Part shown: positions 1-64,000 of the stretch, in pieces
How the letters are laid out: every line of letters starts with the position of its first letter
Numbering within the stretch: position 1 is the stretch's first letter
Assembly: GCF_016772315.1 (NCBI RefSeq)
Contig: NZ_CP053482.1
Location: 1,736,001-1,800,000, forward strand
From: Thiothrix subterranea
GTDB taxonomy: Bacteria; Pseudomonadota; Gammaproteobacteria; Thiotrichales; Thiotrichaceae
Length of the DNA stretch: 64,000 nucleotides
Direction of reading: 5' to 3'
The notes under the pieces: generated by a model
Seen by the model: only the letters and a program-made list of their open reading frames with translations
Database searches by the model: none
What the model was told of the DNA's origin: nothing
Position numbers and translations under genes: made by a program

Positions 1-490
1 TTTGTGGTCATTTTCCCGCGTATTCATCAAAGCGCCCTGTGGTCGACAACGTTACAACGTATTGGGCGCACTCAATGTGATAACACTGCAACTGATCACC
101 CTCACTAACGATACCTATATCAACGCTGGCAGCGTGTGTGAATTATTGGAAAAAATTGCAGCGTTAGCACTCAAAATACCGATCACGTTGGTCTTGGATA
201 ATGCCAAGTATCAACGCTGTGAAGCCGTGTTTGCCTGTGCGAAAAGGCTCAATATTGAACTATTGTTTTTACCGACCTATTCACCCAACCTCAATCTGAT
301 TGAACGGTTGTGGAAGTTCGTCAAGAAAAAATGCTTGTACTCGAAGTACTATGATAAGTTTCCCGCTTTCAAGTCGGCCATCACCAACTGTCTCGACAAG
401 CTGGATACTGATCACAAGAAAGAACTGGCACAGTTGATGACAACAAACTTTCAAACCTTTAAAAATGTTCAAGTCTTGGCGCTGTGAGGT
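1..490 (+). mobile_element. 3' end of an IS630-family insertion sequence
   Basis: This is the right end of an insertion sequence whose left part lies outside the window. It holds the C-terminal half of a DDE transposase that stops at 485-487. Directly beyond it the opposite strand codes for an outer-membrane porin whose reading frame runs into the element and stops. The porin is cut at this point, so this is an insertion. IS630 elements insert at TA dinucleotides, and a TA pair occurs at 489-490. The exact terminal inverted repeat cannot be fixed because the other end is missing. Confidence 0.7.
2..487 (+). CDS. IS630 family transposase (C-terminal part)
   Basis: This is the C-terminal 161 residues of a DDE-superfamily transposase, which would cut and join the ends of its IS630-type element. 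The fragment shows the two C-terminal catalytic blocks of the family. The second aspartate lies in LVLDNAKYQ, and the glutamate follows the hallmark LPTYSPNLNLIERLW. A basic stretch, KFVKKK, comes next, as usual. The N-terminal helix-turn-helix and first aspartate lie beyond the left edge, so activity cannot be judged. It reads towards and disrupts the porin gene on the other strand. Confidence 0.9.
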   Translation: MWSFSRVFIKAPCGRQRYNVLGALNVITLQLITLTNDTYINAGSVCELLEKIAALALKIPITLVLDNAKYQRCEAVFACAKRLNIELLFLPTYSPNLNLIERLWKFVKKKCLYSKYYDKFPAFKSAITNCLDKLDTDHKKELAQLMTTNFQTFKNVQVLAL

Positions 491-1194
491 ATATCGGTTG
501 CCGCATTCGATAAAGCAGGCAAACGCGCCAAGCATTGGGTCAGCAACGCGCCACTGTTCGCCGCGCTCGCAATGCTGCGGCAAGCGGCTGCCGAATCAAT
601 CGCCGTTTGCAATTCAACGTGCAGGTATTGCGCACTCACCCCCGCCCCCACACTGAGTTTGTCATTCACTTGGTAAGCAATCGCGGGGTTGACATTGACC
701 GTTTGAATGCTGGATTCGAGCGCATTGTAACGCCCGATCCAATCCTCATCGTATTCCGTACCCAAGCCAAATGGCGCATTGACGCCAATACCGGCACTGA
801 GTTTATCGCCATAGCTGTGTACCACATACGCATTCGGCACCAATGCCGGATTGCCGCCATCAGCATTTGTCCCCGTCAAGGTGGTCGCGGCGACATCCAG
901 ATTACCGCCGGTCAGCGCGGGGTTTACCCGTGAGGCTTTGTCGGTGAAATCGGCTTTGGGCGCAATCAAATGCCCTGCGGCGCTGGTATGCGTCCCCGCC
1001 GCCAAAGCCGTCATCCCCGCTGGGTTGAACCAAACCACGGACGCATCATCAACCGCTACGGCTGAACCTGAATAGGCATTCCCCGCCCCAGAACCAGACT
1101 GGTTTGCCAGTGCAAAACCCGCTGCTTGAACCGTCGTGCTCAGCGCAGCACTGATTAACGTTGCCAAGGCACTTTTTGTGATGGTGTTAACCAT
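469..1194 (-). pseudogene. FadL/OmpP1-type outer membrane porin, truncated by the IS
   Basis: This is the N-terminal 240 residues of a FadL/OmpP1/TodX-type long-chain fatty acid or hydrocarbon transport porin. A Sec signal peptide ending in VQAAG (about residues 1-24) is followed by the family's N-terminal plug, with NQSGSGAGNAYSG and VVWFNPAGM. The paired-barrel motif ALESSIQTVNVNPAIAYQ and an early strand follow. Family members are about 400-450 aa, and this one ends where the IS630 element begins, so most of the barrel is missing. A strong Shine-Dalgarno (TTAGGAGGAG) sits about 7 nt before the ATG. The remaining 3' half may survive on the far side of the insertion, outside the window. A functional protein is unlikely. 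Confidence 0.8.
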
Positions 1195-1307
1195 ATTTAA
1201 CTCCTCCTAATTCCGAATGGGACAATTGTTTTAAAATACGCGCCTCTCTAGCGTACTGAACAAATGTAGCAGGATTAGGGGAGTAAATGCTCTATCCAAT
1301 AGTGTAT

Positions 1308-2366
1308 TTAATGACCTGAATCACGGCGCATCTTGGCAAAATCCAACATCCGCTGGGTTGAGCGCAAGGCTTTTACGCGCACACTTTCTTCCACAAAGAT
1401 CTCATTGCCCCCGGTTTCCAAGACGCTTAACAGATTGTGTAAGCCATTCATCGCCATCCAAGGGCAATGGGCGCAACTTTTGCAGGTTGCCCCTTCGCCC
1501 ATGGTCGGGGCAGCAATGAATGTCTTATCGGGTGCGGCTTGCTGCATCTTGTAGAAAATCCCGCTATCCGTCGCCACAATAAAACGCTGATGCGGCAAAG
1601 TTTGCGCGGCTTTGATCAATTGCGACGTGGAACCTACCGCATCTGCCAACCGGATAATGTCTTCCGGTGATTCGGGATGCACCAGCACACCCGCATCGGG
1701 GTATTTATCCAGCATCTCCCCCAGCGCCCGAAACTTGAATTCGTCATGCACCACGCAAGCGGCTTGCCACAGCAACATATCCGCCCCGGTGAGGCGTTGG
1801 ATATAGCGCCCCAAATGCTTATCGGGGGCCCAGAGGATTTTCTTGCCTTGTTCATCCAGCCAAGTGACCAAATCGACCGCAATACTCGACGTTACCACGT
1901 AATCGGCGCGTGCTTTGACTTCAGCGCTGGTGTTGGAATACACCACCACGGTACGATCGGGGTGTTCGTCACAAAATGCAATAAACTGTTCAGCGGGGCA
2001 TTCCAAATCCAAGGAACATTCGGCTTCCAAGGTTGGCATTAACACGCGCTTTTCTGGATTGAGAATTTTGGCGGTTTCGCCCATGAAACGCACACCCGCC
2101 ACAATCAGGGTTTTCGCGGGGTGTTCATTGCCAAAGCGTGCCATATCCAATGAGTCGGAAACGTAACCACCGGTTTCTTCGGCTAATTCCTGCAAATCGC
2201 GTTCGACGTAGTAGTGCGCCACCAATACCGCGTCTTGCTCCTTGAGTTTTTGCTTGATTTGCGCTTTAACCCGCAGCTTTTGCTCAGGGCTGTAGTGCGG
2301 ATTCAGGGCTTCAATGTGTGCCGTGAGCGGAACTTTGATCAGCGGGATAGTAATGGCTTTGTTCAT
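1308..2366 (-). CDS. nadA: quinolinate synthase NadA
   Basis: This is the quinolinate synthase of NAD biosynthesis. It condenses iminoaspartate with dihydroxyacetone phosphate using a [4Fe-4S] cluster in the cytosol. The chain is 352 aa, close to the E. coli enzyme. It shows the [13 protein letters not shown] substrate region, and cysteines in [12 protein letters not shown], in [11 protein letters not shown], and in the C-terminal [16 protein letters not shown] that supplies a cluster ligand. A longer frame runs up to 2474, but that would overlap the upstream amidase gene. The start MNKAITIP at 2366 gives the family length and clears the overlap. It lies 40 bp downstream of the amidase gene on the same strand. 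nadB and nadC are not nearby. Confidence 0.95.
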
Positions 2367-2406
2367 GATTTTACGATTATCCACTGGCAAGCAAACGCCA
2401 GAATGC

Positions 2407-3633
2407 TCAGGTATTGGCTCGCCCACTTTCCGCATACGCAATTTGGTAGCGTTTGATCCCTTGGAACATCGCACTAGCCAACTTTTGTTGGTATTCAGCA
2501 GTACGCAGGCGCTTCTCCTCCGTCGGATTGCTGATAAAAGCAGTTTCTACCAACATCGACGGAATGTCGGGTGAGCGTAACACCACAAAGCGGGCGCTTT
2601 CAACACGACGGCGTAAGGGGTTATTCACCTTGGCGAGTTCGTTCAAGATGCCTTTTGCCAGACTTAGGCTGCGATCCATCATCGCATTCTGGCTCAAATC
2701 GAGCAGCACGGAAGCAATCTTGTCGCTGGTATTGCGCCCACCAAATTTTAATTCGTAAGAGTTTTCGCTTTCTGCAAGCAAACGTGCCGCTTCACTGGAT
2801 GCGCCATTTTCAGACAGAATATAAACCGAAGAGCCACTTACCCGCGTGCTGGGGTTCGCATCAGCGTGTACCGAAACAAACAAGTCGGCTTTGTGTTTAT
2901 GCGCAATATCCATGCGTTCGCGCAGCGGGATGAATTTATCGCTGTCACGGGTGAGGATGGCTTTCATGCCTTTTTCGCGGTCAATCCGTGCTTTCAGTTT
3001 GCGGGCAACTTGTAACACCACCTCTTTTTCCTGCGTGCCATTAGCCCCTACTGCACCGGGGTCTCTACCGCCATGACCGGGGTCGATCACCACAATAAAC
3101 TTACCTTTGGATGGCGCAGGTGTCGCCGGGCTGTCCGATTTATCCGATTCTTGGGTAGATTTTTTAGGCTTTTTCGGTTTATTGCCGCTGCTGCCTTTCC
3201 CCGTGGGGTTGAGGCTGACGGTCAGCAAATGACCGTTACTTTCTGCGGCTAATGAAGATTTGATGGCGACTTGTTCCGCCACGTCCAACACCACACGCAA
3301 ACTGCCATCATCACGCTCAGAATAGCGAATGCCGGTGATAGGCTTACGGTCATGCGCCCCCTGCTTGAGCTTGCCTTGCATCGTGGTATTTTTTAAGTCA
3401 ATGACCACCCGATCCGGCTTGTCGAGGGTGAACACCTTGTAGGCAATCGGTGCATCCAATTGCAGCAGGAAATTCAATTTATCGGCAGTTCCGGTCAGGT
3501 TTGCCCCGGTTAAGCGCCCAGCAACGGCTTCAGCAGCCCACGCTGGCACGCTATTGAATCCGCTGGCGACCGCTCCGGCGAGTGCACCTAATTTCAGGAT
3601 AAAACCTCTGCGGCTCAATTGTTTGCTGTTCAT
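2407..3633 (-). CDS. amiC: N-acetylmuramoyl-L-alanine amidase, AmiC type, Tat-exported
   Basis: This periplasmic zinc amidase cleaves the N-acetylmuramoyl-L-alanine bond of peptidoglycan during septum splitting. The 408-aa protein opens with a twin-arginine signal ([14 protein letters not shown], cleavage near AWA at about 33), as in E. coli AmiA and AmiC. An AMIN domain follows (about 40-145, with [13 protein letters not shown]). Next is a Lys/Pro/Ser-rich linker (about 150-175) and an Amidase_3 catalytic domain. The catalytic domain shows [15 protein letters not shown], the zinc glutamate in [19 protein letters not shown] and the C-terminal catalytic glutamate in VETAFISNP. It is followed by nadA. 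AmiB is the alternative paralogue, but the Tat signal favours AmiC. EnvC/NlpD-type activators are not in the window. Confidence 0.9.
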
Positions 3634-3737
3634 TGATCGGTTCGCAATGGGTGGAAAAACGTATCTTAGTTATAAGTATTAATACAGAGTGGCGTGCTTT
3701 TCAAGTGAATTTTTACTATTACGTGCTAACCCAATGA

Positions 3738-4166
3738 TTAAAAACGGTTAAACTCTTCTAGTAAAATTTCACGCGCCTCACCGCAGTAGCGGATGTGAAT
3801 GCGCAAATCCGCTACTGGCAATACCCCGGCGGCCTTTTCAGGCCATTCCACGAGACAGAGTGCATCCGGGCGTAAATAATCGCGGATGCCCATGTATTCC
3901 AACTCCTCTGGTTCAGCTAAACGGTACAGATCGAAGTGAAAAATGTCGCGCCCCGCCAGATGATAGGGTTCAACTAGGGTATAAGTGGGGCTTTTGACAT
4001 TGCCGGTATGCCCTAATGTACGTAATAAACCGCGTACCAGCGTGGTTTTGCCCGCCCCCAAATCACCGTGCAAGGTGATCAAGCCACCGCTGGGAAATTG
4101 CTGCGCCACGCTTGCGCCGAATGCAAGCATCGCGGCTTCATCGTCGATCCGTTGCCAGTTGTTCAT
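3738..4166 (-). CDS. tsaE: tRNA threonylcarbamoyladenosine biosynthesis ATPase TsaE
   Basis: TsaE is the ATPase partner of TsaB/TsaD in making the t6A modification at position 37 of ANN-decoding tRNAs. The 142-aa protein carries the P-loop GDLGAGKTTLVRG at about 34-46. The family signature VKSPTYTLVEPY follows, then the FHFDLYRL motif with EELEYMGIRDY, and the LVEWPEKA motif. Length matches the family (about 150 aa). It precedes the amiC-type amidase gene in the same direction, which recalls the E. coli tsaE-amiB order. There are 104 bp between them, so co-transcription is possible but not proven. Confidence 0.95.
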   Translation of the reverse strand: MNNWQRIDDEAAMLAFGASVAQQFPSGGLITLHGDLGAGKTTLVRGLLRTLGHTGNVKSPTYTLVEPYHLAGRDIFHFDLYRLAEPEELEYMGIRDYLRPDALCLVEWPEKAAGVLPVADLRIHIRYCGEAREILLEEFNRF

Positions 4167-4303
4167 CTGTTGAGTGCCTCACCTAATGTGCAGAACACGC
4201 ATTATAAGATACCGATTCAATTTCTTGGAAAAGAATCATACAATGCCCCTGACCTGTTGCATGGGCATGACAGGTTGCCGCTTACTTTTGCAAGGAACTC
4301 CCC

Positions 4304-5134
4304 GTGATAACCACCCTGATTACCCACAGCCGCGCATTGAGTGCATTACTGATTTTATTGAGTTTAACCGCGTGTGCATCGAGTAACACGCCACTTGATC
4401 CGCGTGCGACTGCCTCGACAAACGCTACCAGCAGCGCGGGTAACACCGACAATGCCTGCCCCCAACATTACGCCAATGCTGATACCCCGCAATTGGTAAA
4501 CCCCAAGCTGGCAGCGAAAACGCGCCTGCTGTGCTTTAGCGAATTTGCGGTGTTGCATTCTGGCGTTACCCGCACCCCCTTATGGGCGAGTGAACACGTA
4601 ACGTATGCCGAGCTGCTAATGGACATTGCCCGCAAAGACAATTTCTATGCCGAACCCAGACTGCCAGCGGAAGAACGCGCCGAATTAGCCGATTATGCGG
4701 GTTCTGGCTATGACCGTGGACACCTTGCCCCGGCAGCCAATATGCCGTCAGACACCGCCATGCGCGAAAGCTTTTCTTTGGCAAACATGACACCGCAAAA
4801 CCCCAGTAATAATAGAGGCTTGTGGTCGAGCATCGAGTCACGCACCCGTGATTTAGCCCAACAACGCGGGGAAGTTTATGTCGTTTCCGGGGCAGTCTTT
4901 AGCGGGGCAAACTTGCAGCGCATCAACGAACGGGTATTAGTGCCAACCCATTATTTCAAAGCGATTTACGATGCCAATACCGGCGAAAGTGGGGCGTATT
5001 GGGTTGCAAACACCGCCAACAAAGACTACAAGACAGTCAGTATTAAGGAATTAACCCAACTGGCGGGCATCGACCCCTTCCCCACCATTGGCGAATTCAG
5101 CAAAGCCAATGCGATGAATTTGCCGCAACCCTGA
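4304..5134 (+). CDS. DNA/RNA non-specific endonuclease, lipoprotein
   Basis: This is a secreted or envelope-bound nuclease of the NUC1/Serratia type (beta-beta-alpha-metal fold), degrading DNA and RNA. The 276-aa chain starts at GTG 4304 behind AAGGA. It has an N-terminal hydrophobic segment ending in a lipobox-like LLSLTACAS, so it is probably lipid-anchored. The active-site signature YDRGHLAPAANMP carries the catalytic histidine. The metal-binding asparagine is in the following NMTPQNPSNNRGLW stretch. The end of the protein has the conserved core strand FKAIYD. It lies divergent from tsaE, with a short shared promoter region (4167-4303). Roles in nutrient scavenging or biofilm DNA turnover are possible. 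Confidence 0.88.
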   Translation: MITTLITHSRALSALLILLSLTACASSNTPLDPRATASTNATSSAGNTDNACPQHYANADTPQLVNPKLAAKTRLLCFSEFAVLHSGVTRTPLWASEHVTYAELLMDIARKDNFYAEPRLPAEERAELADYAGSGYDRGHLAPAANMPSDTAMRESFSLANMTPQNPSNNRGLWSSIESRTRDLAQQRGEVYVVSGAVFSGANLQRINERVLVPTHYFKAIYDANTGESGAYWVANTANKDYKTVSIKELTQLAGIDPFPTIGEFSKANAMNLPQP

Positions 5135-5144
5135 GTGCGCGACG

Positions 5145-5396
5145 ATGAATTTTTTCAACAACGAAGCCGAAGTTTACCAACTGCAAGCATTCACTATCGA
5201 AAATCGCCTTGATCGGGTATCGCTGTACGGTAGCTTGGATATTACCCATGATGTGCAAGGCTTAGCACTGGCGCTTGAATTAAAGCAATGGTTAGATGGC
5301 ATGGTCGTGGCATTAAATACGGCACAAGCCAGTGGCAATTTGCCTGAAAAAATCACGATTAATAGCGGTGATCAGGTTGAAAATCCTTTTGCCTAG
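5145..5396 (+). CDS. small hypothetical protein
   Basis: This 83-aa protein begins 10 bp after the nuclease gene, so it probably shares its transcript. No family is recognised. It is acidic, has no signal peptide or membrane segment, and reads as alternating strand (FTIENRLDRVSLYGSLDI) and helix (LALALELKQWLDGMVVAL). It ends with a short polar tail. This looks like a compact alpha/beta protein. Composition and codon use resemble the neighbours, which supports a real gene, but the ribosome-binding site is weak. Confidence 0.55.
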   Translation: MNFFNNEAEVYQLQAFTIENRLDRVSLYGSLDITHDVQGLALALELKQWLDGMVVALNTAQASGNLPEKITINSGDQVENPFA

Positions 5397-5572
5397 TTAA
5401 GCTTACTTTTTGAGCTTGTCTTTTATTATAAAAAAAATCTATTATTAGCCAACATAAATTCAACCTAAGTAGCGCAATCTCTCACAAGATGCACTATATT
5501 CAGACTTGGCATTGACAGGGGCGTCACGCCAAGGCGCACTAATCCGATGGTTGCAACTCAGAAAAGATTTCA

Positions 5573-6790
5573 ATGAATAAGAAAAAGATCGGCTCACACT
5601 TGCACACGTCACCTCTGATCATTCAGGGGCAAATCACGTTCCTATCGCGGCACGGGGGAATTTGGCTGTGGGGCAATGCGTTGGCGGCTACGCTGTTTGT
5701 GTTATTGCGCTGGGTGGAAAGCACCGAAAGCATGGCGTTGCTGTTGGTGTGGTTCGCCGCTATTTTGACCATGAATGTCATGCGTTGGTTATTTGGGCAA
5801 CGCTTCTTACCTTCACAACATTATTCCAGCGAAGAATTACAAGAATTCGGGCAACGCTACCTCGTTTATTCCACGCTTATCAGCGCTTTGTGGGGTGTAT
5901 CGGGATTTATCCTGTTTTCCTTTGAACCTTTAATGCAAGCCGTGCATGTATTGCTATTAGCCGGGGCAATCGTTGCCGCCATGCCGGTATTGGCGCTTTC
6001 CAGCTTGGCTTTATACCTGCAAATCGGCGCAATTTTGTTGCCGATTACGTTGAATTTATTATTAATCGGCGAAACCGCACAGCAATCATTGGCATTGGCA
6101 ACCACATTGCTCGGCATTTTATTGGCGATGGCATCGCGTTCGATTACCGGCTTGCTCAACGACCTGCACAGCGCCCAAATTCAAGTACAGGAACAAGCGC
6201 ACACCGACCCCGTGACCCAAATTTCCAACCGACGTTTTTTCGACACAACGTTTAAAATGGAATGGCGTCGCGCGACGCGCGAGGCCAAACCCTTGTCGCT
6301 GTTGATGATTGATGTCGATCATTTCAAACGTTATAACGACCGCCACGGGCATCAGGCAGGCGATCAATGCTTGCAAATTATTGCGCAGTGCATTAAAGCC
6401 GTGGCACGGCGTGCATCGGATGTCGTCGCACGTCACGGCGGCGAAGAATTCGTGATTCTATTGCCAGATACGCATTTGGAAGATGCCGCCTTATTAGCCG
6501 AGCGCGTGCGTAAAAGTGTGGAAGATCAACGCATACCGCACTCAGATGGTGCGATTCCACGCATTGTGACAATCAGCATCGGCGTATCCAGTTGCACCCC
6601 GAATAGCGCACACGATGCACAACCCCTGCATGACGCTTCCGTGGTTTACCCGGCAATGCTATTGAATGCAGCGGATCGGGCGCTCTACCGCGCCAAACGT
6701 AACGGGCGTAACCAGATTGCTAGGGAAAGTTGTGGCGAAGGTATCATCAAACTGCCCACGCCACAGACGGCAGCGACTCATGCGGCTTAG
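5573..6790 (+). CDS. membrane diguanylate cyclase (GGDEF)
   Basis: This enzyme makes cyclic di-GMP from two GTP. The 405-aa protein has an N-terminal half with about five to six hydrophobic membrane segments (about residues 25-195), resembling a MASE-type sensor. The C-terminal GGDEF domain (about 205-375) follows: DPVTQISNRRFFD, LLMIDVDHFKRYND, then the active-site GGEEF at 289-293. An RxxD inhibitory site (RASD, 280-283) lies exactly five residues before it, so product feedback inhibition is expected. A long polar tail follows. It is separated from its neighbours by 75-180 bp. It could control matrix production, such as the polysaccharide operon further on; that link is inference only. Confidence 0.92.
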   Translation: MNKKKIGSHLHTSPLIIQGQITFLSRHGGIWLWGNALAATLFVLLRWVESTESMALLLVWFAAILTMNVMRWLFGQRFLPSQHYSSEELQEFGQRYLVYSTLISALWGVSGFILFSFEPLMQAVHVLLLAGAIVAAMPVLALSSLALYLQIGAILLPITLNLLLIGETAQQSLALATTLLGILLAMASRSITGLLNDLHSAQIQVQEQAHTDPVTQISNRRFFDTTFKMEWRRATREAKPLSLLMIDVDHFKRYNDRHGHQAGDQCLQIIAQCIKAVARRASDVVARHGGEEFVILLPDTHLEDAALLAERVRKSVEDQRIPHSDGAIPRIVTISIGVSSCTPNSAHDAQPLHDASVVYPAMLLNAADRALYRAKRNGRNQIARESCGEGIIKLPTPQTAATHAA

Positions 6791-6865
6791 CTGTTACAAT
6801 TTTTTACAAAAACTCCGGTAGGTTTTGGCGAATAGTATTTTCTTCGACAAAAAACGTGCTATAAA

Positions 6866-8476
6866 GTGACGCTCGATTTTTCAGAAGAAACACAAGAATA
6901 CGGGGAATTGCTGGCTGCCATGACCATAAATAAAGAACTCATTATTGCTGAGCTTGACTCCCTGCTGGTCAGTCCGTGCTTTCGCGCCAGAAAAGTTATC
7001 AAACGGTTTTTACACTATGTTGTGCATGAAACCTTGGCCGGGCGTGGCAATACTCTCAATCAACACAATATCGCCATCCATGCATTGGGTAAACCACCTG
7101 ATTTTTCACCGGCGTACAATCCCGTGGTACGCATTGAAGCCGGACGCCTGCGCAAATTGTTAAAAACGCATTATGCGGATGCGAACAACCCCAGTAGCAT
7201 CATGATCACCATTCCGAAAGGCACGTATCAAGCGGTTTTCATACGCAGAAATCGTCTGCCCAACACCGTCACACCGCCTGAAACACCGCTGACCCCGCAA
7301 GTCACCGAAGGCCCGCGTGTCTTGCTGCAATGCCAAGTGCTTGAAAATCCTGCAATCACCAGCCCTACCCCCTTGTGCCATAAAGTGCGCAACGATTTAC
7401 TGCTGATGTTAAACCGTTTCCGCAATATCCGCGTCCTCGCAAGCCATGCGTCAGACAAAGCCAAGCTGCACCAAACCGATTATATCTTGAACTGCGATCT
7501 GCAAGTCACGGGCAACGAAGTCGAACTGTTTTTGGTACTCATCCACGCCCGCGACGATGAATTGGTGTGGGCAAACACGCTACGTTTACCGGCACAACCG
7601 AGCCAGCAAGATTTGGATAAATTGTGTATGCAAGTCGCTGCCAATACCGTGGCGCTGCATTCCGGCAAAGTCTTGTACCACTGGGCGCAATACCAGCAAA
7701 GCATGACCGCAGCCATTGCCGCTCATCACAAAGCCTTGGTTGACTATCTGGCTTTTCTGCACGACATCACCCGTGAAAATTTTCACATCGCTTTAATCAG
7801 TTGCCAACAACGCTTGCAACACTTCCCGCATGACAGCAAAGCGTTGGTGATTCTGGCGCGTCTCTGCGGCTACGATCACGTATTGCAATACCATTTGGTT
7901 GAGAATCTGGAAACCACTTGGACACATTCAGCCCGCACTGCCATGAAGCTCGACTCTGGCAATGCAGAGGCGCATTCCATTTTCGCGCACAATCGCTACT
8001 TTCTCGGCGATAATGCGCTGTGCCGTGCCGAACTGGAAATGGCGCGGCAGACCAATCCATTCGATACATCCATTGAATACCTGTATGGATTTGGGCTGTA
8101 CATGACCGGCGACCATGAAGCGGGCATCCAAGCCATTCGCAACCTCATGGCGCTTCAGTTTCCGCAACCCGACTGGTATCACGTATTGCCCTTTCTGCAT
8201 GTGTTCAATCAAGGTAACTATCAGGAAGCCTTGGTACTGGCTGAGCGCATTCAGCACTTCGGTTACTGGGGAGAATTAGCCCGTAGCGTTAGTTGCTTTC
8301 GTCTGGGACAAACGGCACGTAGCCTGCGAGAGCTTAAGGAATTATTACGCGATAATTCGCAACTGCTTAATACCCAAAATCCCGATAATCGGTCTATTTT
8401 CTCGCACGAAGCATTAAAAAAAGTATTGAGCACCTTAGGGGAAATCAAAAAACTCATGACGCCTGACCAATATTAA
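6866..8476 (+). CDS. winged-helix/TPR regulatory protein
   Basis: This 536-aa protein belongs to a group often annotated as adenylate-cyclase-like or invasion-regulator-like. The N-terminal domain (about 20-130) has the pattern FRARKVIKRFLHYVVHETLAG, NLNQHNIAIHALGKP, NPVVRIEAGRLRKLL and ITIPKGTYQAVF. This is a winged-helix-like block common in large TPR regulators. After a proline-rich linker comes a central alpha/beta region (about 150-250) and then a tetratricopeptide-like helical C-terminal part (about 290-520). There is no transmembrane segment. The GTG start at 6866 is poor in Shine-Dalgarno sequence; ATG at 6920 (residue 19) is an alternative. Target genes are unknown. It lies between a diguanylate cyclase and a secreted protease in one direction. 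Confidence 0.65.
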   Translation: MTLDFSEETQEYGELLAAMTINKELIIAELDSLLVSPCFRARKVIKRFLHYVVHETLAGRGNTLNQHNIAIHALGKPPDFSPAYNPVVRIEAGRLRKLLKTHYADANNPSSIMITIPKGTYQAVFIRRNRLPNTVTPPETPLTPQVTEGPRVLLQCQVLENPAITSPTPLCHKVRNDLLLMLNRFRNIRVLASHASDKAKLHQTDYILNCDLQVTGNEVELFLVLIHARDDELVWANTLRLPAQPSQQDLDKLCMQVAANTVALHSGKVLYHWAQYQQSMTAAIAAHHKALVDYLAFLHDITRENFHIALISCQQRLQHFPHDSKALVILARLCGYDHVLQYHLVENLETTWTHSARTAMKLDSGNAEAHSIFAHNRYFLGDNALCRAELEMARQTNPFDTSIEYLYGFGLYMTGDHEAGIQAIRNLMALQFPQPDWYHVLPFLHVFNQGNYQEALVLAERIQHFGYWGELARSVSCFRLGQTARSLRELKELLRDNSQLLNTQNPDNRSIFSHEALKKVLSTLGEIKKLMTPDQY

Positions 8477-8629
8477 AATTTAATGATTATGGCGGCGAAT
8501 ATTCATTAATTATTAACCGCCAATCAATTAACTAAGACTATGATTGTTTAAAAAAATTGATTTAATTAATTGTCGCAACCAGCCTATAAATCAACATAGT
8601 TTATTATACGCTGATGGCGGGGATTCTTT

Positions 8630-9766
8630 ATGACGGACACATATACACATTCTTATGGAAACTGGGTACGCGCTGCATTATTAATTACAGTAATCACTCC
8701 TTACCTAAATGGGTGCAACAGTAGTGGCACCACGGCACTGAATAATACCAATGACACAACACCCGTAACACCGACAAGCGTAGCGGCAACGCCTACGCCT
8801 ACGCCTCCACCAACAATCGCAGCCGCACCGAGCGTGGATGCCCCGGCTATCGCCGCAGCAACCGTTACCAACTCTGCTACCACTACCAGTCAACGCTTTA
8901 GTCTTGTTTCCAGTAGCGGTCAAGTGGTTGACTCCAGTAGTTTAAACCAGACGAAAACCGTCTCTATAGGCTCAAGCGGTGCAGCGGGCAGGCCGGAAGC
9001 ATCCGAAGCGCTGGGCGCTGATACAATGCCACTGACGGATACGGAACTGGCAACCATCAAGACCACAACACCCACCGCCGCCGCACGTATCATTAACGAA
9101 TCCATATTGGGATTTGATAGCCGTTTCCATGTCAACCCCTATGGTTACCCACAACGGGCAGTATCCTTAATCACCTACAATGGCAGTACCCATTGCACTG
9201 GCTGGTTAGTTAGTGCCGATACCTTGGTAACAGCCGGACATTGCGTCCATAGTGGCGGCGCTAATGGGCGCTGGGGTTCGCCGAGTGCTTTCAAAATTTA
9301 CCCCGGCTTCTCTGACGGTTACGCGCCCTACGGCTCTTGCCAACCTCGTGAAACCTATTCCTCTTACGGCTGGATTACTTCAGCAGACAGTGATGCCGAT
9401 GTCGGGGTTATCAAACTCGATTGCGCTATCGGTAAAGCAACCGGCTATTTCAGCTATTTCGTCGCGGCACAAACGGATAATACGGCGATTACCATCAATG
9501 GCTACCCCGGTGATAAAGCGGACGCTAATGAGCAATGGGGCAGCACTGGTGTGATTTCGCGCTCAACCCCGGCAAAACTTTATTACGACAATGACACAAC
9601 CGGCGGTATGAGCGGCGCACCCGTTTGGTTGCAACACAACGATACCGCGTGGTCATTGGGTATTCACACCACCGGTGAAAACTTATTGTCTCGCGGAACC
9701 AATTCAGGCACACGCATTTCTCAAGATGTGTTCGACCTCATTACTGCCGTCAAAGAACTGCCATAA
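8630..9766 (+). CDS. secreted trypsin-like serine protease, putative lipoprotein
   Basis: This is a chymotrypsin-fold serine endopeptidase closest in layout to V8/glutamyl-endopeptidase-like proteins. The 378-aa precursor has an N-terminal hydrophobic stretch followed by LNGC, a plausible lipobox. A Thr/Pro/Ala low-complexity stalk runs from about 30 to 100. The catalytic triad is visible: His204 in VTAGHCVHS, Asp257 in SDADVGVIKLD and Ser328 in GGMSGAPVW. Cysteines near 205 and 242-262 could form disulfides. A GGGGA-like Shine-Dalgarno precedes the ATG. The leader region 8477-8629 is very A+T-rich and probably holds its promoter. The substrate is unknown. Confidence 0.85.
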   Translation: MTDTYTHSYGNWVRAALLITVITPYLNGCNSSGTTALNNTNDTTPVTPTSVAATPTPTPPPTIAAAPSVDAPAIAAATVTNSATTTSQRFSLVSSSGQVVDSSSLNQTKTVSIGSSGAAGRPEASEALGADTMPLTDTELATIKTTTPTAAARIINESILGFDSRFHVNPYGYPQRAVSLITYNGSTHCTGWLVSADTLVTAGHCVHSGGANGRWGSPSAFKIYPGFSDGYAPYGSCQPRETYSSYGWITSADSDADVGVIKLDCAIGKATGYFSYFVAAQTDNTAITINGYPGDKADANEQWGSTGVISRSTPAKLYYDNDTTGGMSGAPVWLQHNDTAWSLGIHTTGENLLSRGTNSGTRISQDVFDLITAVKELP

Positions 9767-9860
9767 GCACACAGATTGCGTCGATAGGTGAATCCAGCAA
9801 GGCGGCGCGTTACAATGCCCGCCTTGTCACCCGACGCTAACGCTGGATTTTTGACCTCAC

Positions 9861-12800
9861 GTGAGCAACCTCATTCAACGCCGCGCTTTGCGCCTGCAAA
9901 ATCTGCCCAAGCCAACTTACCCCGAAGAACTTCCGGTAGCCGCCCGTCGCGCTGACATCCTCGCCGCCATCAGTGCGCATCAAGTCATCATTATTTGCGG
10001 CGAAACCGGCTCAGGCAAAACCACCCAACTCCCCAAAATGTGTTTGGAATTGGGGCGTGGCGTGGATGGCTTTATTGGTCACACCCAACCCCGACGCATC
10101 GCTGCCCGCAGTGTCGCCGCACGGATTGCCGAAGAACTCAACACACAACTCGGTCAGCAAGTCGGTTACAAAGTGCGTTTCCACGACCGCTGCTCGCCGG
10201 ACAGTTACATAAAACTCATGACCGACGGTATTTTGCTGGCAGAAATTCAGCAAGACCGCTACCTGCGCCAATACGACACCCTGATTATCGACGAAGCGCA
10301 CGAACGCAGCCTCAATATCGACTTTCTACTCGGCTACCTCAAATGGCTATTGCCGAAACGCCGCGATATGAAAGTCATCATTACCTCGGCAACGATTGAC
10401 CCGGAACGCTTTTCACGCCATTTCGACAATGCCCCGATTATCAATGTGTCGGGGCGAACTTACCCCGTCGACATCCGCTACCGCCCCTTGATTGACGTGG
10501 ATGCGGAAGAAGAATTCGAGCGCGATCAAACCCAAGCCATTCTCGAAGCCGTCGATGAATTAGGCCGTGAAGCCCCCGGCGATATTCTGATTTTTCTGCC
10601 CGGCGAACGTGAAATCCGTGAAACTGCTGAAGCCTTGCGCAAACACCACCCGCCTGCCACCGAAATTCTGCCGCTGTTTGCACGGCTTTCCAACGAAGAG
10701 CAACACCGCATTTTTGAACCGCACGGGCAACGCCGCATTGTGTTAGCCACCAATGTTGCGGAAACCTCCCTCACCGTACCCGGCATTAAATACGTGGTCG
10801 ACAGCGGCTATGCCCGCATTTCACGCTATTCATGGCGAGCCGGTGTACAGCGTTTGCCGATTGAAAAAGTCTCACAAGCTTCGGCGAATCAACGTTCCGG
10901 GCGCTGCGGACGAGTTAGCAACGGCATCACCATCCGGCTTTACAGCGAAGACGATTACAACAAACGCCCGGTGTTTACCGAACCGGAAATCCTGCGCACC
11001 AATCTGGCGGCGGTTATCCTGCAACTGGCCACCATGTGGACGGCGGACATCGAAGGCTTCCCCTTTGTCGAACCGCCGGATACCCGCCTGATTCGCGACG
11101 GCTACAAACTCCTGTTTGAAATCGGCGCAGTCGATAAAAATTTCAACGTCACCAGCAGCGGGCATCAACTTGCCAAGTTGCCGCTCGATCCCCGCTTTGG
11201 GCGCATGTTACTGGCAGCAAACGACAACGGGGCATTGCGTGAAGTCTTGATCATCGTCAGCGCATTAACCCTGCAAGATCCGCGTGAACGCCCACTGGAC
11301 AAACAACAAGCCTCTGACGAAAAACACGCACGTTTCAAAGACGAGCAATCCGACTTCCTCAGCTTCCTCAAACTCTGGGATTATTTCCACGAGCAACGCA
11401 AACACCTCAGCCAACGCAAATTCCGCGACTTGTGCCAAAAGGAATTCCTCTCCTACATGCGCCTGCGCGAATGGCACGACATTCACACCCAATTGCATCA
11501 AATGGTGCTGGAAATGGGTGGCAAGGAAAATGACGCGCAAGCCAGTTACGACGCTATCCACCTGAGCTTACTGACCGGGTTGCTCGGCAATATCGGCATG
11601 AAGGACGAAGAACGCGAATACATGGGCGCGGGTGGACGCAAATTCCACCTCTTCCCCGCCTCCAGTCTGCGCAAAAAACCGCCGCAATGGGTCATGGCAG
11701 CCGAATTGGTGGAAACCTCGCGCTTATTCGGGCGCACCATCGCCAAAATTCAGCCCGAATGGGTGGAAAAACTCGCCGAACACCTGCTCCGCCACCATTA
11801 CACCGAACCGCATTGGGAGCAAAAACAAGCGCAAGTCGCCGCGTTTGAACGTACCTCGCTCTACGGCATCACCATCACCCCGCGCCGCAAAGTCAGCTAC
11901 GGGCGCATTGATCCTGTCACCTGTCGCGAAATCTTTATTCGCCATGCCTTGGTATACGGCGAATACCGCACCGCCGCGCCATTTTTCCAACACAATGCCG
12001 AACTGATTGCTGACATTGAAATGCTGGAAGCCAAGGCTCGCCGCCGCGACATCCTCACCGACGAACACCGTTTGTATGCGTTTTATGACGAACGCATCCC
12101 CGCTCATGTCGTCAACGGGCATTCATTCGAGCGCTGGCGCAAAAAAGCCGAACAGCACGACAGCCAATTGCTGTACCTAACCCACGCTTACCTGATGCAG
12201 CGCGAAGCAGGGCATGAAAAAAGCGGGCAATTCCCCGACAGCTTGCAGGTGCAAGGCATGATTCTGCCGTTACGCTACCACTTTGACCCCAAGGCCGAAG
12301 ATGATGGTGTCACCGTACGTTTACCCTTGCTGGGGCTAAATCAACTCAACCCCATCCGCTTCGAGTACTTAGTGCCGGGCATGTTGGAAGAAAAAATCAC
12401 CGCGCTGATTCGTGCCTTGCCCAAACACATTCGCAAACAGTTTGTACCCGCACCGGATTACGCCCGTGCCTGCATGGAAGCCATCGAGCCGAGCGACACC
12501 TTGCCCTTGCAAACCTCCGTGGAAAAACAGCTATTGCGCATGAGCGGCAGCCAAATTCCACCCGAAGCATGGGCAGCCATTACGCTGGAAACACACTTAA
12601 AAATGCGCTTTGAAGTCGCCGATGAAGCGGGCAGAGTGATTCGCAGCGGACGTGATTTGGATACGTTGCGCGGTAAAGTTCATGCGCAAACCCGTGCGGA
12701 ACTGGCATCTAAACCCGTGCAATCCATCGAACGGCTCGGCATTACCGCCTGGGATTTTGGCGATTTGCCCGAACTCTATTGGCTGGAAGCAGGCGGCACG

Positions 12801-13565
12801 AAATTGCGCACATGGCCTGCCCTAGTCGATGCCAACAACAGTGTCAGCATTCGCTTATTTGACAATGAAACCGATGCCAGCAACGCCCATTGGCAGGGTG
12901 TATTGCGCCTGTTCTGGCTGGCGTTATCCGCTGAAGTGAAAGACGTACCGAAATACGTGCCGCAAATGCAAACCTTGTGCCTGCACTATGCCGCCACCGG
13001 CAAATGCGAGGAACTCAAAGACAGCATCACCCGCTACGTGTTCCGGCAAGCATTTAAAAACCACCTGAGCATCCGCAAGCAGGACAGCTTTACCCACGCA
13101 CTGGGCGAGTGCCGTTCACAGATTTTCCCGCAAACCCAAGAAACAGCGCGTCTGATCACCCCGATACTTGCGCTGTACCATGACTTGCGCAAACAGTTAA
13201 AAGGCAAAGTGCAACCGGCATGGTTAGAAGCCCTGAATGACATCAGCGAACAATTGAACCATTTGGTGTATGTAGGATTTCTGGACGCAGTATCCCCAGA
13301 GGAGTTACGGCACTTTCCGCGTTACCTCAAAGGCATTCAGCGACGTTTGCAAAAATTGGCGGAGAACCCGACCAAAGACAGGGCATTACGGGTGCAAGTA
13401 CAACCGTATTGGGATCAGTGGAAAAAAGAAGCAAAAGGGAACTGGCACGAGTACCGCTGGATGTTAGAAGAATTCCGGGTATCGCTGTTTGCGCAGGAGC
13501 TAGGAACCGCAAGGCCGGTATCAGCCAAGCGGTTAGAAGAACTGTGGAAGAAAACTACCCAGTGA
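9861..13565 (+). CDS. hrpA: ATP-dependent RNA helicase HrpA
   Basis: HrpA is a large DEAH-box RNA helicase of proteobacteria, linked to ribosome rescue and mRNA handling. The 1234-aa protein shows motif I GETGSGKTTQLPK (about 47-59), QPRRIAARSVA, motif II IIDEAHERS, motif III ITSATID, and motif VI QRSGRCGRV. The HA2 and OB-fold regions follow, then the long C-terminal DUF3418 block with the typical FPRYLKGIQRRLQK ending. The start is GTG at 9861. A hairpin (AAGGCGG/CCGCCTT, 9799-9825) lies just upstream. The gene ends one base before the stop of the convergent wzc-like gene, with no intervening terminator. Confidence 0.96.
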   Translation: MSNLIQRRALRLQNLPKPTYPEELPVAARRADILAAISAHQVIIICGETGSGKTTQLPKMCLELGRGVDGFIGHTQPRRIAARSVAARIAEELNTQLGQQVGYKVRFHDRCSPDSYIKLMTDGILLAEIQQDRYLRQYDTLIIDEAHERSLNIDFLLGYLKWLLPKRRDMKVIITSATIDPERFSRHFDNAPIINVSGRTYPVDIRYRPLIDVDAEEEFERDQTQAILEAVDELGREAPGDILIFLPGEREIRETAEALRKHHPPATEILPLFARLSNEEQHRIFEPHGQRRIVLATNVAETSLTVPGIKYVVDSGYARISRYSWRAGVQRLPIEKVSQASANQRSGRCGRVSNGITIRLYSEDDYNKRPVFTEPEILRTNLAAVILQLATMWTADIEGFPFVEPPDTRLIRDGYKLLFEIGAVDKNFNVTSSGHQLAKLPLDPRFGRMLLAANDNGALREVLIIVSALTLQDPRERPLDKQQASDEKHARFKDEQSDFLSFLKLWDYFHEQRKHLSQRKFRDLCQKEFLSYMRLREWHDIHTQLHQMVLEMGGKENDAQASYDAIHLSLLTGLLGNIGMKDEEREYMGAGGRKFHLFPASSLRKKPPQWVMAAELVETSRLFGRTIAKIQPEWVEKLAEHLLRHHYTEPHWEQKQAQVAAFERTSLYGITITPRRKVSYGRIDPVTCREIFIRHALVYGEYRTAAPFFQHNAELIADIEMLEAKARRRDILTDEHRLYAFYDERIPAHVVNGHSFERWRKKAEQHDSQLLYLTHAYLMQREAGHEKSGQFPDSLQVQGMILPLRYHFDPKAEDDGVTVRLPLLGLNQLNPIRFEYLVPGMLEEKITALIRALPKHIRKQFVPAPDYARACMEAIEPSDTLPLQTSVEKQLLRMSGSQIPPEAWAAITLETHLKMRFEVADEAGRVIRSGRDLDTLRGKVHAQTRAELASKPVQSIERLGITAWDFGDLPELYWLEAGGTKLRTWPALVDANNSVSIRLFDNETDASNAHWQGVLRLFWLALSAEVKDVPKYVPQMQTLCLHYAATGKCEELKDSITRYVFRQAFKNHLSIRKQDSFTHALGECRSQIFPQTQETARLITPILALYHDLRKQLKGKVQPAWLEALNDISEQLNHLVYVGFLDAVSPEELRHFPRYLKGIQRRLQKLAENPTKDRALRVQVQPYWDQWKKEAKGNWHEYRWMLEEFRVSLFAQELGTARPVSAKRLEELWKKTTQ

Positions 13566-15824
13566 TTACTGCGTAGCGACCATGGCGGTCTGACTGCTAC
13601 GCGGGTAGCGATTCGGGTAGCCGTAGTATTTATTCGAGACTTCCGGTGATTTCATCTTGGTCAATACTGTACCAATGATATTGCATTGCGCTTGATGTAA
13701 ACGCCCAACCGCATCTTTCAGATTACGTTTACGGGTCTGACCGTAAGCACTGACAAACACGGTGTTACCCGTGCGGTTAGAAATGATCAAGGCATCCGCC
13801 AACCCCATCACGGGTGGGCCATCGAGAATAATATGATCAAACATCCCTTCCACTTCGCTCAATAATTCAGTGAAGCGCTCACCTGCCAATAATTCGGTGG
13901 GATTAGGCACGGCAGAACCGGCAGAAATAGCTGACAGGTTTTGTACCGTGGTTTCCTGAATCAATTCAGCGATGTTTTCTTTTTCACCTAACAGGTAATC
14001 ACTCACGCCCAGCCGATTTTCCAAACCCAGTTTATTGTGGGCTTCCGGGTGACGCATATCGCAATCAATTAACAGCACTTTTTTACCCGTGTAAGCAAAG
14101 ACGGTAGCCAAATTCACCGCCGTAGTGGTCTTACCTTCACTGGGTGAGGGGCTAGTAACATTCATAATCAAAGCTAAACCTTGCTGCGATGGCGCTTTCA
14201 TCATGAGAATGTTTTCGCGCAATGAGCGAAATGCTTCTAACATGAACGAGCTGCCGACTTGCCCGCGCAATGCCAAGACATTCTTATTGTTGCGACCGGA
14301 AATATAAGGAATGACCCCCAGCAAAGGCACAGATCCCAGTGCACGGCGCATGTCTTCGACGCTTCTTAGTCGGTCATCCATAATTTCAGCCATAATCGCC
14401 GCCAACAAGCCCAGCAGCAAACCTAACGCTGCCCCCATCACCAAATTCAAGGGAATATTCGGCGCGAAAGGTCGCGTTGGCACACTCGCCTCATCAACAA
14501 TCGCCACGTTACTGGCACTGCTGTCAGCAACACGCCCAATCTCATTCAAGCGTGCCAACAAGCTTTCATAGTTAGTACGGTCAGCTTCTACTTCACGTTG
14601 CAAGGTCAAATAGCCAGCAGACTTATCACGATTTCCCATGAGCACCGCTTCCTGCTTTTTGACTTCACCCTTTAACTCACTTTCACGTTGTTTGGCGGCT
14701 TCGTATTCGGCTTGTAATTTGCTGCGGGCAGTGCGATCAATGCTGGAAGATTCGCGCTGCACTTCCTTGGTGAGTTCATTGATGCGTGCTTGTAACTGCT
14801 GCATTTCCGGGAAATTCGCTTTAAACAGGCTGGATTTATCGCGGTATTCCGCTTGTACACGCGCCAATTCTTCCTTCAAACGTTGAATGGCTGGGTTTTC
14901 CAAGGTACGGTCAGCACCCGCGACATTTTGCGAGCGGTTGAGCGACGCTTCAGCCGCAATCCGTGCACTGGTGGCATCGGTCAACGCTAAATTGAGGGAA
15001 TCCAGCACACCTGACGCCGAAGAACGGTCGCCATCCAACGTAATAATGCCCTGCTTTTTAGCGTAGGCAACCAATTCGCGCTCAGAATTCTCTAACTTCA
15101 ACTTGGCTTCTTTTAATTTACCGTCGAGGGTTTCCTTGGTGTTAGAAACCGCCTCGTTACGCAAATTTAAACTCATCTGCTTATAATTAGCCGCCAAGGT
15201 ATTCACAATATCAGCCGTTAGTTTGGGATCGGTATGATCGTAACTAATCTTGAAAATCTGCGAATCTTCTACCGCCTGAATATTCAGATTGCGCCGGAAA
15301 TTCTCACCAACATTGCTCTGCACTTCCTGAGATTGTTCACTGCCAGAAACGCGCTGTTTAAATTCAGCCAGCCACGCATAAACACGGGCGCGTAAGGAAT
15401 CATTGTCTTCAAAACGGTCAGCAATGTTCAGTGCCTTAATCGTTTCACTGGTTAAACGTTCGCTACCCAATAATTCCGTTTGAGTCTGATAAAATTCACG
15501 CTCACTGCGCGGGGCGCGGGCAGGCTCTGCCCGATCCCCCAGTGACACCCGTGCCTCTTCCGGGGTTACTTGCAAGGTAGTGGTCGCGCGGTAGACATCC
15601 GGTGACAAAAAAGTGAATACAGCCGTCAGCAAAAAAGTGGCTAAAGCAATACCCAGCAGTAGCCATTTACGCTGCATTAACCGCCGCCATAACTCACCGA
15701 AACCAAATTCCTCGGCTTGGGCACGCGGGGCAACGTCTTCGATCGGAATATACTCCACCACCTGAGCATTCCCCGCCGAGCGCACTTCGAGACTTTTCGA
15801 TTGATTTGCGTAATAGTTTTCCAT
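13566..15824 (-). CDS. wzc: polysaccharide co-polymerase/tyrosine kinase, Wzc type
   Basis: This inner-membrane protein controls chain length and export of capsule or exopolysaccharide, and autophosphorylates on tyrosine. It is about 752 aa. An N-terminal Wzz domain has a membrane segment near 45-65 (WLLLGIALATFLLTAVF). A long periplasmic coiled coil (about 190-420) follows, then a GNVR-like region and a second membrane segment near 450. The cytoplasmic BY-kinase domain has Walker A SPSPSEGKTTTAVNLA, Walker A' LLIDCDMRHPE and Walker B HIILDGPPVMG. The C-terminal tyrosine cluster (KYYGYPNRYPRSS) is the expected autophosphorylation site. ATG 15824 is chosen because AAGGAG lies 6 nt before it; a GTG at 15863 has no such site. 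It is the last gene of the operon. A matching Wza channel is not in the window. Confidence 0.9.
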   Translation of the reverse strand: MENYYANQSKSLEVRSAGNAQVVEYIPIEDVAPRAQAEEFGFGELWRRLMQRKWLLLGIALATFLLTAVFTFLSPDVYRATTTLQVTPEEARVSLGDRAEPARAPRSEREFYQTQTELLGSERLTSETIKALNIADRFEDNDSLRARVYAWLAEFKQRVSGSEQSQEVQSNVGENFRRNLNIQAVEDSQIFKISYDHTDPKLTADIVNTLAANYKQMSLNLRNEAVSNTKETLDGKLKEAKLKLENSERELVAYAKKQGIITLDGDRSSASGVLDSLNLALTDATSARIAAEASLNRSQNVAGADRTLENPAIQRLKEELARVQAEYRDKSSLFKANFPEMQQLQARINELTKEVQRESSSIDRTARSKLQAEYEAAKQRESELKGEVKKQEAVLMGNRDKSAGYLTLQREVEADRTNYESLLARLNEIGRVADSSASNVAIVDEASVPTRPFAPNIPLNLVMGAALGLLLGLLAAIMAEIMDDRLRSVEDMRRALGSVPLLGVIPYISGRNNKNVLALRGQVGSSFMLEAFRSLRENILMMKAPSQQGLALIMNVTSPSPSEGKTTTAVNLATVFAYTGKKVLLIDCDMRHPEAHNKLGLENRLGVSDYLLGEKENIAELIQETTVQNLSAISAGSAVPNPTELLAGERFTELLSEVEGMFDHIILDGPPVMGLADALIISNRTGNTVFVSAYGQTRKRNLKDAVGRLHQAQCNIIGTVLTKMKSPEVSNKYYGYPNRYPRSSQTAMVATQ

Positions 15825-15955
15825 CACCGCTCCTTGAGCATTGCCGCTACCGGTTATTGTCACCGCCGACAGAGATTTCTGAAATTAAATCAACAATAAT
15901 ACACGCCATAATAACGACAATAAATGCCGTGATTCAAAACAATACTACCATTCTA

Positions 15956-17392
15956 CTAGGCTTCGTTGCGTCCATACTGATCTTCCAGACGAACGATGTC
16001 ATCTTCCCCAAGATAACTGCCCGACTGGACTTCCACCAATTCGAGTGGCACTTTGCCCGGATTTGCTAAACGGTGCACACTGCCCAATGGAATGTAAGTT
16101 GACTGATTTTCGGTCAATAAAAACGTTTTGTCATCGCAAGTCACTTCAGCCGTGCCTCTCACCACAATCCAGTGTTCGGCACGGTGATGGTGTTTTTGCA
16201 GCGACAATTTCGCACCGGGTTTCACCGTAATGCGCTTGACCTGAAAACGCTCACCCGCGTCCACCGAGTCATAGCAACCCCACGGGCGGTTCACTAAACG
16301 GTGAATAATGGCTTCGCTGCGACCTTCCGCTTCCAGTGCGGTCACAATGCGCTTCACGTCTTGCGCTTTGCTTTTGTGGGCAACCAAGGTAGCGTCTTTG
16401 GTTTCGATCACGATCAAATCATCGACACCCACCAGCGTCACCAAGCGATCTTCAGTAAACACCAAGTTATTGCTGGCATCATGCGTCATGACATTGCCGC
16501 GTAATACATTGTTGGCAGCATCACGCTCGCTCACTTCCCACACTGCCGACCACGCACCCACGTCATTCCAACCGGCATTGAGCGGTACGGTCGCTGCGTG
16601 GCGGGTATGTTCCATTACCGCATAGTCAATGGAATCGGAAGGGCAATCTTTAAACGCCGCCGCATCCAAACGAATAAAGTCCAGATCGTGTTGCGCGTGC
16701 TTAAAGGTCTTCTTGCACGCGGCGAGAATATCAGGCTTGTACGTTTCCAGTTCACGCAAGAAAACGCTGGCTTTAAACATGAAAATGCCCGAATTCCACA
16801 GGTGCTTGCCGCCGTTCAAATACGCAGTCGCCACCTCCAAACTGGGCTTTTCAGCAAACGCCGCTACTTGCCAAGCATTTTCAAAACCGGCAATCGCAGC
16901 GCCTTGTTCGATATAGCCGTAGCCGATTTCCGGTGTAACGGGGGTAATCCCAAACGTCACCAAAAAGCCATCTTCCGCCAAAGCACTCGCCTGCATAATG
17001 GCTTGCTGGAACGCAGCAATGTCAGGAATCACATGGTCGGCAGGCAATACCAACATCACCGGATCTGCGCCATTTTTTTCCAGCAAAGACAAAGCAGCGA
17101 CCGCCACCGCAGGCGCTGTATTGCGCCCCACCGGTTCGAGCAAAATGCCTTGGTTTGCCTGACCAATCCCCTGTAACTGTTCTGCCACCATAAAACGGTG
17201 TTCTTCGTTACAGACAATGACGGCAGCTTGCTTATTCGCCAAACCATCCAAACGTTCCAGCGTTGACTGGAACAAGGTACGATCTTCAGAAATCAGCGGC
17301 AAAAATTGCTTAGGGCGCAATTTGCGCGATACCGGCCACAAACGTGAACCAGAGCCACCAGACAGGATTACGGGGGTGATTGGAGTCGCCAT
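15956..17392 (-). CDS. manC: mannose-1-phosphate guanylyltransferase / mannose-6-phosphate isomerase
   Basis: This bifunctional enzyme provides GDP-mannose for the downstream gmd pathway. The 478-aa chain has the nucleotidyltransferase signature ILSGGSGSRLWPVSR near the start and RKLRPKQFLPL. The LVLPADHVI motif follows, then a left-handed beta-helix. The C-terminal type II isomerase cupin shows RPWGCYDSVD, GERFQVKRITVKPGAKLSLQ, KHHHRAEHWIVV and STYIPLGSVHRLANPGK. The frame extends to 17473, but ATG 17392 has GAAGG at good distance and leaves a 19-bp gap to fcl. Alternative names are cpsB, algA or xanB. Confidence 0.93.
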   Translation of the reverse strand: MATPITPVILSGGSGSRLWPVSRKLRPKQFLPLISEDRTLFQSTLERLDGLANKQAAVIVCNEEHRFMVAEQLQGIGQANQGILLEPVGRNTAPAVAVAALSLLEKNGADPVMLVLPADHVIPDIAAFQQAIMQASALAEDGFLVTFGITPVTPEIGYGYIEQGAAIAGFENAWQVAAFAEKPSLEVATAYLNGGKHLWNSGIFMFKASVFLRELETYKPDILAACKKTFKHAQHDLDFIRLDAAAFKDCPSDSIDYAVMEHTRHAATVPLNAGWNDVGAWSAVWEVSERDAANNVLRGNVMTHDASNNLVFTEDRLVTLVGVDDLIVIETKDATLVAHKSKAQDVKRIVTALEAEGRSEAIIHRLVNRPWGCYDSVDAGERFQVKRITVKPGAKLSLQKHHHRAEHWIVVRGTAEVTCDDKTFLLTENQSTYIPLGSVHRLANPGKVPLELVEVQSGSYLGEDDIVRLEDQYGRNEA

Positions 17393-17411
17393 CTCTATAC
17401 CTTCTTTCATT

Positions 17412-18380
17412 TTAAGATTGTCGGAAATCACGTTGGTGATCCACGAACCATGCATACGTTGATTTAAGCCCATCGGGTAAGGCGATTTGAGGTTGCCAGC
17501 CCAAACTTTTCAGGCGGGAAACGTCCAGTAATTTGCGCGGCGTGCCATCGGGCTTGCTCGCGTCGAACACAATATTCCCTTGAAAACCGACCACTTCCGC
17601 CATGAGTTGCGCCAATTGTGCAATGCTACAATCCACGCCTGTGCCGACGTTGATGTGCGATTGGGTTTGTGGCACGAGCGCTTGATACTGAGCATCCGCC
17701 ATTTCCATGACGTGGATGGAAGCTGCTGCCATATCGTCCACATGCAGAAACTCGCGCAGTGGTGTCCCCGAACCCCAGACAGTAACCTGCGGTTCTTGCG
17801 CCAACATCGCCTCATGGAAACGCCGCATTAGCGCGGGGATGACGTGGGAGTTTTCTGGGTGGAAATTGTCGTTAAAGCCGTACAAATTGGTCGGCATGAC
17901 ACTGCGATATTGCGTGCCATACTGACGGTTGTACGATTCACATAATTTGATTCCGGCGATTTTGGCAATCGCGTAGGGCTCGTTGGTCGCTTCCAACTCA
18001 CCCTGTAACAATTCGGATTCAGCCATCGGCTGCTTGGCAAATTTGGGGTAAATGCACGATGAGCCGAGGAAAAGCAGGTGCTGAACACCTGCTTGCCAGG
18101 CTGAATGAATGATATTGCTTTCAATCATCAGGTTTTCATAAATGAAATCCGCCGGATACGTGCTATTGGCATGAATCCCCCCGACTTTTGCCGCTGCCAG
18201 ATAGACCTGATCAATGTTTTCCGTCTGGAAAAATTGCTCAACCTCCTGTTGACGGTTCAGGTTCAATTCCTGCCGGGAACGCAATACCAACTCCACCTCC
18301 GGGCGTTGTTGCAATTGACGAACCAAGGCAGAGCCAACCATTCCCTGATGGCCAGCGACATAAATACGGGTTTTTTTCAT
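17412..18380 (-). CDS. fcl: GDP-L-fucose synthase
   Basis: This enzyme epimerises and reduces GDP-4-keto-6-deoxymannose to GDP-L-fucose with NADPH. The 322-aa protein is an extended short-chain dehydrogenase. It has the Rossmann glycine motif [14 protein letters not shown], then [10 protein letters not shown], the catalytic YAIAKIAG (Tyr-x-x-x-Lys), and [23 protein letters not shown]. The [18 protein letters not shown] ending is typical of Fcl/WcaG. It sits directly after gmd (5 bp gap), which makes its substrate. Confidence 0.95.
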
Positions 18381-18385
18381 GCGGA

Positions 18386-19534
18386 TTACTCGTGGTAAGA
18401 CATAATGCGGTGGCCGTGGTCTTTCAGATGCTTTTCTTTCAGCATCAGCTTGAGGTCAGATTCCATCATGTCATTCACCAGTGAATTCAGGTCATGCTTA
18501 GGAATCCAGCCCAATTTTTCTTTGGCTTTGGTTGGGTCGCCAATCAGCAACTCGACTTCAGTCGGACGGAAATAACGCGGATCAACCGAGACGATCTCAC
18601 GACCCACTTCTAAACCGTGTTGCTCCGGTGTCGCACCTGTCGCCACTTCATAAACAGCACGATCAAAACCAGCAATCACGCCTTTCTCATCGACACCTTC
18701 GCCGTGGAATTCAACCGAGATGCCAGCGCGTGCAAACGACATACGCACAAATTCGCGCACTTCGGTGGTGACACCCGTCGCAATCGCGAAGTCTTCAGGC
18801 GTATCCGCTTGCAGAATCAACCACATCATTTCCACGTAATCTTGTGCATGACCCCAGTCGCGCTTGGCGGACAGGTTGCCCAAATGCAGGTCTTTCTGCA
18901 AACCCAAGGCAATGCGGGAAGCTGCACGGGTGATTTTACGGGTAACAAAGGTTTCACCACGCAATGGCGATTCGTGGTTGAACAAAATACCGTTACACGC
19001 AAACATGCCATATGCTTCGCGGTAGTTAACGGTGATCCAGTAAGCGTACAACTTAGCTACTGCGTAAGGTGAACGCGGGTAGAATGGCGTGGTTTCTTTT
19101 TGCGGTACTTCTTGCACCAACCCGTACAATTCAGAGGTGGATGCCTGATAAATGCGGGTTTTCTTGGTCAGATTGAGGAAACGCACCGCTTCAAGGATGC
19201 GCAATGTGCCGATACCATCCGCATTGGCGGTGTATTCCGGCATATCAAACGAAACGTGAACGTGGCTCATGGCCGCGAGGTTGTAAATTTCATCGGGTTG
19301 CACCTGACCAATAATACGGGTCAAGTTCATGCTGTCGGTCATGTCACCGTAATGCAGCACAAATTTACCGTCAGAGGTATGCGGATCTTGGTACAGGTGG
19401 TCAATACGGTCGGTGTTCAGTGATGAAGAACGACGCTTGATGCCGTGTACGGTATAGCCCTTTTTCAACAAAAATTCAGCTAAGTAAGCACCGTCTTGAC
19501 CCGTGATACCTGTAATTAAAGCCGTTTTGCTCAT
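18386..19534 (-). CDS. gmd: GDP-mannose 4,6-dehydratase
   Basis: Gmd converts GDP-D-mannose into GDP-4-keto-6-deoxy-D-mannose. The 382-aa protein has the NADP-binding [15 protein letters not shown], the specificity motif [31 protein letters not shown] and the catalytic [31 protein letters not shown] and the C-terminal [21 protein letters not shown] also match. The product is the branch point for GDP-fucose (fcl next door). It may also feed GDP-perosamine through the aminotransferase upstream in the same operon. Confidence 0.96.
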
Positions 19535-19547
19535 GATTATTCCTTAT

Positions 19548-20357
19548 TTAGATAACTTGATTGTTAGAAGCGGTTTTGCTGCGCATCAGCAAATACAAAG
19601 GGTACGAAAAGCGTTTCAAATTCATCAAACCCACCGAACGTGCCGCGTATAGCGCAGAAGAAGCCGGTGAACACAGCCCGTTTTTAATTCTGAGCGTAAA
19701 ATCTTCCTTGATACCTGACAAGCGGCGGCTATTCGAGACCCCTGTCATATCAAAACGTGACAGAATGAGGTCTAAACGCTGCATCTCATCCGGGTGCTTA
19801 AGCAGATTAACCGCACGCACAATGTAGTCATAGTCGGATGAAATTTTATACTCAAGATCATAACGCAATGCAGCGTAGCGGTAGTGGAAAAACATCGACT
19901 GGTGGCTGCAAAACATGCCCTTTTTCAAACTAAAGGTACGCTTTGCCGCCTTAATAACTTCGACGCCATCCGCAAATTCTTCACACATATCGCCGTAGAC
20001 AATCGCGGGCGGGCGGCCTGTGAATCCCTGAAGCTGTTGATCTAACTGTGTCAGGGTATCGGCTGCATACAGTGAATCCCCGGAATTCAGAAAACAAAAA
20101 TAGTCGCACAACCGAATCTGACTAATGCCTTTATTCATCGCATCGTAAATGCCTTTATCTGGCTCGGAAATATAGCGGATATTGGGTTGCGCCGCCGATA
20201 ATTGCTGTAAGTAGGTCGGTGTGCCGTCTTTAGAAGCGCCATCAATAACGATACATTCCCAGTTCTGGTAAGTTTGTGCCAGTAAAGAGTCAATCGTGCG
20301 TTGCAAACCCGCCAGATTATTGTAACAGATCGTAATAAAAAATAACTTGTTACTCAT
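19548..20357 (-). CDS. family 2 glycosyltransferase
   Basis: This is a cytoplasmic GT-A glycosyltransferase that adds one sugar to the lipid-linked repeat unit. The 269-aa protein has the GT2 N-terminal fold: FFITICYNNLAGLQRTIDSL, WECIVIDGASKDGT, SEPDKGIYDAMNKG, then FLNSGDSLY as the DXD-equivalent region. The second half (HQSMFFHYR, KISSDYDYIVR) resembles colanic-acid/WcaA-type and similar transferases. Its start overlaps the end of the pssE-like gene by 8 nt, showing tight operon packing. Donor sugar unknown. Confidence 0.88.
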   Translation of the reverse strand: MSNKLFFITICYNNLAGLQRTIDSLLAQTYQNWECIVIDGASKDGTPTYLQQLSAAQPNIRYISEPDKGIYDAMNKGISQIRLCDYFCFLNSGDSLYAADTLTQLDQQLQGFTGRPPAIVYGDMCEEFADGVEVIKAAKRTFSLKKGMFCSHQSMFFHYRYAALRYDLEYKISSDYDYIVRAVNLLKHPDEMQRLDLILSRFDMTGVSNSRRLSGIKEDFTLRIKNGLCSPASSALYAARSVGLMNLKRFSYPLYLLMRSKTASNNQVI

Positions 20358-20844
20358 AAATATATCTCAACACCTCACGAACGGCATTAAATTCTACTTT
20401 TGCATAAGGTTGTAAATGCTGGGTATTGGCATCAATGGAGAGAATCGCTCCTTCAATATCCTGCACACGTTCACACACAGCACATAAACGTTTTGATTTC
20501 ACATAGTTAGCTAACTCAACCTGATGTTTGTCAGCCCTATCCGTATTGGGAACCACTAATACCCGCTTTTTATGCTCCAACAACATAAAGATCGTACCAG
20601 CCCCTGCGTGTGTAATGAAAAATTCATAATCAGCGAGTTTGTCTTTTAAACTTTTATCAAAATCAAACCAAGGCTTGTACTGCGGTTGGTAACTGCCCTC
20701 GCCAGTTTGCAAGGTAATGTCGTAGCGACTTTCCAACTCACGGCTTTCATCAATTTTTTTCACTAACGAGTCAAACCCGGTAGTACCAGTGATGACCAGG
20801 ATTCGCGTTTTATTATTAGAGGCGTCCAGCGAACTCAGCGTCAC
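20350..20844 (-). CDS. PssE-like glycosyltransferase subunit (Alg13-like)
   Basis: This is the donor-binding half of a split family-28-type glycosyltransferase. The 164-aa protein has the Alg13/MurG C-terminal core: ILVITGTTGFDSLVKKID, EFFITHAGAGTIFMLLEHKK and VLVVPNTDRADKHQVELANY. This pattern is found in PssE and related proteins. It starts at GTG 20844, inside the end of the PssD-like gene (29-nt overlap). PssD/PssE pairs usually transfer glucuronic acid or another UDP-sugar as the second step of repeat assembly; which sugar here is unknown. Confidence 0.82.
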   Translation of the reverse strand: MTLSSLDASNNKTRILVITGTTGFDSLVKKIDESRELESRYDITLQTGEGSYQPQYKPWFDFDKSLKDKLADYEFFITHAGAGTIFMLLEHKKRVLVVPNTDRADKHQVELANYVKSKRLCAVCERVQDIEGAILSIDANTQHLQPYAKVEFNAVREVLRYIYE

Positions 20845-21301
20845 GATACAACTCCTTCAAGGATTCATTTTGAACAAAAAATTTGGTACTGAACGGTGAA
20901 CACGCCTTACCCGATAAGCTTTTACTGGTAAACCGGCACCAATCTTCAAAAAAGATACGTTTTTTGACCCGCATCACTTTGCAAACCATAAAAACGGGAA
21001 TGCAAATGCCCGGCCCAAACCCAATCACCGCACGCGGCTGGTGTTGACGTACCAACTTTACCGTCAAGGTTACGGCTTTCAGGTAAGCATTCACAAACGC
21101 AAGAGGATTGAAGGATTCATTTTTGTGCCTAATGGGAGGCACGGTATGAATTTTTTCAATGGAATCCCCTTTCATCGTTACCGTGTCAGTCACGTGAATG
21201 AAATCAATCGTCGGGTCGAGTGACTGCATTTGCTTCATCAGACGCATGGCCTGATCATGATGCCCGCCCTCGCCGTACACAAGCAATATACTGATGTCCA
21301 T
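20816..21301 (-). CDS. PssD-like glycosyltransferase subunit (Alg14-like)
   Basis: This is the membrane-anchoring acceptor half of the split transferase. The 161-aa protein has the Alg14/PssD features: LLVYGEGGHHDQAMRLMKQM at the N-terminus, then a hydrophobic helix region VIGFGPGICIPVFMVCKVM. RIFFEDWCRFTSKSLSGK is the equivalent of the SxxRVxxxSLSG block of Alg14. A clear GGAG site precedes the ATG. Its start lies 47 nt inside the upstream polymerase gene, unusually long for this operon. Function as a pair with the next gene is well supported by order and family. Confidence 0.85.
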   Translation of the reverse strand: MDISILLVYGEGGHHDQAMRLMKQMQSLDPTIDFIHVTDTVTMKGDSIEKIHTVPPIRHKNESFNPLAFVNAYLKAVTLTVKLVRQHQPRAVIGFGPGICIPVFMVCKVMRVKKRIFFEDWCRFTSKSLSGKACSPFSTKFFVQNESLKELYRDAEFAGRL

Positions 21302-22538
21302 GATCTACTCCTTGCAATCTCACTAGCACCATCAACAGTGCAAACTCTTCCGCGCCACGTCCTAAAAAATCCCCAAAGGGAATCATCATAAAATCAGCCA
21401 GCAGCAACGCCGTTAAAATGATGGAAAAATTATTGCGATACTTTGCAGCCAACAAATGCACAATCATGACCATCAAAAACGCTAACGGAAACAATAAAAT
21501 ACCGTATTTAAACAACAACCCCGTCAAGCCAATGTCCGAGACATACATATTTATCCCGTAGACTGAACGAAATCCCTCATTGAACTGAAGTGACAAAGCG
21601 CCGTGCGGCATCAAAAAGTTGCTTAACGCCTCGCCCAGCATCACGGTCAGCTCTTTGTTACGGTGATAATCATAAAAAATCACCGATTCATTAAACGCAT
21701 ACACGTATAAAAAGTAAGAAAGGTAGCCCAATACTGCCACAACAGGAATTAATAGCAGCACACTCACATTAAAATTACTGAGGCGTTGGCGCAAAATGGT
21801 AATCCACACCAAAGTCAACACAATCGCCAAACTCATGCCACGGGTTTGATTAATGTAAAGCATGTAAGCTGCCAGCAGACCAAGCGGAATCACCGCTTTC
21901 AAGAATTCGCCACGCGCCACTAAATAGTAAGGATACAGCGCAATCAGAAAACCGGCTTCCAAGAAACGGGTAGCAAAACGCTCATCGGTTGCTACAAAAT
22001 CATCTGCAAATTGCTCGGCATGTACCGAAAACTCAAAGCCAGCGTTACGTGGAATCAACTCAAACGCATTTGCCGCCGACCAAGCCAAGGCCAGATAAAA
22101 CAAATACTTCAAAATCGTTTCCAAATCGGATTCGCCGTAGCCTCTGCGCCCGCCAATTGCCAACATAATCGGAAAGTAGATCAGATACAGTAAGGTACGG
22201 CGCTCTTCCAAAAAGCCATATTGCAACGGCTGCTGAAAACTGACGTAAGCAAAAATGGGGGGAATCAGGAATAATAAAGCCACCAGCGCCAACAAATACC
22301 AATCAATGGTATCCAGCACTTCTTGTTTGGCAGCAAGAATATAAATAACTGTCAACAACGACAAACCAATGACCGCTTCACGTAAAAATACCAAGCCAAA
22401 ACGGTGGTCATCGCTCAAAAAAAACAAACCGGATACCAAGGCCAACGCAGCTATCATCACCCATTTGTCATACGCTGATGCCACAGCTCCCATCCGCGCG
22501 GGAGAAACAGTCTTCAGAAATGAGGCGTTAATTTGCAT
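21255..22538 (-). CDS. O-antigen/EPS polymerase, Wzy-like
   Basis: This polytopic inner-membrane protein probably polymerises lipid-linked repeat units in the periplasm. The 427-aa chain has about ten to twelve hydrophobic segments. The large loop sits near the middle to C-terminal half (about 285-345, with SVIFYDYHRNKELTVMLGEA), the layout of Wzy/WaaL-type enzymes. Sequence conservation in this class is low, so the call rests on topology and position between glycosyltransferases and the flippase. The last residues (after about 410) are polar and overlap the pssD-like gene, so the C-terminus could be slightly altered. Confidence 0.75.
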   Translation of the reverse strand: MQINASFLKTVSPARMGAVASAYDKWVMIAALALVSGLFFLSDDHRFGLVFLREAVIGLSLLTVIYILAAKQEVLDTIDWYLLALVALLFLIPPIFAYVSFQQPLQYGFLEERRTLLYLIYFPIMLAIGGRRGYGESDLETILKYLFYLALAWSAANAFELIPRNAGFEFSVHAEQFADDFVATDERFATRFLEAGFLIALYPYYLVARGEFLKAVIPLGLLAAYMLYINQTRGMSLAIVLTLVWITILRQRLSNFNVSVLLLIPVVAVLGYLSYFLYVYAFNESVIFYDYHRNKELTVMLGEALSNFLMPHGALSLQFNEGFRSVYGINMYVSDIGLTGLLFKYGILLFPLAFLMVMIVHLLAAKYRNNFSIILTALLLADFMMIPFGDFLGRGAEEFALLMVLVRLQGVDHGHQYIACVRRGRAS

Positions 22539-22549
22539 ATTAATCCCCG

Positions 22550-23701
22550 TTACTTATTAATAACAGCCAGTATTTTTCGGGCATAATCGGCATGATCAAA
22601 ATTTTTGACACGCTGCTTACCTCTGATAACCAATTCCGCAGCCAAGGGAGCATCACGTAACAATTGCAAGATTTTATCCGCCATATCAGCCGCATTATTA
22701 GGGTCAAAAATCAAGGCAGCATCCCCTACTTGCTCCGGTAAAGCCACAACATTAGAGCAACAAACCGGCACACCCAAGGCAAATGCTTCATAAATCGGAA
22801 TACTGACACTCTCAAACAAGGTTGGCATTACCAACATCTTCGCCATTTTATAGAGGTAAGGAATATCCTCATAATCAATATAACCCAAATGTTTGACCCG
22901 ATGCCCAAGGTTTAGTGCTTGTATTTTCGCCATTAACTGCGGGTAATAATCTTGCTGTGACCCTGACAAAATTAGCGTCACATCCTCATCGGTATCGTTC
23001 GCAATAATATTGAACGCTTCCACCAACTTCAGGTGATTTTTATGAAACCAACACTGTGCTGGGTAGAAAATATAGCGCTCTGGTAGTGCATATTTACGTT
23101 GCACGGCGGCAAAATTTTCTGGCTTAGCGGCATAGCTGCGCAAAAAATCCGGGGGAGGCGACTGAATCACTGCTACCTTGTCGCTGGGCGCACCCAGAAA
23201 GTTCATAATGTCCTGCTTAACGTAATTCGACTCACAAATGACGGCCTTCGCCGCCTGAGTCAGCGCCCGATTCCGCAACACCCGTTTAAAACGCTCCACT
23301 CGCGTAAAAGCATGGGGGTAATATTTTTCCTGCATGTCATGCAGCGTAAAAATGAACGGCTTTTTCAAAAACACATGCGGATACACCGACGTGGCTGGCG
23401 AGAGAAACAAATCAATATCCGCATACACCTGTTTCTCATCGTCGCGCAGAAAAAATGGCTGACGCATCCCCACCAATAATTGCGAAAAAATAATGGCTTG
23501 ATTGACACCAGAACGGTTAGAAGGCGACAGCTTCCTCACTTCCAAACCATAACCATCAAAACGTGTATCGTCTTTATCGGCGAAAATAATGTAGCGATTG
23601 CTCTTGTCAGCCGCGAGCGCATCCACCATTGACTGAATATATTGAAAAATACCCCCGCCATGCATGGGATAAAAAGTCAGTATGCCAATGTTCTTCTTCA
23701 T
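22550..23701 (-). CDS. family 4 (GT-B) glycosyltransferase
   Basis: This is a retaining GT-B transferase of the polysaccharide repeat-unit pathway. The 383-aa protein opens with MKKNIGILTFYPMHGGGIFQY, the glycine-rich acceptor-side loop. The C-terminal half has the GT4 pattern: FYPAQCWFHKNHLKLVEAF, VTLILSGSQQDYYP, VKHLGYIDYEDIPYLY and the nucleotide-sugar EX7E region in LFESVSIPIYEAFALGVPV. The VPVCCSNVVALPEQVGDAAL stretch is typical. No membrane segment. Probably transfers mannose or a deoxy-sugar derived from it, which is inference from the neighbouring GDP-sugar genes. Confidence 0.9.
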   Translation of the reverse strand: MKKNIGILTFYPMHGGGIFQYIQSMVDALAADKSNRYIIFADKDDTRFDGYGLEVRKLSPSNRSGVNQAIIFSQLLVGMRQPFFLRDDEKQVYADIDLFLSPATSVYPHVFLKKPFIFTLHDMQEKYYPHAFTRVERFKRVLRNRALTQAAKAVICESNYVKQDIMNFLGAPSDKVAVIQSPPPDFLRSYAAKPENFAAVQRKYALPERYIFYPAQCWFHKNHLKLVEAFNIIANDTDEDVTLILSGSQQDYYPQLMAKIQALNLGHRVKHLGYIDYEDIPYLYKMAKMLVMPTLFESVSIPIYEAFALGVPVCCSNVVALPEQVGDAALIFDPNNAADMADKILQLLRDAPLAAELVIRGKQRVKNFDHADYARKILAVINK

Positions 23702-23733
23702 AATAGCGCAACCATTTCTTTAATATTTATCAG

Positions 23734-25200
23734 CTACCTAAAACGCACTCGCAAGGTCTCGCGAAACAGGTAAAGCAAAGCCGCCCCAACCACACCCATC
23801 AAGACCACGCCATCTGTCACAATAACCAGTAAATTACTGTTTATGTATTCATGTACGTAATTCAATAATAAAATTATCAGCATTCCTAATGCGACAAACA
23901 ATAATGTTTGCAGTAGGTACTCCCCGAATTTATGTCCCACGTTGCGTTGCACCCACCAATAAAAGTAAGGCAACGGCAATAACAGCAAGAACAAAGACAG
24001 CGCTGCTCCGTCATGACCGTAACGTGGCGTTAACACATACATGCCCGCCACATACGCGACTGTTCCCAAGAAAGAACTAATCGCCGTCACTTTCGCATTT
24101 CCTGAGCCTTGCAAAACCCAATAAGCCACCACCGTATTCGATTGGAAAAAGAAATACAGGGCAATAATTTGTAACGTCAATGTGCTGTGCAACGCAAATT
24201 CAGGGGAAATCCACAATTCAAGGAAAGCACCACCGGAGGAAATCAACGCCACGCTAATCGCCATGCTAAACAGGAATACCAACCACATCGCCCGCCGGTA
24301 TAATGCCAGCCGCCCGACCTGATCATTCAAACTGGATAACTCGCTAAAGCGCGGAAACGTAATCTGGCTCAGTACCTGAATAATCCCGTTAGCCATTTGT
24401 GCAATCGTATGCGGAATCTGGTAATACGTGACCGCCTCTGTCCCCAAAATCGACCCGATAATAAATTTATCCAGTCGGGATACCACGCCGCCCAAAAAAT
24501 TGCTGACAAAGGTATAAGCACTAAATCCAATCATTTCAGCAAAAATACGCTGGTCAAAAGACAAGCCGAGTTTCACCCCTAGCGGTAATACCTGCCGTCC
24601 TAAGGTATAACCACTGACCAATGCTATGGCTTGAATAATGACGTAACCCCACAAGATAGCGATCAGGTCATAACCCAACAACACCATCCCGGTCGCCATT
24701 ACGATGCCCGCAATATTGGCTGAATTTTGAATCACCGCCGGAACATCAAAACGGTGGTAAGCTTTGAATACATTCAGGAAAAATTGGTTGATGTAACTCA
24801 GTAAAAACGCCACCGCCGTCACCGAAAACGCCTTAGCCGCTAACTCAGCTTTCGCGTCTTCGTTATAAATCAGATTGCCCAATGGCAAGGCGAATACCAC
24901 TACCGCCACCGCAATAACAATACCCAGCACCACGTACATCAACAAAGCGATGTCTAAAATCGGTTTAATTTTAGTGTTTTCACCCGTCACTTCGTACTGC
25001 GAAACGTATTTAACAATCGCCTGACCCACACCAAGGTCGACGAAATTCATAAAACCAATTAAGGATATACAAATAATATACAGCCCATAAACGTCTGTGC
25101 CCATGTACTTAATCATCAGCGGAATTGTCGCCAGTGATGCAAGTAACGGCAGAACATAGCCAAGGCCACTAAATGCTATGTTCCTCGATATATTTTTCAT
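23734..25200 (-). CDS. lipopolysaccharide/EPS flippase, Wzx-like
   Basis: This MOP-superfamily flippase moves the lipid-linked repeat unit across the inner membrane. The 488-aa protein starts with NIAFSGLGYVLPLLASLATIP and has about 12-14 transmembrane helices. Family markers include MGTDVYGLYIICIS near 35-48 and GFSAYTFVSNFLGGVVSRLDKFIIG in the middle. It sits between the aminotransferase and glycosyltransferase genes. It pairs with the Wzy-like polymerase to define a Wzx/Wzy-dependent pathway rather than an ABC-type export. Confidence 0.88.
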   Translation of the reverse strand: MKNISRNIAFSGLGYVLPLLASLATIPLMIKYMGTDVYGLYIICISLIGFMNFVDLGVGQAIVKYVSQYEVTGENTKIKPILDIALLMYVVLGIVIAVAVVVFALPLGNLIYNEDAKAELAAKAFSVTAVAFLLSYINQFFLNVFKAYHRFDVPAVIQNSANIAGIVMATGMVLLGYDLIAILWGYVIIQAIALVSGYTLGRQVLPLGVKLGLSFDQRIFAEMIGFSAYTFVSNFLGGVVSRLDKFIIGSILGTEAVTYYQIPHTIAQMANGIIQVLSQITFPRFSELSSLNDQVGRLALYRRAMWLVFLFSMAISVALISSGGAFLELWISPEFALHSTLTLQIIALYFFFQSNTVVAYWVLQGSGNAKVTAISSFLGTVAYVAGMYVLTPRYGHDGAALSLFLLLLPLPYFYWWVQRNVGHKFGEYLLQTLLFVALGMLIILLLNYVHEYINSNLLVIVTDGVVLMGVVGAALLYLFRETLRVRFR

Positions 25201-25267
25201 TATTTAAGCAACTCTGAATTTGGCACATCAGGCTCACCTGCGAACCTGATGCTTACATTCTAACGTC

Positions 25268-26392
25268 TTATTGGAACATTTCCATGCATTTCCTGACAGC
25301 CGCGCATACACGCTCGACATCGCGTTTTTCCATATCAAAGTAGGAGGGCAGATTGACGCCCTTTTCATAGATTTGATAAGTCACTGGCGTATGCGTGCCG
25401 GGGTAATCAGCCATTCTCGATAGCGGGTAAAAATAAGGGCGACTGTCTACATCGAATTCACGCAATGTTTGCATGAAGGTATCGCGCGTCGTCTCGTTCG
25501 CCCCCTCAATCTCGATCGTTACCATCCAGTAAACATTTTTTGCCCACGATGCCGTCCGGTTTAAGGTAAGGCCAGCCAACCCACCGAGAGCATCTTGATA
25601 CCAAGCAAATATTTCTTGTTTCTTTTGCAGAATTTCTTCAATGCGCTCCAACTGTGCCAAGCCCAACGCGGCTTGCAGATTGGTCATCCGGTAGTTGAAA
25701 CCCACTTCAGTATGCCAATAGCGCTTGGTAGGACTCATCGCGTGGTCACGCAGGTATTTAGCACGTTGATACAAGGCTTCGTCATCGGTGGTAATCATGC
25801 CGCCTTCGCCTGACGTAATCACCTTGTTACCGTAGAAGCTAAAGGAACCGCAATGTCCCCAAGACCCTACTTTTTTACCCTCGACTTCCGCACCGTGTGC
25901 CTCGGCTGCATCCTCAATCACTAACAAACCGTGCTTTTCAGCAATCGCCATAATCGCGGGCATGTTCGCCGGATGCCCGTACAAATGCACCGGAATAATC
26001 GCTTTGGTTTTTGGCGTAATGGCAGCCTCAATCGCGGCAGGATCAATGCACAAGGTTTCAGGATCAATATCCACCAACACCGGCACCGCACCGACGTATT
26101 TCGCGGCGTTAGCAGTCGCAATAAACGTCAAGTCTGGCATGATGATTTCATCACCGGCCTCAACACCCATGCTAACCATGGCCAAATGTAAGGAAGTGGT
26201 ACCGTTGCTGCACGTCAGTGCGTACTTGCTACCACAAAATGCCGCAAATTTTTCTTCAAATGCTGTGATGTATTCACCCAGAGATGACACCCATCCCGAT
26301 GCAATAGCCGCCGTGACATACTCGATTTCTTTTTTAGTAATGGTCGGCCTAGAGACAGGCAGGAAACCATTGTTCTGTTGTAATTGAGTCAT
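25268..26392 (-). CDS. DegT/DnrJ/EryC1/StrS aminotransferase, perosamine-synthase-like
   Basis: This PLP-dependent sugar aminotransferase has 374 aa. It shows CSNGTTSLHLAMVSMG, EIIMPDLTFIATANAAKYVG, PVHLYGHPANMPAIMAIAEK and VIEDAAEAHGAE. The PLP lysine lies in FSFYGNKVITSGEGGM. The run of HLYGHPA...EDAAEAHGAE...SFYGNK is how I remember GDP-perosamine synthases (RfbE/Per). These use GDP-4-keto-6-deoxymannose, the product of Gmd encoded in this operon. That makes GDP-perosamine a reasonable guess, but other 4-keto-sugar aminotransferases look similar. It is the second gene after the initiating transferase. Confidence 0.88.
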   Translation of the reverse strand: MTQLQQNNGFLPVSRPTITKKEIEYVTAAIASGWVSSLGEYITAFEEKFAAFCGSKYALTCSNGTTSLHLAMVSMGVEAGDEIIMPDLTFIATANAAKYVGAVPVLVDIDPETLCIDPAAIEAAITPKTKAIIPVHLYGHPANMPAIMAIAEKHGLLVIEDAAEAHGAEVEGKKVGSWGHCGSFSFYGNKVITSGEGGMITTDDEALYQRAKYLRDHAMSPTKRYWHTEVGFNYRMTNLQAALGLAQLERIEEILQKKQEIFAWYQDALGGLAGLTLNRTASWAKNVYWMVTIEIEGANETTRDTFMQTLREFDVDSRPYFYPLSRMADYPGTHTPVTYQIYEKGVNLPSYFDMEKRDVERVCAAVRKCMEMFQ

Positions 26393-26424
26393 TTATATTA
26401 TTTCCTATGCTAAACAATCTGTTA

Positions 26425-27501
26425 CTAAGCCAGCTTCTTTTGCAAATGCCTAACCCTTACGGTGTATAGCGCAAATGCCGCCAAGAAGGTCAAAAAGATA
26501 GTAACCTCTTGGAAACCGCTAACATGCATTGCTATGCCTGTCACTGCAAAAAATGCCGACAAAGTGCTAATTTTCAGAAGTGCCGCCTGCTTAGTATCAC
26601 CACACTGCAACACAATGTGATGAAGATGTGTACGATCCGCCTTCAACGGTGAATGCCCACGTAACGCTCTATCAACGATAACCCGCGCCATATCCATCAA
26701 AGGGAAAGCAATGAGCCACAATGCGGTTGCTGCTGAAAAACTAACTTTTTCATTATTGGTCAACCCTTCAGATGTCGGTTGGGTTCCTTGAATCAACAAC
26801 CAAACCACAGTGAAGCCAATCAGCATCGACCCCGTATCACCCATGAAAATTTTAGAAATTCTCTTTTCCTTTTCTTGAACACCACCTGCAAGGTTAGCAA
26901 TCAAATAAGGAACTAGCGCACCGGAGAGGATTAAGGTCAGCTTCATGTTAGTCATGTCATCATTCTGGTAGAATAGGATACCCATGCTCACGAATGTCAC
27001 TAACGAAGAAATACCCAACAAACCGTCAATTCCATCGATCATATTGAAGGCATTAATAGCCGCCAGAACCGCCAGCATTGTCACCAAATAACCAAGCGCC
27101 TCAACCAAATCAACCGCAGAAGACGTACCAAACATCGTCCCCAAATGGTGAATGTACATTCCGCTACCAGCACACATCAGCGCCGCAACCACCGTTTGTA
27201 CAAACAAGCGTAGCCGGGGCGATAAATCTTTAACATCGTCCGCAACCCCCAGTGCCACAATAATACTGCTACACACCAAGTAGGTCAGCGAACTACTGTT
27301 CGGCGTAATGAACAGTGAAATTCCCATCACCAAGCCCGCATACATGGAGACACCACCGATTAACGGAATATCGCCCTTATGAAACTTACGCTCTGCATTA
27401 GGCATATCCACCAAACCGAACTTAACCGCAAAAGGGGTAAGCAACAGAATGGATAATGCCGATATAAAAAAAACTAACAAAAAAATGCCCGCAAAACTCA
27501 T
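26425..27501 (-). CDS. undecaprenyl-phosphate sugar-1-phosphate transferase, WecA-like
   Basis: This membrane enzyme should start the repeat unit by moving a sugar-1-phosphate (often GlcNAc-1-P) onto undecaprenyl phosphate. The 358-aa protein has about ten to eleven membrane helices. It carries the MraY/WecA/TagO signatures: MPNAERKFHKGDIPLIGG, VADDVKDLSPRLR (the Asp-Asp pair), NAFNMIDGIDGLLG, FMGDTGSMLIGF and LKADRTHLHH. An AGGAGG Shine-Dalgarno precedes the ATG. It is the first gene of the roughly 14-kb polysaccharide operon and follows an ops-containing leader. Confidence 0.92.
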   Translation of the reverse strand: MSFAGIFLLVFFISALSILLLTPFAVKFGLVDMPNAERKFHKGDIPLIGGVSMYAGLVMGISLFITPNSSSLTYLVCSSIIVALGVADDVKDLSPRLRLFVQTVVAALMCAGSGMYIHHLGTMFGTSSAVDLVEALGYLVTMLAVLAAINAFNMIDGIDGLLGISSLVTFVSMGILFYQNDDMTNMKLTLILSGALVPYLIANLAGGVQEKEKRISKIFMGDTGSMLIGFTVVWLLIQGTQPTSEGLTNNEKVSFSAATALWLIAFPLMDMARVIVDRALRGHSPLKADRTHLHHIVLQCGDTKQAALLKISTLSAFFAVTGIAMHVSGFQEVTIFLTFLAAFALYTVRVRHLQKKLA

Positions 27502-27568
27502 TGGAACCTCCTGTTCACAAAAGCGCCTAATTCCTTTCTATAGATACACCGCAAAGCTCAATCGTTGA

Positions 27569-27580
27569 AACGCTACCGCC
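27569..27580 (-). promoter_or_regulatory. ops element (RfaH recruitment site) in the leader of the polysaccharide operon
   Basis: The minus strand reads GGCGGTAGCGTT here, 68 nt before the first codon of the operon. The E. coli ops core is GGCGGTAGCGTG, so the first 11 of 12 bases match. ops pauses RNA polymerase and loads the NusG paralogue RfaH, which suppresses termination through long surface-polysaccharide operons. Position (untranslated leader), strand and cargo all fit. Whether the host has an RfaH gene cannot be seen here. Confidence 0.75.
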
Positions 27581-28463
27581 GAAGCCGGAATATAGCCAGC
27601 CAGACAAATATCGCACGAAAAATCTTTGTACTCCTGACATTGCATGTCCTCATGCACTATCCAACATTCGTGTAAACCTAACGAAAAAACGAGTACCCAA
27701 CGTATGCCCAATGGGTATCAATCACTTTTCACGGTAAATTATTTACACTCACAATCAACAATCTAGCAAAAATACTTATGCGCAAGCGCAAACAACTAGA
27801 AACACTAATAAGTAAAATTTGCCAAACCCAAAGATAGACTCCAAACTATAGAAAAATCTTATGACACTTCTGCTCTTTCACAAAATACATCATTTAATTG
27901 ATGTATAAACATAAGTATAATGTTTTATCGGAATATAGCAACGCTATCTACTCGTGAAAGAGCGTATTTCATCAAAAAAATGTATTAAAATTTACTTATC
28001 TAATCAAAAATTGCGCAATATTTGCCGAAATTATTGCAGGAAATTTCAACTTTTTACATAAGTAAATCGTATAGAAACAAGTAACCTTAATGCTTTCAAT
28101 GACAAACTATAGTTCGTTTCCTCACAATTTCCGTTGATTTTTTTAGTTTTCGATGCATTTTTTTGATCGAAAACAAGTAAATGATCTTGTTAGATTATCA
28201 GCCAGACTGATTTGAACAAAAATAAAACAAATAGATTGAATTATAATCAGCGGCAATCATCAAGCCCTATGATTGTCAACTGAATTCACCATCGTCATAC
28301 TGTTCAACAAGCGATCACTCACCACATTATCAACACACAAATCGACATGGAAATCGCACTCAACAATAAAATGAATGAATCATCATGCGCTGGCGTGAGG
28401 CAGTGGAAAACCGTTAAAATACAAATACTCAATACACACATAAATACTGAAATATTGAATCTT
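27581..28463. other. long A+T-rich intergenic region between the polysaccharide operon and ruvB
   Basis: No convincing gene is seen. The region must hold the promoters of the leftward polysaccharide operon and of rightward ruvB, but I could not settle on sigma-70 boxes. Two small inverted repeats may be operators: TGCATG-TCCT-CATGCA at 27641-27656, and TACCCA/TGGGTA at 27694-27717. The part 27840-28300 is markedly A+T-rich with many short A or T runs. An open frame from 28347 is only an N-terminal extension of the ruvB frame. Confidence 0.5.
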
Positions 28464-29531
28464 ATGGAAAAACCCGCAGCGCACATCCTCTCGCCACAGC
28501 ATCAGCGCGAAGAAACCACCATTGATGAGCACATCCGCCCGCGCCGTTTGCAAGACTACATTGGGCAACCCGTGGTGCGCGAACAAATGGAAATTTTCAT
28601 TCACGCCGCCCGTCATCGCGGCGAAGCACTCGATCACGTCTTGATTTTTGGTCCACCAGGGCTGGGTAAAACCACACTCTCCCACATTATCGCGCACGAA
28701 ATGGGCGCTAACCTGCGCCAAACCTCTGGGCCAGTCTTAGAAAAAGCGGGGGATCTCGCCGCCTTGCTGACCAACCTCGAACCGCACGACGTGTTGTTTA
28801 TCGACGAAATCCACCGCCTCAGCCCAATGGTGGAAGAAATTCTTTACCCCGCCTTAGAAGATTTCCAACTCGACATTATGATTGGGGAAGGCCCCGCTGC
28901 ACGTTCCATCAAGCTCGACCTGCCGCCTTTCACCTTGGTGGGCGCGACGACGCGGGCAGGCTTGCTGACCTCGCCGTTGCGGGATCGCTTCGGAATTGTG
29001 CAACGCTTGGAATTTTACAACGTTGATGATTTAGCCTACATCGTGCAACGCGCCGCCAGCATCATTGGTGCCAACATCGACGCTGGTGGAGCGCAAGAAA
29101 TCGCCCGCCGTTCACGCGGCACACCACGCATTGCCAACCGCCTGTTGCGCCGAGTGCGCGATTACGTGCAAGTCAAAGGCAATGGCATTATTGATACGGA
29201 GATGGCAGATAAAGCCCTGAATATGCTCAATGTGGATAATCAAGGTTTCGACCACATGGACCGCCGCCTACTGTTAGCCGTGATGGAAAAATTTGACGGC
29301 GGCCCAGTGGGTGTAGACAGCTTAGCCGCCGCGATTGGTGAAGAACGCGGCACGATTGAAGATGTGCTCGAACCGTTCCTCATCCAACAAGGCTTTTTAA
29401 TGCGTACCCCGCGTGGACGAGTCGCGACCCGCCATGCATGGCAACACTTCGGGCTAAATATCCCCGCCCGTTTCAATCCAAACGCGACCCCAGCGGATCA
29501 AGCAGGCAACAGTTTTGACCTATTTGAATGA
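28464..29531 (+). CDS. ruvB: Holliday junction branch migration helicase RuvB
   Basis: RuvB is the hexameric AAA+ motor that drives branch migration with RuvA. The protein is 355 aa from the chosen start. It shows [11 protein letters not shown], Walker [12 protein letters not shown], Walker [12 protein letters not shown], sensor 1 [20 protein letters not shown], and sensor 2 [19 protein letters not shown] winged-helix end has [22 protein letters not shown]. The frame is open from 28347, but MEKPAAHI at 28464 gives the family length. ruvA and ruvC are not adjacent. It is followed at once by ybgC and the tol genes. Confidence 0.96.
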
Positions 29532-29934
29532 ATTTATCTTCCCAGTGCGGGTGTATTACGAAGACACCGATGCCGGTGGGGTGGTGTATCACGCCAATTA
29601 CTTGCGTTTTATGGAACGCGCCCGCACCGAATGGCTGCGCACCTTAGGCTTTGAACAAGACACATTGGCACAAGAATTGAATGCTGTTTTCGTGGTGGCT
29701 GGACTGGAAATTGCATACCGCAAGCCTGCCCGCTTCAATGATGCTTTACTGGTTAACGCCAAAATCGACACCATCGGGCGTGCTAGTTTACTATTCAAGC
29801 AAGAAATTTGGCGCGAAGGCCGTAATAATTCGCGTGAACTCTTGACAACTGCCAGCGTCAAAGTAGTCTGTGTCAACACGGGCACCTTTCGTTCAATGAC
29901 AATTCCAACAGCAATCAGGGAACTCCTTCAGTGA
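29515..29934 (+). CDS. ybgC: acyl-CoA thioesterase YbgC (tol-pal associated)
   Basis: YbgC is a hotdog-fold thioesterase acting on acyl-CoA and usually encoded first in the tol-pal cluster. The 139-aa protein has the family signature [20 protein letters not shown] with the catalytic aspartate, then [11 protein letters not shown]. There is no ATG at the front. TTG 29515 or TTG 29524 would start it, both overlapping the end of ruvB, so translation is probably coupled. The C-terminal part matches 4-hydroxybenzoyl-CoA thioesterase folds. Its end overlaps tolQ by 4 nt. Confidence 0.9.
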
Positions 29935-30617
29935 CAACAGACCTCTCCATACTCAAGCTGATCATGGATGCCAGCTTGGTCGTCAAAATCGTGATGATCT
30001 TACTGGTATTGGCTTCACTGCTATCCTGGACGCTGATTATGGTGAAATCCAGCACCATTAACAGCACCCAAAGCAATGTCACCCAATTTGAAGAACGCTT
30101 CTGGAGCGGGGTTTCACTGAACTCCTTGTACGAAGAGTTGTCTCAGAAAACACAGCGGCGTGGGCTGGAGCGTATTTTTTACGACGGCTTTCACGAATAC
30201 AAACGCGCCCTTAACACCGACCCGACCTCACGACTCTCGGTCACGGATTCGGTACAACGCTCCATGCGTGTTGCCGCTTCCAAAGAAGTCGATGAGTTGG
30301 AAAGGAATTTAGCGTTTTTAGCTACCGTCGGCTCAACCAGCCCGTATGTCGGTTTGTTTGGCACGGTATGGGGAATCATGAACTCGTTTATTTCACTCGG
30401 ACAAATGCAGCAAGCCACCCTCGGCGTGGTTGCCCCCGGCATTGCGGAAGCGCTGATTGCGACCGCGATTGGCTTGTTTGCGGCCATTCCAGCGGTGATT
30501 GCTTATAACCGTTTCAGTGACAAAATCGACCGTTTGGTGGTGAGTTACGACAATTTCCGCGAAGAATTCACCGCTCTGCTGGAGCGCCATGCCGTTACCC
30601 AAAGGAAATTGGCATGA
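29931..30617 (+). CDS. tolQ: Tol-Pal system proton channel subunit TolQ
   Basis: TolQ is the inner-membrane motor subunit that, with TolR, converts proton motive force into TolA movement at the division site. The 228-aa protein has three transmembrane helices: near 15-37, a second around 130-150 in TVGSTSPYVGLFGTVWGIMN, and a third near 165-190 in GIAEALIATAIGLFAAIPAV. These are the conserved motifs of the TolQ/ExbB/MotA family. It starts at GTG 29931, overlapping ybgC by 4 nt, and its own stop overlaps tolR by 4 nt. Confidence 0.95.
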   Translation: MTTDLSILKLIMDASLVVKIVMILLVLASLLSWTLIMVKSSTINSTQSNVTQFEERFWSGVSLNSLYEELSQKTQRRGLERIFYDGFHEYKRALNTDPTSRLSVTDSVQRSMRVAASKEVDELERNLAFLATVGSTSPYVGLFGTVWGIMNSFISLGQMQQATLGVVAPGIAEALIATAIGLFAAIPAVIAYNRFSDKIDRLVVSYDNFREEFTALLERHAVTQRKLA

Positions 30618-31039
30618 GCAGCCCGCGTCGCCGCCGTAAAATCATGGCAGAAATGAACGTGGTTCCTTACATCGACGTCATGTTGGTGTTGCTGGTTATC
30701 TTTATGGTGACAGCCCCGATTATGCAAACCGGCGTGACGGTCGACGCGCCCGATGCCCAAGCCGAGCCACTGGATGCCAACAACCAACAAGAACCGCTCA
30801 CCATCTCGGTCGATGCCAGCGGCAAATTGTTTTTGGATGACGGTTCAGAAGTCCCGGCTGCCAACGTCACCGCCTACGTCAGCAGCCAATTGGACGCCAA
30901 AGCCGAGCGCCCCGTTTACGTCAAAGCCGACAGCACGGTTGAATACCGGCATTTAATGAATGCGATGGTCGCCGTTCAACAAGCCGGTGCAAAAAAAATC
31001 GGCCTGATGGCTGACCCTGCACCGCCCGACCAACCGTAA
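30614..31039 (+). CDS. tolR: Tol-Pal system protein TolR
   Basis: TolR is the single-pass partner of TolQ. The 141-aa protein has the MAEMNVVPYIDVMLVLLVIF region with the proton-path aspartate in its membrane helix (about 17-40). A periplasmic domain follows, including PVYVKADSTVEYRHLMNAMVA, typical of TolR/ExbD. Start overlaps tolQ (ATGA). A 26-bp gap leads to tolA. Confidence 0.95.
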   Translation: MSSPRRRRKIMAEMNVVPYIDVMLVLLVIFMVTAPIMQTGVTVDAPDAQAEPLDANNQQEPLTISVDASGKLFLDDGSEVPAANVTAYVSSQLDAKAERPVYVKADSTVEYRHLMNAMVAVQQAGAKKIGLMADPAPPDQP

Positions 31040-31065
31040 GCTGATCTGCGAAGGGCTACAAGATC

Positions 31066-32349
31066 ATGTTTAAAGAAATACGTAACAAACCACAAGCACT
31101 CTTCTGGGCCATTCTGCTGCACGTCCTGATCGTCGGCGTATTATTGCTCAGCTTTCAATGGACTGACCGACCAGAGACCGCCGAAAGCAAAGCCGTCGAA
31201 GTCACGCTGCCCGACGCCCCCATTCCCCCCGAAGCAGAACCCAATACCAGCGAACCAGAACGCACCGCATTAACCGCGACAGAAGATGCCTCCCCCGAAA
31301 AAGCCGAGCCAACCAAGGCTGATGCAGCAGCGGAGGCAAAAGCGGAAGAGCAAGCCCAGCAACAAGCCATCATCGCGGCGGCGGCGGTCACTGCGGCAGC
31401 ACAAGCCAAACAGCAAGCCGATGCACAACGCAAAGCACTGGCAGCAACCAAAGCCAAAGAAGCCGAACGCGAACAAGCAGCCGCTGACAAAGCCGCCAAA
31501 GCCAAAGAAGCCGCTCGTGAACAATCCGCCGCCGCGCGTCAGGAAGCAGCAGCCGAAGAACGTGCCAAAGCCGAAGCGCGGCGCCGGGCGGAAGCCAGAG
31601 CCGAAGCGCGTCGTGCAGCCCTAGCCGCCGAAAAAGAAGCCGAACGCAAACAAGCCAATGCCGCCAACAAAGCCAAGGCAGAAGCCGAAGCGAAAGCGTT
31701 GGCAGAAAAGAAAGCCCGCGAAAAAAGCAAAGCCGAAGCCGCTGCGGAAGCCAAAGCCGAGGCAAGAGCAGAAGCCGCAGCAGAGGCTAAAGCCAAGGCA
31801 AGAGCAGAAGCCGCTGCGGAAGCCAAAGCCGAAGCAAGAGCAGAAGCCGCTGCGGAAGCCAAAGCTAAGGCAAAAGCCGAAGCAGCGGAAAAAGCAGAAG
31901 CCGAAGCAGCCGCCAAAGCCAAATCCGAAGCGCTTGCCCGTAAAAAAGCTGACGCGGAAGAAGCGCAATTGGCTGCTGATCGTGAACGCTGGAAAGCCGC
32001 CGAAGCCAAACGCAAAGCCGCTGAAGAAGATGCCCGTCGTGCCGCCGCAGCCGCTGCCAATGCAGGCCCTAGCAATAGCGAATTAAACGCTGCCCGCGCT
32101 GCTTGGAAAGCCGCCGTCAACCGTAAAATCAAAGGCAACTGGAACAAACCCGGCGAACGCTTCGGTATGTCTGCCACCATTCGCCTCGGCATTAGCCCAT
32201 CGGGTGGCATCCGGCGTTTCACCTTGTCTTGTGATGGCAGCACCGCGTTTTGCGAGTCGATCAAATCAGCGGTGCAACGTTCCGACCCATTTCCACGTCC
32301 CGAATACCAAGAACTGTACAACGATACTCACGTTATCACGATGGATTAA
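31066..32349 (+). CDS. tolA: Tol-Pal system protein TolA
   Basis: TolA spans the periplasm, linking the TolQR motor to TolB/Pal at the outer membrane. The 427-aa protein has one N-terminal membrane helix (about 12-30, FWAILLHVLIVGVLLLSF). An acidic/proline stretch follows, then a very long Ala/Lys/Glu helical stalk from about 80 to 335. The C-terminal domain (about 345-427) has WKAAVNRKIKGNWNKPG and SPSGGIRRFTLS, resembling TolA domain III/TonB-C. The stalk contains a nearly perfect DNA tandem repeat. The stop is followed five bases later by tolB. Confidence 0.92.
   Translation: MFKEIRNKPQALFWAILLHVLIVGVLLLSFQWTDRPETAESKAVEVTLPDAPIPPEAEPNTSEPERTALTATEDASPEKAEPTKADAAAEAKAEEQAQQQAIIAAAAVTAAAQAKQQADAQRKALAATKAKEAEREQAAADKAAKAKEAAREQSAAARQEAAAEERAKAEARRRAEARAEARRAALAAEKEAERKQANAANKAKAEAEAKALAEKKAREKSKAEAAAEAKAEARAEAAAEAKAKARAEAAAEAKAEARAEAAAEAKAKAKAEAAEKAEAEAAAKAKSEALARKKADAEEAQLAADRERWKAAEAKRKAAEEDARRAAAAAANAGPSNSELNAARAAWKAAVNRKIKGNWNKPGERFGMSATIRLGISPSGGIRRFTLSCDGSTAFCESIKSAVQRSDPFPRPEYQELYNDTHVITMD
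31738..31869 (+). repeat. 36-bp tandem repeat in the tolA stalk
   Basis: Three complete 36-bp units (31762-31797, 31798-31833, 31834-31869) are preceded by a partial unit from 31738. Each encodes the 12-residue block ARAEAAAEAKAK or its variant ending in E. Units differ at only a few bases, so the array could expand or shrink by slippage without breaking the frame, changing stalk length in 12-residue steps. Confidence 0.85.
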
Positions 32350-32354
32350 CCGCA

Positions 32355-33590
32355 ATGCACATGAAAACAACCTTACTCGCATCCGTCCTGCTCGTCACAG
32401 GGCTTGGCTTACCCGTTACCTCCACGGCTGAAGAGTTATTCTCACGCATCGACATTGATGCCACCGTCGGTGAAACCAGCATCATTGTGATGCCGTTCAG
32501 CCCCATGTCCAAAGTCATCGAAGCTGACCTGCAACGCAGTGGGCGTTTTGCACTGATGGATCCGGCACGGGCAGGCGGCAACTTTTCCCCCGACGCTTTG
32601 CGTGCCACTGGCGCAGAATACGCCGTGGTCGGCAGTCACAGCGGTGAGATGAATCTGCAACTGGTCAACCTGCGCACCGGGCAAGTGGCTGGCGCATTCC
32701 GTATTCCCACGCACCCGAATGAACGGCGCATGGCACACAAAGCCGCCGATTTGGTATTTGAAAAACTCACCGGGGTGAAGGGCGCATTCGACACGCGGAT
32801 TGCTTACGTTTCCGCCAGCGGGCCTGCCAAAAATCAAACCTACCAATTGATCGTCTCGGATGCCGATGGCTTTACCCCGCGCACCATCGTCTCTTCGCGC
32901 AAACCCGTGATGTCCCCCAGTTGGTCGCCGGATGGCAGGCAAGTGGCGTATGTTTCCTATGAAACCGGTCGCCCCGTGGTTTATGCGCAAGATTTAGCAT
33001 CCGGTGGCAAGCGCACCATTTCTGATCCGAACCGTTCCAGCATTTCCCCGTCATGGTCGCCGGATGGACGCTCGATTGCTTACAGTGTCGCCGAACGCGG
33101 TAATTACAATATTGTGGTCAGTGGTGCGAATGGTGGCGGCGCACGCCAGATTACCAACACACGCGGCATTAACGCCGAGCCACAATGGGCCGACAGCAAC
33201 ACCATCGTGTTTACGTCTGACCGCAGCGGGCAACCGCAACTCTACAAAACCACTGCCAGTGGCGGCGGCGAAAGCCGGATGTCATTCAGCGGCGGCTACA
33301 ATGCCGGAGCCAGCATCGCGGGCAATAGCGTCGCGATGGTACGGCAAAGCGGCGGCACGTCCAGCATCACCATTATGGATGCCGCCACCAAACAGGAACG
33401 CACCATTTCACGCGGCACCCAAGACGATTCCCCTGCCATCTCCCCCAATGGCATGATGGTGTTGTATGCGACGGATGCCGGTGGGCGTAACTCCTTGGCA
33501 GTCGCCAGTGACAATGGCAAAGCCCACCAAAGCCTGTATTCACAGGCGGGCGATGTACGCGACCCCGCATGGTCGCCCTATCTTGATTAA
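32355..33590 (+). CDS. tolB: Tol-Pal system beta-propeller protein TolB
   Basis: TolB is the periplasmic beta-propeller that binds Pal and TolA. The 411-aa precursor has a signal peptide (LLASVLLVTGLGLPVTSTAEE). An N-terminal domain with IIVMPFSPMSKVIEADLQRSGRF-like sequence follows. The WD40-like blades repeat the pattern SPSWSPDGR and PQWADSN. ATG 32355 (MHMKTTLL) fits the signal peptide; the frame itself is open earlier inside tolA. The stop overlaps the first possible start of pal. Confidence 0.95.
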   Translation: MHMKTTLLASVLLVTGLGLPVTSTAEELFSRIDIDATVGETSIIVMPFSPMSKVIEADLQRSGRFALMDPARAGGNFSPDALRATGAEYAVVGSHSGEMNLQLVNLRTGQVAGAFRIPTHPNERRMAHKAADLVFEKLTGVKGAFDTRIAYVSASGPAKNQTYQLIVSDADGFTPRTIVSSRKPVMSPSWSPDGRQVAYVSYETGRPVVYAQDLASGGKRTISDPNRSSISPSWSPDGRSIAYSVAERGNYNIVVSGANGGGARQITNTRGINAEPQWADSNTIVFTSDRSGQPQLYKTTASGGGESRMSFSGGYNAGASIAGNSVAMVRQSGGTSSITIMDAATKQERTISRGTQDDSPAISPNGMMVLYATDAGGRNSLAVASDNGKAHQSLYSQAGDVRDPAWSPYLD

Positions 33591-34198
33591 TGAATAGCGA
33601 GATGAGTGTTATGAAAATGAAAACATTGGCTTTTTCAGTCCTGATTGCTGCGTTGAGCATCACCGGGTGTCAACAAGTTCCACCGAATGCCGCAGGCACG
33701 GGTGGCACTGCTGGCGGTGGTTACGGCACAGGTGGCGGTACCGCAGGCGGTGGTTATGGCACTGACGGCTACGGCACGGGTGGTAATTACGGGAATGGCT
33801 ACGGTAACGGGACTGGCGCGGGTCAATACACCCCGGCAGAGCTGCGCAACCCCAGCAGCATTCTGGCGCAACGGGTTATTTATTTCGATCTCGACCGCGC
33901 TGACATCAAGCCGGAATACATGAACGTCCTCAATGCTCATGCTTCCTTGCTGACGGCTTATCCGAATCTGCGGGTACGTTTGGAAGGCCACGCGGATGAG
34001 CGCGGCTCACGCGATTACAACGTTGCCTTGTCGGAGCGCCGGGGTTATTCGGTACTCGATTACATGCAAGTCAAAGGCACTAGCAGCAACCAGATGGAAG
34101 TCATCGGTTACGGCGAAGAAGTTCCGGCGGTTTTCGGGCACAATGAAAGCGCGTGGGGTAAAAACCGCCGCGTCGAAATCAAATATGCCGGAGAATAA
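33590..34198 (+). CDS. pal: peptidoglycan-associated lipoprotein Pal
   Basis: Pal anchors the outer membrane to peptidoglycan. A lipoprotein signal with the lipobox LSITGC is followed by a Gly/Tyr/Thr-rich linker of roughly 50 residues made of imperfect GGGYGT-type repeats, longer than in E. coli. The OmpA-like domain has VIYFDLDRADIKPEYM, LEGHADERGSRDYNVALSERR and NRRVEIKY. The ATG at 33590 overlaps the tolB stop. Internal starts at 33602 or 33611 would give a more ordinary signal peptide, so the exact start is uncertain. Confidence 0.92.
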   Translation: MNSEMSVMKMKTLAFSVLIAALSITGCQQVPPNAAGTGGTAGGGYGTGGGTAGGGYGTDGYGTGGNYGNGYGNGTGAGQYTPAELRNPSSILAQRVIYFDLDRADIKPEYMNVLNAHASLLTAYPNLRVRLEGHADERGSRDYNVALSERRGYSVLDYMQVKGTSSNQMEVIGYGEEVPAVFGHNESAWGKNRRVEIKYAGE

Positions 34199-34202
34199 TG
34201 TG

Positions 34203-35126
34203 ATGCAAAACCAGCTAAACCGCAGCGTCCTCGGCGCTCTGGTCGCTACGCTGCTGGCGGTTTCCCCTGTCGGGGCAGCACCGCTCTCGGATGAGGCTGC
34301 GGTGCAATTACTGCAACGGGTCAATGAACTGGAGCAGGAATTGCGCAACCTACGCGGTGACAATGAAAAACTGCAAAATGAGTTAGAAATCGTGCAGAAA
34401 AGTCAGCGCGACACTTTCCAACAAGTCGATGAACGCATTGAAAAACTGCAAGACGCCAGCCCAGACACAGCGGCTCAAGCCGACAAAGCCGAACCCACGC
34501 CAGACAAAGTGCTCGATAACGCCGATGTAGACGCACTCAAAGCCAAAGAAACCAAACCCGACCCCAACGGTTTCTACAGCTACGGCACCGACAAGTCAGA
34601 TGACAAAAACCCACCGGCGGGCGCGGGTAAAACCACCGATACCAACGTCGATAGTCCAACTGATAAAACCACCGAACCGCCCAGCACCAGCAAAGCGCCG
34701 GATTCCAGCACCACAGCGGATAAAACCCCAGCACCTGAACGCGAGGAGCGCTCGGTGTATGACGACGCTTTTAAAACCTTGTTGCAAGACCCTAAAGAAG
34801 CCGTGCCGGAATTTCGCGCTTTTCTCAAGGACTATCCCAAAAGCCCGCTGGCTTCCAGCGCACAGTATTGGGTGGGTGAAGCGCTGTACGCTGAAAAAGA
34901 CTTCAAAGGCGCGATTGAAGAGTTTTTAGTGGTACTCAAAGAGCACAAAGGCAGCGACAAAGCCCCCGATGCCGCCCTCAAACTCGGCTACAGTTTCTAC
35001 GAACTGAAAGACTGGGAAAAAGCCCGCAAAACCTTGCAAGACGTGATCAGCTTCTTCCCGGATAACGCCGAAACTCGCAAACTGGCGCAAGAACGCTTGG
35101 ATCAAATGAAGACTGAGGGGCATTAA
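34203..35126 (+). CDS. cpoB: Tol-Pal coordinator protein CpoB (YbgF)
   Basis: CpoB is a periplasmic TPR protein that ties peptidoglycan synthesis to Tol-Pal constriction. The 307-aa precursor has a signal peptide ending near VGAAP. A trimerising coiled coil follows (about 30-80, VQLLQRVNELEQELRNLRGD), then a long Asp/Lys/Pro/Thr-rich linker (about 90-190). Tetratricopeptide repeats come next (about 190-305, FRAFLKDYPKSPLASSAQYW, GEALYAEKDFKGAIEEF, LKLGYSFYELKDWEKARKTL). The frame extends upstream, but ATG 34203, four bases after the pal stop, is the natural start. Its stop codon lies in the loop of the operon terminator. Confidence 0.93.
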   Translation: MQNQLNRSVLGALVATLLAVSPVGAAPLSDEAAVQLLQRVNELEQELRNLRGDNEKLQNELEIVQKSQRDTFQQVDERIEKLQDASPDTAAQADKAEPTPDKVLDNADVDALKAKETKPDPNGFYSYGTDKSDDKNPPAGAGKTTDTNVDSPTDKTTEPPSTSKAPDSSTTADKTPAPEREERSVYDDAFKTLLQDPKEAVPEFRAFLKDYPKSPLASSAQYWVGEALYAEKDFKGAIEEFLVVLKEHKGSDKAPDAALKLGYSFYELKDWEKARKTLQDVISFFPDNAETRKLAQERLDQMKTEGH

Positions 35127-35140
35127 GCCCCTCTTTTTTT
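35115..35140 (+). terminator. rho-independent terminator of the tol-pal operon
   Basis: GAGGGGC-ATTAA-GCCCCTC followed by seven T: a perfect 7-bp GC-rich stem, 5-nt loop and T tract. The cpoB stop codon TAA sits inside the loop, so the stem begins within the last codons of the gene. Confidence 0.95.
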
Positions 35141-35230
35141 AATCAGACTGACAGCTTCTCCTGCAAAATTACGCATTTTTGCATATAGTTATCGGGCATG
35201 GATGCCCATTAAATAACAGCGGAGACGCGC

Positions 35231-35449
35231 ATGTTCGGCAAAAAAAGCCCCAAACCAGCCCCTGAATTGAATCTCGCGCAGGTGCTACCCCCTGTGCCAT
35301 TGAAAACCGCAGCCGCCCGGCGCTTCATGGAATTTTGCCAACAAGACTTCCAAAGCCATACCCACGCGGATGGTTTCGACCCCAAGGTGTATGCAGACGC
35401 GGTCGCACTGGTCGTGAACCGCCTCGAAGCCACTCGGCACATGGAGTAA
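35231..35449 (+). CDS. small hypothetical protein upstream of the SMC-like ATPase
   Basis: This 72-aa protein is not a family I recognise. It has a basic N-terminus (MFGKKSPKPAPELN), then predicted helices (TAAARRFMEFCQQDF and YADAVALVVNRLEATRH). No signal peptide or membrane segment. GGAGA precedes the ATG by about 6 nt, and the stop is five bases before the next gene, so it is very likely co-translated with the ATPase. It may be a regulator or partner of that protein. Confidence 0.7.
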   Translation: MFGKKSPKPAPELNLAQVLPPVPLKTAAARRFMEFCQQDFQSHTHADGFDPKVYADAVALVVNRLEATRHME

Positions 35450-35454
35450 ATTCG

Positions 35455-37311
35455 ATGATCATCACTGCCATTAACGCCGAAAACTTCCGCAAATACCAAC
35501 ACCTGCAACTGGAAAACCTGCCAGAGCGTGGCCTAATTGCGCTCACCGGCGGCAATGAATCCGGCAAAAGCAGCATTGGCGACGCCATCCAATTCGGCCT
35601 GTTCGGGCGCACCGAACAAGTAAAACCCGCCGACGCTTCCAAATTAATTCACTGGGGAGCCAGCCAAGCCAGCGTTGCCTTGCGCCTGCAACACCGGGGG
35701 CACGAATACCGGCTCATACGCTCCATCGACACCGAGGGCAATGTTGCCGCCACCCTGTTTTCCACCGAAGAAGAAGTCACGCTGGCAGATACCCCGGAAA
35801 CGGTGGAACGCCAACTCAAAGCGCTGTTTGGCTACTATTACGGCGCATTTTCTACCGCGTTTTACTGGGGGCAACAAAGCAGCCATAGCAAGGAAGGCGA
35901 TAGCGACAACCTCCGTGCCATTGCCGGACTCAAAGAGCACGCCACCCTCAGCAACCAATTGGAACGCGAACAACAAGAACGCCTCGACACGCTCAAGGAA
36001 ATGGAAGGGCGCTGCAAACACACTTTGCGTTCCATCGACACGTTTCACCTTGATGACACCCAATTGCCGCGCCTCAAGGCTATCGTCACCGATGTGGAAG
36101 ATCGCCAGCAACAACTCACCCTGATGGCGCAACGGCTCGACAAAGAATCACTCGCCTACCCCAATAATCTCGACGCCTTTCAAAGCGTTGACCAACGCAC
36201 GCGCAACATCGGACGTTGGACGAAAACCACCCTCGTCGTCTTCCTATTGGCATTGCTGGTAGGCTTGTTCCTGATGTTCACCCCCGAATGGGGCAAGGGT
36301 TTGCTCGGCAATCTCTCGGTCTCATGGCAAGACACACTGGGGCGGGGGGCCATCCGCCTTGCCTCGCTTGCAGCCTTGGTCGGTGCAGTGCTATTGGTTT
36401 ACGGCTGGTATGTGGAAGTGCGCCGCTTGCGCCCGCTACAAACCCACGCCAATCACCTCGCCGCTGCCATGGAAAACAGCTACCAAGCCTGTACCCAGCC
36501 GGTTAGCCGCCAGCTCAACACCGATAGCGTTGATTATTTGGTGGAAAAACACCTCGATATGCCAGACACCAGCACCAACCATCCCGACATGGCGTCGATT
36601 CCAGAGTGGATACACACCACGCGCCTGTACAAAACCAAAGCCCTCTACGTGCACAGCGCGGCGGATACCCTCAATGTCGGGCTGAGCAACCGTCGCGCCG
36701 AATTGGGAAAACACCTAGACACGGCGAAGGCCGAAATTCTCACCGCCGAACAACAATTGGAACACCGCGCACATTTACAAGCCTTGGCAACCGAGCAAGA
36801 ACAAGCTTTGGAACACGAACGCCGCCAGCACGTCGTCACCAGTACCGCCATCGACTTATTAAAGCGCGATGCCAGCCACTCGATTGAACGCTTCAACCAA
36901 TTGGTCAAAACACGCTGCCCAGAACTGCTGCAACGTTTCACCCAAGCACATTACCAATCGCTGGAAATTTTGCCCGATTTCAGTCTCAAAGTGTTGTCGG
37001 AGGAAAAAGGCGATTACCTCGATTTCAATGAAATTTCGACCGGCACGCAACGCCAAGTGGCCTTAGCCATGCGCATTGCACTGGCAAATGCGTTAGCCGA
37101 TGCCACCAAAACCGACAAACAAATGCTGTTTTTGGACGAACCCTTTGCATTCTTCGACCCAGAACGCAGCAATAATACGCTGCACAGTTTGGTGGAAACC
37201 AGCAAAGGCGTGATGAGCCAAATTTGGTTAACCGCGCAAACCAAGCCGGAAGGTGTTCCGTTAGCGCATCATATTCAATGTCAGCAAAGCGGGCATACCC
37301 TAAAGGCATAG
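35455..37311 (+). CDS. membrane-spanning SMC/RecF-like AAA ATPase (YhaN-like)
   Basis: This 618-aa ABC-type ATPase has the Rad50/SMC architecture. The N-terminal half-domain has Walker A TGGNESGKSSI (about 31-41), a coiled coil comes next, and the C-terminal half-domain has the signature STGTQRQVALAMRIALANAL and Walker B MLFLDEPFAFFD. Unlike DNA-repair SMC proteins, the middle of the coiled coil holds two hydrophobic segments: about 257-280 (LVVFLLALLVGLFLMF) and about 302-320 (SLAALVGAVLLVYGWYV). They probably span the inner membrane. This layout recalls YhaN-type proteins. The frame opens earlier inside the 72-aa gene, but ATG 35455 matches the domain start. No partner nuclease (SbcD/YhaO-like) is adjacent. 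Function unknown; envelope- or DNA-linked roles are possible. Confidence 0.8.
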   Translation: MIITAINAENFRKYQHLQLENLPERGLIALTGGNESGKSSIGDAIQFGLFGRTEQVKPADASKLIHWGASQASVALRLQHRGHEYRLIRSIDTEGNVAATLFSTEEEVTLADTPETVERQLKALFGYYYGAFSTAFYWGQQSSHSKEGDSDNLRAIAGLKEHATLSNQLEREQQERLDTLKEMEGRCKHTLRSIDTFHLDDTQLPRLKAIVTDVEDRQQQLTLMAQRLDKESLAYPNNLDAFQSVDQRTRNIGRWTKTTLVVFLLALLVGLFLMFTPEWGKGLLGNLSVSWQDTLGRGAIRLASLAALVGAVLLVYGWYVEVRRLRPLQTHANHLAAAMENSYQACTQPVSRQLNTDSVDYLVEKHLDMPDTSTNHPDMASIPEWIHTTRLYKTKALYVHSAADTLNVGLSNRRAELGKHLDTAKAEILTAEQQLEHRAHLQALATEQEQALEHERRQHVVTSTAIDLLKRDASHSIERFNQLVKTRCPELLQRFTQAHYQSLEILPDFSLKVLSEEKGDYLDFNEISTGTQRQVALAMRIALANALADATKTDKQMLFLDEPFAFFDPERSNNTLHSLVETSKGVMSQIWLTAQTKPEGVPLAHHIQCQQSGHTLKA

Positions 37312-37375
37312 AGGCTTTCTTCTTTGCGATTTATCAACCTATAATCCCCTCTGCACTACAGTTAGAGGAGAGGTT

Positions 37376-38641
37376 ATGATATTTGATAATTTTGCATCCG
37401 CGCAGTCATTTTTGCTGATCGCGGGCTTTGTGATTGCCTTCATCATGGGGGCAATCGTCAATAAAACCCATTTTTGCACCATGGGTGCGGTATCCGATTG
37501 GATCAATATGGGCGATACCGGGCGTTTCCGCGCTTGGGGTTTAGCCATTGGCGTTGCCCTGCTAGGCGTCGTGTTGCTGGAAATGGTGGGGCTGGTGAAC
37601 GCTAACGGCTCTTACCCGCCTTACCGCAACGGGCAACTGATCTGGGCAGAAAACCTGCTGGGCGGCATTCTGTTTGGTATCGGCATGACGATCGCGGGGG
37701 GTTGCGGGAATAAGTGTCTAGTGCGCATTGGCGCGGGCAATCTCAAATCCATTTTCGTGTTCTTGATTATTGGGGTGGTGGGGTATTTCATGCTGAACCC
37801 ATTCCCCGGCTCGGATAAAACCTTGTATTCGCTATTATTCTACCCTTGGCTCAACCCATTAGCCGTCAATATGGGAAATTCCCAAGATTTGGGAAGCGTC
37901 ATTGCAGGCGAAGACAATGCCTTGATCGCCCGTTTGGTGATTGGGTCGATTATCGGGCTGTTTCTGGTGTGGCTGGCGTTTAAATCCAAAGATTTCCGCA
38001 GCAGCAGTGATTTCGCGCTCGGCGGCATTGCGGTCGGTTTGTGCGTGTTAGCCGCCTGGTATGTCACCAGCAATATTGCCGTGAGCATCGACGATCAACC
38101 TTATCCCCTCACCCAATATTACGGCGAATGGGACATGCTGGCGGAATCGGAGGAAGGCAAACCCGCGATTGGCGCAGCACTGGGCGCACAATCGTTCACC
38201 TTCATCAATCCGATGGCACAAGCGGTGGGTTATGCAGCGGGTGGTTTCAACAGTAGCTTGTTGACCTTTGGCGTGATGGCATTCTTCGGGGTGATGGCAG
38301 GCTCATTGGCGTGGGCATTGGTTAGCCGCACCTTCCGCATCGAATGGTTTGCCTCGGTAGGTGATGTCATTAACCACGTATTAGGCGCAGCATTGATGGG
38401 GATTGGCGGTGTCTTAGCGATGGGTTGTACGGTTGGTCAAGCCATTACCGGCGTTTCTACTCTTGCGATTGGCTCATTCATTGCTTTTGCGGGCATTGTG
38501 TTGGGCAGTGCGCTCACCATGAAAGTGCAATTCTACCAAATGATGTATGAGGAAGAAGCCAGCTTTGGCAAAGCATTAATCACAGGGTTGGTCGATTTGA
38601 AGCTTTTGCCCGAATCATTGCGCAAACTTGAAAAAGTTTAA
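37376..38641 (+). CDS. YeeE/YedE family sulfur-compound transporter
   Basis: This polytopic inner-membrane protein of 421 aa is related to YeeE (TsuA), the thiosulfate importer. It has about ten membrane helices. Two internal repeats carry the conserved cysteine motifs: first IAGGCGNKCLVRIGAGNLKS (about 107-126), second MGCTVGQAITGVSTLAIGS (about 350-370). GAIVNKTHFCTMGAVSDW near 25-40 is a third typical cysteine-containing motif. A GAGGAGAGG Shine-Dalgarno precedes the ATG, and a TATAAT box at 37340-37345 may be its -10. In a sulfur-oxidising host it could take up thiosulfate or another reduced sulfur species; the exact substrate is not determined by sequence. Confidence 0.88.
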   Translation: MIFDNFASAQSFLLIAGFVIAFIMGAIVNKTHFCTMGAVSDWINMGDTGRFRAWGLAIGVALLGVVLLEMVGLVNANGSYPPYRNGQLIWAENLLGGILFGIGMTIAGGCGNKCLVRIGAGNLKSIFVFLIIGVVGYFMLNPFPGSDKTLYSLLFYPWLNPLAVNMGNSQDLGSVIAGEDNALIARLVIGSIIGLFLVWLAFKSKDFRSSSDFALGGIAVGLCVLAAWYVTSNIAVSIDDQPYPLTQYYGEWDMLAESEEGKPAIGAALGAQSFTFINPMAQAVGYAAGGFNSSLLTFGVMAFFGVMAGSLAWALVSRTFRIEWFASVGDVINHVLGAALMGIGGVLAMGCTVGQAITGVSTLAIGSFIAFAGIVLGSALTMKVQFYQMMYEEEASFGKALITGLVDLKLLPESLRKLEKV

Positions 38642-38660
38642 GCGAAATCGAAAAAAAGAC

Positions 38661-38688
38661 TTGAACCCAAAACGTTTTTGTCTATAAT
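38661..38688 (+). promoter_or_regulatory. sigma-70 promoter of tRNA-Lys
   Basis: TTGAAC (38661-38666) and TATAAT (38683-38688) are 16 bp apart, and the tRNA starts 13 bp after the -10 box. Near-consensus boxes and position make this the promoter. Confidence 0.85.
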
Positions 38689-38701
38689 ACCGCTCTTCTC
38701 A

Positions 38702-38777
38702 GGGCCGTTAGCTCAGTCGGTAGAGCATCTGACTTTTAATTAGGTGGTCGTGCGTTCGAGTCGCACACGGCCCACCA
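38702..38777 (+). tRNA. tRNA-Lys (anticodon TTT)
   Basis: A 76-nt tRNA with the acceptor stem GGGCCGT/ACGGCCC, D-arm TAGCTCAGTCGGTAGAGCA, anticodon loop CTTTTAA (anticodon TTT, lysine), T-arm GTTCGAGTC and an encoded CCA end at 38775-38777. All stems pair. It is a single gene with its own promoter and terminator. Confidence 0.97.
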
Positions 38778-38789
38778 TACACAAATCAA

Positions 38790-38822
38790 AGGGTTATAGT
38801 GTTTTCACTGTAACCCTTTTTT
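38790..38822 (+). terminator. rho-independent terminator after tRNA-Lys
   Basis: The stem AGGGTTATAGTG pairs with CACTGTAACCCT (12 bp with a single T-G wobble) around a TTTT loop and is followed by five T. It lies 12 bp after the tRNA. Confidence 0.93.
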
Positions 38823-39304
38823 GTTGAAACACGCCTTACGGTACGGTTTCAGGTGTCCTATTTCTGTTTTGACTCCCTCAAAAATGCCCTCATTGATTTT
38901 TTGGCATGATTCGCCGGTAATGTTCACGGGCAAGTAATAGGCGTTCTGTGTACTTGGTGTACTTATTCCTCATTCTGAGATTATCGTCAAAATTATACAG
39001 GAAATATAAGCAAGAGCTAATATTGCCAACCACTCGCTACCAGACGCACACGCACAACCCCCATACGCGGCAACTTAATCCCATAACCCATTGTTTCCTC
39101 TTGAAAAAAAGGTGTGGCAACCCCATATAGATGCTATTTAAAATAGAGAGGCATTGTTCAGCCCCTCATTTGAATCAATGCCGGGAAATGGGGATGAGTC
39201 GTTTTTAATCAGAGGGATAGAAGCTTAAGTTGGCGCGTATGCGCACACCCCCCTTTCCCTTTTACATAGCAAGTACACTAACTGCACTAAGTACACACGC
39301 CCAC
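38823..39304. other. intergenic region with no gene seen
   Basis: About 480 bp without a convincing coding frame on either strand. The only open frame (60 codons, 38948-39130) has no ribosome-binding site and no protein-like composition. Together with the truncated genes to its right, this looks like decayed sequence behind a tRNA gene. Confidence 0.5.
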
Positions 39305-39329
39305 AAAAAAGCCGGAACAATGCCCGGCT
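39305..39329 (-). terminator. rho-independent terminator after brnA
   Basis: On the minus strand AGCCGG, an 8-nt loop (GCATTGTT) and CCGGCT run into a stretch of T. It lies 25 bp past the brnA stop and fits a terminator for that gene. Confidence 0.8.
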
Positions 39330-39354
39330 ATTGGTGGTGATTCGATGCTGGCAA

Positions 39355-39642
39355 TCATGCCGCTTTTCGATGGTCGGCAATGTAGCCTTTCAGTGCTTCA
39401 TCTAGCCTTGTCTGCCAGCCTTCGCCGCTTTCCCTGAAATATTCCACCACCTCAGAGGATAACCGGATAGTAACCCGCTCTTTGGTGGGTGCTTTTTGCT
39501 TACCACGTTTCTGGATGATTTGCGCCAGTGCTGGCAACACCTCACCAATGGGACGGAATCCCGCCATATCTTCCGCTGTCAGTTCGCGTACTTCGCCGCT
39601 GTCGTCTGTCAGGTGTTCAACACGGGTGATATTGTCGTTCAT
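39355..39642 (-). CDS. brnA: BrnA-family antitoxin
   Basis: BrnA is the DNA-binding antitoxin of the BrnT/BrnA type II toxin-antitoxin system. The 95-aa protein has the typical TAEDMAGFRPIGEVLPAL region. The C-terminal ribbon-helix-helix has the strand VTIRLSSEVVEYFRE followed by GWQTRLDEALKGYI. Its ATG overlaps the end of a very short brnT frame upstream. The toxin is reduced to 27 residues, so this antitoxin appears to be alone. It might still bind its own promoter. Confidence 0.85.
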   Translation of the reverse strand: MNDNITRVEHLTDDSGEVRELTAEDMAGFRPIGEVLPALAQIIQKRGKQKAPTKERVTIRLSSEVVEYFRESGEGWQTRLDEALKGYIADHRKAA

Positions 39643-39722
39643 ACATGCTCAACCAAATCAAACGGTAAATCCCGGTGTGCAATGTTCCAAGCGTTCTTTT
39701 TCGGGTCATAGTCAATCTTCAT
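39639..39722 (-). pseudogene. brnT: brnT toxin stub (first 27 codons only)
   Basis: Reading the minus strand from ATG 39722 gives MKIDYDPKKNAWNIAHRDLP, then FDLVEHV and a stop. That is the BrnT N-terminus (the MxxxYDPxKNAxNxxxH pattern), but the family is about 90 aa. The frame closes in TGA overlapping the brnA start, so most of the RNase body is gone, apparently by an internal deletion that kept the toxin-antitoxin junction. No RNase activity is expected. Confidence 0.7.
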
Positions 39723-39858
39723 CTTACATCCTAATTGTATGCACAATATGACTATAGAGCAATTTTGAAAGGAATGACATTACAGCCGCCAGATTCATAA
39801 TCAATCCACATACAAATTCCGCCGCAGACAGAAAGATACCAAAATGTAACGTGTTCCC

Positions 39859-40347
39859 TTAGTCGTCGGGCGACCACCGTGCGGGTGTGTGATGCAAGGC
39901 GTAATCACCAAAATCTTGGTGTATTGAGAGCAATTGCTGATCTTCAGCACGATAACGTGCCATGAAACTTTCTTCCGCCATGGTTTCCCGCCAACGTCGC
40001 CCTTCCAAGCGCCAATGCTGACGTGCTACTGGGTGACAAAACTCCTCCAACACTTTGTGGTACATGTCATCCCGCCCAAGGTCGCGCAACAAAACATCCG
40101 TAGTTGGATAAAAACTGTGGCGATCCGTCGACCATTGCGCTTGCCGTTCAGCCGACTCAATGATTTCTTGGCAAAAAGCATGAGTGAATAAGGGGAAGTG
40201 ATAAATATCAGACCCCAGCGTCTCTACCACCAGGTCAATTTCTTTGCTGCGAGTTACTGCGTTAATAACTTCACAGTATGCAGGTGAAAACCGCCTAGCG
40301 CAGCGTGCCGCAAGCCAAGCGGCTTTATTCCGCAGATAATTGTACGA
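39859..40347 (-). pseudogene. 2-oxoglutarate/Fe(II) lysyl-hydroxylase-like (PLOD-like) remnant
   Basis: The minus frame between a TAG at 40348-40350 and the stop at 39859 reads like the middle of a PLOD-type 2-oxoglutarate oxygenase. It has VVETLGSDIYHFPLFTHAFC, IIESAERQAQWS, the YPTTDVLLRDLG substrate region, then EESFMARYRAEDQ. The normal next step is the first Fe-binding HxD and a beta-barrel. Here the frame goes to LSIHQDFGDYALHH and stops, so the iron-binding core is missing. The only ATG or GTG start in frame cuts into conserved sequence (40230). It is therefore read as a truncated, non-functional gene. The family call is from memory of the PLOD pattern. Confidence 0.5.
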
Positions 40348-40728
40348 CTACCCCGCCTGATTACCGGATGTCACCGCCCGGTATGATTTGATTAAGGTTT
40401 GCCCCTGTTCTTGTGGTTTAAGCTGATCCGATTGCGCAGGCACTTCCACTGTTAATTCCACCAAAATATGTTGGTTGCCATTTTGGGTTTCCTGTTGCCA
40501 ACAGACTGCGCCTGCTTGTTCGCGGGGTTGCCCGAATTGCTCACTGTAATATTGCAGCACTTTGTCGTGCGGGTCGCGGGTGATAAAGGTATGGCGTGCA
40601 TACACTTTGCGCTGCCCCTGTTCAGTGGTTGCCGTGCCGTGGCGTGTGCAAATGTGGCTGGCTTGCGGGTAAGGGGTAGTGCTAGAAATGCTTTGAGACT
40701 GCCCGGTAGTCTCGCTAGTGTTACTCAT
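40348..40728 (-). CDS. hypothetical protein
   Basis: This 126-aa protein is unknown to me. The first 30 residues are Ser/Thr-rich and polar. The rest looks like a small alpha/beta domain with RKVYARHTFITRDPHDKV, VLQYYSEQFG, and a strand ILVELTVEVPAQ. There is no signal peptide. AAGG lies 9 nt before the ATG. Its TAG stop is directly followed, in the same frame, by the oxygenase remnant, so the two may once have been one reading frame; this is not shown. It has 242 bp of non-coding sequence before comM. Confidence 0.5.
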   Translation of the reverse strand: MSNTSETTGQSQSISSTTPYPQASHICTRHGTATTEQGQRKVYARHTFITRDPHDKVLQYYSEQFGQPREQAGAVCWQQETQNGNQHILVELTVEVPAQSDQLKPQEQGQTLIKSYRAVTSGNQAG

Positions 40729-40969
40729 GTTGTTGTACCTTGTGTCCGATTGAAATGTTGTGGATTTACCAGGTTATAAAACGTTTTGACTGTAAAAACC
40801 GTGATTGATTTCACAGTCGTGACGAAAAAAGCGATAGTCGCGTACTGTAGTGTTTAAGCAACTTGTATGCCAGTTCTGGCATTTACCTTTTGTCGACTTT
40901 TTTTGAGCAAATCGCGTAAAAAACGCAATATAAGTGCCATTTCCGCACCAATAGTCAGCAATAATCATT

Positions 40970-42478
40970 ATGAGCTTAGCCATCGTTTACAGCCGCACCA
41001 ATAACGGGCTGGATGCCCCGTTAGTGAGCGTCGAAGTGCACCTCGCCAATGGTCTGCCCGGTGTTTCCATCGTCGGCTTGCCCGAAACTGCCGTGAAAGA
41101 AAGCCGGGATCGTGTCAAAGCCGCCATGACCAATTCCGATTTCAACTTTCCACTGCGGCGCGTCACCATTAATCTGGCTCCGGCGGATATTCCCAAAGAT
41201 GGCGGGCGTTTCGATTTACCGATTGCGATTGGCATGTTAGCGGCGAGTGAGCAATTGCCCCACGAGGTATTGCAGGGCTACGAATTCATCGGTGAATTAT
41301 CCTTAGGCGGGCAATTGCGTCCGGTACGCGGCGTCTTGCCCACCGCGTTTGCCGCCCTGCAAGCCGGACGTGCGTTGATCGTGCCGCAAGACAATGCTGC
41401 CGAAGCCAGCTTGATCAAAGGCTTGAAGGTTTTTGCCGCCAATACCCTCAGCGAAGTGGTGGAACACCTGCACGGCAGTGAACCGCTGGTGCGTTGGGAA
41501 CAACACATTGAAACCACCGAGACTACTTACCCCTTCGATCTTAGCGATGTGAAGGGGCAGTTCATGGCACGTCGGGCGTTGGAAATTGCCGCTGCGGGCG
41601 GTCACAATTTGCTGATGGTCGGACCACCAGGGACGGGCAAAACCATGCTCGCCAATCGCCTTGCCACGATTTTGCCGCCATTATCCGAAGACGAAGCGCT
41701 GGAATCCGCTGCGATTGCCTCGATCAGCCATCACGGGTTTGAAGCCAGCCGCTGGGGGCAACGCCAAGTGCGCGAACCGCATCACACCTCGTCCGGCGTA
41801 GCCTTGGTCGGCGGTGGTTCGCAAGTCAAACCGGGGGAAATTTCCCTCGCGCATCACGGTATTTTGTTTCTCGACGAACTCACTGAATTCGACCGCACCG
41901 TACTCGACGTGCTGCGCGAACCGTTGGAAACCGGCAAGATCACGCTTTCCCGCGCCGCCCGCCAAGCCACTTACCCTGCCAAATTCCAGCTCGTCGCCGC
42001 CATGAATCCATGTCCGCAAGGGCGTGCCTGCGATTTGCGTGACAATTGCGAATGCAGCCCGGAACGTCAACGCAAACACCGCAGCCGCATTTCCGCGCCG
42101 TTTTTAGATCGCATCGACCTGCAAATCGAAGTACCACGGGTCAAGCAAGAGGATTTGCAATCCTTCAAACACGGCGAAACCAGTGCTACCGTGCGCGAAC
42201 GGGTCGAAGCGGCGCGTTCCCGCCAACACGCCCGCCAAGGCAAAATCAACAATGCCTTGACTGGACGCGATGTCGACCACTATTGCGTATTGGCGGAAAA
42301 AGACCAGAAATTGCTGAATGCGGCAATGGAACGTTTCAAGCTTTCCGCTCGCGCCTATCACCGCATCCTCAAAGTGGCGCGTACCATTGCCGATCTTGCC
42401 GAAAGTGCTGAGATTCGCACCGCGCATTTGACCGAAGCCCTGAGTTACCGGGCGTTGGATCGCCTCGCGGCGCTGTGA
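40970..42478 (+). CDS. comM: YifB/ComM-family Mg-chelatase-like AAA+ helicase
   Basis: ComM is a hexameric helicase that promotes branch migration during natural transformation. The 502-aa protein starts MSLAIVYSRT. The N-terminal Lon-like domain shows LPETAVKESRDRVKAA. The AAA+ core has Walker A MVGPPGTGKTMLANRL, Walker B ILFLDELTEFDR, and AAMNPCPQG with the cysteine cluster CDLRDNCECSPERQRKH. The C-terminal Mg-chelatase part has LSARAYHRILKVARTIADL. Single gene in its own unit. It suggests competence for DNA uptake or recombination. Confidence 0.93.
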   Translation: MSLAIVYSRTNNGLDAPLVSVEVHLANGLPGVSIVGLPETAVKESRDRVKAAMTNSDFNFPLRRVTINLAPADIPKDGGRFDLPIAIGMLAASEQLPHEVLQGYEFIGELSLGGQLRPVRGVLPTAFAALQAGRALIVPQDNAAEASLIKGLKVFAANTLSEVVEHLHGSEPLVRWEQHIETTETTYPFDLSDVKGQFMARRALEIAAAGGHNLLMVGPPGTGKTMLANRLATILPPLSEDEALESAAIASISHHGFEASRWGQRQVREPHHTSSGVALVGGGSQVKPGEISLAHHGILFLDELTEFDRTVLDVLREPLETGKITLSRAARQATYPAKFQLVAAMNPCPQGRACDLRDNCECSPERQRKHRSRISAPFLDRIDLQIEVPRVKQEDLQSFKHGETSATVRERVEAARSRQHARQGKINNALTGRDVDHYCVLAEKDQKLLNAAMERFKLSARAYHRILKVARTIADLAESAEIRTAHLTEALSYRALDRLAAL

Positions 42479-42549
42479 AATAGTAGCGCACTGCAACAAT
42501 ATTTTGTGCCATTATCCGCGCTGGCCAATCACAATGATCAGGTGCGGGT

Positions 42550-43707
42550 ATGCTGCGTTCGACAGACACAAGAAAAGTATTGCTGGCAGGCATTTGCAGC
42601 CTGATCCTCACCGTGGGATTAGCGCGGTTTGCCTACACGCCGTTGCTTCCCGTGATGCGGGCAGAAACCTGGCTCACCGAAGTTGCAGGCGGTTGGCTTG
42701 CCACCTTCAATTACATGGGTTACATGAGTGGCGCATTACTCGCCGCCTCCATTAGCAGCTTGCACACCAAATACCGACTCTACCGCGCAGGCTTAGTCAT
42801 TGGCGTGTTGAGCATTGCAGGCATGGCACTAACGCAAGACATGGTGCTGTGGTCGATTTTTCGTTATACCGCAGGTTTAAGCAGTGCCGCTGGAATGCTG
42901 ATCGGGTCAGGCTTAATGCTAAGCTGGCTAATACGCAATGGGCATCGCCCCGAACTCGGCATCCATTTCGGCGGCTTGGGCGGTGGCATTTTAGTGTCGG
43001 GGTTAGTGGCGGTTGCCATGAGTGCCTTGGCGCTGGATTGGGCGCAGCAATGGTGGACGCTTAGTCTGCTGGCGGCGCTGCTGTTTATTCCCGCTTGGTT
43101 ATGGTTGCCCGAACCGCTCCCGACAACGGCGCAAGCCACCCACACCCAAACGCCGCCGTCACGCCGCTGGTTACTGCTGATGGTGGCGATGTATTTTTGC
43201 GCGGGTGTAGGCTTTGTGGTCAGTGCCACCTTCACCGTGGCGATGGTGGAAAAAATTCCGGCATTAGCAGGCTGGGGAAACTGGACGTGGGTATTGGTGG
43301 GGCTTGCCGCCACGCCTGCCTGTTTTGTGTGGGATCGGGTGGCACGGCGAGTCGGTGACATTCGCGCCTTGCAATTGGCCTTTGCGGGGCAAATTGTGTC
43401 GATTTTATTGCCAGCCTTATCCCAGCATCCTTTATTGGCGGTATTGAGCGCCGCGCTGTATGGTGCAACTTTTATCGGTATTGTCAGCCTGACCTTGACG
43501 GTTATCGGGCGTTATTACCCCGCCAACCCTGCCAAAGCGATGGCACGGCTGACCTTGAGTTACGGCGTGGCACAAATCGTCGCCCCCGCGATTACCGGCT
43601 ACATTGCCGACGCAACCGGCAGTTACCAAGGCGGTTTGTTAATGGCAGCCGCCTTTATGGTGGTCGGCATGGGCTTGTTGTGGAAAATGGAGTTATCAAG
43701 CAAATGA
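42550..43707 (+). CDS. YbfB/YjiJ-family MFS transporter
   Basis: This 385-aa inner-membrane carrier has about twelve helices. The N-terminus has GLARFAYTPLLPVMRAETWL and AGGWLATFNYMGYMSGALLA, the hallmark of the YbfB/YjiJ family. The C-terminal half has ATFIGIVSLTLTVIGRYYP and MARLTLSYGVAQIVAPAITG. Substrate unknown. Its stop overlaps the ATG of the following ABC ATPase gene by 4 nt, so the three genes 42550-45601 form one operon. Confidence 0.9.
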   Translation: MLRSTDTRKVLLAGICSLILTVGLARFAYTPLLPVMRAETWLTEVAGGWLATFNYMGYMSGALLAASISSLHTKYRLYRAGLVIGVLSIAGMALTQDMVLWSIFRYTAGLSSAAGMLIGSGLMLSWLIRNGHRPELGIHFGGLGGGILVSGLVAVAMSALALDWAQQWWTLSLLAALLFIPAWLWLPEPLPTTAQATHTQTPPSRRWLLLMVAMYFCAGVGFVVSATFTVAMVEKIPALAGWGNWTWVLVGLAATPACFVWDRVARRVGDIRALQLAFAGQIVSILLPALSQHPLLAVLSAALYGATFIGIVSLTLTVIGRYYPANPAKAMARLTLSYGVAQIVAPAITGYIADATGSYQGGLLMAAAFMVVGMGLLWKMELSSK

Positions 43708-44594
43708 CGCAAGCGATTCTGGAAGTGCGCGATCTGCACAAACACTACCCCGGCGTGAATGCCGTGAATGGCATCGACTTTGAGGTGCGCCCCGGCATTT
43801 GCTTTGGCTTGCTAGGGCCAAACGGCGCGGGTAAAACCACCACCATCGAAATGTTGGAAGGCATTACCAAACCCACAGCGGGCGAAATTCGCTACAAAGG
43901 CGAGATACAAGGCGCACGTTTTCGCCAAGAAGCGGGGATTCAATTTCAATCCACCGCCTTGCAAGATTTCCTCACGGTGCGTGAGAATCTCAAGTTTTTT
44001 AGCAGCTTATACCCGCACAGTTTACCGCTGGACGAATTGGTAGCGATTTGTCGCTTGGAAGAGTACCTCGACCGTGATGCCAGCAAACTCTCCGGCGGGC
44101 AACGCCAACGCATGTTACTGGCATTAGCGCTGGTGAATGACCCCGATGTGGTGTTCCTCGACGAACCCACCACCGGACTCGACCCGCAAGCTCGCCTCAA
44201 CTTCTGGGAACTGGTCAACACTATCAAAGCCCGCCACAAAACGGTGTTGCTGACCACGCATTACATGGAAGAGGCGTACAACCTGTGTGATGAAATCGTG
44301 ATCATGGATCACGGCAAAATCATCGCCCACGGTTCGCCCGATACCTTGCTGGCAACGCATTTCCAAGACGTGATTATCGAATTGCCCGAACGCGATTTCC
44401 CAGAAGCGGCGCAAATCATTCCGCACCGTTATTTGGATAAAGTGACCGGCACGGTGGAAATTATCACCCAAGACGTGAACGCCACCTTGGGATTGCTGAT
44501 CCAACACGGCGCATCCTTGGCGGGTTTGCAAGTACGCCCCCGCACCTTGGAAGACCTGTTTTTGGCGCTTACCGGCAAGGAGTTACGCGCATGA
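43704..44594 (+). CDS. ABC transporter ATP-binding protein
   Basis: This is the ATPase of an ABC-2 exporter (DrrA/NodI-like). The 296-aa protein has Walker A GLLGPNGAGKTTTIEMLEG, the signature LSGGQRQRMLLALALVNDP, Walker B VVFLDEPTTGLDPQAR and the H-loop VLLTTHYMEEAYNLC. The C-terminal accessory domain ends with RPRTLEDLFLALTGKELRA. ATG 43704 is used because it overlaps the upstream stop as ATGA and gives the normal start. The membrane partner is the next gene, with a 4-nt overlap. Substrate unknown. Confidence 0.93.
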   Translation: MTQAILEVRDLHKHYPGVNAVNGIDFEVRPGICFGLLGPNGAGKTTTIEMLEGITKPTAGEIRYKGEIQGARFRQEAGIQFQSTALQDFLTVRENLKFFSSLYPHSLPLDELVAICRLEEYLDRDASKLSGGQRQRMLLALALVNDPDVVFLDEPTTGLDPQARLNFWELVNTIKARHKTVLLTTHYMEEAYNLCDEIVIMDHGKIIAHGSPDTLLATHFQDVIIELPERDFPEAAQIIPHRYLDKVTGTVEIITQDVNATLGLLIQHGASLAGLQVRPRTLEDLFLALTGKELRA

Positions 44595-45601
44595 TCAAGC
44601 GTATTTGGGCAACGTTTTACGCCCGCTCTCTGGAATTTTTGCGGGATCGTTCCACCCTTGGCTGGAATTTCATTTTGCCAATCGCGCTGGTGTTTGGCTT
44701 GGCATTTGTGTTTTCGGGGGATGGACAGCCGCTGTTCAAAGTCGCGGTGGTCGCCCAGAGTGCCGAACATCCGTTTCTGCACACCGAACACGTTGAGTTT
44801 TATGAGGTGACACCGGATGCAGTGGAGGCGACGGTGCGCAAAGTCGGGCGGCATCAGGTCGATATGCTGCTGGATTTACGTGCCGAATCTGCCCGGTATT
44901 GGATCAATAGCGATTCGCAGAACGGTTACTTTCTGGAAAAGCTGTTGCAACACAGCGGCGGTACAGCCTTACAACCACAGAGTGTGCAGGGCGCAGAAAT
45001 CCGCTACGTCGATTGGGTGGTTCCCGGCATTTTGGGGATGAACTTAATGTTCAGTTGCTTGTTTGGCGTGGGCTTTGTGATTGTGCGCTACCGCAAAAGC
45101 GGTTATTTGAAACGCCTGAATGCCACGCCCTTGAGAGCTACCGAATTCCTATTGGCGCAAATTGCTTCACGTTTGGCGCTGGTCGTCTTCGTGACCACGA
45201 TTGTGTTTACTGGCACTAACTTGTTCATGCATTTCACGATGGAAGGCAGTTATTGGAATCTGTTGTTGGTGCTGGTATTGGGCGCGTTTACCCTGATTGC
45301 ACTGAGCTTGGTGGTTGCGGCACGAGTGAGCAGCGAGGAATTGGCGGGGGGTTTACTCAATCTGCTGACTTGGCCAATGATGGTGTTGTCGGGGGTATGG
45401 TTTTCGATGGAAGGCACTAACCCAGTCATGCAATGGGTGAGTCAATTGTCACCGTTGACCCACATCCTCAGTGCGGCGCGGGCGATTATGCTGGATGGGG
45501 CGGGCTTGGCGGATATTGGTGTGCAATTGCTGGTATTGGTGGCAATGGCAGCGGTGTTTTTGGTGATTGGCACCTTGTCATTTAAATGGACAACCGAGTG
45601 A
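44591..45601 (+). CDS. ABC-2 type transporter permease
   Basis: This is the membrane half of the ABC-2 exporter. The 336-aa protein has one N-terminal helix (LGWNFILPIALVFGLAFVFS), a periplasmic region of about 120 residues, then about five helices in the C-terminal part. IRYVDWVVPGILGMNLMFSCLF begins the permease core. RKSGYLKRLNATPLRATEFL is the conserved coupling loop. LLTWPMMVLSGVWFS and LSPLTHILSAARAIM close the domain. Together with the ATPase it may export a lipid, drug or peptide. Confidence 0.9.
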   Translation: MIKRIWATFYARSLEFLRDRSTLGWNFILPIALVFGLAFVFSGDGQPLFKVAVVAQSAEHPFLHTEHVEFYEVTPDAVEATVRKVGRHQVDMLLDLRAESARYWINSDSQNGYFLEKLLQHSGGTALQPQSVQGAEIRYVDWVVPGILGMNLMFSCLFGVGFVIVRYRKSGYLKRLNATPLRATEFLLAQIASRLALVVFVTTIVFTGTNLFMHFTMEGSYWNLLLVLVLGAFTLIALSLVVAARVSSEELAGGLLNLLTWPMMVLSGVWFSMEGTNPVMQWVSQLSPLTHILSAARAIMLDGAGLADIGVQLLVLVAMAAVFLVIGTLSFKWTTE

Positions 45602-45618
45602 GGGGCAAGCCCCCTCAC
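45598..45618. terminator. hairpin between convergent genes, possible bidirectional terminator
   Basis: GTGAGGGG-CAAGC-CCCCTCAC is a perfect 8-bp stem placed right at the stop of the permease gene and 12 bp before the stop of the convergent hemerythrin-like gene. No T tract follows on either strand, so intrinsic termination is uncertain. Confidence 0.4.
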
Positions 45619-45630
45619 CGACACCGATCA

Positions 45631-46077
45631 TTAAGCCGCTTGCGCCTTCATCGGCAAATGCCCGTTATTCAATAACGTCGGGTATAAATGCACGATTTCG
45701 TCGTCAATGCGGCGAATCACCAACGCAAAAATCTCGCGGGTATCGCGGATAAACGCTTCATGATCACGAATGCGCAGTTCTTTGCCTTTGCACCAGCGTT
45801 TCAAATATTGCCCAAAGACTCGCTTGATTTCGCCCGAACCGGAGAGGAATTTGCGCCCGGTATTGCGAGCATCGTTGTCATCATCCATCAACAACAACTG
45901 GTATAACTCGCGCTCTTCGGTTTCCAGATGCTCTTTTACCAGTTCGACATAACGGAAAAACAACTCACAGGATACTTCGGTATCACACATGGAACGTTCG
46001 TTAATCAGGTAACTTAACACATTGGACAATTCAGTAATTTTGTGGTTTTGCTCATTGAGCTCCATGTATGAAATCAT
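45631..46077 (-). CDS. hemerythrin-like four-helix protein
   Basis: This cytosolic protein of 148 aa is almost entirely helical. Its residues are compatible with a di-iron hemerythrin HHE fold: His in NEQNHKITEL, VKEHLETEERELYQLL, RDHEAFIRDTREIF and a final EIVHLYPTL. The exact ligand spacing is not classic, so metal binding is an inference. AGGAGG lies 8 nt before the ATG. A perfect 8-bp inverted repeat (46112-46144) lies in its leader. Possible role: sensing or buffering oxygen, nitric oxide or iron. Confidence 0.5.
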   Translation of the reverse strand: MISYMELNEQNHKITELSNVLSYLINERSMCDTEVSCELFFRYVELVKEHLETEERELYQLLLMDDDNDARNTGRKFLSGSGEIKRVFGQYLKRWCKGKELRIRDHEAFIRDTREIFALVIRRIDDEIVHLYPTLLNNGHLPMKAQAA

Positions 46078-46111
46078 GGGGGCGGCCTCCTGTAGTGGTA
46101 TTTTGCTTGGT

Positions 46112-46144
46112 GCTTAATCTCCTGTAAATCATAGGTGATTAAGC
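46112..46144. promoter_or_regulatory. inverted repeat between asd and the hemerythrin-like gene
   Basis: GCTTAATC (46112-46119) and GATTAAGC (46137-46144) are perfect complements 17 nt apart. The repeat is 35 bp before the start of the downstream gene and 64 bp past the asd stop. No T tract, so an operator is more likely than a terminator. Confidence 0.4.
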
Positions 46145-46207
46145 CTAGACAAATCATGACATTACTCATGAGAACTCACAGGAGGTGCTTAGGGTTTCCA
46201 CTAGTGA

Positions 46208-47332
46208 CTACGCATTATTGAGGTGTTGCAGCGCAATTTTTAACATGCGGCGCACGGGTTCAGCCGCACCCCACAGCAATTGGTCGCCGACGGTGAACGC
46301 GGTGAGGTATTCCGGCCCCAAGTTCATTTTGCGAATACGCCCAACCGGAACCGTCAGCGTGCCAGACGCTTGTACCGGTGTCAGGCCGTGCAAAGTGGAT
46401 TCCTTGTCATTCGGGATGATTTTTACCCACTCGTTATGGCTGGCGATAATGCTTTCGATTTCCGCCAGCGGCAAATCTTGCGTAAGCTTGATGGTGAAAC
46501 CTTGCGAATGGCAACGCATTGCGCCGATACGCACGCACTGCCCGTCGACGGGGATGAGGTTCGCTGCCGTTTTGCCGAGGATTTTGTTGGTTTCGGCAAT
46601 GCCTTTCCATTCTTCCTTGGTTTGCCCGTTTTCCCACAGCTTGTCGATCCACGGAATCAGGCTACCTGCCAAGGGCGCACCAAAATTGGCGGTGGAAAGC
46701 GTGCTGTCATTCAATTTCGCGGTGACTTTGGTGTCGATGTCGAGAATCGCGGAAGCAGGGTCTGCCAGCAAATCACCGACTTCGCCATTCAATTCGCCCA
46801 TTTGCGTGAGCAATTCGCGCATGTTTTTCGCGCCCGCACCGGAAGCCGCTTGGTAAGTCATGGAGGTGATCCATTCGACCAGCCCTTTTTCAAACAAGCC
46901 GCCCAAGGCCATCAGCATCAGGGAAACAGTGCAGTTGCCGCCGATGTAATTTTTAATGCCGCTTTGCAAGCCCGCGTCGATGACATTGCGGTTTACCGGG
47001 TCGAGTACGATGATGGCATCATCAGCCATGCGCAAGGTGGAAGCCGCGTCAATCCAATAGCCGTTCCAGCGAGCGCGAAGTGGGGCGTAGACCGCATTGG
47101 TGTAATCACCGCCTTGGCAGGAGAGGATAATGTCCATTTCCGCCAGCTTGTCGATATTCATTGCGTCTTCCAGCGGTTTCACGCCCATGCCTACGTCAGG
47201 GCCGGGTTTGCCGGACTGCGAAGTGGTGAAAAATACTGGCTCAAAGCCCTGAAAATCGTGTTCCGCCCGCATCCGTTCCATCAGTACCGAACCGACCATA
47301 CCGCGCCAACCGACAAAACCAACCTTTAACAT
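46208..47332 (-). CDS. asd: aspartate-semialdehyde dehydrogenase
   Basis: Asd reduces aspartyl phosphate to aspartate semialdehyde, the branch to lysine/diaminopimelate, threonine and methionine. The 374-aa chain starts [21 protein letters not shown] with the NADP-binding glycine loop. The active-site cysteine lies in [15 protein letters not shown]. The substrate region [20 protein letters not shown] is typical of the Gram-negative type. ATG 47332 with GGAG 7 nt before it is preferred over the longer frame starting at 47347. Confidence 0.95.
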
Positions 47333-47454
47333 CACAAACTCCGTCAAACAAGGAATACGGGTCGCCCCATTGCTGCACCCGCGAATAGGGGGAAGAGTGT
47401 AGCACCGTCAGTGATAGAGCAAAACATCGAGGTATGCAGCGATGAGTTGTAATC

Positions 47455-48351
47455 TTACATCGTAAACTGCTGAGCTGTATCACCCGCCTCTAAAAATTGC
47501 ATAACCCGCGCACATTCGCCCTGCACGGTGTCTGCCAGATAAGTCCAAAAGGCGGTATTTTCTACTGTGCGCACCACTACAGCAGTGGGGAGAAAACGGC
47601 GCATTTCCTGCACAAAATAGCGATGAATATCAGGGTCATCACGCAACTGCTGGGAACGTTGTGCCATCAATTGCGTAAACTGTTGGGTCGCATAGCGATG
47701 ATCAATCACCTTCTTTGCTACCAAGCCTAATGGAGCATGAATATTTTGTTGTCGTAACCAAGTGATGTCCCACAAGTCACGGTTTTTGATGCGGTTGGGG
47801 CGTAACGCGAAAGCCACTAATTTGTCAGCAAGAATTTCTTCACGGCTTTCGGCTTGCAGGATCAGACCGGATGTTCCCATGTCCACCCCGTAATGGTTGC
47901 GTAATACCTGCGGGCGTTTGTCGTAACTGGGGATAGCGCAAATGTCGATATTAATACGCTGGGCAGGCAAATGCCGTTGTTTCGGCTGGGTAATCACCCG
48001 TAATTTCCACGTATCCACATTGCCCGATTCGCGGCTTGGCTCGCTGACTTCAACCGCAAGACCGTATTTTACCCGTAAACGTTCAACCAATACCGCGCCC
48101 AAGTGACTCAGGGTTTCACGCTGAAAATCAGCACCGCCGGTAAAATCCAAATCTTCGCTTAAACGGTTAGAACCGTAACACGCCCGCAAGCAAGTGCCAC
48201 CGATGAAAGTCAATTGATTCAACAACCCCGCTTCCGCCATCTCCCGCAGAATGTCATGGTGCAGCAACTCTTTTTCCACCACGATGCGTAACGGGGCTAG
48301 ATCACCTTGCTCTTGCATGGCTTGGGAAACAAGCTGGTCAAACAAGTTCAT
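47455..48351 (-). CDS. abiEii: AbiEii-type nucleotidyltransferase toxin
   Basis: This is the toxin of the AbiE phage-defence toxin-antitoxin system, a DNA-polymerase-beta-like nucleotidyltransferase. The protein has the family signature LTFIGGTCLRACYGSNRLSE followed by DLDFTGG. The catalytic Gly-Gly and Asp-x-Asp are intact. LILQAESREEILADKLVAFA and NRIKNRDLWDITWL also match AbiEii. ATG 48351 with GGAAGG 6 nt upstream is preferred over 48369. It overlaps the end of the antitoxin gene by 14 nt. Expected effect is growth arrest on infection. Confidence 0.9.
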   Translation of the reverse strand: MNLFDQLVSQAMQEQGDLAPLRIVVEKELLHHDILREMAEAGLLNQLTFIGGTCLRACYGSNRLSEDLDFTGGADFQRETLSHLGAVLVERLRVKYGLAVEVSEPSRESGNVDTWKLRVITQPKQRHLPAQRINIDICAIPSYDKRPQVLRNHYGVDMGTSGLILQAESREEILADKLVAFALRPNRIKNRDLWDITWLRQQNIHAPLGLVAKKVIDHRYATQQFTQLMAQRSQQLRDDPDIHRYFVQEMRRFLPTAVVVRTVENTAFWTYLADTVQGECARVMQFLEAGDTAQQFTM

Positions 48352-48886
48352 GGGCAACCTTCCAGTCAATTAAATCCGTATCGCGACAGGTGCGCTTCAT
48401 ATCGCGTAATGCTAATCCCACATTTGCCCGCCATAAATGGCAACGGGTGTCGTAAACCAGTTGGTTTGCCAAATCTGCCGCCTGCTTTTTGGTGTGGATG
48501 AATTCAATCTTGCCGAAGTTGCCACAATCCATAGTATGCGTGCGTCCCGATGACATCAGCGTAACCCAGTTCATGGGAAGCTGAGAAATAACACCCGCAT
48601 CACTCAAGGCTGATTCCAGACTGATGTAATTAAATTCACCCGCCCGCAACCGCGCCGCTGCACGGTACAACAGCAAGCCATCGTTAGCGCAGGCTTCTGG
48701 GTAAAGGTATAAACCCCGGCAAATGCGTTTAAGCAAGCCAGTCTGTTCTGCACGGCTGAGTAATGCCTTGAATGCAGCAGGGGTTTGCTCCGGCATTGCG
48801 CCCCGTAAATCACTCAAGGTGAACAAACAATGTTCACTGTTAGCCAGTGCTTTGAGCGTATTTGCCAAGTGTTTAATCGGTTGCAT
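48338..48886 (-). CDS. abiEi: AbiEi-type antitoxin/repressor
   Basis: This 182-aa antitoxin has an N-terminal winged-helix region (FTLSDLRGAMPEQTPAAFKA, LLSRAEQTGLLKRICRGLYL). The C-terminal half has FNYISLESALSDAGVISQ and QLVYDTRCHLWRANVGLAL, the AbiEi pattern. AbiEi neutralises AbiEii in a type IV manner and represses its own promoter. A perfect 8-bp inverted repeat lies directly upstream. Confidence 0.88.
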   Translation of the reverse strand: MQPIKHLANTLKALANSEHCLFTLSDLRGAMPEQTPAAFKALLSRAEQTGLLKRICRGLYLYPEACANDGLLLYRAAARLRAGEFNYISLESALSDAGVISQLPMNWVTLMSSGRTHTMDCGNFGKIEFIHTKKQAADLANQLVYDTRCHLWRANVGLALRDMKRTCRDTDLIDWKVAHELV

Positions 48887-48896
48887 CGCTATTTAG

Positions 48897-48935
48897 GTCT
48901 ACATGAAGTTACGCTTAGTGTAGCTCAATGTAGAC
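48897..48935. promoter_or_regulatory. inverted repeat, candidate AbiEi operator
   Basis: GTCTACAT (48897-48904) and ATGTAGAC (48928-48935) are perfect inverted repeats 23 nt apart, all within the 49-bp gap before the abiEi start. The far arm touches the stop codon of the PT methyltransferase gene. AbiEi proteins bind paired inverted repeats in this position, so autoregulation is likely. Confidence 0.6.
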
Positions 48936-51014
48936 TTAACGAGGGCAATCAAGGGTTATTTCGCTGAATCTTTCCGCCGTCACCACTTTCGGCACGAGCC
49001 GCCCACTTTTCCCCGGTAACATCAGCACGATGGCGCGGCTGTTTGCATCGCTGTAGCTGACGTGTAGCGGTTTGTCGTTGCCGTAGAAATACAGGCGGTC
49101 AAACGGGGTGTTTTGCACGATCCATTGCGCGACTTCCAGCATGTTTTCGTCGGGGATGATGAAATCACAGGCTGCACCTTTGCGTTCGCAGATCAGGTTG
49201 CCACGGGTATTCACTTCATGGGCGGCGTGTTGGTCGCGTTTGGGGTCGATGCTGCCCTTGATGTGTTTGGCGAGTTCGGGGGAGCAGAAACCGTAGGTGA
49301 GTTCGATACCGCCAAAGTAATCCATTACCGGGTCGATAATGTGCAGGGCAAGCGCGGCGAGTGCGTTATAGGTGTCAGGCTGTTTGGGCAGGTTGGGTAA
49401 GCCGGTGTTGGCTTGGGTTGCGCCGCATTTGATGAAATCGCGGAAGGTGTGGTATTGACCGCAGGGGTCATCCAACGCGGGGGTGTGTTGCGCGGGTTGC
49501 AGTTCAAAGCCCACGACTGCCAAGCGTAAACGCTGCAAGGTGGCATCGAATTGTTCGGGGGGCATTCCGTAACCGTCTAAGGCAAATTCAGGGTGGGTTG
49601 CCAGCACCTGGTCAAAGGCGAGTTGTTCGGCGTAGTGCGGGAAATCGGGGGTGAGGAAACGCGCTTTCCGGTACAGGTAAGGCGGGGTGTAGGTATCGCC
49701 GTATTTGTAATACTCGAAACGCTGGTTGACCAGGCTGATTTTGATGCGTTCCAGCAAGCGCGGCAGGGGCGATTCTTCAAAGTCATCGTATTTCATTAAC
49801 GATAATTTGCCGGATTCGGCATGTATTTTCAGCAAATCGGCAGAAGTCACGTCACCGAAAACGAAGGTGGCGCAACCGATGTAGACCCGTAAAATCGGCG
49901 GCAATGCCACGACTTGCGCGGTGTGGAAGGTGAACGCGCCTTCTTCATCGAGATAGCCATAGCCTTGCGCGGCGGCGTGTTGGCACATTTGGCGCAGCAA
50001 CGCGGGGTTGCCCGCTGAGAATAACAGGCGTTCGCCGTCGGTTTGGGCGTGTTGATAGTTTTGGAAGAAAGCTTTGACATCGCGCTTGAGGCTTTCCGGT
50101 AAATGGCGGTAGATGCGTTGTTGGTCGAAACGGCGCATCGCAAAGTACACCGTGAGATCATCGCGGCGGCTGTCGAAGGCGAGTTTTAGCAGTTCATCAC
50201 CCTGGAAGCGTTGCAGGAATTTCAGGGCGCGTTGTGTTGTGCCGAATAGGTCTTTGCTGGCGGTAAGGTCGGGGAATTCGTCGTCTTGGGGCGGTCTGCC
50301 CAGTTCTAGCCAGCGTAGCCAGAGTGCATCCAATAAGGCTGCGTGTTGTTCGTAGAAGGCGCGTTCTTTGTCGGCTTTGGTGAGGCGGGCGGCGCGTTCG
50401 GCTTTGGGGGCTTTCGGCACTTTGGGTAATTGGCTGATCAGGCGGTTGGCGGTAGCGCGGTTGCGGTAGCGGCGTTCCAGAAATGCTTGTTCTGCGTCTT
50501 TGTCTTTGAATACGAAAAACACGCCGGGGCCGACGGCTACTGGGTCTTCATCGAGTACGTGGCGCAGGTATTCGCGGAATTCTTCTTGGGAATAATAGCG
50601 TTGGAAGGTGTTGCGGCTGGTGAGTACGCCATCACGGAACAAACGCCCGCGTTCGGGGGATTGTTCGCCGAGCATGACCGCCGCGCACAGGAATTGGGTG
50701 CAAAGTTGGTATGCGCCTAACACAGCTTCCATGCGTTCGGTTTTGTCTTCGATCACGTTGATGACGAAGCCGAGGTTGACAATATCGGCGGTGTGTTTGG
50801 GGTTTTCGGGGCAGAAGTGCGGATCCCAGCCGTTGGCGGTGAGGTTGTTTTGGCGCAGGATGTCTACGTCGCTGCCTTTGCCGCAACCGTAGTCGAAGAT
50901 GGTGTGTTTGCCTTCCAGAAAGTCATGCTTGGCGAGGAGTTGCATGGGTTTGGAGAGGGCGTAGCGGGTTAACGCGGTGCGGTGGCGTTCGACGTTGGAA
51001 GTCTTTTTTGTCAC
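48936..51014 (-). CDS. DNA phosphorothioation-associated putative methyltransferase (main body)
   Basis: This protein of about 692 aa matches the family named PT-associated putative methyltransferase, found in dnd/ssp islands. After HRTALTRYALSKPMQLL it has the AdoMet motif TIFDYGCGKGSDVDIL, then NGWDPHFCPENP, ADIVNLGFVINVIED and a long C-terminal part with LRVYIGCATFVFGDV. The reported start is GTG 51014. The frame is open upstream to a stop at 51240-51242, and the missing 5' part lies in another frame in the fragment 51026-51517. The actual substrate (DNA or other) is unknown. It is the last gene of the Ssp operon. Its composition is rich in G+C like the chromosome, unlike the A+T-rich genes before it. 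Confidence 0.82.
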   Translation of the reverse strand: MTKKTSNVERHRTALTRYALSKPMQLLAKHDFLEGKHTIFDYGCGKGSDVDILRQNNLTANGWDPHFCPENPKHTADIVNLGFVINVIEDKTERMEAVLGAYQLCTQFLCAAVMLGEQSPERGRLFRDGVLTSRNTFQRYYSQEEFREYLRHVLDEDPVAVGPGVFFVFKDKDAEQAFLERRYRNRATANRLISQLPKVPKAPKAERAARLTKADKERAFYEQHAALLDALWLRWLELGRPPQDDEFPDLTASKDLFGTTQRALKFLQRFQGDELLKLAFDSRRDDLTVYFAMRRFDQQRIYRHLPESLKRDVKAFFQNYQHAQTDGERLLFSAGNPALLRQMCQHAAAQGYGYLDEEGAFTFHTAQVVALPPILRVYIGCATFVFGDVTSADLLKIHAESGKLSLMKYDDFEESPLPRLLERIKISLVNQRFEYYKYGDTYTPPYLYRKARFLTPDFPHYAEQLAFDQVLATHPEFALDGYGMPPEQFDATLQRLRLAVVGFELQPAQHTPALDDPCGQYHTFRDFIKCGATQANTGLPNLPKQPDTYNALAALALHIIDPVMDYFGGIELTYGFCSPELAKHIKGSIDPKRDQHAAHEVNTRGNLICERKGAACDFIIPDENMLEVAQWIVQNTPFDRLYFYGNDKPLHVSYSDANSRAIVLMLPGKSGRLVPKVVTAERFSEITLDCPR

Positions 51015-51025
51015 TTCCGGTGGTT

Positions 51026-51517
51026 CTATTTCACTTCCGTCGAGTTTAACCAGTTTGTGATCGACGACTTTGTAACCTGCATTGCGGAGGCGTTCTTCCC
51101 ATTGTTTTTTATAGCCGATTTTGCGGGAGTCTTTGAAAAGTCCGGCATCTTCGAGTTGCTTGGTAAGCGCGGCGAATTTGGGAATGTCGGGGTGATCAGG
51201 GGGGAGAAGGAGTTCTTTGCGGTGGAGGATGGGGGGTTGTTACTACAACTATAGTCAGTCTTACGCGGATATGGGAAATCATTACCAGCTCGAATTGAGG
51301 TAAAAAGTTTTGGAAATGCTTCCTCACTTAAATTTTCATACTCTAAGAATGAAATATCTTTATCATAGCTATTAACACGAATTACATTGATTTTCAGCTT
51401 AACATCTTCGCTCAAATCATGGAAATATCGCTCAAATATATGTTTATGAAAGCTATTTAATTTATCTACGGAGACGATAGAAATATAAACATCATTTCCT
51501 ATTATTTTCCCCATCAT
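51026..51517 (-). pseudogene. frameshifted N-terminal part of the PT-associated methyltransferase
   Basis: The first 90 or so residues (MMGKIIGNDVYISIVSVDKL to RKTDYSCSNNPP) are A+T-rich and read as a real domain, but the rest of this frame has nonsense-like composition. At the C6 tract (51231-51236) the other minus frame continues as ILHRKELLLPPDHPD and then the methyltransferase. The joined sequence NPPILHRKE is a motif I recall from the N-terminal region of this family. One extra C would restore a single frame of about 860 aa (51517 to 48936). Sequencing error, a true mutation, or phase variation are all possible. Start 51517 is 6 bp after the previous stop. Confidence 0.7.
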
Positions 51518-51523
51518 AGATAG

Positions 51524-52180
51524 TTACTCAACATCTTGTATTAATTCGCTCAAAAGAATATCTCTAGCATTTCTACCCCAATCTATTCTTGCCTCTTCTA
51601 CTTTATTTTTTCTCATTCCTTCCGGCTGTTCGCTTTCATGTTTAGCCCAAGCTAAAATTATTAACTCAATAGTTTTACGTGCCATGAGATTACTTTCATG
51701 ATTTTCACTTTCCATTAAAGAAAATAGCAATTTATTTAAATCGGAAAACAACGGATGGTTTTCATTGAGAGAAATTTCAATAGTTTTTCCTTTCGCATAA
51801 ACATCAAAGAAAGCTGGACTTGTAGATGTCTTACTAGTAAAAATAAACTCGTCATTTCTCCCTATATATTTGGCTTTAATTGCACCACAGTTATTGCCAA
51901 TAACTTCTACAAAAGAAGTTCCAATAATATTTTCATTCTGTTCTATTTCAGACTCGTCAACTGACTTTAATTGATAAAAAAATGAAGATTTGTTGTAAGT
52001 TACATAACGACGACCTTCACTAAATAATACACTATTTACAAGCTTCTTTGGTGCATTAATGTTTTTCTTTTCTAATTGAGAAATAATCTGACGAGCAGTA
52101 TAGTTCTGCCCATCAGAAAGCACATCTAAAGCAGCTTCCAATATAATTTTCCTTACGTGCCACTCTTCTTTCAAGTACAT
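51524..52180 (-). CDS. Ssp-operon protein sharing the C-terminal domain of the MORC-like ATPase
   Basis: A 218-aa protein with no known name. Residues 1-70 look like a winged-helix domain (ILEAALDVLSDGQNYTARQI, VNSVLFSEGRRYVTY). From about 105 to the end it matches, nearly column for column, the C-terminus of the preceding ATPase: TSPAFFDVYAKGKTIEISLN, NHPLF, ELIILAWAKHESEQPEG, KVEEARIDWGRNARDILL. There is no catalytic motif I can name. The gene is very A+T-rich and lies 15 bp after the ATPase gene. It could be a DNA-binding adaptor for the helicase/ATPase module. That is inference from the shared domain. Confidence 0.7.
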   Translation of the reverse strand: MYLKEEWHVRKIILEAALDVLSDGQNYTARQIISQLEKKNINAPKKLVNSVLFSEGRRYVTYNKSSFFYQLKSVDESEIEQNENIIGTSFVEVIGNNCGAIKAKYIGRNDEFIFTSKTSTSPAFFDVYAKGKTIEISLNENHPLFSDLNKLLFSLMESENHESNLMARKTIELIILAWAKHESEQPEGMRKNKVEEARIDWGRNARDILLSELIQDVE

Positions 52181-52195
52181 CTGTCAATCTCTAAA

Positions 52196-53998
52196 TCATT
52201 CATCAACAAGAAATTCTCTAGCCATGCGTCCCCAATCCCAACGTGCCTCTTGAGCCTTAGTTCTTCTTTGACCATCAGGTTGTTCATCTTCATAACGCGC
52301 CCATGCCATCAGTAGTAATTCTAGCCCCTCACGAGCTTTCATTAATCGAGTACGCAATACGGATTCATTAGCCTCATCAATGTCATCCTGTAATAATTCA
52401 ATAAGATGATTGTATGCAGGATGATCAACATTCAATGACAATATGATTGCGCCACCACGAGATTGAACATCGAAAAAAGCAGGCGTACTTAAATTTGATT
52501 TAACAAAAGTATATTTTAAATTTTGTTTGACCGTTCTAGCTGCTAAGCTTTTAGCTACTTCTGTCGTTGCCCCTGCTTCTGTAAGTACATCAGCAATTTC
52601 TTTCTCACGCACATCAGGAGGTAGTGTTCTTTCTTGAGTGTCACTTTTTCCTTCATAGCCTTCGTTCTGACGTTTACGGGTTGCTTCAGTGCCTTTTTCT
52701 TCTGAATGAGGCGAGTCATGTCTCTTATTAGATTCGTTAGTCGTTGTTTGTGCTTTAATTAGCCGACGAATTGTACTAATATTTTTCCGTATATGCTGAG
52801 CTAACTCTATTAATGGCAATCTAGGATCTTCATTTTCATCTAAGTATTCTTTTGCTGAAGCAATTGTTTGGCCATCTTCAAGTAGAGACTCTAAATCAAC
52901 TTTGGCTAATTCAGAAAAATTACGAGCTGATTGTTTGTTATTAGTTACACCAAACAAATCATCTAATGCTGGTGGAAAATTCACTTCTACTCCCCACCAA
53001 CGATCACGGGGATCGGAGGGATCAGACCAAGATGTATCTAAATCAAGTTCACGATTTGCTCGCACAATAGATACGCCCAGATTTTTTGCAGCATGTTTGC
53101 CATAAGAGCGTGCACCGGGATTATGCCCTGTTCTTGCTGACTCCTTAGCGTAAGCAAACTTTACTGTAACAACATGAATACTATCATTGAAGTTGATTTC
53201 AAACTCTGTATTTTTAAAATCGCCATTTTCAAACATTGGTTCGTTATCAAATGGTTCTGGGCATGATGTTTTAGCAAATAAATATAAAGGATCATTTGGT
53301 AATGCGTTACGAGATGATACTTGACGAAGCATTGGCATCGCACTCATGTCAAATGATTTAAGCTTGATCACCACTGAGTCATCGACTAAAAAATAGCGAT
53401 ACATTCGTCCAATAATTAATTCTGAATTATCAATAATAGAGTTAGCAGTACGCCACATAATTTTGTCTATGTTCTTCCAAACAACAAGCGTTCCCGTCAT
53501 TCCAAAATTAGAACCGACTTCTTTCCATATATCTGGTATTTCCTTAATAATAGGTGTTGGCACGGATTTTAATTGTGATTTCTCAATTTCATCTATATCA
53601 AGATAGCTATAGATTGCATTTTCAGAACCATTTCTCCAACTCCAAACTTCTACTCTTCGTGCTTGAGATATTGATGAATTTGGTAATCCCATACCAAATC
53701 GTCCAATACCACTGAAATCATTTAAACGTGTTCCATTACCAAATTGGAGAGCCATTTGTAACACATCAGAAGTCATTCCGTGACCGTTGTCTAACACTGC
53801 TATTTCGCTTATACGTGCTCTTGCACGCTGTTTTAACTGTTCTATTCGTTCACCACATAAAAGCTCAACGATTGTTGCTCCTGCTTGAATAGAGTTATCC
53901 ATCAATTCAGCAATCGCATATGCCGCATTCTTGTATCCGTTGTCACGCATGGCATTGACAACAAGGTGTGTAGGAACTATGTCGTGAGTATTTTCCAT
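52196..53998 (-). CDS. GHKL (MORC/Hsp90-like) ATPase of the defence operon
   Basis: This 600-aa protein has a complete GHKL ATP-binding domain: N box AIAELMDNSIQAG (28-40), G1 box DNGHGM (70-75) and the lid GIGRFGMGLPNSS (97-109). It looks most like MORC/MutL-type ATPases that occur in restriction-like operons. A middle region (about 150-380) is probably the transducer domain. A charged low-complexity linker (about 425-465, with KRHDSPHSEEKG) leads to a C-terminal domain (about 485-600) with AREGLELLLMAWARYEDEQP, then EARWDWGRMAREFL. That domain recurs in the next gene. The chosen start MENTHDIV is two bases after the helicase stop. Likely role: ATP-driven DNA clamp with the helicase; not proven. 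Confidence 0.8.
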   Translation of the reverse strand: MENTHDIVPTHLVVNAMRDNGYKNAAYAIAELMDNSIQAGATIVELLCGERIEQLKQRARARISEIAVLDNGHGMTSDVLQMALQFGNGTRLNDFSGIGRFGMGLPNSSISQARRVEVWSWRNGSENAIYSYLDIDEIEKSQLKSVPTPIIKEIPDIWKEVGSNFGMTGTLVVWKNIDKIMWRTANSIIDNSELIIGRMYRYFLVDDSVVIKLKSFDMSAMPMLRQVSSRNALPNDPLYLFAKTSCPEPFDNEPMFENGDFKNTEFEINFNDSIHVVTVKFAYAKESARTGHNPGARSYGKHAAKNLGVSIVRANRELDLDTSWSDPSDPRDRWWGVEVNFPPALDDLFGVTNNKQSARNFSELAKVDLESLLEDGQTIASAKEYLDENEDPRLPLIELAQHIRKNISTIRRLIKAQTTTNESNKRHDSPHSEEKGTEATRKRQNEGYEGKSDTQERTLPPDVREKEIADVLTEAGATTEVAKSLAARTVKQNLKYTFVKSNLSTPAFFDVQSRGGAIILSLNVDHPAYNHLIELLQDDIDEANESVLRTRLMKAREGLELLLMAWARYEDEQPDGQRRTKAQEARWDWGRMAREFLVDE

Positions 53999-54000
53999 AT

Positions 54001-55626
54001 TTAAGCCCAAATATCTTCCCAATTATTAAATGCTTCGGCAACACTACCGAACCCCGGTAAACTATAGTCTATTACAGTTATGATTTCAGCCATTTCATTG
54101 CCACCCGCTTTTTCTCCTCTTATCGCTCTTCCTACCATTTGACTGTATAGAACAAGTGATTTAGTTGGTCTTGCAATTAGTGCGGCACTAATCTTAGGTG
54201 CATCAAATCCAGTGGTCAATACACCAAAATTGCAAATAATTTGTGTATCATCATTTTTTTCTTTGAACTTATTTATGATATTTTTTCTTAAGTTCGCATC
54301 TGTTTTTCCAGTAATTGAGTAAGCCCTATGCCCTCTTAACTGTAAAATTGCAGCTAAAAGATCAGAATGCTTCACTGTTGTTGAAAACACAATAATTCGC
54401 TGATGACTTTTTACCAAATTCTCAATTGAAGAAACAATTGCTAAATTTCGCTTTTCATCTTCAGCTAATCGATCTAAAATATTATCCGGCACATCAAAGT
54501 TTTCTTGAATTTTCCTTAGATCACTATCATTAAAATTAGTTCCGCCTTCATAAAAAAGAGGCTTATAAACTGCTTTTGCTAAGTATTTTTTTTCAACCAA
54601 ATAATCAACAGGATTGATATATCCTTCGATTTCCAAGGTAACTTTCTGCTTTGAAAAGAAATTTGATAATTGTTCGTCTATATGTATATCTGCCCATGTT
54701 CTTCCTGGAGTTGCAGTCAAACCTAAGAGTGCAGGATTAGGATGCCGCATAATAACTAATGCATCTAGGATTAACTTATAAGTTTCCGCAATCGCTGAAT
54801 GGGCTTCGTCAATAACAACTAATGATGTTCGACTAGATAAAGTAATGATAAAGTTTAAACTATTTTTTGTTGTACTATATACTTTAGATAACCCACCAAT
54901 AAGAATCCCATCTTTTACATCATTAAGATTAAGAGACCGATCTCCCCAATATCTGAAAATACCTACTGAACGATTGCCTAAACAGCCCCATGCTTTTTCA
55001 AATTCTGAAGCTGCTTGTTCACATAGTTCTTCACTATGAGCTAACCAAATAACTAATGTAGGTTCATTTTTTCGCAAGTGATCGGCAATTATACTCATTG
55101 CTGTACGTGTTTTTCCTGATCCCGTAGGCATATGTAATACAACTCTTTTTGTATTACTTTTAAGTAAATCATTTACTTTTCGAGATGCGGAGCGCTGATG
55201 TGGAAATAAAGAGTATTGTCCCTCCTTCTGAGAAAATGAGGATTTTTCCTCTTCTATAAAAGTAGTAGGCAAAGATATTTCAAAGAAGTCAAATACAGCT
55301 TTTTCTCTCTCAGAACCTTTTCTGATATTCACATTTTTTAGTGAGAAATATAAATCATTTTGACTGTAATCTAAACTTAGCACCTGAGCTAGGAGCTTTG
55401 CCTGATTATTTGGAAGCAAGTCAAACAATATTTCTCTTGTATCTTTTGATGATAGTAAAGAGTATGGAGTTCGGTAGTTTATTATTAATTTTCGTAGGTG
55501 TTGCGGCGTTGCAAGCTTTGAATCAAGTAGAAGGATTAAACGCATCAAGTCAGCACCTAACAAATATTGTAGTGCTGAATCGTCGGCTCTTGATAAAAGG
55601 TTGTCAAAATTCAACTTGGTCTCCAA
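54001..55626 (-). CDS. superfamily 2 DEAH helicase of the defence operon
   Basis: A 541-aa SF2 helicase/translocase. An N-terminal helical domain of about 130 residues (LLSRADDSALQYLLGADLMR) is of unknown family. The helicase core has LFPHQRSASRKVNDLL, Walker A HMPTGSGKTRT (about 165-175), LVIWLAHSEELCEQA, DEAH box VVIDEAHSAIAE, motif III LLGLTATPGRTWAD, and domain 2 with GFDAPKISAALIARPTKS and motif VI QMVGRAIRG. No nuclease domain is seen. It lies 14 bp after sspE and 2 bp before the GHKL ATPase gene. It probably unwinds or scans DNA together with the GHKL ATPase. Confidence 0.88.
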   Translation of the reverse strand: METKLNFDNLLSRADDSALQYLLGADLMRLILLLDSKLATPQHLRKLIINYRTPYSLLSSKDTREILFDLLPNNQAKLLAQVLSLDYSQNDLYFSLKNVNIRKGSEREKAVFDFFEISLPTTFIEEEKSSFSQKEGQYSLFPHQRSASRKVNDLLKSNTKRVVLHMPTGSGKTRTAMSIIADHLRKNEPTLVIWLAHSEELCEQAASEFEKAWGCLGNRSVGIFRYWGDRSLNLNDVKDGILIGGLSKVYSTTKNSLNFIITLSSRTSLVVIDEAHSAIAETYKLILDALVIMRHPNPALLGLTATPGRTWADIHIDEQLSNFFSKQKVTLEIEGYINPVDYLVEKKYLAKAVYKPLFYEGGTNFNDSDLRKIQENFDVPDNILDRLAEDEKRNLAIVSSIENLVKSHQRIIVFSTTVKHSDLLAAILQLRGHRAYSITGKTDANLRKNIINKFKEKNDDTQIICNFGVLTTGFDAPKISAALIARPTKSLVLYSQMVGRAIRGEKAGGNEMAEIITVIDYSLPGFGSVAEAFNNWEDIWA

Positions 55627-55640
55627 TATTTAATACAAAT

Positions 55641-57992
55641 TTACTCATTAATTTCTAGCCACTGAGACAACTCATGCCAAGCTAAGTGGCAGATATTTCT
55701 TCCTCTCTCTGTCACTATCTCAATATTCCAATCTTCTATATCTGTAATGGATGATATTAATGGCATGAATTTTCCATCTTCAATAGCTCTAATGGCAGCT
55801 TTAGATAATGGATATGGACTGTTTTTTGCTTTTTCAATAATACCAGCAATTTCTTTTTTATCTTCTTGAGAAAATGCGGTAAAAAAAAGCTTCTTTTGTA
55901 GCCAAGGCTTATTTCCAATGATAGCGTTTTCTAACTCTGGAAGTAGAATTAAATTCCCAATTGTATGAACGGTGTCAATATCATTGTATAACTCATCTCT
56001 CCATATACCCCTTCCATTTTGAGGTGCAATATGCTCAACAGTTTTATGAAGAGGATCGCGCCATTTTGATAATTCTAAAAAGTTGCAATTATCACGCCCT
56101 TCTTTTGTTAGAATATGTTTTTTTACTTTTCCTTCCACTGAATTATGAGCTGCCACTATTAATAAGAACTTACATAATGCTTTTGATTTGTCATATAGTG
56201 GTTGATTGATAACTTTGTTTGTCCAAGATTCTTTGTTGAGAACTTTATCTTGATTAGTTCCGAGTTTCGGAGAGTCTATGTAAGATAATAGATATTGATT
56301 AAGTTCTGCGGGCGAAGCTAATTCATTATTGCTCAACAACCCTAACTTAAGAGGCTTTGACGCAATTTTCTTATGTCCTTTTTTCATTAAATTTCTAAAA
56401 TCAGAATCAATACCTGCGGTACTTCCTGTTGCTGCTCTACGGATGACTAAGAATGCAGTAACTGATTTTACTACTTTAATAAAATCACTCCAACATTTAG
56501 ATTGTTCAGATGCAAAGTAATATCGTGCTAAAATTGGAATAGCTAGTGTTGTATTCATATCCTTAATAAAATTAAGACACAGTAATATTTTTTGCCGTTC
56601 AGGGTAATCAAGTATTTCTGGAAGTGCATTAGCAAGAGAGTGTTCTTCCCAAAAAATCCTCCTATAAAAAGCAATATCTTTTAATGATTTAACAAAATAT
56701 TCTTTTTTCTCATATAATTCATTATCTGAATGAATTAACGAATATTTACTTCTCAGATAACGACGCTGCCCACCTAAATCATAATTTTGAGTATCCCCAC
56801 CTATATATAGGGCAAATGATGTTATGATCTCTTTTGTTTCAACTTGCCTTATATCTTTCTGAGACTTTGAAATTTCTGCTTTTGATGACAAGCATTGATC
56901 AATTTCATCGAAAAATAATCTACTTCTTGAGTTGGAAAAGTCACCTGTTATATGTTTTCTGTCTTCTATGAATTTTATTACCTCAGGCTTGAATGTTTCT
57001 ATTGCCGTTAATGGTTCACCAGTAGTATTAAGCGCATCAAATATATCAAAAACATATTTATCATCCTCCACTTGAACACATGTAAGAGAAATATTATTTA
57101 AAAGATAGCTGGAAAAGAAAATAACCCTAGCTAATCCATCACTTAACTTGTTAAAGTTTTCTTTGTCAACATATAAACCATTGCCTTCAAGAATTTTTAT
57201 ATAATTATCATTATTGAAAAACTTCACTCTCGAAGGAAATATTTCCTCATCAGAATCATCAGTTAAAGCCTCGCCTTTTGAAATTCTGTCTATGAATTTA
57301 TCTATGTGTTTTATGGATTTTTTAAGAAATACTTGATCTTCGCTTTCACTCATTGTACTAAAACTATGAAATACAAAATCATTATATTCAAAATCACCTT
57401 GGGTGAAATCATAATAGTGCTTTCCAAAGTTAAACAAATATTCGGCAATAAATGACTCATACTTCTTTGAAGATGCATTATGTGCTCTAGTATCTACAGA
57501 CTCTCGTACCAATCGGGGATAAAATTCTGATAAATAATCTTTTATTCTAGTGCTATTTTTTCTGCCAACTATGCAACTTCTTAGAGAATCCAATAAGGAA
57601 TAAATATCTTGGCTTAAATCATCTTCTTCTTGTAAATTTAGCTCGTTTGATTCAAGCATTATTTTGTTCATTAATCGACAAATGATTAACGCAATTGTGC
57701 TGAGCCGTTGCTGACCATCTACAATAGATAAGGATATGCCTCCAAATTCTTTTTCCTTCTTTTCTTTATCGTTAGATAATATTATTGTTCCTATGAACCT
57801 GATTGAGCTATCTTCTTCAAGAAGAATAATGCCATGAAGGATTGATTCAAAAAGCCTAAAAATATTTTCATCATTCCAGCGATAACCACGCTGATAGATA
57901 GGTATTCTATAGCCCACGTTGCTATTGTGAAGCAAAAATGTATCCTGAATTGATAATGCTTCAGAAGTAAAAGTATCAGACACTTTTGGCAT
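55641..57992 (-). CDS. sspE: SspE-type PT-sensing restriction protein (DUF262-DUF1524)
   Basis: SspE is the effector of Ssp systems. It senses phosphorothioate on self DNA, hydrolyses NTP and nicks phage DNA. This 783-aa protein has the DUF262 domain with PIYQRGYRW (31-39) and DGQQR (92-96), the NTPase motif. DALNTTGEPLTAIETFKPEV is typical of DUF262/GmrS-like proteins. The C-terminal DUF1524 HNH-like domain has EHIAPQ (653-658), HTIGNLILLP, and ENAIIGNKPWLQKK. Length matches SspE. It follows sspD by 21 bp. A GmrSD-type modification-dependent enzyme is the alternative; the sspBCD context favours SspE. Confidence 0.88.
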   Translation of the reverse strand: MPKVSDTFTSEALSIQDTFLLHNSNVGYRIPIYQRGYRWNDENIFRLFESILHGIILLEEDSSIRFIGTIILSNDKEKKEKEFGGISLSIVDGQQRLSTIALIICRLMNKIMLESNELNLQEEDDLSQDIYSLLDSLRSCIVGRKNSTRIKDYLSEFYPRLVRESVDTRAHNASSKKYESFIAEYLFNFGKHYYDFTQGDFEYNDFVFHSFSTMSESEDQVFLKKSIKHIDKFIDRISKGEALTDDSDEEIFPSRVKFFNNDNYIKILEGNGLYVDKENFNKLSDGLARVIFFSSYLLNNISLTCVQVEDDKYVFDIFDALNTTGEPLTAIETFKPEVIKFIEDRKHITGDFSNSRSRLFFDEIDQCLSSKAEISKSQKDIRQVETKEIITSFALYIGGDTQNYDLGGQRRYLRSKYSLIHSDNELYEKKEYFVKSLKDIAFYRRIFWEEHSLANALPEILDYPERQKILLCLNFIKDMNTTLAIPILARYYFASEQSKCWSDFIKVVKSVTAFLVIRRAATGSTAGIDSDFRNLMKKGHKKIASKPLKLGLLSNNELASPAELNQYLLSYIDSPKLGTNQDKVLNKESWTNKVINQPLYDKSKALCKFLLIVAAHNSVEGKVKKHILTKEGRDNCNFLELSKWRDPLHKTVEHIAPQNGRGIWRDELYNDIDTVHTIGNLILLPELENAIIGNKPWLQKKLFFTAFSQEDKKEIAGIIEKAKNSPYPLSKAAIRAIEDGKFMPLISSITDIEDWNIEIVTERGRNICHLAWHELSQWLEINE

Positions 57993-58013
57993 ATATCTCT
58001 CTCTTAAAGATGC

Positions 58014-58841
58014 TCAAAGAGCGCAAATTGAACAAGCCTGATCTTCGGGATCATCATCTTCTTGATCTCTTAAAGCATCTTGCCACTTTATTGCATGAAC
58101 ACTCTTAGCATTACGGTTAGCTGTCCGTGTTCCTTCTGTTTTTTCTGCATGTGCTACCACCTCTTCAAGTGTCTTGCCTTGCACCCATGTATAACCTTGC
58201 CCTGACTCTTTCTCAATACGAACAGCTTCTGCAAAAAGATCAGGATGTTCGCGCTTTAATCCTAACCATTCATCTTGACGTTGGAAGAAGCAGAAGTAGC
58301 AACCTGAACGACTACGCCACCGATAATATTCTGGAATACCAACAGTATTTTCTAAAATGCGGAAAATATCTGACCGAATTAATCCATCTTCCATAAAAGG
58401 AAAAACTGCTTGAATATTTTCTTTCTGACTAACATAACCTTCTCTATTTTCATCTGCTCGAATGCCGATATAAGTTACAACCGGATCATTGCCAACAAAT
58501 TTTTCAAATGGCTTAATTTTCATCATTGACGTACACCAACGCTGCCGTGGTGACGGTAAATAATTGTTGTGTATTTTCAACCAATGCTCAAAATCTCGCT
58601 CAGGACTCAGTTTTTTAATTTCCTTACCTAAGTAAGCCTCAAGTTTATCAAGAAAATCATAGACCTCCTGAAGTTCAGCACCGGTATCAGTGAAGAAATA
58701 CTCTACGCGATTATGAATCTCTGGGTAGTGATCTCGAAGGTAAATGGCGAGCGCAGCACTATCCTTACCGCCAGACAATCCGAGGACGTGGCGTGAGCCT
58801 TCAAGTTCTGAAGCTTCTTGTAACGTCAAATGCTTAGTCAT
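58014..58841 (-). CDS. sspD: SspD / DndC-like PT sulfurtransferase
   Basis: SspD is an ATP-pyrophosphatase of the PAPS-reductase family that activates the DNA backbone for sulfur insertion. The 275-aa protein has the PP-loop LSGGKDSAALA (22-32), FFTDTGAELQEV, the cysteines of RWCTSMMKIKPFE and SGCYFCFFQRQDE, and a terminal CSICAL. The first three blocks match DndC, where the cysteines hold an iron-sulfur cluster. It overlaps sspC by 8 nt. The sulfur donor (SspA/DndA or IscS) is not in the window. Confidence 0.9.
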   Translation of the reverse strand: MTKHLTLQEASELEGSRHVLGLSGGKDSAALAIYLRDHYPEIHNRVEYFFTDTGAELQEVYDFLDKLEAYLGKEIKKLSPERDFEHWLKIHNNYLPSPRQRWCTSMMKIKPFEKFVGNDPVVTYIGIRADENREGYVSQKENIQAVFPFMEDGLIRSDIFRILENTVGIPEYYRWRSRSGCYFCFFQRQDEWLGLKREHPDLFAEAVRIEKESGQGYTWVQGKTLEEVVAHAEKTEGTRTANRNAKSVHAIKWQDALRDQEDDDPEDQACSICAL

Positions 58842-61800
58842 GTTTAACTTTACTCAATTGCTTGGGGGCAACTACTTTGGGGCGTTGAGTTGTCTGATAA
58901 TCACGCAAGAAATCATCCACTAATTCAGCTAATACTGCAAGTTGTAATTCTTTATCAGCACCGAATAGTTGATGATTTAATCGACTTTTTAGCTCATCTG
59001 TGGCTTCTCGCTGCATTTTACTAATTGCAACAGGCTGCTGACGCTCTTTGCCACCTTTTTTTATTGATTTCAACAAGATGACATCAAACTCATCTTGGCT
59101 GTTTTGTCTTTTTTGGTCATGAATGCGCAAAGCCTCAAGATCAAGCATACGCCGAGAATATTCATTCAATCGCATATCTGCTTGCGCCTTATCACCATCT
59201 AGCCATTTTTCCGGTGACTTCTTGCCAATGAACATTAAGATACTGATAAACCAATCATTATCATCTTTTTCCGTATTCGTCAGACGATTGATAAATGCTT
59301 TCAAACCATCGGTATCGACTGTGTACGCATCAAGTCCTAAGTAACGACCTGTGACGCGCCTCATCTCAGGGATCGTTGCATCAGGCTTGAGTCGTAGGGC
59401 TTGCGCTAAGAAACCTTGTTGCTGCTCCAACATTTTAGAGTAAGCATGTTTCAAAGTACTCAACGTATCTTTAAGCGAATCAACATAGCCATCAAACTTG
59501 CTTTGTTGATCAGGGCGAGTATCGAACCCTAACGCTTGTGGAATGCCCTCAAACAGCAGTTGCTCAGGTGACTTTGCAAGGTGAAAAGCATTACGGAATG
59601 CCTTTGCTTTCTCTGACAAGTCACTGGTTTTTTGTGTGTACTCATTAAGTCCACCCACAAACGTAGCCAATGGCTTGATTGCCTGTACCACCGATCGTTC
59701 TTTGCCATCATCACTGAACAATGCCGTCACGTATTGCTTAAAGATCGAGGCACGAATGCCCTCAACCCTGAACAACTGCACCTTGAACAGTTCCGGTGTT
59801 TTAACGAAGCGTTCCAACACTTCTTTTGCAAGCGTTGGTACATAGCGCCCCTCTTCATACAAAGCGAGTTCATCCTGATGGACAAGGTAAGCCGCCAAGT
59901 ACAACACGGGCAAAACGCCCTGTTTCAAGCCGTAAGGTGTTCTGGTCAGTTCGTTATTGAGGTCACTAAAAGCTCTAGCTTGCTGATCGGTGGAATCCAA
60001 AAATTCCTCAATCGCCGCCCACGTTCTATGCAAGCTGCTACCACTAGGGGGAGAGCGAAAATCCCATTTCCCTTGCTCATTCTGTTGATGAACGCCCGTT
60101 GCATGAAGTAAAGCAAGGTACATTGCCTTTTCAGGAGGGAATTTCTCGATACCTAAATATTCTTGATCTGAGTTAAACAACATCATCTCAAGCAAACGAT
60201 TACGTCCCGCTGCGGCTTGGCTCGATGGTTTGTCACGATTGATCAACTCATTCTTAATTTCAGGCATATAGCAATAGAGCTTGCCCAAAACATCGGATAA
60301 GGTACTTTGGAAAGCCTGTTTGCTCGCAATAGGTAATGGTTTTTTCTGCCAAAACCAATGGCTACGCTGTGGCTGTTCCAACAGTAAGTAAACTTGTGCC
60401 TCTTCTGCTTTCAATGCCAATTGGTAATAGTCACGAAATTCACGTTGAGCCACCGGATCAGAATGCAACTCTTGGGATTTGTTTTGGACGGCTTCCAATG
60501 CCAACACATCAGCAACCGCATCACGCAACGTTGCCGCATGAGGATAGTTCACCAACACATCTAACGGTGATGCGTTAGCCACCACTCGTTTAGTGAATGT
60601 CTCCTCATCTTGCCGATCTTCCGCAAGGTAGAAGACAATTCTAGGTGTGCTTGCACCTTCGTCCAACTTACCCAGTGAACCTGCATCAATGAATGCAGTG
60701 GTGAAATATTGCATCGAGCCTTTTTGAATGGAGAACTTACGTGCAACAATGGGCATATCGCCATGTTGCTTGCTTAAGCGTTCTGCCAAACTGAAGACAC
60801 CGAGCTTGCCACGTTCTTCTTGTAAACGTGCCTCAAGATCAAAATCACTGCCTTGCCAAACGCGGTATTCATTGTTGTATTTACGAAGCTGCAACACTGC
60901 CCGTTTTTGCAAAGTATCTAATGCAACGTCTACATCAGCAGAATCCTTCAAACATACTGCCAAAATATCTTTAGAAGCCTTTAATCCTGCTTGTGCACCA
61001 ATGAGATTTAGCAAGCCTACGGTTTTCAATATCTTCACTGCATCAGCATTATCATCACCTAAGCGTTCTAATGCTGTCACCACCTCAGCCCAACGCCGAT
61101 GCGTCAGATGATCAACAACCGCAGCAGGTTGATTACTGATGAAGTAATCGTAGATTTCCCATGGATAAATCCAATCACCCAATTGCTCTAAACGCTTGAG
61201 ACTGTCTTGAAAACCAAACGCCTCATGACTCCCCAAATAGTTAAACAAGGTGCGTTCATTTTGGGCTATTTTTTGGCATAGCAACGGCAACAACAAAGCA
61301 CTAACCGGATGTAGCGGGTAACATTGCTGGAATAATTGACTGGCAGAAGACTGATTCAATGCACTAGGTAGGGCATTGGTATCAGCTAACATTGCCGCTA
61401 GTTGATCAGCCTCAATCGCAATATTTTTAGGTAGCTTTTTCGGTTGCTCAATAGCTTTACCGACAATTCGCAAGGTTTGTTCTGCCGATTCCAAAAAAGG
61501 AATGACCTCAAAACGCCCTTGTACTTTTGCCCATTCGTTTTGTTGAGTCCGCCCTAGTCCTCGTGCGTATTGTTCAAAGGATTGATGCAACAGTACGAAA
61601 ATAGACAGAATTGCACCATCTTCCCGTTCACATCCTTTGTAGGCGTGTTCTGCCAATGCCTGCAACAGATGAATATCATTAGCTTCAGGGTGACGAGCTT
61701 CATACTCAAGAAATTTACCCAATTCATCAATGACAATCAGCAAACCATAGCCATTATCAACAGCAATGGCTTCTTGTAATTGACTAACAACATCAATAAT

Positions 61801-62313
61801 TTGTGTGACGGTAATAATATCCTGTGAAGTCAATTGCCTGATTTGCTCAAGCACCAAGGGGAATCGACGCTGTTCACGAGAAAAGAATGCAGTTGCTCCA
61901 TCAAGCAATGCCGTAGCTAATCGCTTACTCAAAGGTTCGGGACTACCTGTCAAAAAGACCCTACAATGTTCTAAGGGCTGCCCGTCCCCATCCCAAAACT
62001 GATCAATGACTTGCTCATCACACTTTGCTAACACGTTTTGTGCTGTATCCGTTGCGACATCATCCGCCGCACCTAACAAATGGGAAAGAAAAACAGCAAA
62101 GGACGATTTTCCAGAACCGTATGGCCCCATTAACGTCCACGCACGCGGCATACTGCTTACTGTTGTAATCGTATCGCCTATACGTGCCAACGTATCTAAA
62201 GCGCGGGTTGTGGGAATATATGCCTTTACGACAGCGACGGAATCAGCGTCACGTTCGAGGTTAATGGATCGCGTGTAGTTGATATTTACCTGTATTTTTT
62301 CAACCAAGCTCAT
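58834..62313 (-). CDS. sspC: SspC-type large P-loop ATPase
   Basis: This 1159-aa protein is the large ATPase of the SspBCD phosphorothioation machinery. An N-terminal region (NINYTRSINLERD) leads to Walker A TLMGPYGSGKSSFAVFLSHL (about 60-79). A Walker B-like strand LLIVIDELGKFLEYEARHPE is near 190-210. The rest is a long mostly helical body without recognisable catalytic motifs, and it ends basic (TTQRPKVVAPKQLSKVKHD). It overlaps sspB by 4 nt and sspD by 8 nt. A BrxC/PglY-type ATPase would be an alternative, but the DUF4007 and DndC-like neighbours identify it as SspC. Confidence 0.85.
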   Translation of the reverse strand: MSLVEKIQVNINYTRSINLERDADSVAVVKAYIPTTRALDTLARIGDTITTVSSMPRAWTLMGPYGSGKSSFAVFLSHLLGAADDVATDTAQNVLAKCDEQVIDQFWDGDGQPLEHCRVFLTGSPEPLSKRLATALLDGATAFFSREQRRFPLVLEQIRQLTSQDIITVTQIIDVVSQLQEAIAVDNGYGLLIVIDELGKFLEYEARHPEANDIHLLQALAEHAYKGCEREDGAILSIFVLLHQSFEQYARGLGRTQQNEWAKVQGRFEVIPFLESAEQTLRIVGKAIEQPKKLPKNIAIEADQLAAMLADTNALPSALNQSSASQLFQQCYPLHPVSALLLPLLCQKIAQNERTLFNYLGSHEAFGFQDSLKRLEQLGDWIYPWEIYDYFISNQPAAVVDHLTHRRWAEVVTALERLGDDNADAVKILKTVGLLNLIGAQAGLKASKDILAVCLKDSADVDVALDTLQKRAVLQLRKYNNEYRVWQGSDFDLEARLQEERGKLGVFSLAERLSKQHGDMPIVARKFSIQKGSMQYFTTAFIDAGSLGKLDEGASTPRIVFYLAEDRQDEETFTKRVVANASPLDVLVNYPHAATLRDAVADVLALEAVQNKSQELHSDPVAQREFRDYYQLALKAEEAQVYLLLEQPQRSHWFWQKKPLPIASKQAFQSTLSDVLGKLYCYMPEIKNELINRDKPSSQAAAGRNRLLEMMLFNSDQEYLGIEKFPPEKAMYLALLHATGVHQQNEQGKWDFRSPPSGSSLHRTWAAIEEFLDSTDQQARAFSDLNNELTRTPYGLKQGVLPVLYLAAYLVHQDELALYEEGRYVPTLAKEVLERFVKTPELFKVQLFRVEGIRASIFKQYVTALFSDDGKERSVVQAIKPLATFVGGLNEYTQKTSDLSEKAKAFRNAFHLAKSPEQLLFEGIPQALGFDTRPDQQSKFDGYVDSLKDTLSTLKHAYSKMLEQQQGFLAQALRLKPDATIPEMRRVTGRYLGLDAYTVDTDGLKAFINRLTNTEKDDNDWFISILMFIGKKSPEKWLDGDKAQADMRLNEYSRRMLDLEALRIHDQKRQNSQDEFDVILLKSIKKGGKERQQPVAISKMQREATDELKSRLNHQLFGADKELQLAVLAELVDDFLRDYQTTQRPKVVAPKQLSKVKHD

Positions 62314-63245
62314 GCTGCTGCCTCATAAATATTGTATTGTGCATAGTATTCTTTCAAGAAAATCATAGGATCAATGATTATATCCTGTGTTTTGTAAAGC
62401 CGATTCACACCTGCACTTTCACTGAAATAAAATACATTATTTTTCCGTTGTTTTAATTGTTCTAATTTGAATAGAAAAGCATTCTCAGTCAGGCAAAAAA
62501 CTGCACCTGGTGCAGGATAATCGCTTTTGCCGTACATCAAATCTTCAATAGCTAAAGAGGTTTGCTTAGTGGCATTGAAAAGTGAAGCAACCGCATAAGC
62601 CACTATTTCAATGGGTAGATGATCTTGCTCCCCAATTTGAACTTTGTGAGTTTTACCATCAGGCAATAGAGAAAGCAGTTTAAGCGTCGTAAAGGGTGCA
62701 TCCAGCAATTCATCCGACACCTGCTTTGTCTTGCTAGGACGAGCATCCGAATACATCCGCAAAGTGACAACGGCATCGTTCTTCAGGGTATTTTTAGAGT
62801 ATTTTCCGCTTGCCTGTTGCTTCAAAAAGTCTGCTAAGGCTTCGGTTGCCTCCGCTGTCGTAAACTCAGGCTTGTGGTAACGATTGAACAACCAATAGGA
62901 ACAGGTCGCCACTTCGGGATTACTTGCCATCTGCCAATGAAGCAGCCAAATTGTTGCCTCATCTTCCAGATACGGGTCACAACCTGCATTCTCATCAAAA
63001 ATGAAGTCACCTAACGGCGTAGGTCGATAACCATCCTCACATTTTTCAAGAATCTGTGCTGCTTGCGCCCAATAGCGAATAGCATTCACCATATTCTTAC
63101 CAACGCCAAGCCTGACCGTTGCATCATCAGCGTCAAACACGCCAGCATCATTCTTCACTTCTTGATAGGCTTTCGTTAGCCAGCTATAGCGCATTGAAAA
63201 TGTTTCATGCCTGCCAAAAGCCACTCTTTTAGGATTAAATTTCAT
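62310..63245 (-). CDS. sspB: SspB (DUF4007), PT-system nickase
   Basis: This 311-aa DUF4007 protein corresponds to SspB, described as the DNA nickase that opens the strand for sulfur insertion. The N-terminus KRVAFGRHETFSMRYSWLTK is the family hallmark, followed by VRLGVGKNMVNAIRYWAQAA (a helix-turn-helix-like region). GYRPTPLGDFIFDENAGCDP then DEATIWLLHWQMASNPEVAT also match. The C-terminal part is helical. Its ATG overlaps the stop of the preceding small gene (ATGA). Order sspB-sspC-sspD is the usual one. Confidence 0.9.
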   Translation of the reverse strand: MKFNPKRVAFGRHETFSMRYSWLTKAYQEVKNDAGVFDADDATVRLGVGKNMVNAIRYWAQAAQILEKCEDGYRPTPLGDFIFDENAGCDPYLEDEATIWLLHWQMASNPEVATCSYWLFNRYHKPEFTTAEATEALADFLKQQASGKYSKNTLKNDAVVTLRMYSDARPSKTKQVSDELLDAPFTTLKLLSLLPDGKTHKVQIGEQDHLPIEIVAYAVASLFNATKQTSLAIEDLMYGKSDYPAPGAVFCLTENAFLFKLEQLKQRKNNVFYFSESAGVNRLYKTQDIIIDPMIFLKEYYAQYNIYEAAA

Positions 63246-63457
63246 GCAGATATTCGCTTTTCATTTACTTTTTCTTCTGGAATGACGGGTGTAGCCAGTG
63301 ATAACGTAAGCTGTTGCCTGCCTTTAAGGAAAGACTCGACATTTTCCAAAAACCAGCTTTTCAAACTGACATTATTCATCATAAGCTGTTCATATAGTTC
63401 TTGTTTTGTTTCTGGATTTATTTCAATGACAATCCTGCCACTCACACCTCTTGCCAT
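63242..63457 (-). CDS. small ribbon-helix-helix-like protein, first gene of the Ssp operon
   Basis: This is a protein of 71 aa from the chosen ATG (MARGVSGR). It has one strand (GRIVIEI) then two helices (NPETKQELYEQLMMNN and VSLKSWFLENVESFLKG). This is the spacing of Arc/MetJ/CopG ribbon-helix-helix proteins. A polar tail follows. GGAG lies 9 nt before the ATG; earlier starts at 63472 and 63493 are in frame. It overlaps sspB by 4 nt, so it is translated together with the PT genes. It probably binds the divergent promoter and sets expression, but no homolog with known function comes to mind. Confidence 0.6.
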   Translation of the reverse strand: MARGVSGRIVIEINPETKQELYEQLMMNNVSLKSWFLENVESFLKGRQQLTLSLATPVIPEEKVNEKRISA

Positions 63458-63498
63458 ACTATTTTGCTCCATTGGCACTATGTCACATAACACGTTTA

Positions 63499-63528
63499 GT
63501 GTAACATTACACAGATAACAGTAACATT
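63499..63528. promoter_or_regulatory. candidate operator in the divergent Ssp/endonuclease promoter region
   Basis: A 14-bp palindrome GTGTAA-CA-TTACAC lies at 63499-63512. The octamer GTAACATT occurs inside it (63501) and again at 63521, exactly 20 bp apart, about two helical turns. This fits paired sites for a ribbon-helix-helix dimer. It lies between the starts of the divergent genes. Confidence 0.5.
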
Positions 63529-63577
63529 CAAATTAGCTGTTTTTTTAACAAAAAATAAACCTTAAAAAGTGAAGCTA

Positions 63578-64000
63578 ATGATTCCACAAAGATTTCTCAA
63601 CTACGTTTCCGACATGAATACATGGTACGCCGATGGACGACGCGAACCACAAAAGCCACTTCTACTATTGCTGGCATTAGCACGGGTACAAGCCGGAAAA
63701 CCCCGCCTAATGGCTTTCGATGAAATCGAGGAAAAGCTGCAACAAGTCATTGAAGACTTCGGCCCCAACCGTCCACCTCATCCAGAATACCCTTTTTGGC
63801 ACTTACACTCAGAAAAAATCTGGGAAATTCCGCAAAGTCACACCGTCCCCACCACAAAATCCGGCAGTGCCAGCAGAAAATACCTCCGCGACCACAAAAT
63901 ACAAGGTGGCTTTAGCATGGAAGCATTTGACTTGCTCACCGCTGATCCTGAACTGCTGGAACAGGCGGCAATGATCTTGCTAGACGACAACTATCCCTCC
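63578..64000 (+). CDS. PT-dependent restriction endonuclease, sulfur-binding domain (partial)
   Basis: The first 141 residues of a protein that continues beyond the window. It reads like the sulfur-binding domain (SBD) of ScoMcrA-type enzymes, which recognise phosphorothioated DNA: YADGRREPQKPLLLLLALAR, the helix DEIEEKLQQVIEDFG, then PPHPEYPFWHLHSEKIWEI, and LRDHKIQGGFS. The Arg/Pro/Tyr-rich blocks are the ones that surround the sulfur pocket in this family. An HNH nuclease domain should follow past 64000. ATG at 63578; ribosome-binding site weak. It is divergent from the Ssp operon with a 120-bp gap. Confidence 0.8.
   Translation, partial: MIPQRFLNYVSDMNTWYADGRREPQKPLLLLLALARVQAGKPRLMAFDEIEEKLQQVIEDFGPNRPPHPEYPFWHLHSEKIWEIPQSHTVPTTKSGSASRKYLRDHKIQGGFSMEAFDLLTADPELLEQAAMILLDDNYPS

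Follow-up and report, generated by a model that had tools for sequence, protein, structure and literature searches.

The SF2 helicase, GHKL ATPase and 218-residue protein (p218) that lie among the ssp genes of Thiothrix subterranea are, on balance, best read as an additional restriction module for the Ssp phosphorothioation (PT) system, one that works with an exchangeable nuclease. In the window (the whole 64,000-nucleotide stretch analysed), sspB, sspC, sspD and sspE form a single minus-strand gene run with the helicase, GHKL and p218 genes, and the intergenic spacings from sspB through the methyltransferase open reading frames (ORFs) are −8 to +26 nucleotides. Judging from the sequences, the module probably reads the sulfur mark to distinguish phage DNA from that of the host, and some of the sulfur-marking loci that seemingly lack a cutting partner could be accounted for in this way.

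The modification genes are organized as a single operon. sspB (62310..63245, minus strand, as are all genes of the run) codes for a DUF4007 protein (Pfam E 3.5e-80; PADLOC SspB 290.7 bits) that matches solved SspB (6juf/6lb9, E 8.2e-30), sspC (58834..62313) for a large BrxC-related P-loop ATPase (PADLOC SspC 1507.6 bits; BrxC 490.2), and sspD (58014..58841) for a PAPS-reductase/DndC-like sulfurtransferase (Pfam PAPS_reduct E 1.5e-12; PADLOC SspD 356.9 bits). sspE (55641..57992) codes for a DUF262 GTPase with an HNH nuclease domain (GmrSD_N and GmrSD_C; PADLOC SspE 632.4 bits) and has the DGQQR motif, the PT-sensing Tyr and the catalytic Asn; it aligns almost end to end with solved SspE, and the equivalents of E. 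coli Y63, R133 and N724 are all identical. There is no Aminotran_5 (cysteine-desulfurase type) match within the window or up to contig position 1,816,000, and thus no local sspA; elsewhere the genome has 11, the best at 310.9 and 297.8 bits, as candidates for the desulfurase. A divergent plus-strand gene of 163 amino acids (63569..64000, ending at 64060 outside the window) matches the PT-DNA restriction enzyme family NF045808 over its first half only, at positions 5 to 155 of 284 and with 135.8 bits, below the cut-off of 180. An AbiE system lies just downstream of the run, with both AbiEi (194.6 bits; NCBIfam cut-off 150) and AbiEii (104 bits; Pfam cut-off 22.5) over cut-off.

At the other end of the run is a PT-associated methyltransferase gene that is frameshifted in the sequence as assembled. 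Its 3' part (48936..51239) matches TIGR04096 with 489.1 bits and does not start at 51014, as the frame running into it opens at 51239; its 5' part is a 163-amino-acid ORF (51026..51517), and the reading frame shifts within a C-rich tract near 51.24 kb. In the congener L150 the gene is a single open frame of 860 amino acids, and the L150 DNA aligns without a break across both ORFs (97.0% identity, window positions 48966 to 55369), so the 163-residue ORF is rejected as a separate small protein and instead forms the methyltransferase 5' end; compared with more distant intact methyltransferases, its protein similarity is weak (best E 0.00045). The GC content is 0.307 over 51251 to 51517 versus 0.552 in the 3' part, and GC3 is 0.22 to 0.26 in sspE, the helicase, GHKL and p218 genes and the methyltransferase 5' end, 0.30 to 0.40 in sspBCD, and 0.62 in the methyltransferase 3' part.

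The helicase (54001..55614) is an SF2 (DEAH) protein with ResIII/DEAD/Helicase_C matches, intact Walker A (GSGKT) and IDEAH motifs and no PLD domain match; the ORF finder places its start at 55626, another TTG. Its best PADLOC match is PbeA (106.8 bits, helicase part only) and its best NCBIfam match is RadD (140.5 bits, below the cut-off of 720). The GHKL ATPase (52196..53998; HATPase_c_3) belongs to the MORC/MutL superfamily, with the N-box, DNGxGM and GxGxFGxG motifs, a GHKL and S5-type fold, and a conserved C-terminal domain; its profile matches human MORC2, and its structure model (pLDDT 84.6) has MutL as the top Foldseek match (1b63, E 1.2e-10), with SMCHD1 and MORC4 also matched. p218 (51524..52180) consists of an N-terminus without family match and a C-terminal domain duplicating that of GHKL (41% identity between the two C-termini), and has no family match in profile searches of Pfam, PADLOC and NCBIfam. 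A small DNA-binding domain at its N-terminus was considered and is unsupported (p218 model pLDDT 42.6). A search for p218 across 369 class genomes found it in the window genome only; counterparts in two congeners, open frames of 223 amino acids, surfaced in a later search. A scan of viral contigs with the GHKL protein gave four pattern matches and no relative.

A preliminary description of this DNA had placed an SspB-C-D-E operon here, with a helicase, a MORC-like ATPase and a small "shared-domain" protein between SspE and a PT-associated methyltransferase, and an AbiE system downstream. The Pfam and PADLOC profiles, the GHKL fold match, the shared C-terminal domain and the AbiE models agree with this, and the methyltransferase stands as a family assignment but is one frameshifted gene that takes in the neighboring 163-residue ORF. 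That island was called "complete", which holds for sspB, C, D and E but not for the methyltransferase or for SspA. The divergent gene at 63569 with its partial NF045808 match is an addition to that description.

The helicase-GHKL pair is recurrently linked to sspBCD across genomes. The 89 GHKL loci compared, the window among them, draw on the best 80 of 234 relatives from genome contigs and on 8 of 18 plasmid records covered to 80% or more, and many of them end at contig edges. All three GHKL motif patterns are present in 80 of the 89, window included. At least one of SspB, SspC and SspD is encoded in 72, which span nine named phyla, and among the 61 loci flanked by 5 kb or more in each direction (the window being one) the linkage is 55/61. 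DUF4007 is present in only 13 of 369 genomes of the class and 11 of 398 of the phylum, so this linkage is far above background and the helicase, GHKL and p218 genes are not chance neighbors of the ssp genes. The survey that the preliminary description proposed thus finds the helicase and ATPase beside ssp genes elsewhere, although its view of them as inserted extras does not hold: they are a recurrent SspBCD-associated module, usually accompanied by a PLD nuclease. In the reverse direction, a separate sample of 20 DUF4007 loci, comprising 10 of 15 class matches (excluding the window itself and four weak or second matches) and 10 of 11 phylum matches (own excluded; one, L124, is a 10-kb contig), includes helicase-GHKL-PLD in five, SspFGH-type genes in seven, SspE in two, and Pbe in one.

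The nuclease accompanying this pair varies. With cut-offs set for this analysis (PLD 150, HNH 500 and SspE 350 bits, within 5 kb of GHKL), the 89 loci have PLD in 59, HNH in nine, SspE in five (window included), two types in two, and none in 14; SspE matches in L015, L061 and L066 (the last a PADLOC "Orf5" and not SspE) and HNH matches in L018 and L072 fall below or outside these cut-offs, as does an extra HNH more than 5 kb away in L012. The PLD ORFs have an HxK...GSxN motif in all 61 scored, and the helicase ORF lacks Walker A in 9/9 HNH-only loci. Exchange is seen in L028 and L036, which are 94.5 to 96.1% identical on either side of a swapped segment. This segment stretches from where sspD ends to roughly codon 183 of the helicase ORF, and one of the two loci has SspE there where its counterpart has HNH. 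The window has the helicase beside GHKL, linked sspBCD, and SspE rather than PLD as the nuclease within 5 kb; SspE follows sspD and precedes the helicase, a slot taken by HNH or SspE in Nostoc loci, and no PLD follows GHKL. More broadly, SspE precedes the helicase in the window and in L028, L038 and L064 but lies downstream of GHKL in L070 and L092, and PLD is downstream; in L092 and L070 SspE faces sspDCB, like the PLD of L059, L060 and L062. At least four changes of the SspE label are needed on the starred branches of the GHKL tree, in keeping with exchange. Counting against the module reading are the varying position of the nuclease, the missing Walker A in HNH-only loci, and the module-associated SspEs, which are not one clade, the solo SspE of L154 grouping with L070 (tree of 10 sequences). 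SspE is a plausible candidate for the nuclease of the module in the window, an assignment made tentatively.

A different arrangement, which we regard as unlikely although it is the best of the alternatives, is that two independent defenses are stacked on one PT mark, with SspE as one and helicase-GHKL-p218 acting without a nuclease of its own as the other, perhaps by blocking replication in the manner of a clamp or translocase. Both sspBCD and a recognized nuclease are lacking in ten of the 89 loci; such solitary pairs are in Chloroflexi and Microcoleus, and the five from Chloroflexi are the nearest kin of the window GHKL in the tree. DUF4007 was not found in 8 of these 10 genomes, several of them draft (L049 has one; L051 lies outside the search). 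In addition, L154 has SspE but no module, and SspE and PLD occur together in L064, L061 and L015; L061 has PLD plus a 198-amino-acid piece of true SspE that lies on the opposite strand at a distance of over 9 kb and is cut by the locus edge, and in L015 a 620-amino-acid SspE-like frame adjoins PLD. The effects of SspE and SspFGH add up in one cell (PMC8092258), and divergence rates differ between sspE and the helicase and GHKL genes. Against stacking, PLD/HNH is absent from 5/6 SspE loci versus 4/66 other Ssp loci (Fisher p 5e-5, uncorrected for kinship), and with the weaker cases counted it is absent from 5/8 versus 4/64 (present in 3/8 versus 60/64, p 4e-4). This contrast does not reach significance in a tree-aware test, in which five independent pairs, too few for it to do so, are opposite in 3.7 on average and go the same way in none (p 0.125). 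The occupation of the PLD position by SspE in L070 and L092 likewise favors a restriction module with an exchangeable nuclease.

Comparisons within the genus and family bear on the remaining readings. The interval between sspD and the methyltransferase gene contains SspE alone, SspE with helicase, GHKL and p218, PbeA/C, or an SspFGH-like set (as in L157). The congener L154 has sspBCD-sspE-methyltransferase without helicase, GHKL or p218, showing that SspE does not need the extra genes. In relation to L150 and L151, dS is 1.8 to 2.0 for sspE and 0.06 to 0.33 for the helicase and GHKL genes, so sspE and the helicase/GHKL genes recombine separately, which counts against the module reading. The genes are under purifying selection, with dN/dS versus L151 of 0.03 to 0.12 across eight genes tested, a rough estimate with several dS values above 1; it is 0.06 to 0.12 for helicase, GHKL and p218, with p218 at 0.12 (0.23 versus L150). 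It is improbable that helicase and GHKL are a RadD-like and MutL-like repair pair that shields the host from nuclease nicks rather than attacking phage, as the RadD and MutL matches might suggest, since a PLD nuclease of its own usually accompanies the pair, which is often the sole recognized sspBCD effector, as expected for a restriction module. That the window holds the defunct remnant of a PLD-type module left without its nuclease is very improbable: the PLD model has no match in the window genome or two module-bearing congeners (3/3 control genomes match), the methyltransferase is frameshifted and the L150 helicase is interrupted, but the window ORFs and motifs are intact, the helicase, GHKL and p218 dN/dS values are low, and L151 keeps the same PLD-less set.

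For the restriction module favored here, a mechanism can be proposed. By homology, SspB, SspC and SspD, together with a cysteine desulfurase whose gene presumably lies elsewhere, would place a phosphorothioate mark on one DNA strand, and the exchangeable restriction machinery would be the part between sspD and the methyltransferase gene. The proteins of the module may form a complex in which the GHKL dimer is an ATP-driven clamp that closes on DNA and engages the helicase, which would then translocate or unwind, and p218 may pair with or compete for the C-terminal domain of the clamp. The associated nuclease, PLD or HNH elsewhere and most likely SspE here, would cut DNA whose PT state reads as foreign, this being the presumed direction of PT control. 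More speculatively, the SF2 helicase and MORC-like clamp may be a general chassis for sspBCD-based immunity that takes PLD, HNH or SspE, is among the commonest partners of the PT mark and explains a good share of orphan sspBCD loci, sharing SspE as its cutting subunit in this genus with p218 as an adaptor. Of 2,678 surveyed sspBCD loci, 2,211 have neither sspE nor sspFGH, for which the survey offered additional restriction partners among the possible explanations (PMC8092258). Should the module restrict phage, the prevalence of helicase-GHKL-PLD at DUF4007 loci (5/20, versus 2/20 for SspE) would fill part of this gap, a MORC/MutL-type ATPase would join phosphorothioate immunity, and restriction machinery would be exchanged beside one modification system.

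The extra genes were suspected to be new to described Ssp systems, and this is borne out by comparison with SspFGH, Pbe and MZA; no description of a helicase-GHKL-nuclease module beside ssp was found in the open-licence PMC literature. The locus shares sspB, C and D and an SspE with the three published PT-sensing and catalytic residues with SspABCD-SspE, but differs by the helicase, GHKL and p218 genes between sspE and the methyltransferase gene and by having no local sspA; SspE functions without the helicase-GHKL module (PMC13251355). SspABCD-SspFGH likewise has a multi-gene effector adjoining sspBCD, but with its own Walker A protein and the FtsK-like SspH (PMC8092258). The three extra proteins are rejected as SspFGH: no SspF, SspG or SspH is among their PADLOC matches listed at E 0.01 (the helicase list being the top 25 of 45), whereas the same library recognizes SspF in L019, L181, L186 and L187 (496 to 787 bits) and SspH in L019, L120 and L122 (>2000 bits); within the stretches available, an SspFGH-type FtsK gene is present in one of the 72 sspBCD-linked loci (L019). 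MZA has a GHKL N-terminal domain in MzaB in common with the window ATPase, but is rejected on a match of 52.3 bits over residues 19 to 144 only (NCBIfam 65.9 versus a cut-off of 850).

In the MORC/paraMORC restriction operons a GHKL and S5-type ATPase is beside an SF2 helicase and a nuclease, and such sets were described in 2008 as parts of restriction-modification operons (PMC2292703). In the available part of that source they are tied to methylases and endonucleases and the term "phosphorothio" is absent, which sets the module apart from paraMORC1-5 by description. DndCDEA-PbeABCD (PMC6459918) also pairs an SF2 helicase, a PLD domain and an ATPase with PT. PbeABCD is rejected, as the window helicase matches PbeA at positions 239 to 629 only, with no PLD match and with GHKL as the ATPase; PbeA (>600 bits) and PbeC are recognized in L155 and L178. 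Pbe joins PLD and helicase in one polypeptide and has a DndD-like ABC protein as its ATPase (PMC10853773), whereas in the module described here the PLD is separate or absent and the ATPase is of the GHKL type.

The genes sspB (62310-63245; DUF4007, E = 3.5e-80; PADLOC SspB, 290.7 bits), sspC (58834-62313; PADLOC SspC, 1507.6 bits), sspD (58014-58841; PADLOC SspD, 356.9 bits), and sspE (55641-57992; PADLOC SspE, 632.4 bits) are followed by genes coding for an SF2 helicase with Walker A and DEAH motifs (54001-55614), a GHKL ATPase with all three GHKL motifs (52196-53998), and a 218-aa protein (p218; 51524-52180) for which a family search gave no match. All seven lie consecutively on the reverse strand of this 4.08-Mb genome, with intergenic gaps of -8 to +26 nt. 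The HMMs bear out the ssp gene assignments of the preliminary description, and its small shared-domain protein is p218, the C terminus of which is 41% identical to that of the adjoining GHKL ATPase. The alignment of SspE with the solved Escherichia coli SspE (20yv) covers almost the full length, and SspE is identical at the positions aligned with Y63, R133, and N724, reported as phosphorothioate (PT)-sensing, GTPase, and catalytic residues, respectively (PMC13251355). A gene divergent from sspB (63569-64000, corresponding to 2570-3061 of locus L011) codes for a protein that corresponds to the first half alone of a PT-DNA restriction enzyme and lacks the nuclease part, making it a possible PT reader; similar copies adjoin sspB in the congener loci L150, L154, and L155.

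The helicase-GHKL genes are a recurrent module. A tblastn search of plasmids with the window GHKL gave 51 records, of which 18 reached 80% coverage or more, and seven of the eight of these 18 that were inspected have helicase-GHKL-PLD genes with sspBCD genes in view (sspB, sspC, and sspD all seen in five of the seven); the eighth, L019, has helicase-GHKL genes with an SspFGH cassette (SspF, 786.9 bits; SspH, 2426.9 bits). The plasmid alignment gave 351 pattern matches and 234 relatives in a one-genome-per-species collection, and 89 loci (the best 80 of the 234 relatives, eight plasmid loci, and the window) were scored with custom HMMs. Among these 89, with relatives limited to the best 80 of 234, at least one of SspB, SspC, and SspD is present in 72, including 55 of the 61 with at least 5 kb on both sides, and a helicase is present in 86; the extra genes reported earlier thus keep company with ssp genes elsewhere. 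As background, DUF4007 occurs in 13 of 369 genomes sampled from the class and 11 of 398 from the phylum. The 72 Ssp loci (relatives from the best 80 of 234) fall in nine named phyla: Cyanobacteriota (18), Pseudomonadota (18), Actinomycetota (8), Bacteroidota (7), Chloroflexota (4), Bacillota (4), Acidobacteriota (1), Armatimonadota (1), and Myxococcota (1), together with nine lacking a phylum call (eight plasmids and one MAG) and the window.

Two Mycobacterium loci and one Clostridiales locus (L061, 11813-12406; L068, 11694-12395; L079, 11820-12323) encode, in the interval separating GHKL from PLD, small p218-like proteins with the GHKL C-terminal domain as their last part. DndB/DGQHR-like proteins occur in 11 of the 72 Ssp loci (including L012, L014, L034, L040, and L016), with the gene between sspD and helicase in several cyanobacteria. 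Solitary helicase-GHKL pairs without a recognized nuclease are seen in L020-L023, L054, L037, L043, and L050, and a search of these eight genomes for DUF4007 gave no match.

The nuclease accompanying the pair varies. Using class-specific score cutoffs within 5 kb of GHKL, the 89 loci (best 80 of 234 relatives) have PLD (59), HNH (9), SspE (5; the window, L028, L038, L070, and L092), PLD plus HNH (1), PLD plus SspE (1), or none (14). All 61 PLD open reading frames (ORFs) contain an HxK...GSxN pattern, Pfam assigns PLDc_2 to two sampled PLDs and HNH_4 to a sampled Nostoc enzyme, and PADLOC labels the SspEs of L028, L038, L070, L092, and L064 as such. On the GHKL tree, the SspE label requires at least four changes on starred branches. 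L028 (SspE) and L036 (HNH) are 94.5% identical to the end of sspD, then show no match until roughly codon 183 of the helicase ORF, and are 96.1% identical from there on; the L036 HNH gene takes the place of the SspE region and helicase N terminus of L028. HNH lies upstream of the helicase, as does SspE in the window, L028, L038, and L064, and PLD lies downstream of GHKL, as does SspE in L070 and L092, where it faces sspDCB with the same placing as PLD in L059, L060, and L062. In the nine HNH-only cyanobacterial loci (L026, L030, L031, L032, L035, L036, L039, L041, and L045), the helicase ORF starts after Walker A, and the L031 helicase is in two pieces. PLD and HNH are absent from five of six SspE loci versus 4 of 66 other Ssp loci (Fisher P = 5e-5, uncorrected for kinship). 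Two further loci combine PLD with an SspE below the cutoffs, L061 (a true SspE piece more than 9 kb distant and truncated where the locus ends) and L015 (a 620-aa frame resembling SspE), and counting these gives five of eight versus 4 of 64 (P = 4e-4, uncorrected for kinship); independent pairs show the same trend (P = 0.125, with 0.05 out of reach for only five pairs).

Among 57 searched genomes, including that of the window, a full-length GHKL with p218 is present in three (the window genome, G390, and G396), with only a partial match in a fourth, and the methyltransferase has matches in 17, some only fragments. L151 (G396) is 83.6% identical to the window over 49000-63559, with its methyltransferase open, and L150 (G390) is 97.0% identical as far as 55369, a point within the helicase, after which identity falls to 77.7%; the L150 helicase is interrupted (about 9100-11470) by a 434-aa ORF on the other strand with higher GC, perhaps an insertion element. 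L154 (G382) has sspBCD-sspE-methyltransferase without the module, its SspE being only 35% identical to that of the window, yet its SspD 97%. In L155 (G388), sspBCD have 90.6% DNA identity and sspD is followed by PbeA (617.9 bits) and PbeC (157.9 bits), and L157, from another genus of the family, has an SspFGH-like set between sspD and the methyltransferase. Four different effector sets thus occupy this interval, and GC3 agrees (0.22 to 0.26 from sspE through the methyltransferase 5' end, 0.30 to 0.40 in sspBCD, and 0.62 in the methyltransferase 3' part). Relative to L151, dN/dS is 0.03 to 0.12 for the eight genes tested (p218, 0.12), by simple counting and with several dS values above 1.

The PT-associated methyltransferase of the preliminary description holds as to family (TIGR04096, 489.1 bits), but not as to its extent of 48936-51014, as the frame opens at 51239, coinciding with the conserved motif PPILHRKEL. 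A 163-aa ORF (51026-51517) is the 5' part of this gene: the window ORFs align unbroken with L150 DNA (97.0% identity), where the gene is a single 860-aa open frame, the window frame changes within a C-rich tract, and the ORF is weakly similar to the N terminus of intact distant methyltransferases (best E = 0.00045). Open copies in six congeners are 860 to 881 aa long (84 to 97% identity). Near the frameshift, GC jumps from 0.31 (51251-51517) to 0.55 (48936-51239). In the congener loci L152, L153, and L159, homology ends at 51233 and the neighboring genes are Dnd-like in appearance; from this stop, the first ~90 codons may be specific to the PT system. Just downstream is the AbiE system of the preliminary description, an AbiEi/AbiEii pair (47455-48886), and window DNA running on past the methyltransferase is also present in L159 (97.1% over 47451-51233) and L158 (97.6% over 47451-50408), with sspBCD not in view, so the pair travels with the methyltransferase end and not with the Ssp genes.

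The predicted GHKL structure (pLDDT 84.6) matches MutL, SMCHD1, and MORC, which are ATPases that close on DNA. By analogy, GHKL would be a clamp on DNA, the helicase a translocase working with it, and the exchangeable nuclease would complete the assembly, with PT as the self mark. MORC and paraMORC proteins have been proposed to loop DNA for helicase-nuclease partners in restriction-modification operons (Iyer et al. 2008, PMC2292703). The PT mark could either protect DNA or license attack on it: SspFGH is reported to damage non-PT DNA (PMC8092258) and SspE to be stimulated by PT (PMC13251355). The weakest step is the assignment of SspE as the nuclease of the module in the window, because SspE functions by itself in other settings, the SspEs of module loci do not form a single clade (tree of 10 sequences), sspE and helicase/GHKL differ in divergence rate, SspE and PLD are found together in L064, L061, and L015, and helicase-GHKL pairs without a recognized nuclease exist. 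A search for PLD in the window genome and two module-bearing congeners found none, with all three control genomes positive.

Identity of the helicase, GHKL, and p218 with MZA, SspFGH, or Pbe was ruled out by the defining models, those for the latter two recognizing positive controls elsewhere. Among open-licence PMC papers, 'phosphorothioation' and 'GHKL' never occur together, and the main texts of PMC10853773 and PMC12839542, on PT and BREX-type systems, have no MORC or GHKL term; the module may have been described earlier in subscription papers. We rate the module as a probable further restriction partner of SspBCD. In a survey from the opposite direction, 20 DUF4007 loci from the class (369) and phylum (398) samples, leaving out the window genome, were scored with these custom HMMs, supplemented by seeds for PbeA/C and SspF/G/H. 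Helicase-GHKL-PLD is present in five (L125, L180, L183, L184, and L185; the L184 helicase lies outside the first stretch and is seen in L188), SspE in two (L129 and L182), PbeA/C in one (L178), and SspFGH-type genes in seven, with strong PADLOC support in L120, L122, L181, L186, and L187 and partial support in L126 and L127/L157 (SspF, 90.0 and 108.7 bits); the large L157 protein better fits DndH (195.8 bits) than SspH (80.7 bits). No partner was recognized by the HMMs in the other five (L121, L123, L124, L128, and L179). The SspF-like proteins of the divergent L126 (9304-11679) and L127 (5621-8038) cassettes have a segment resembling the window sulfur-binding-type protein (E of about 1e-15 to 1e-14), which suggests that they read PT. 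PbeA and PbeC, known from Dnd systems, are immediately downstream of sspBCD in L155 (10871-15312) and L178 (14330-18801), an apparent SspBCD-Pbe pairing. PMC8092258 reports 2,678 sspBCD strains, of which 199 have sspE, 196 sspFGH, 36 more both, and 2,211 neither, and offers additional partners as one of the possible explanations for those without. In our small sample of 20 loci, the module turns up about as often as the known partners do.
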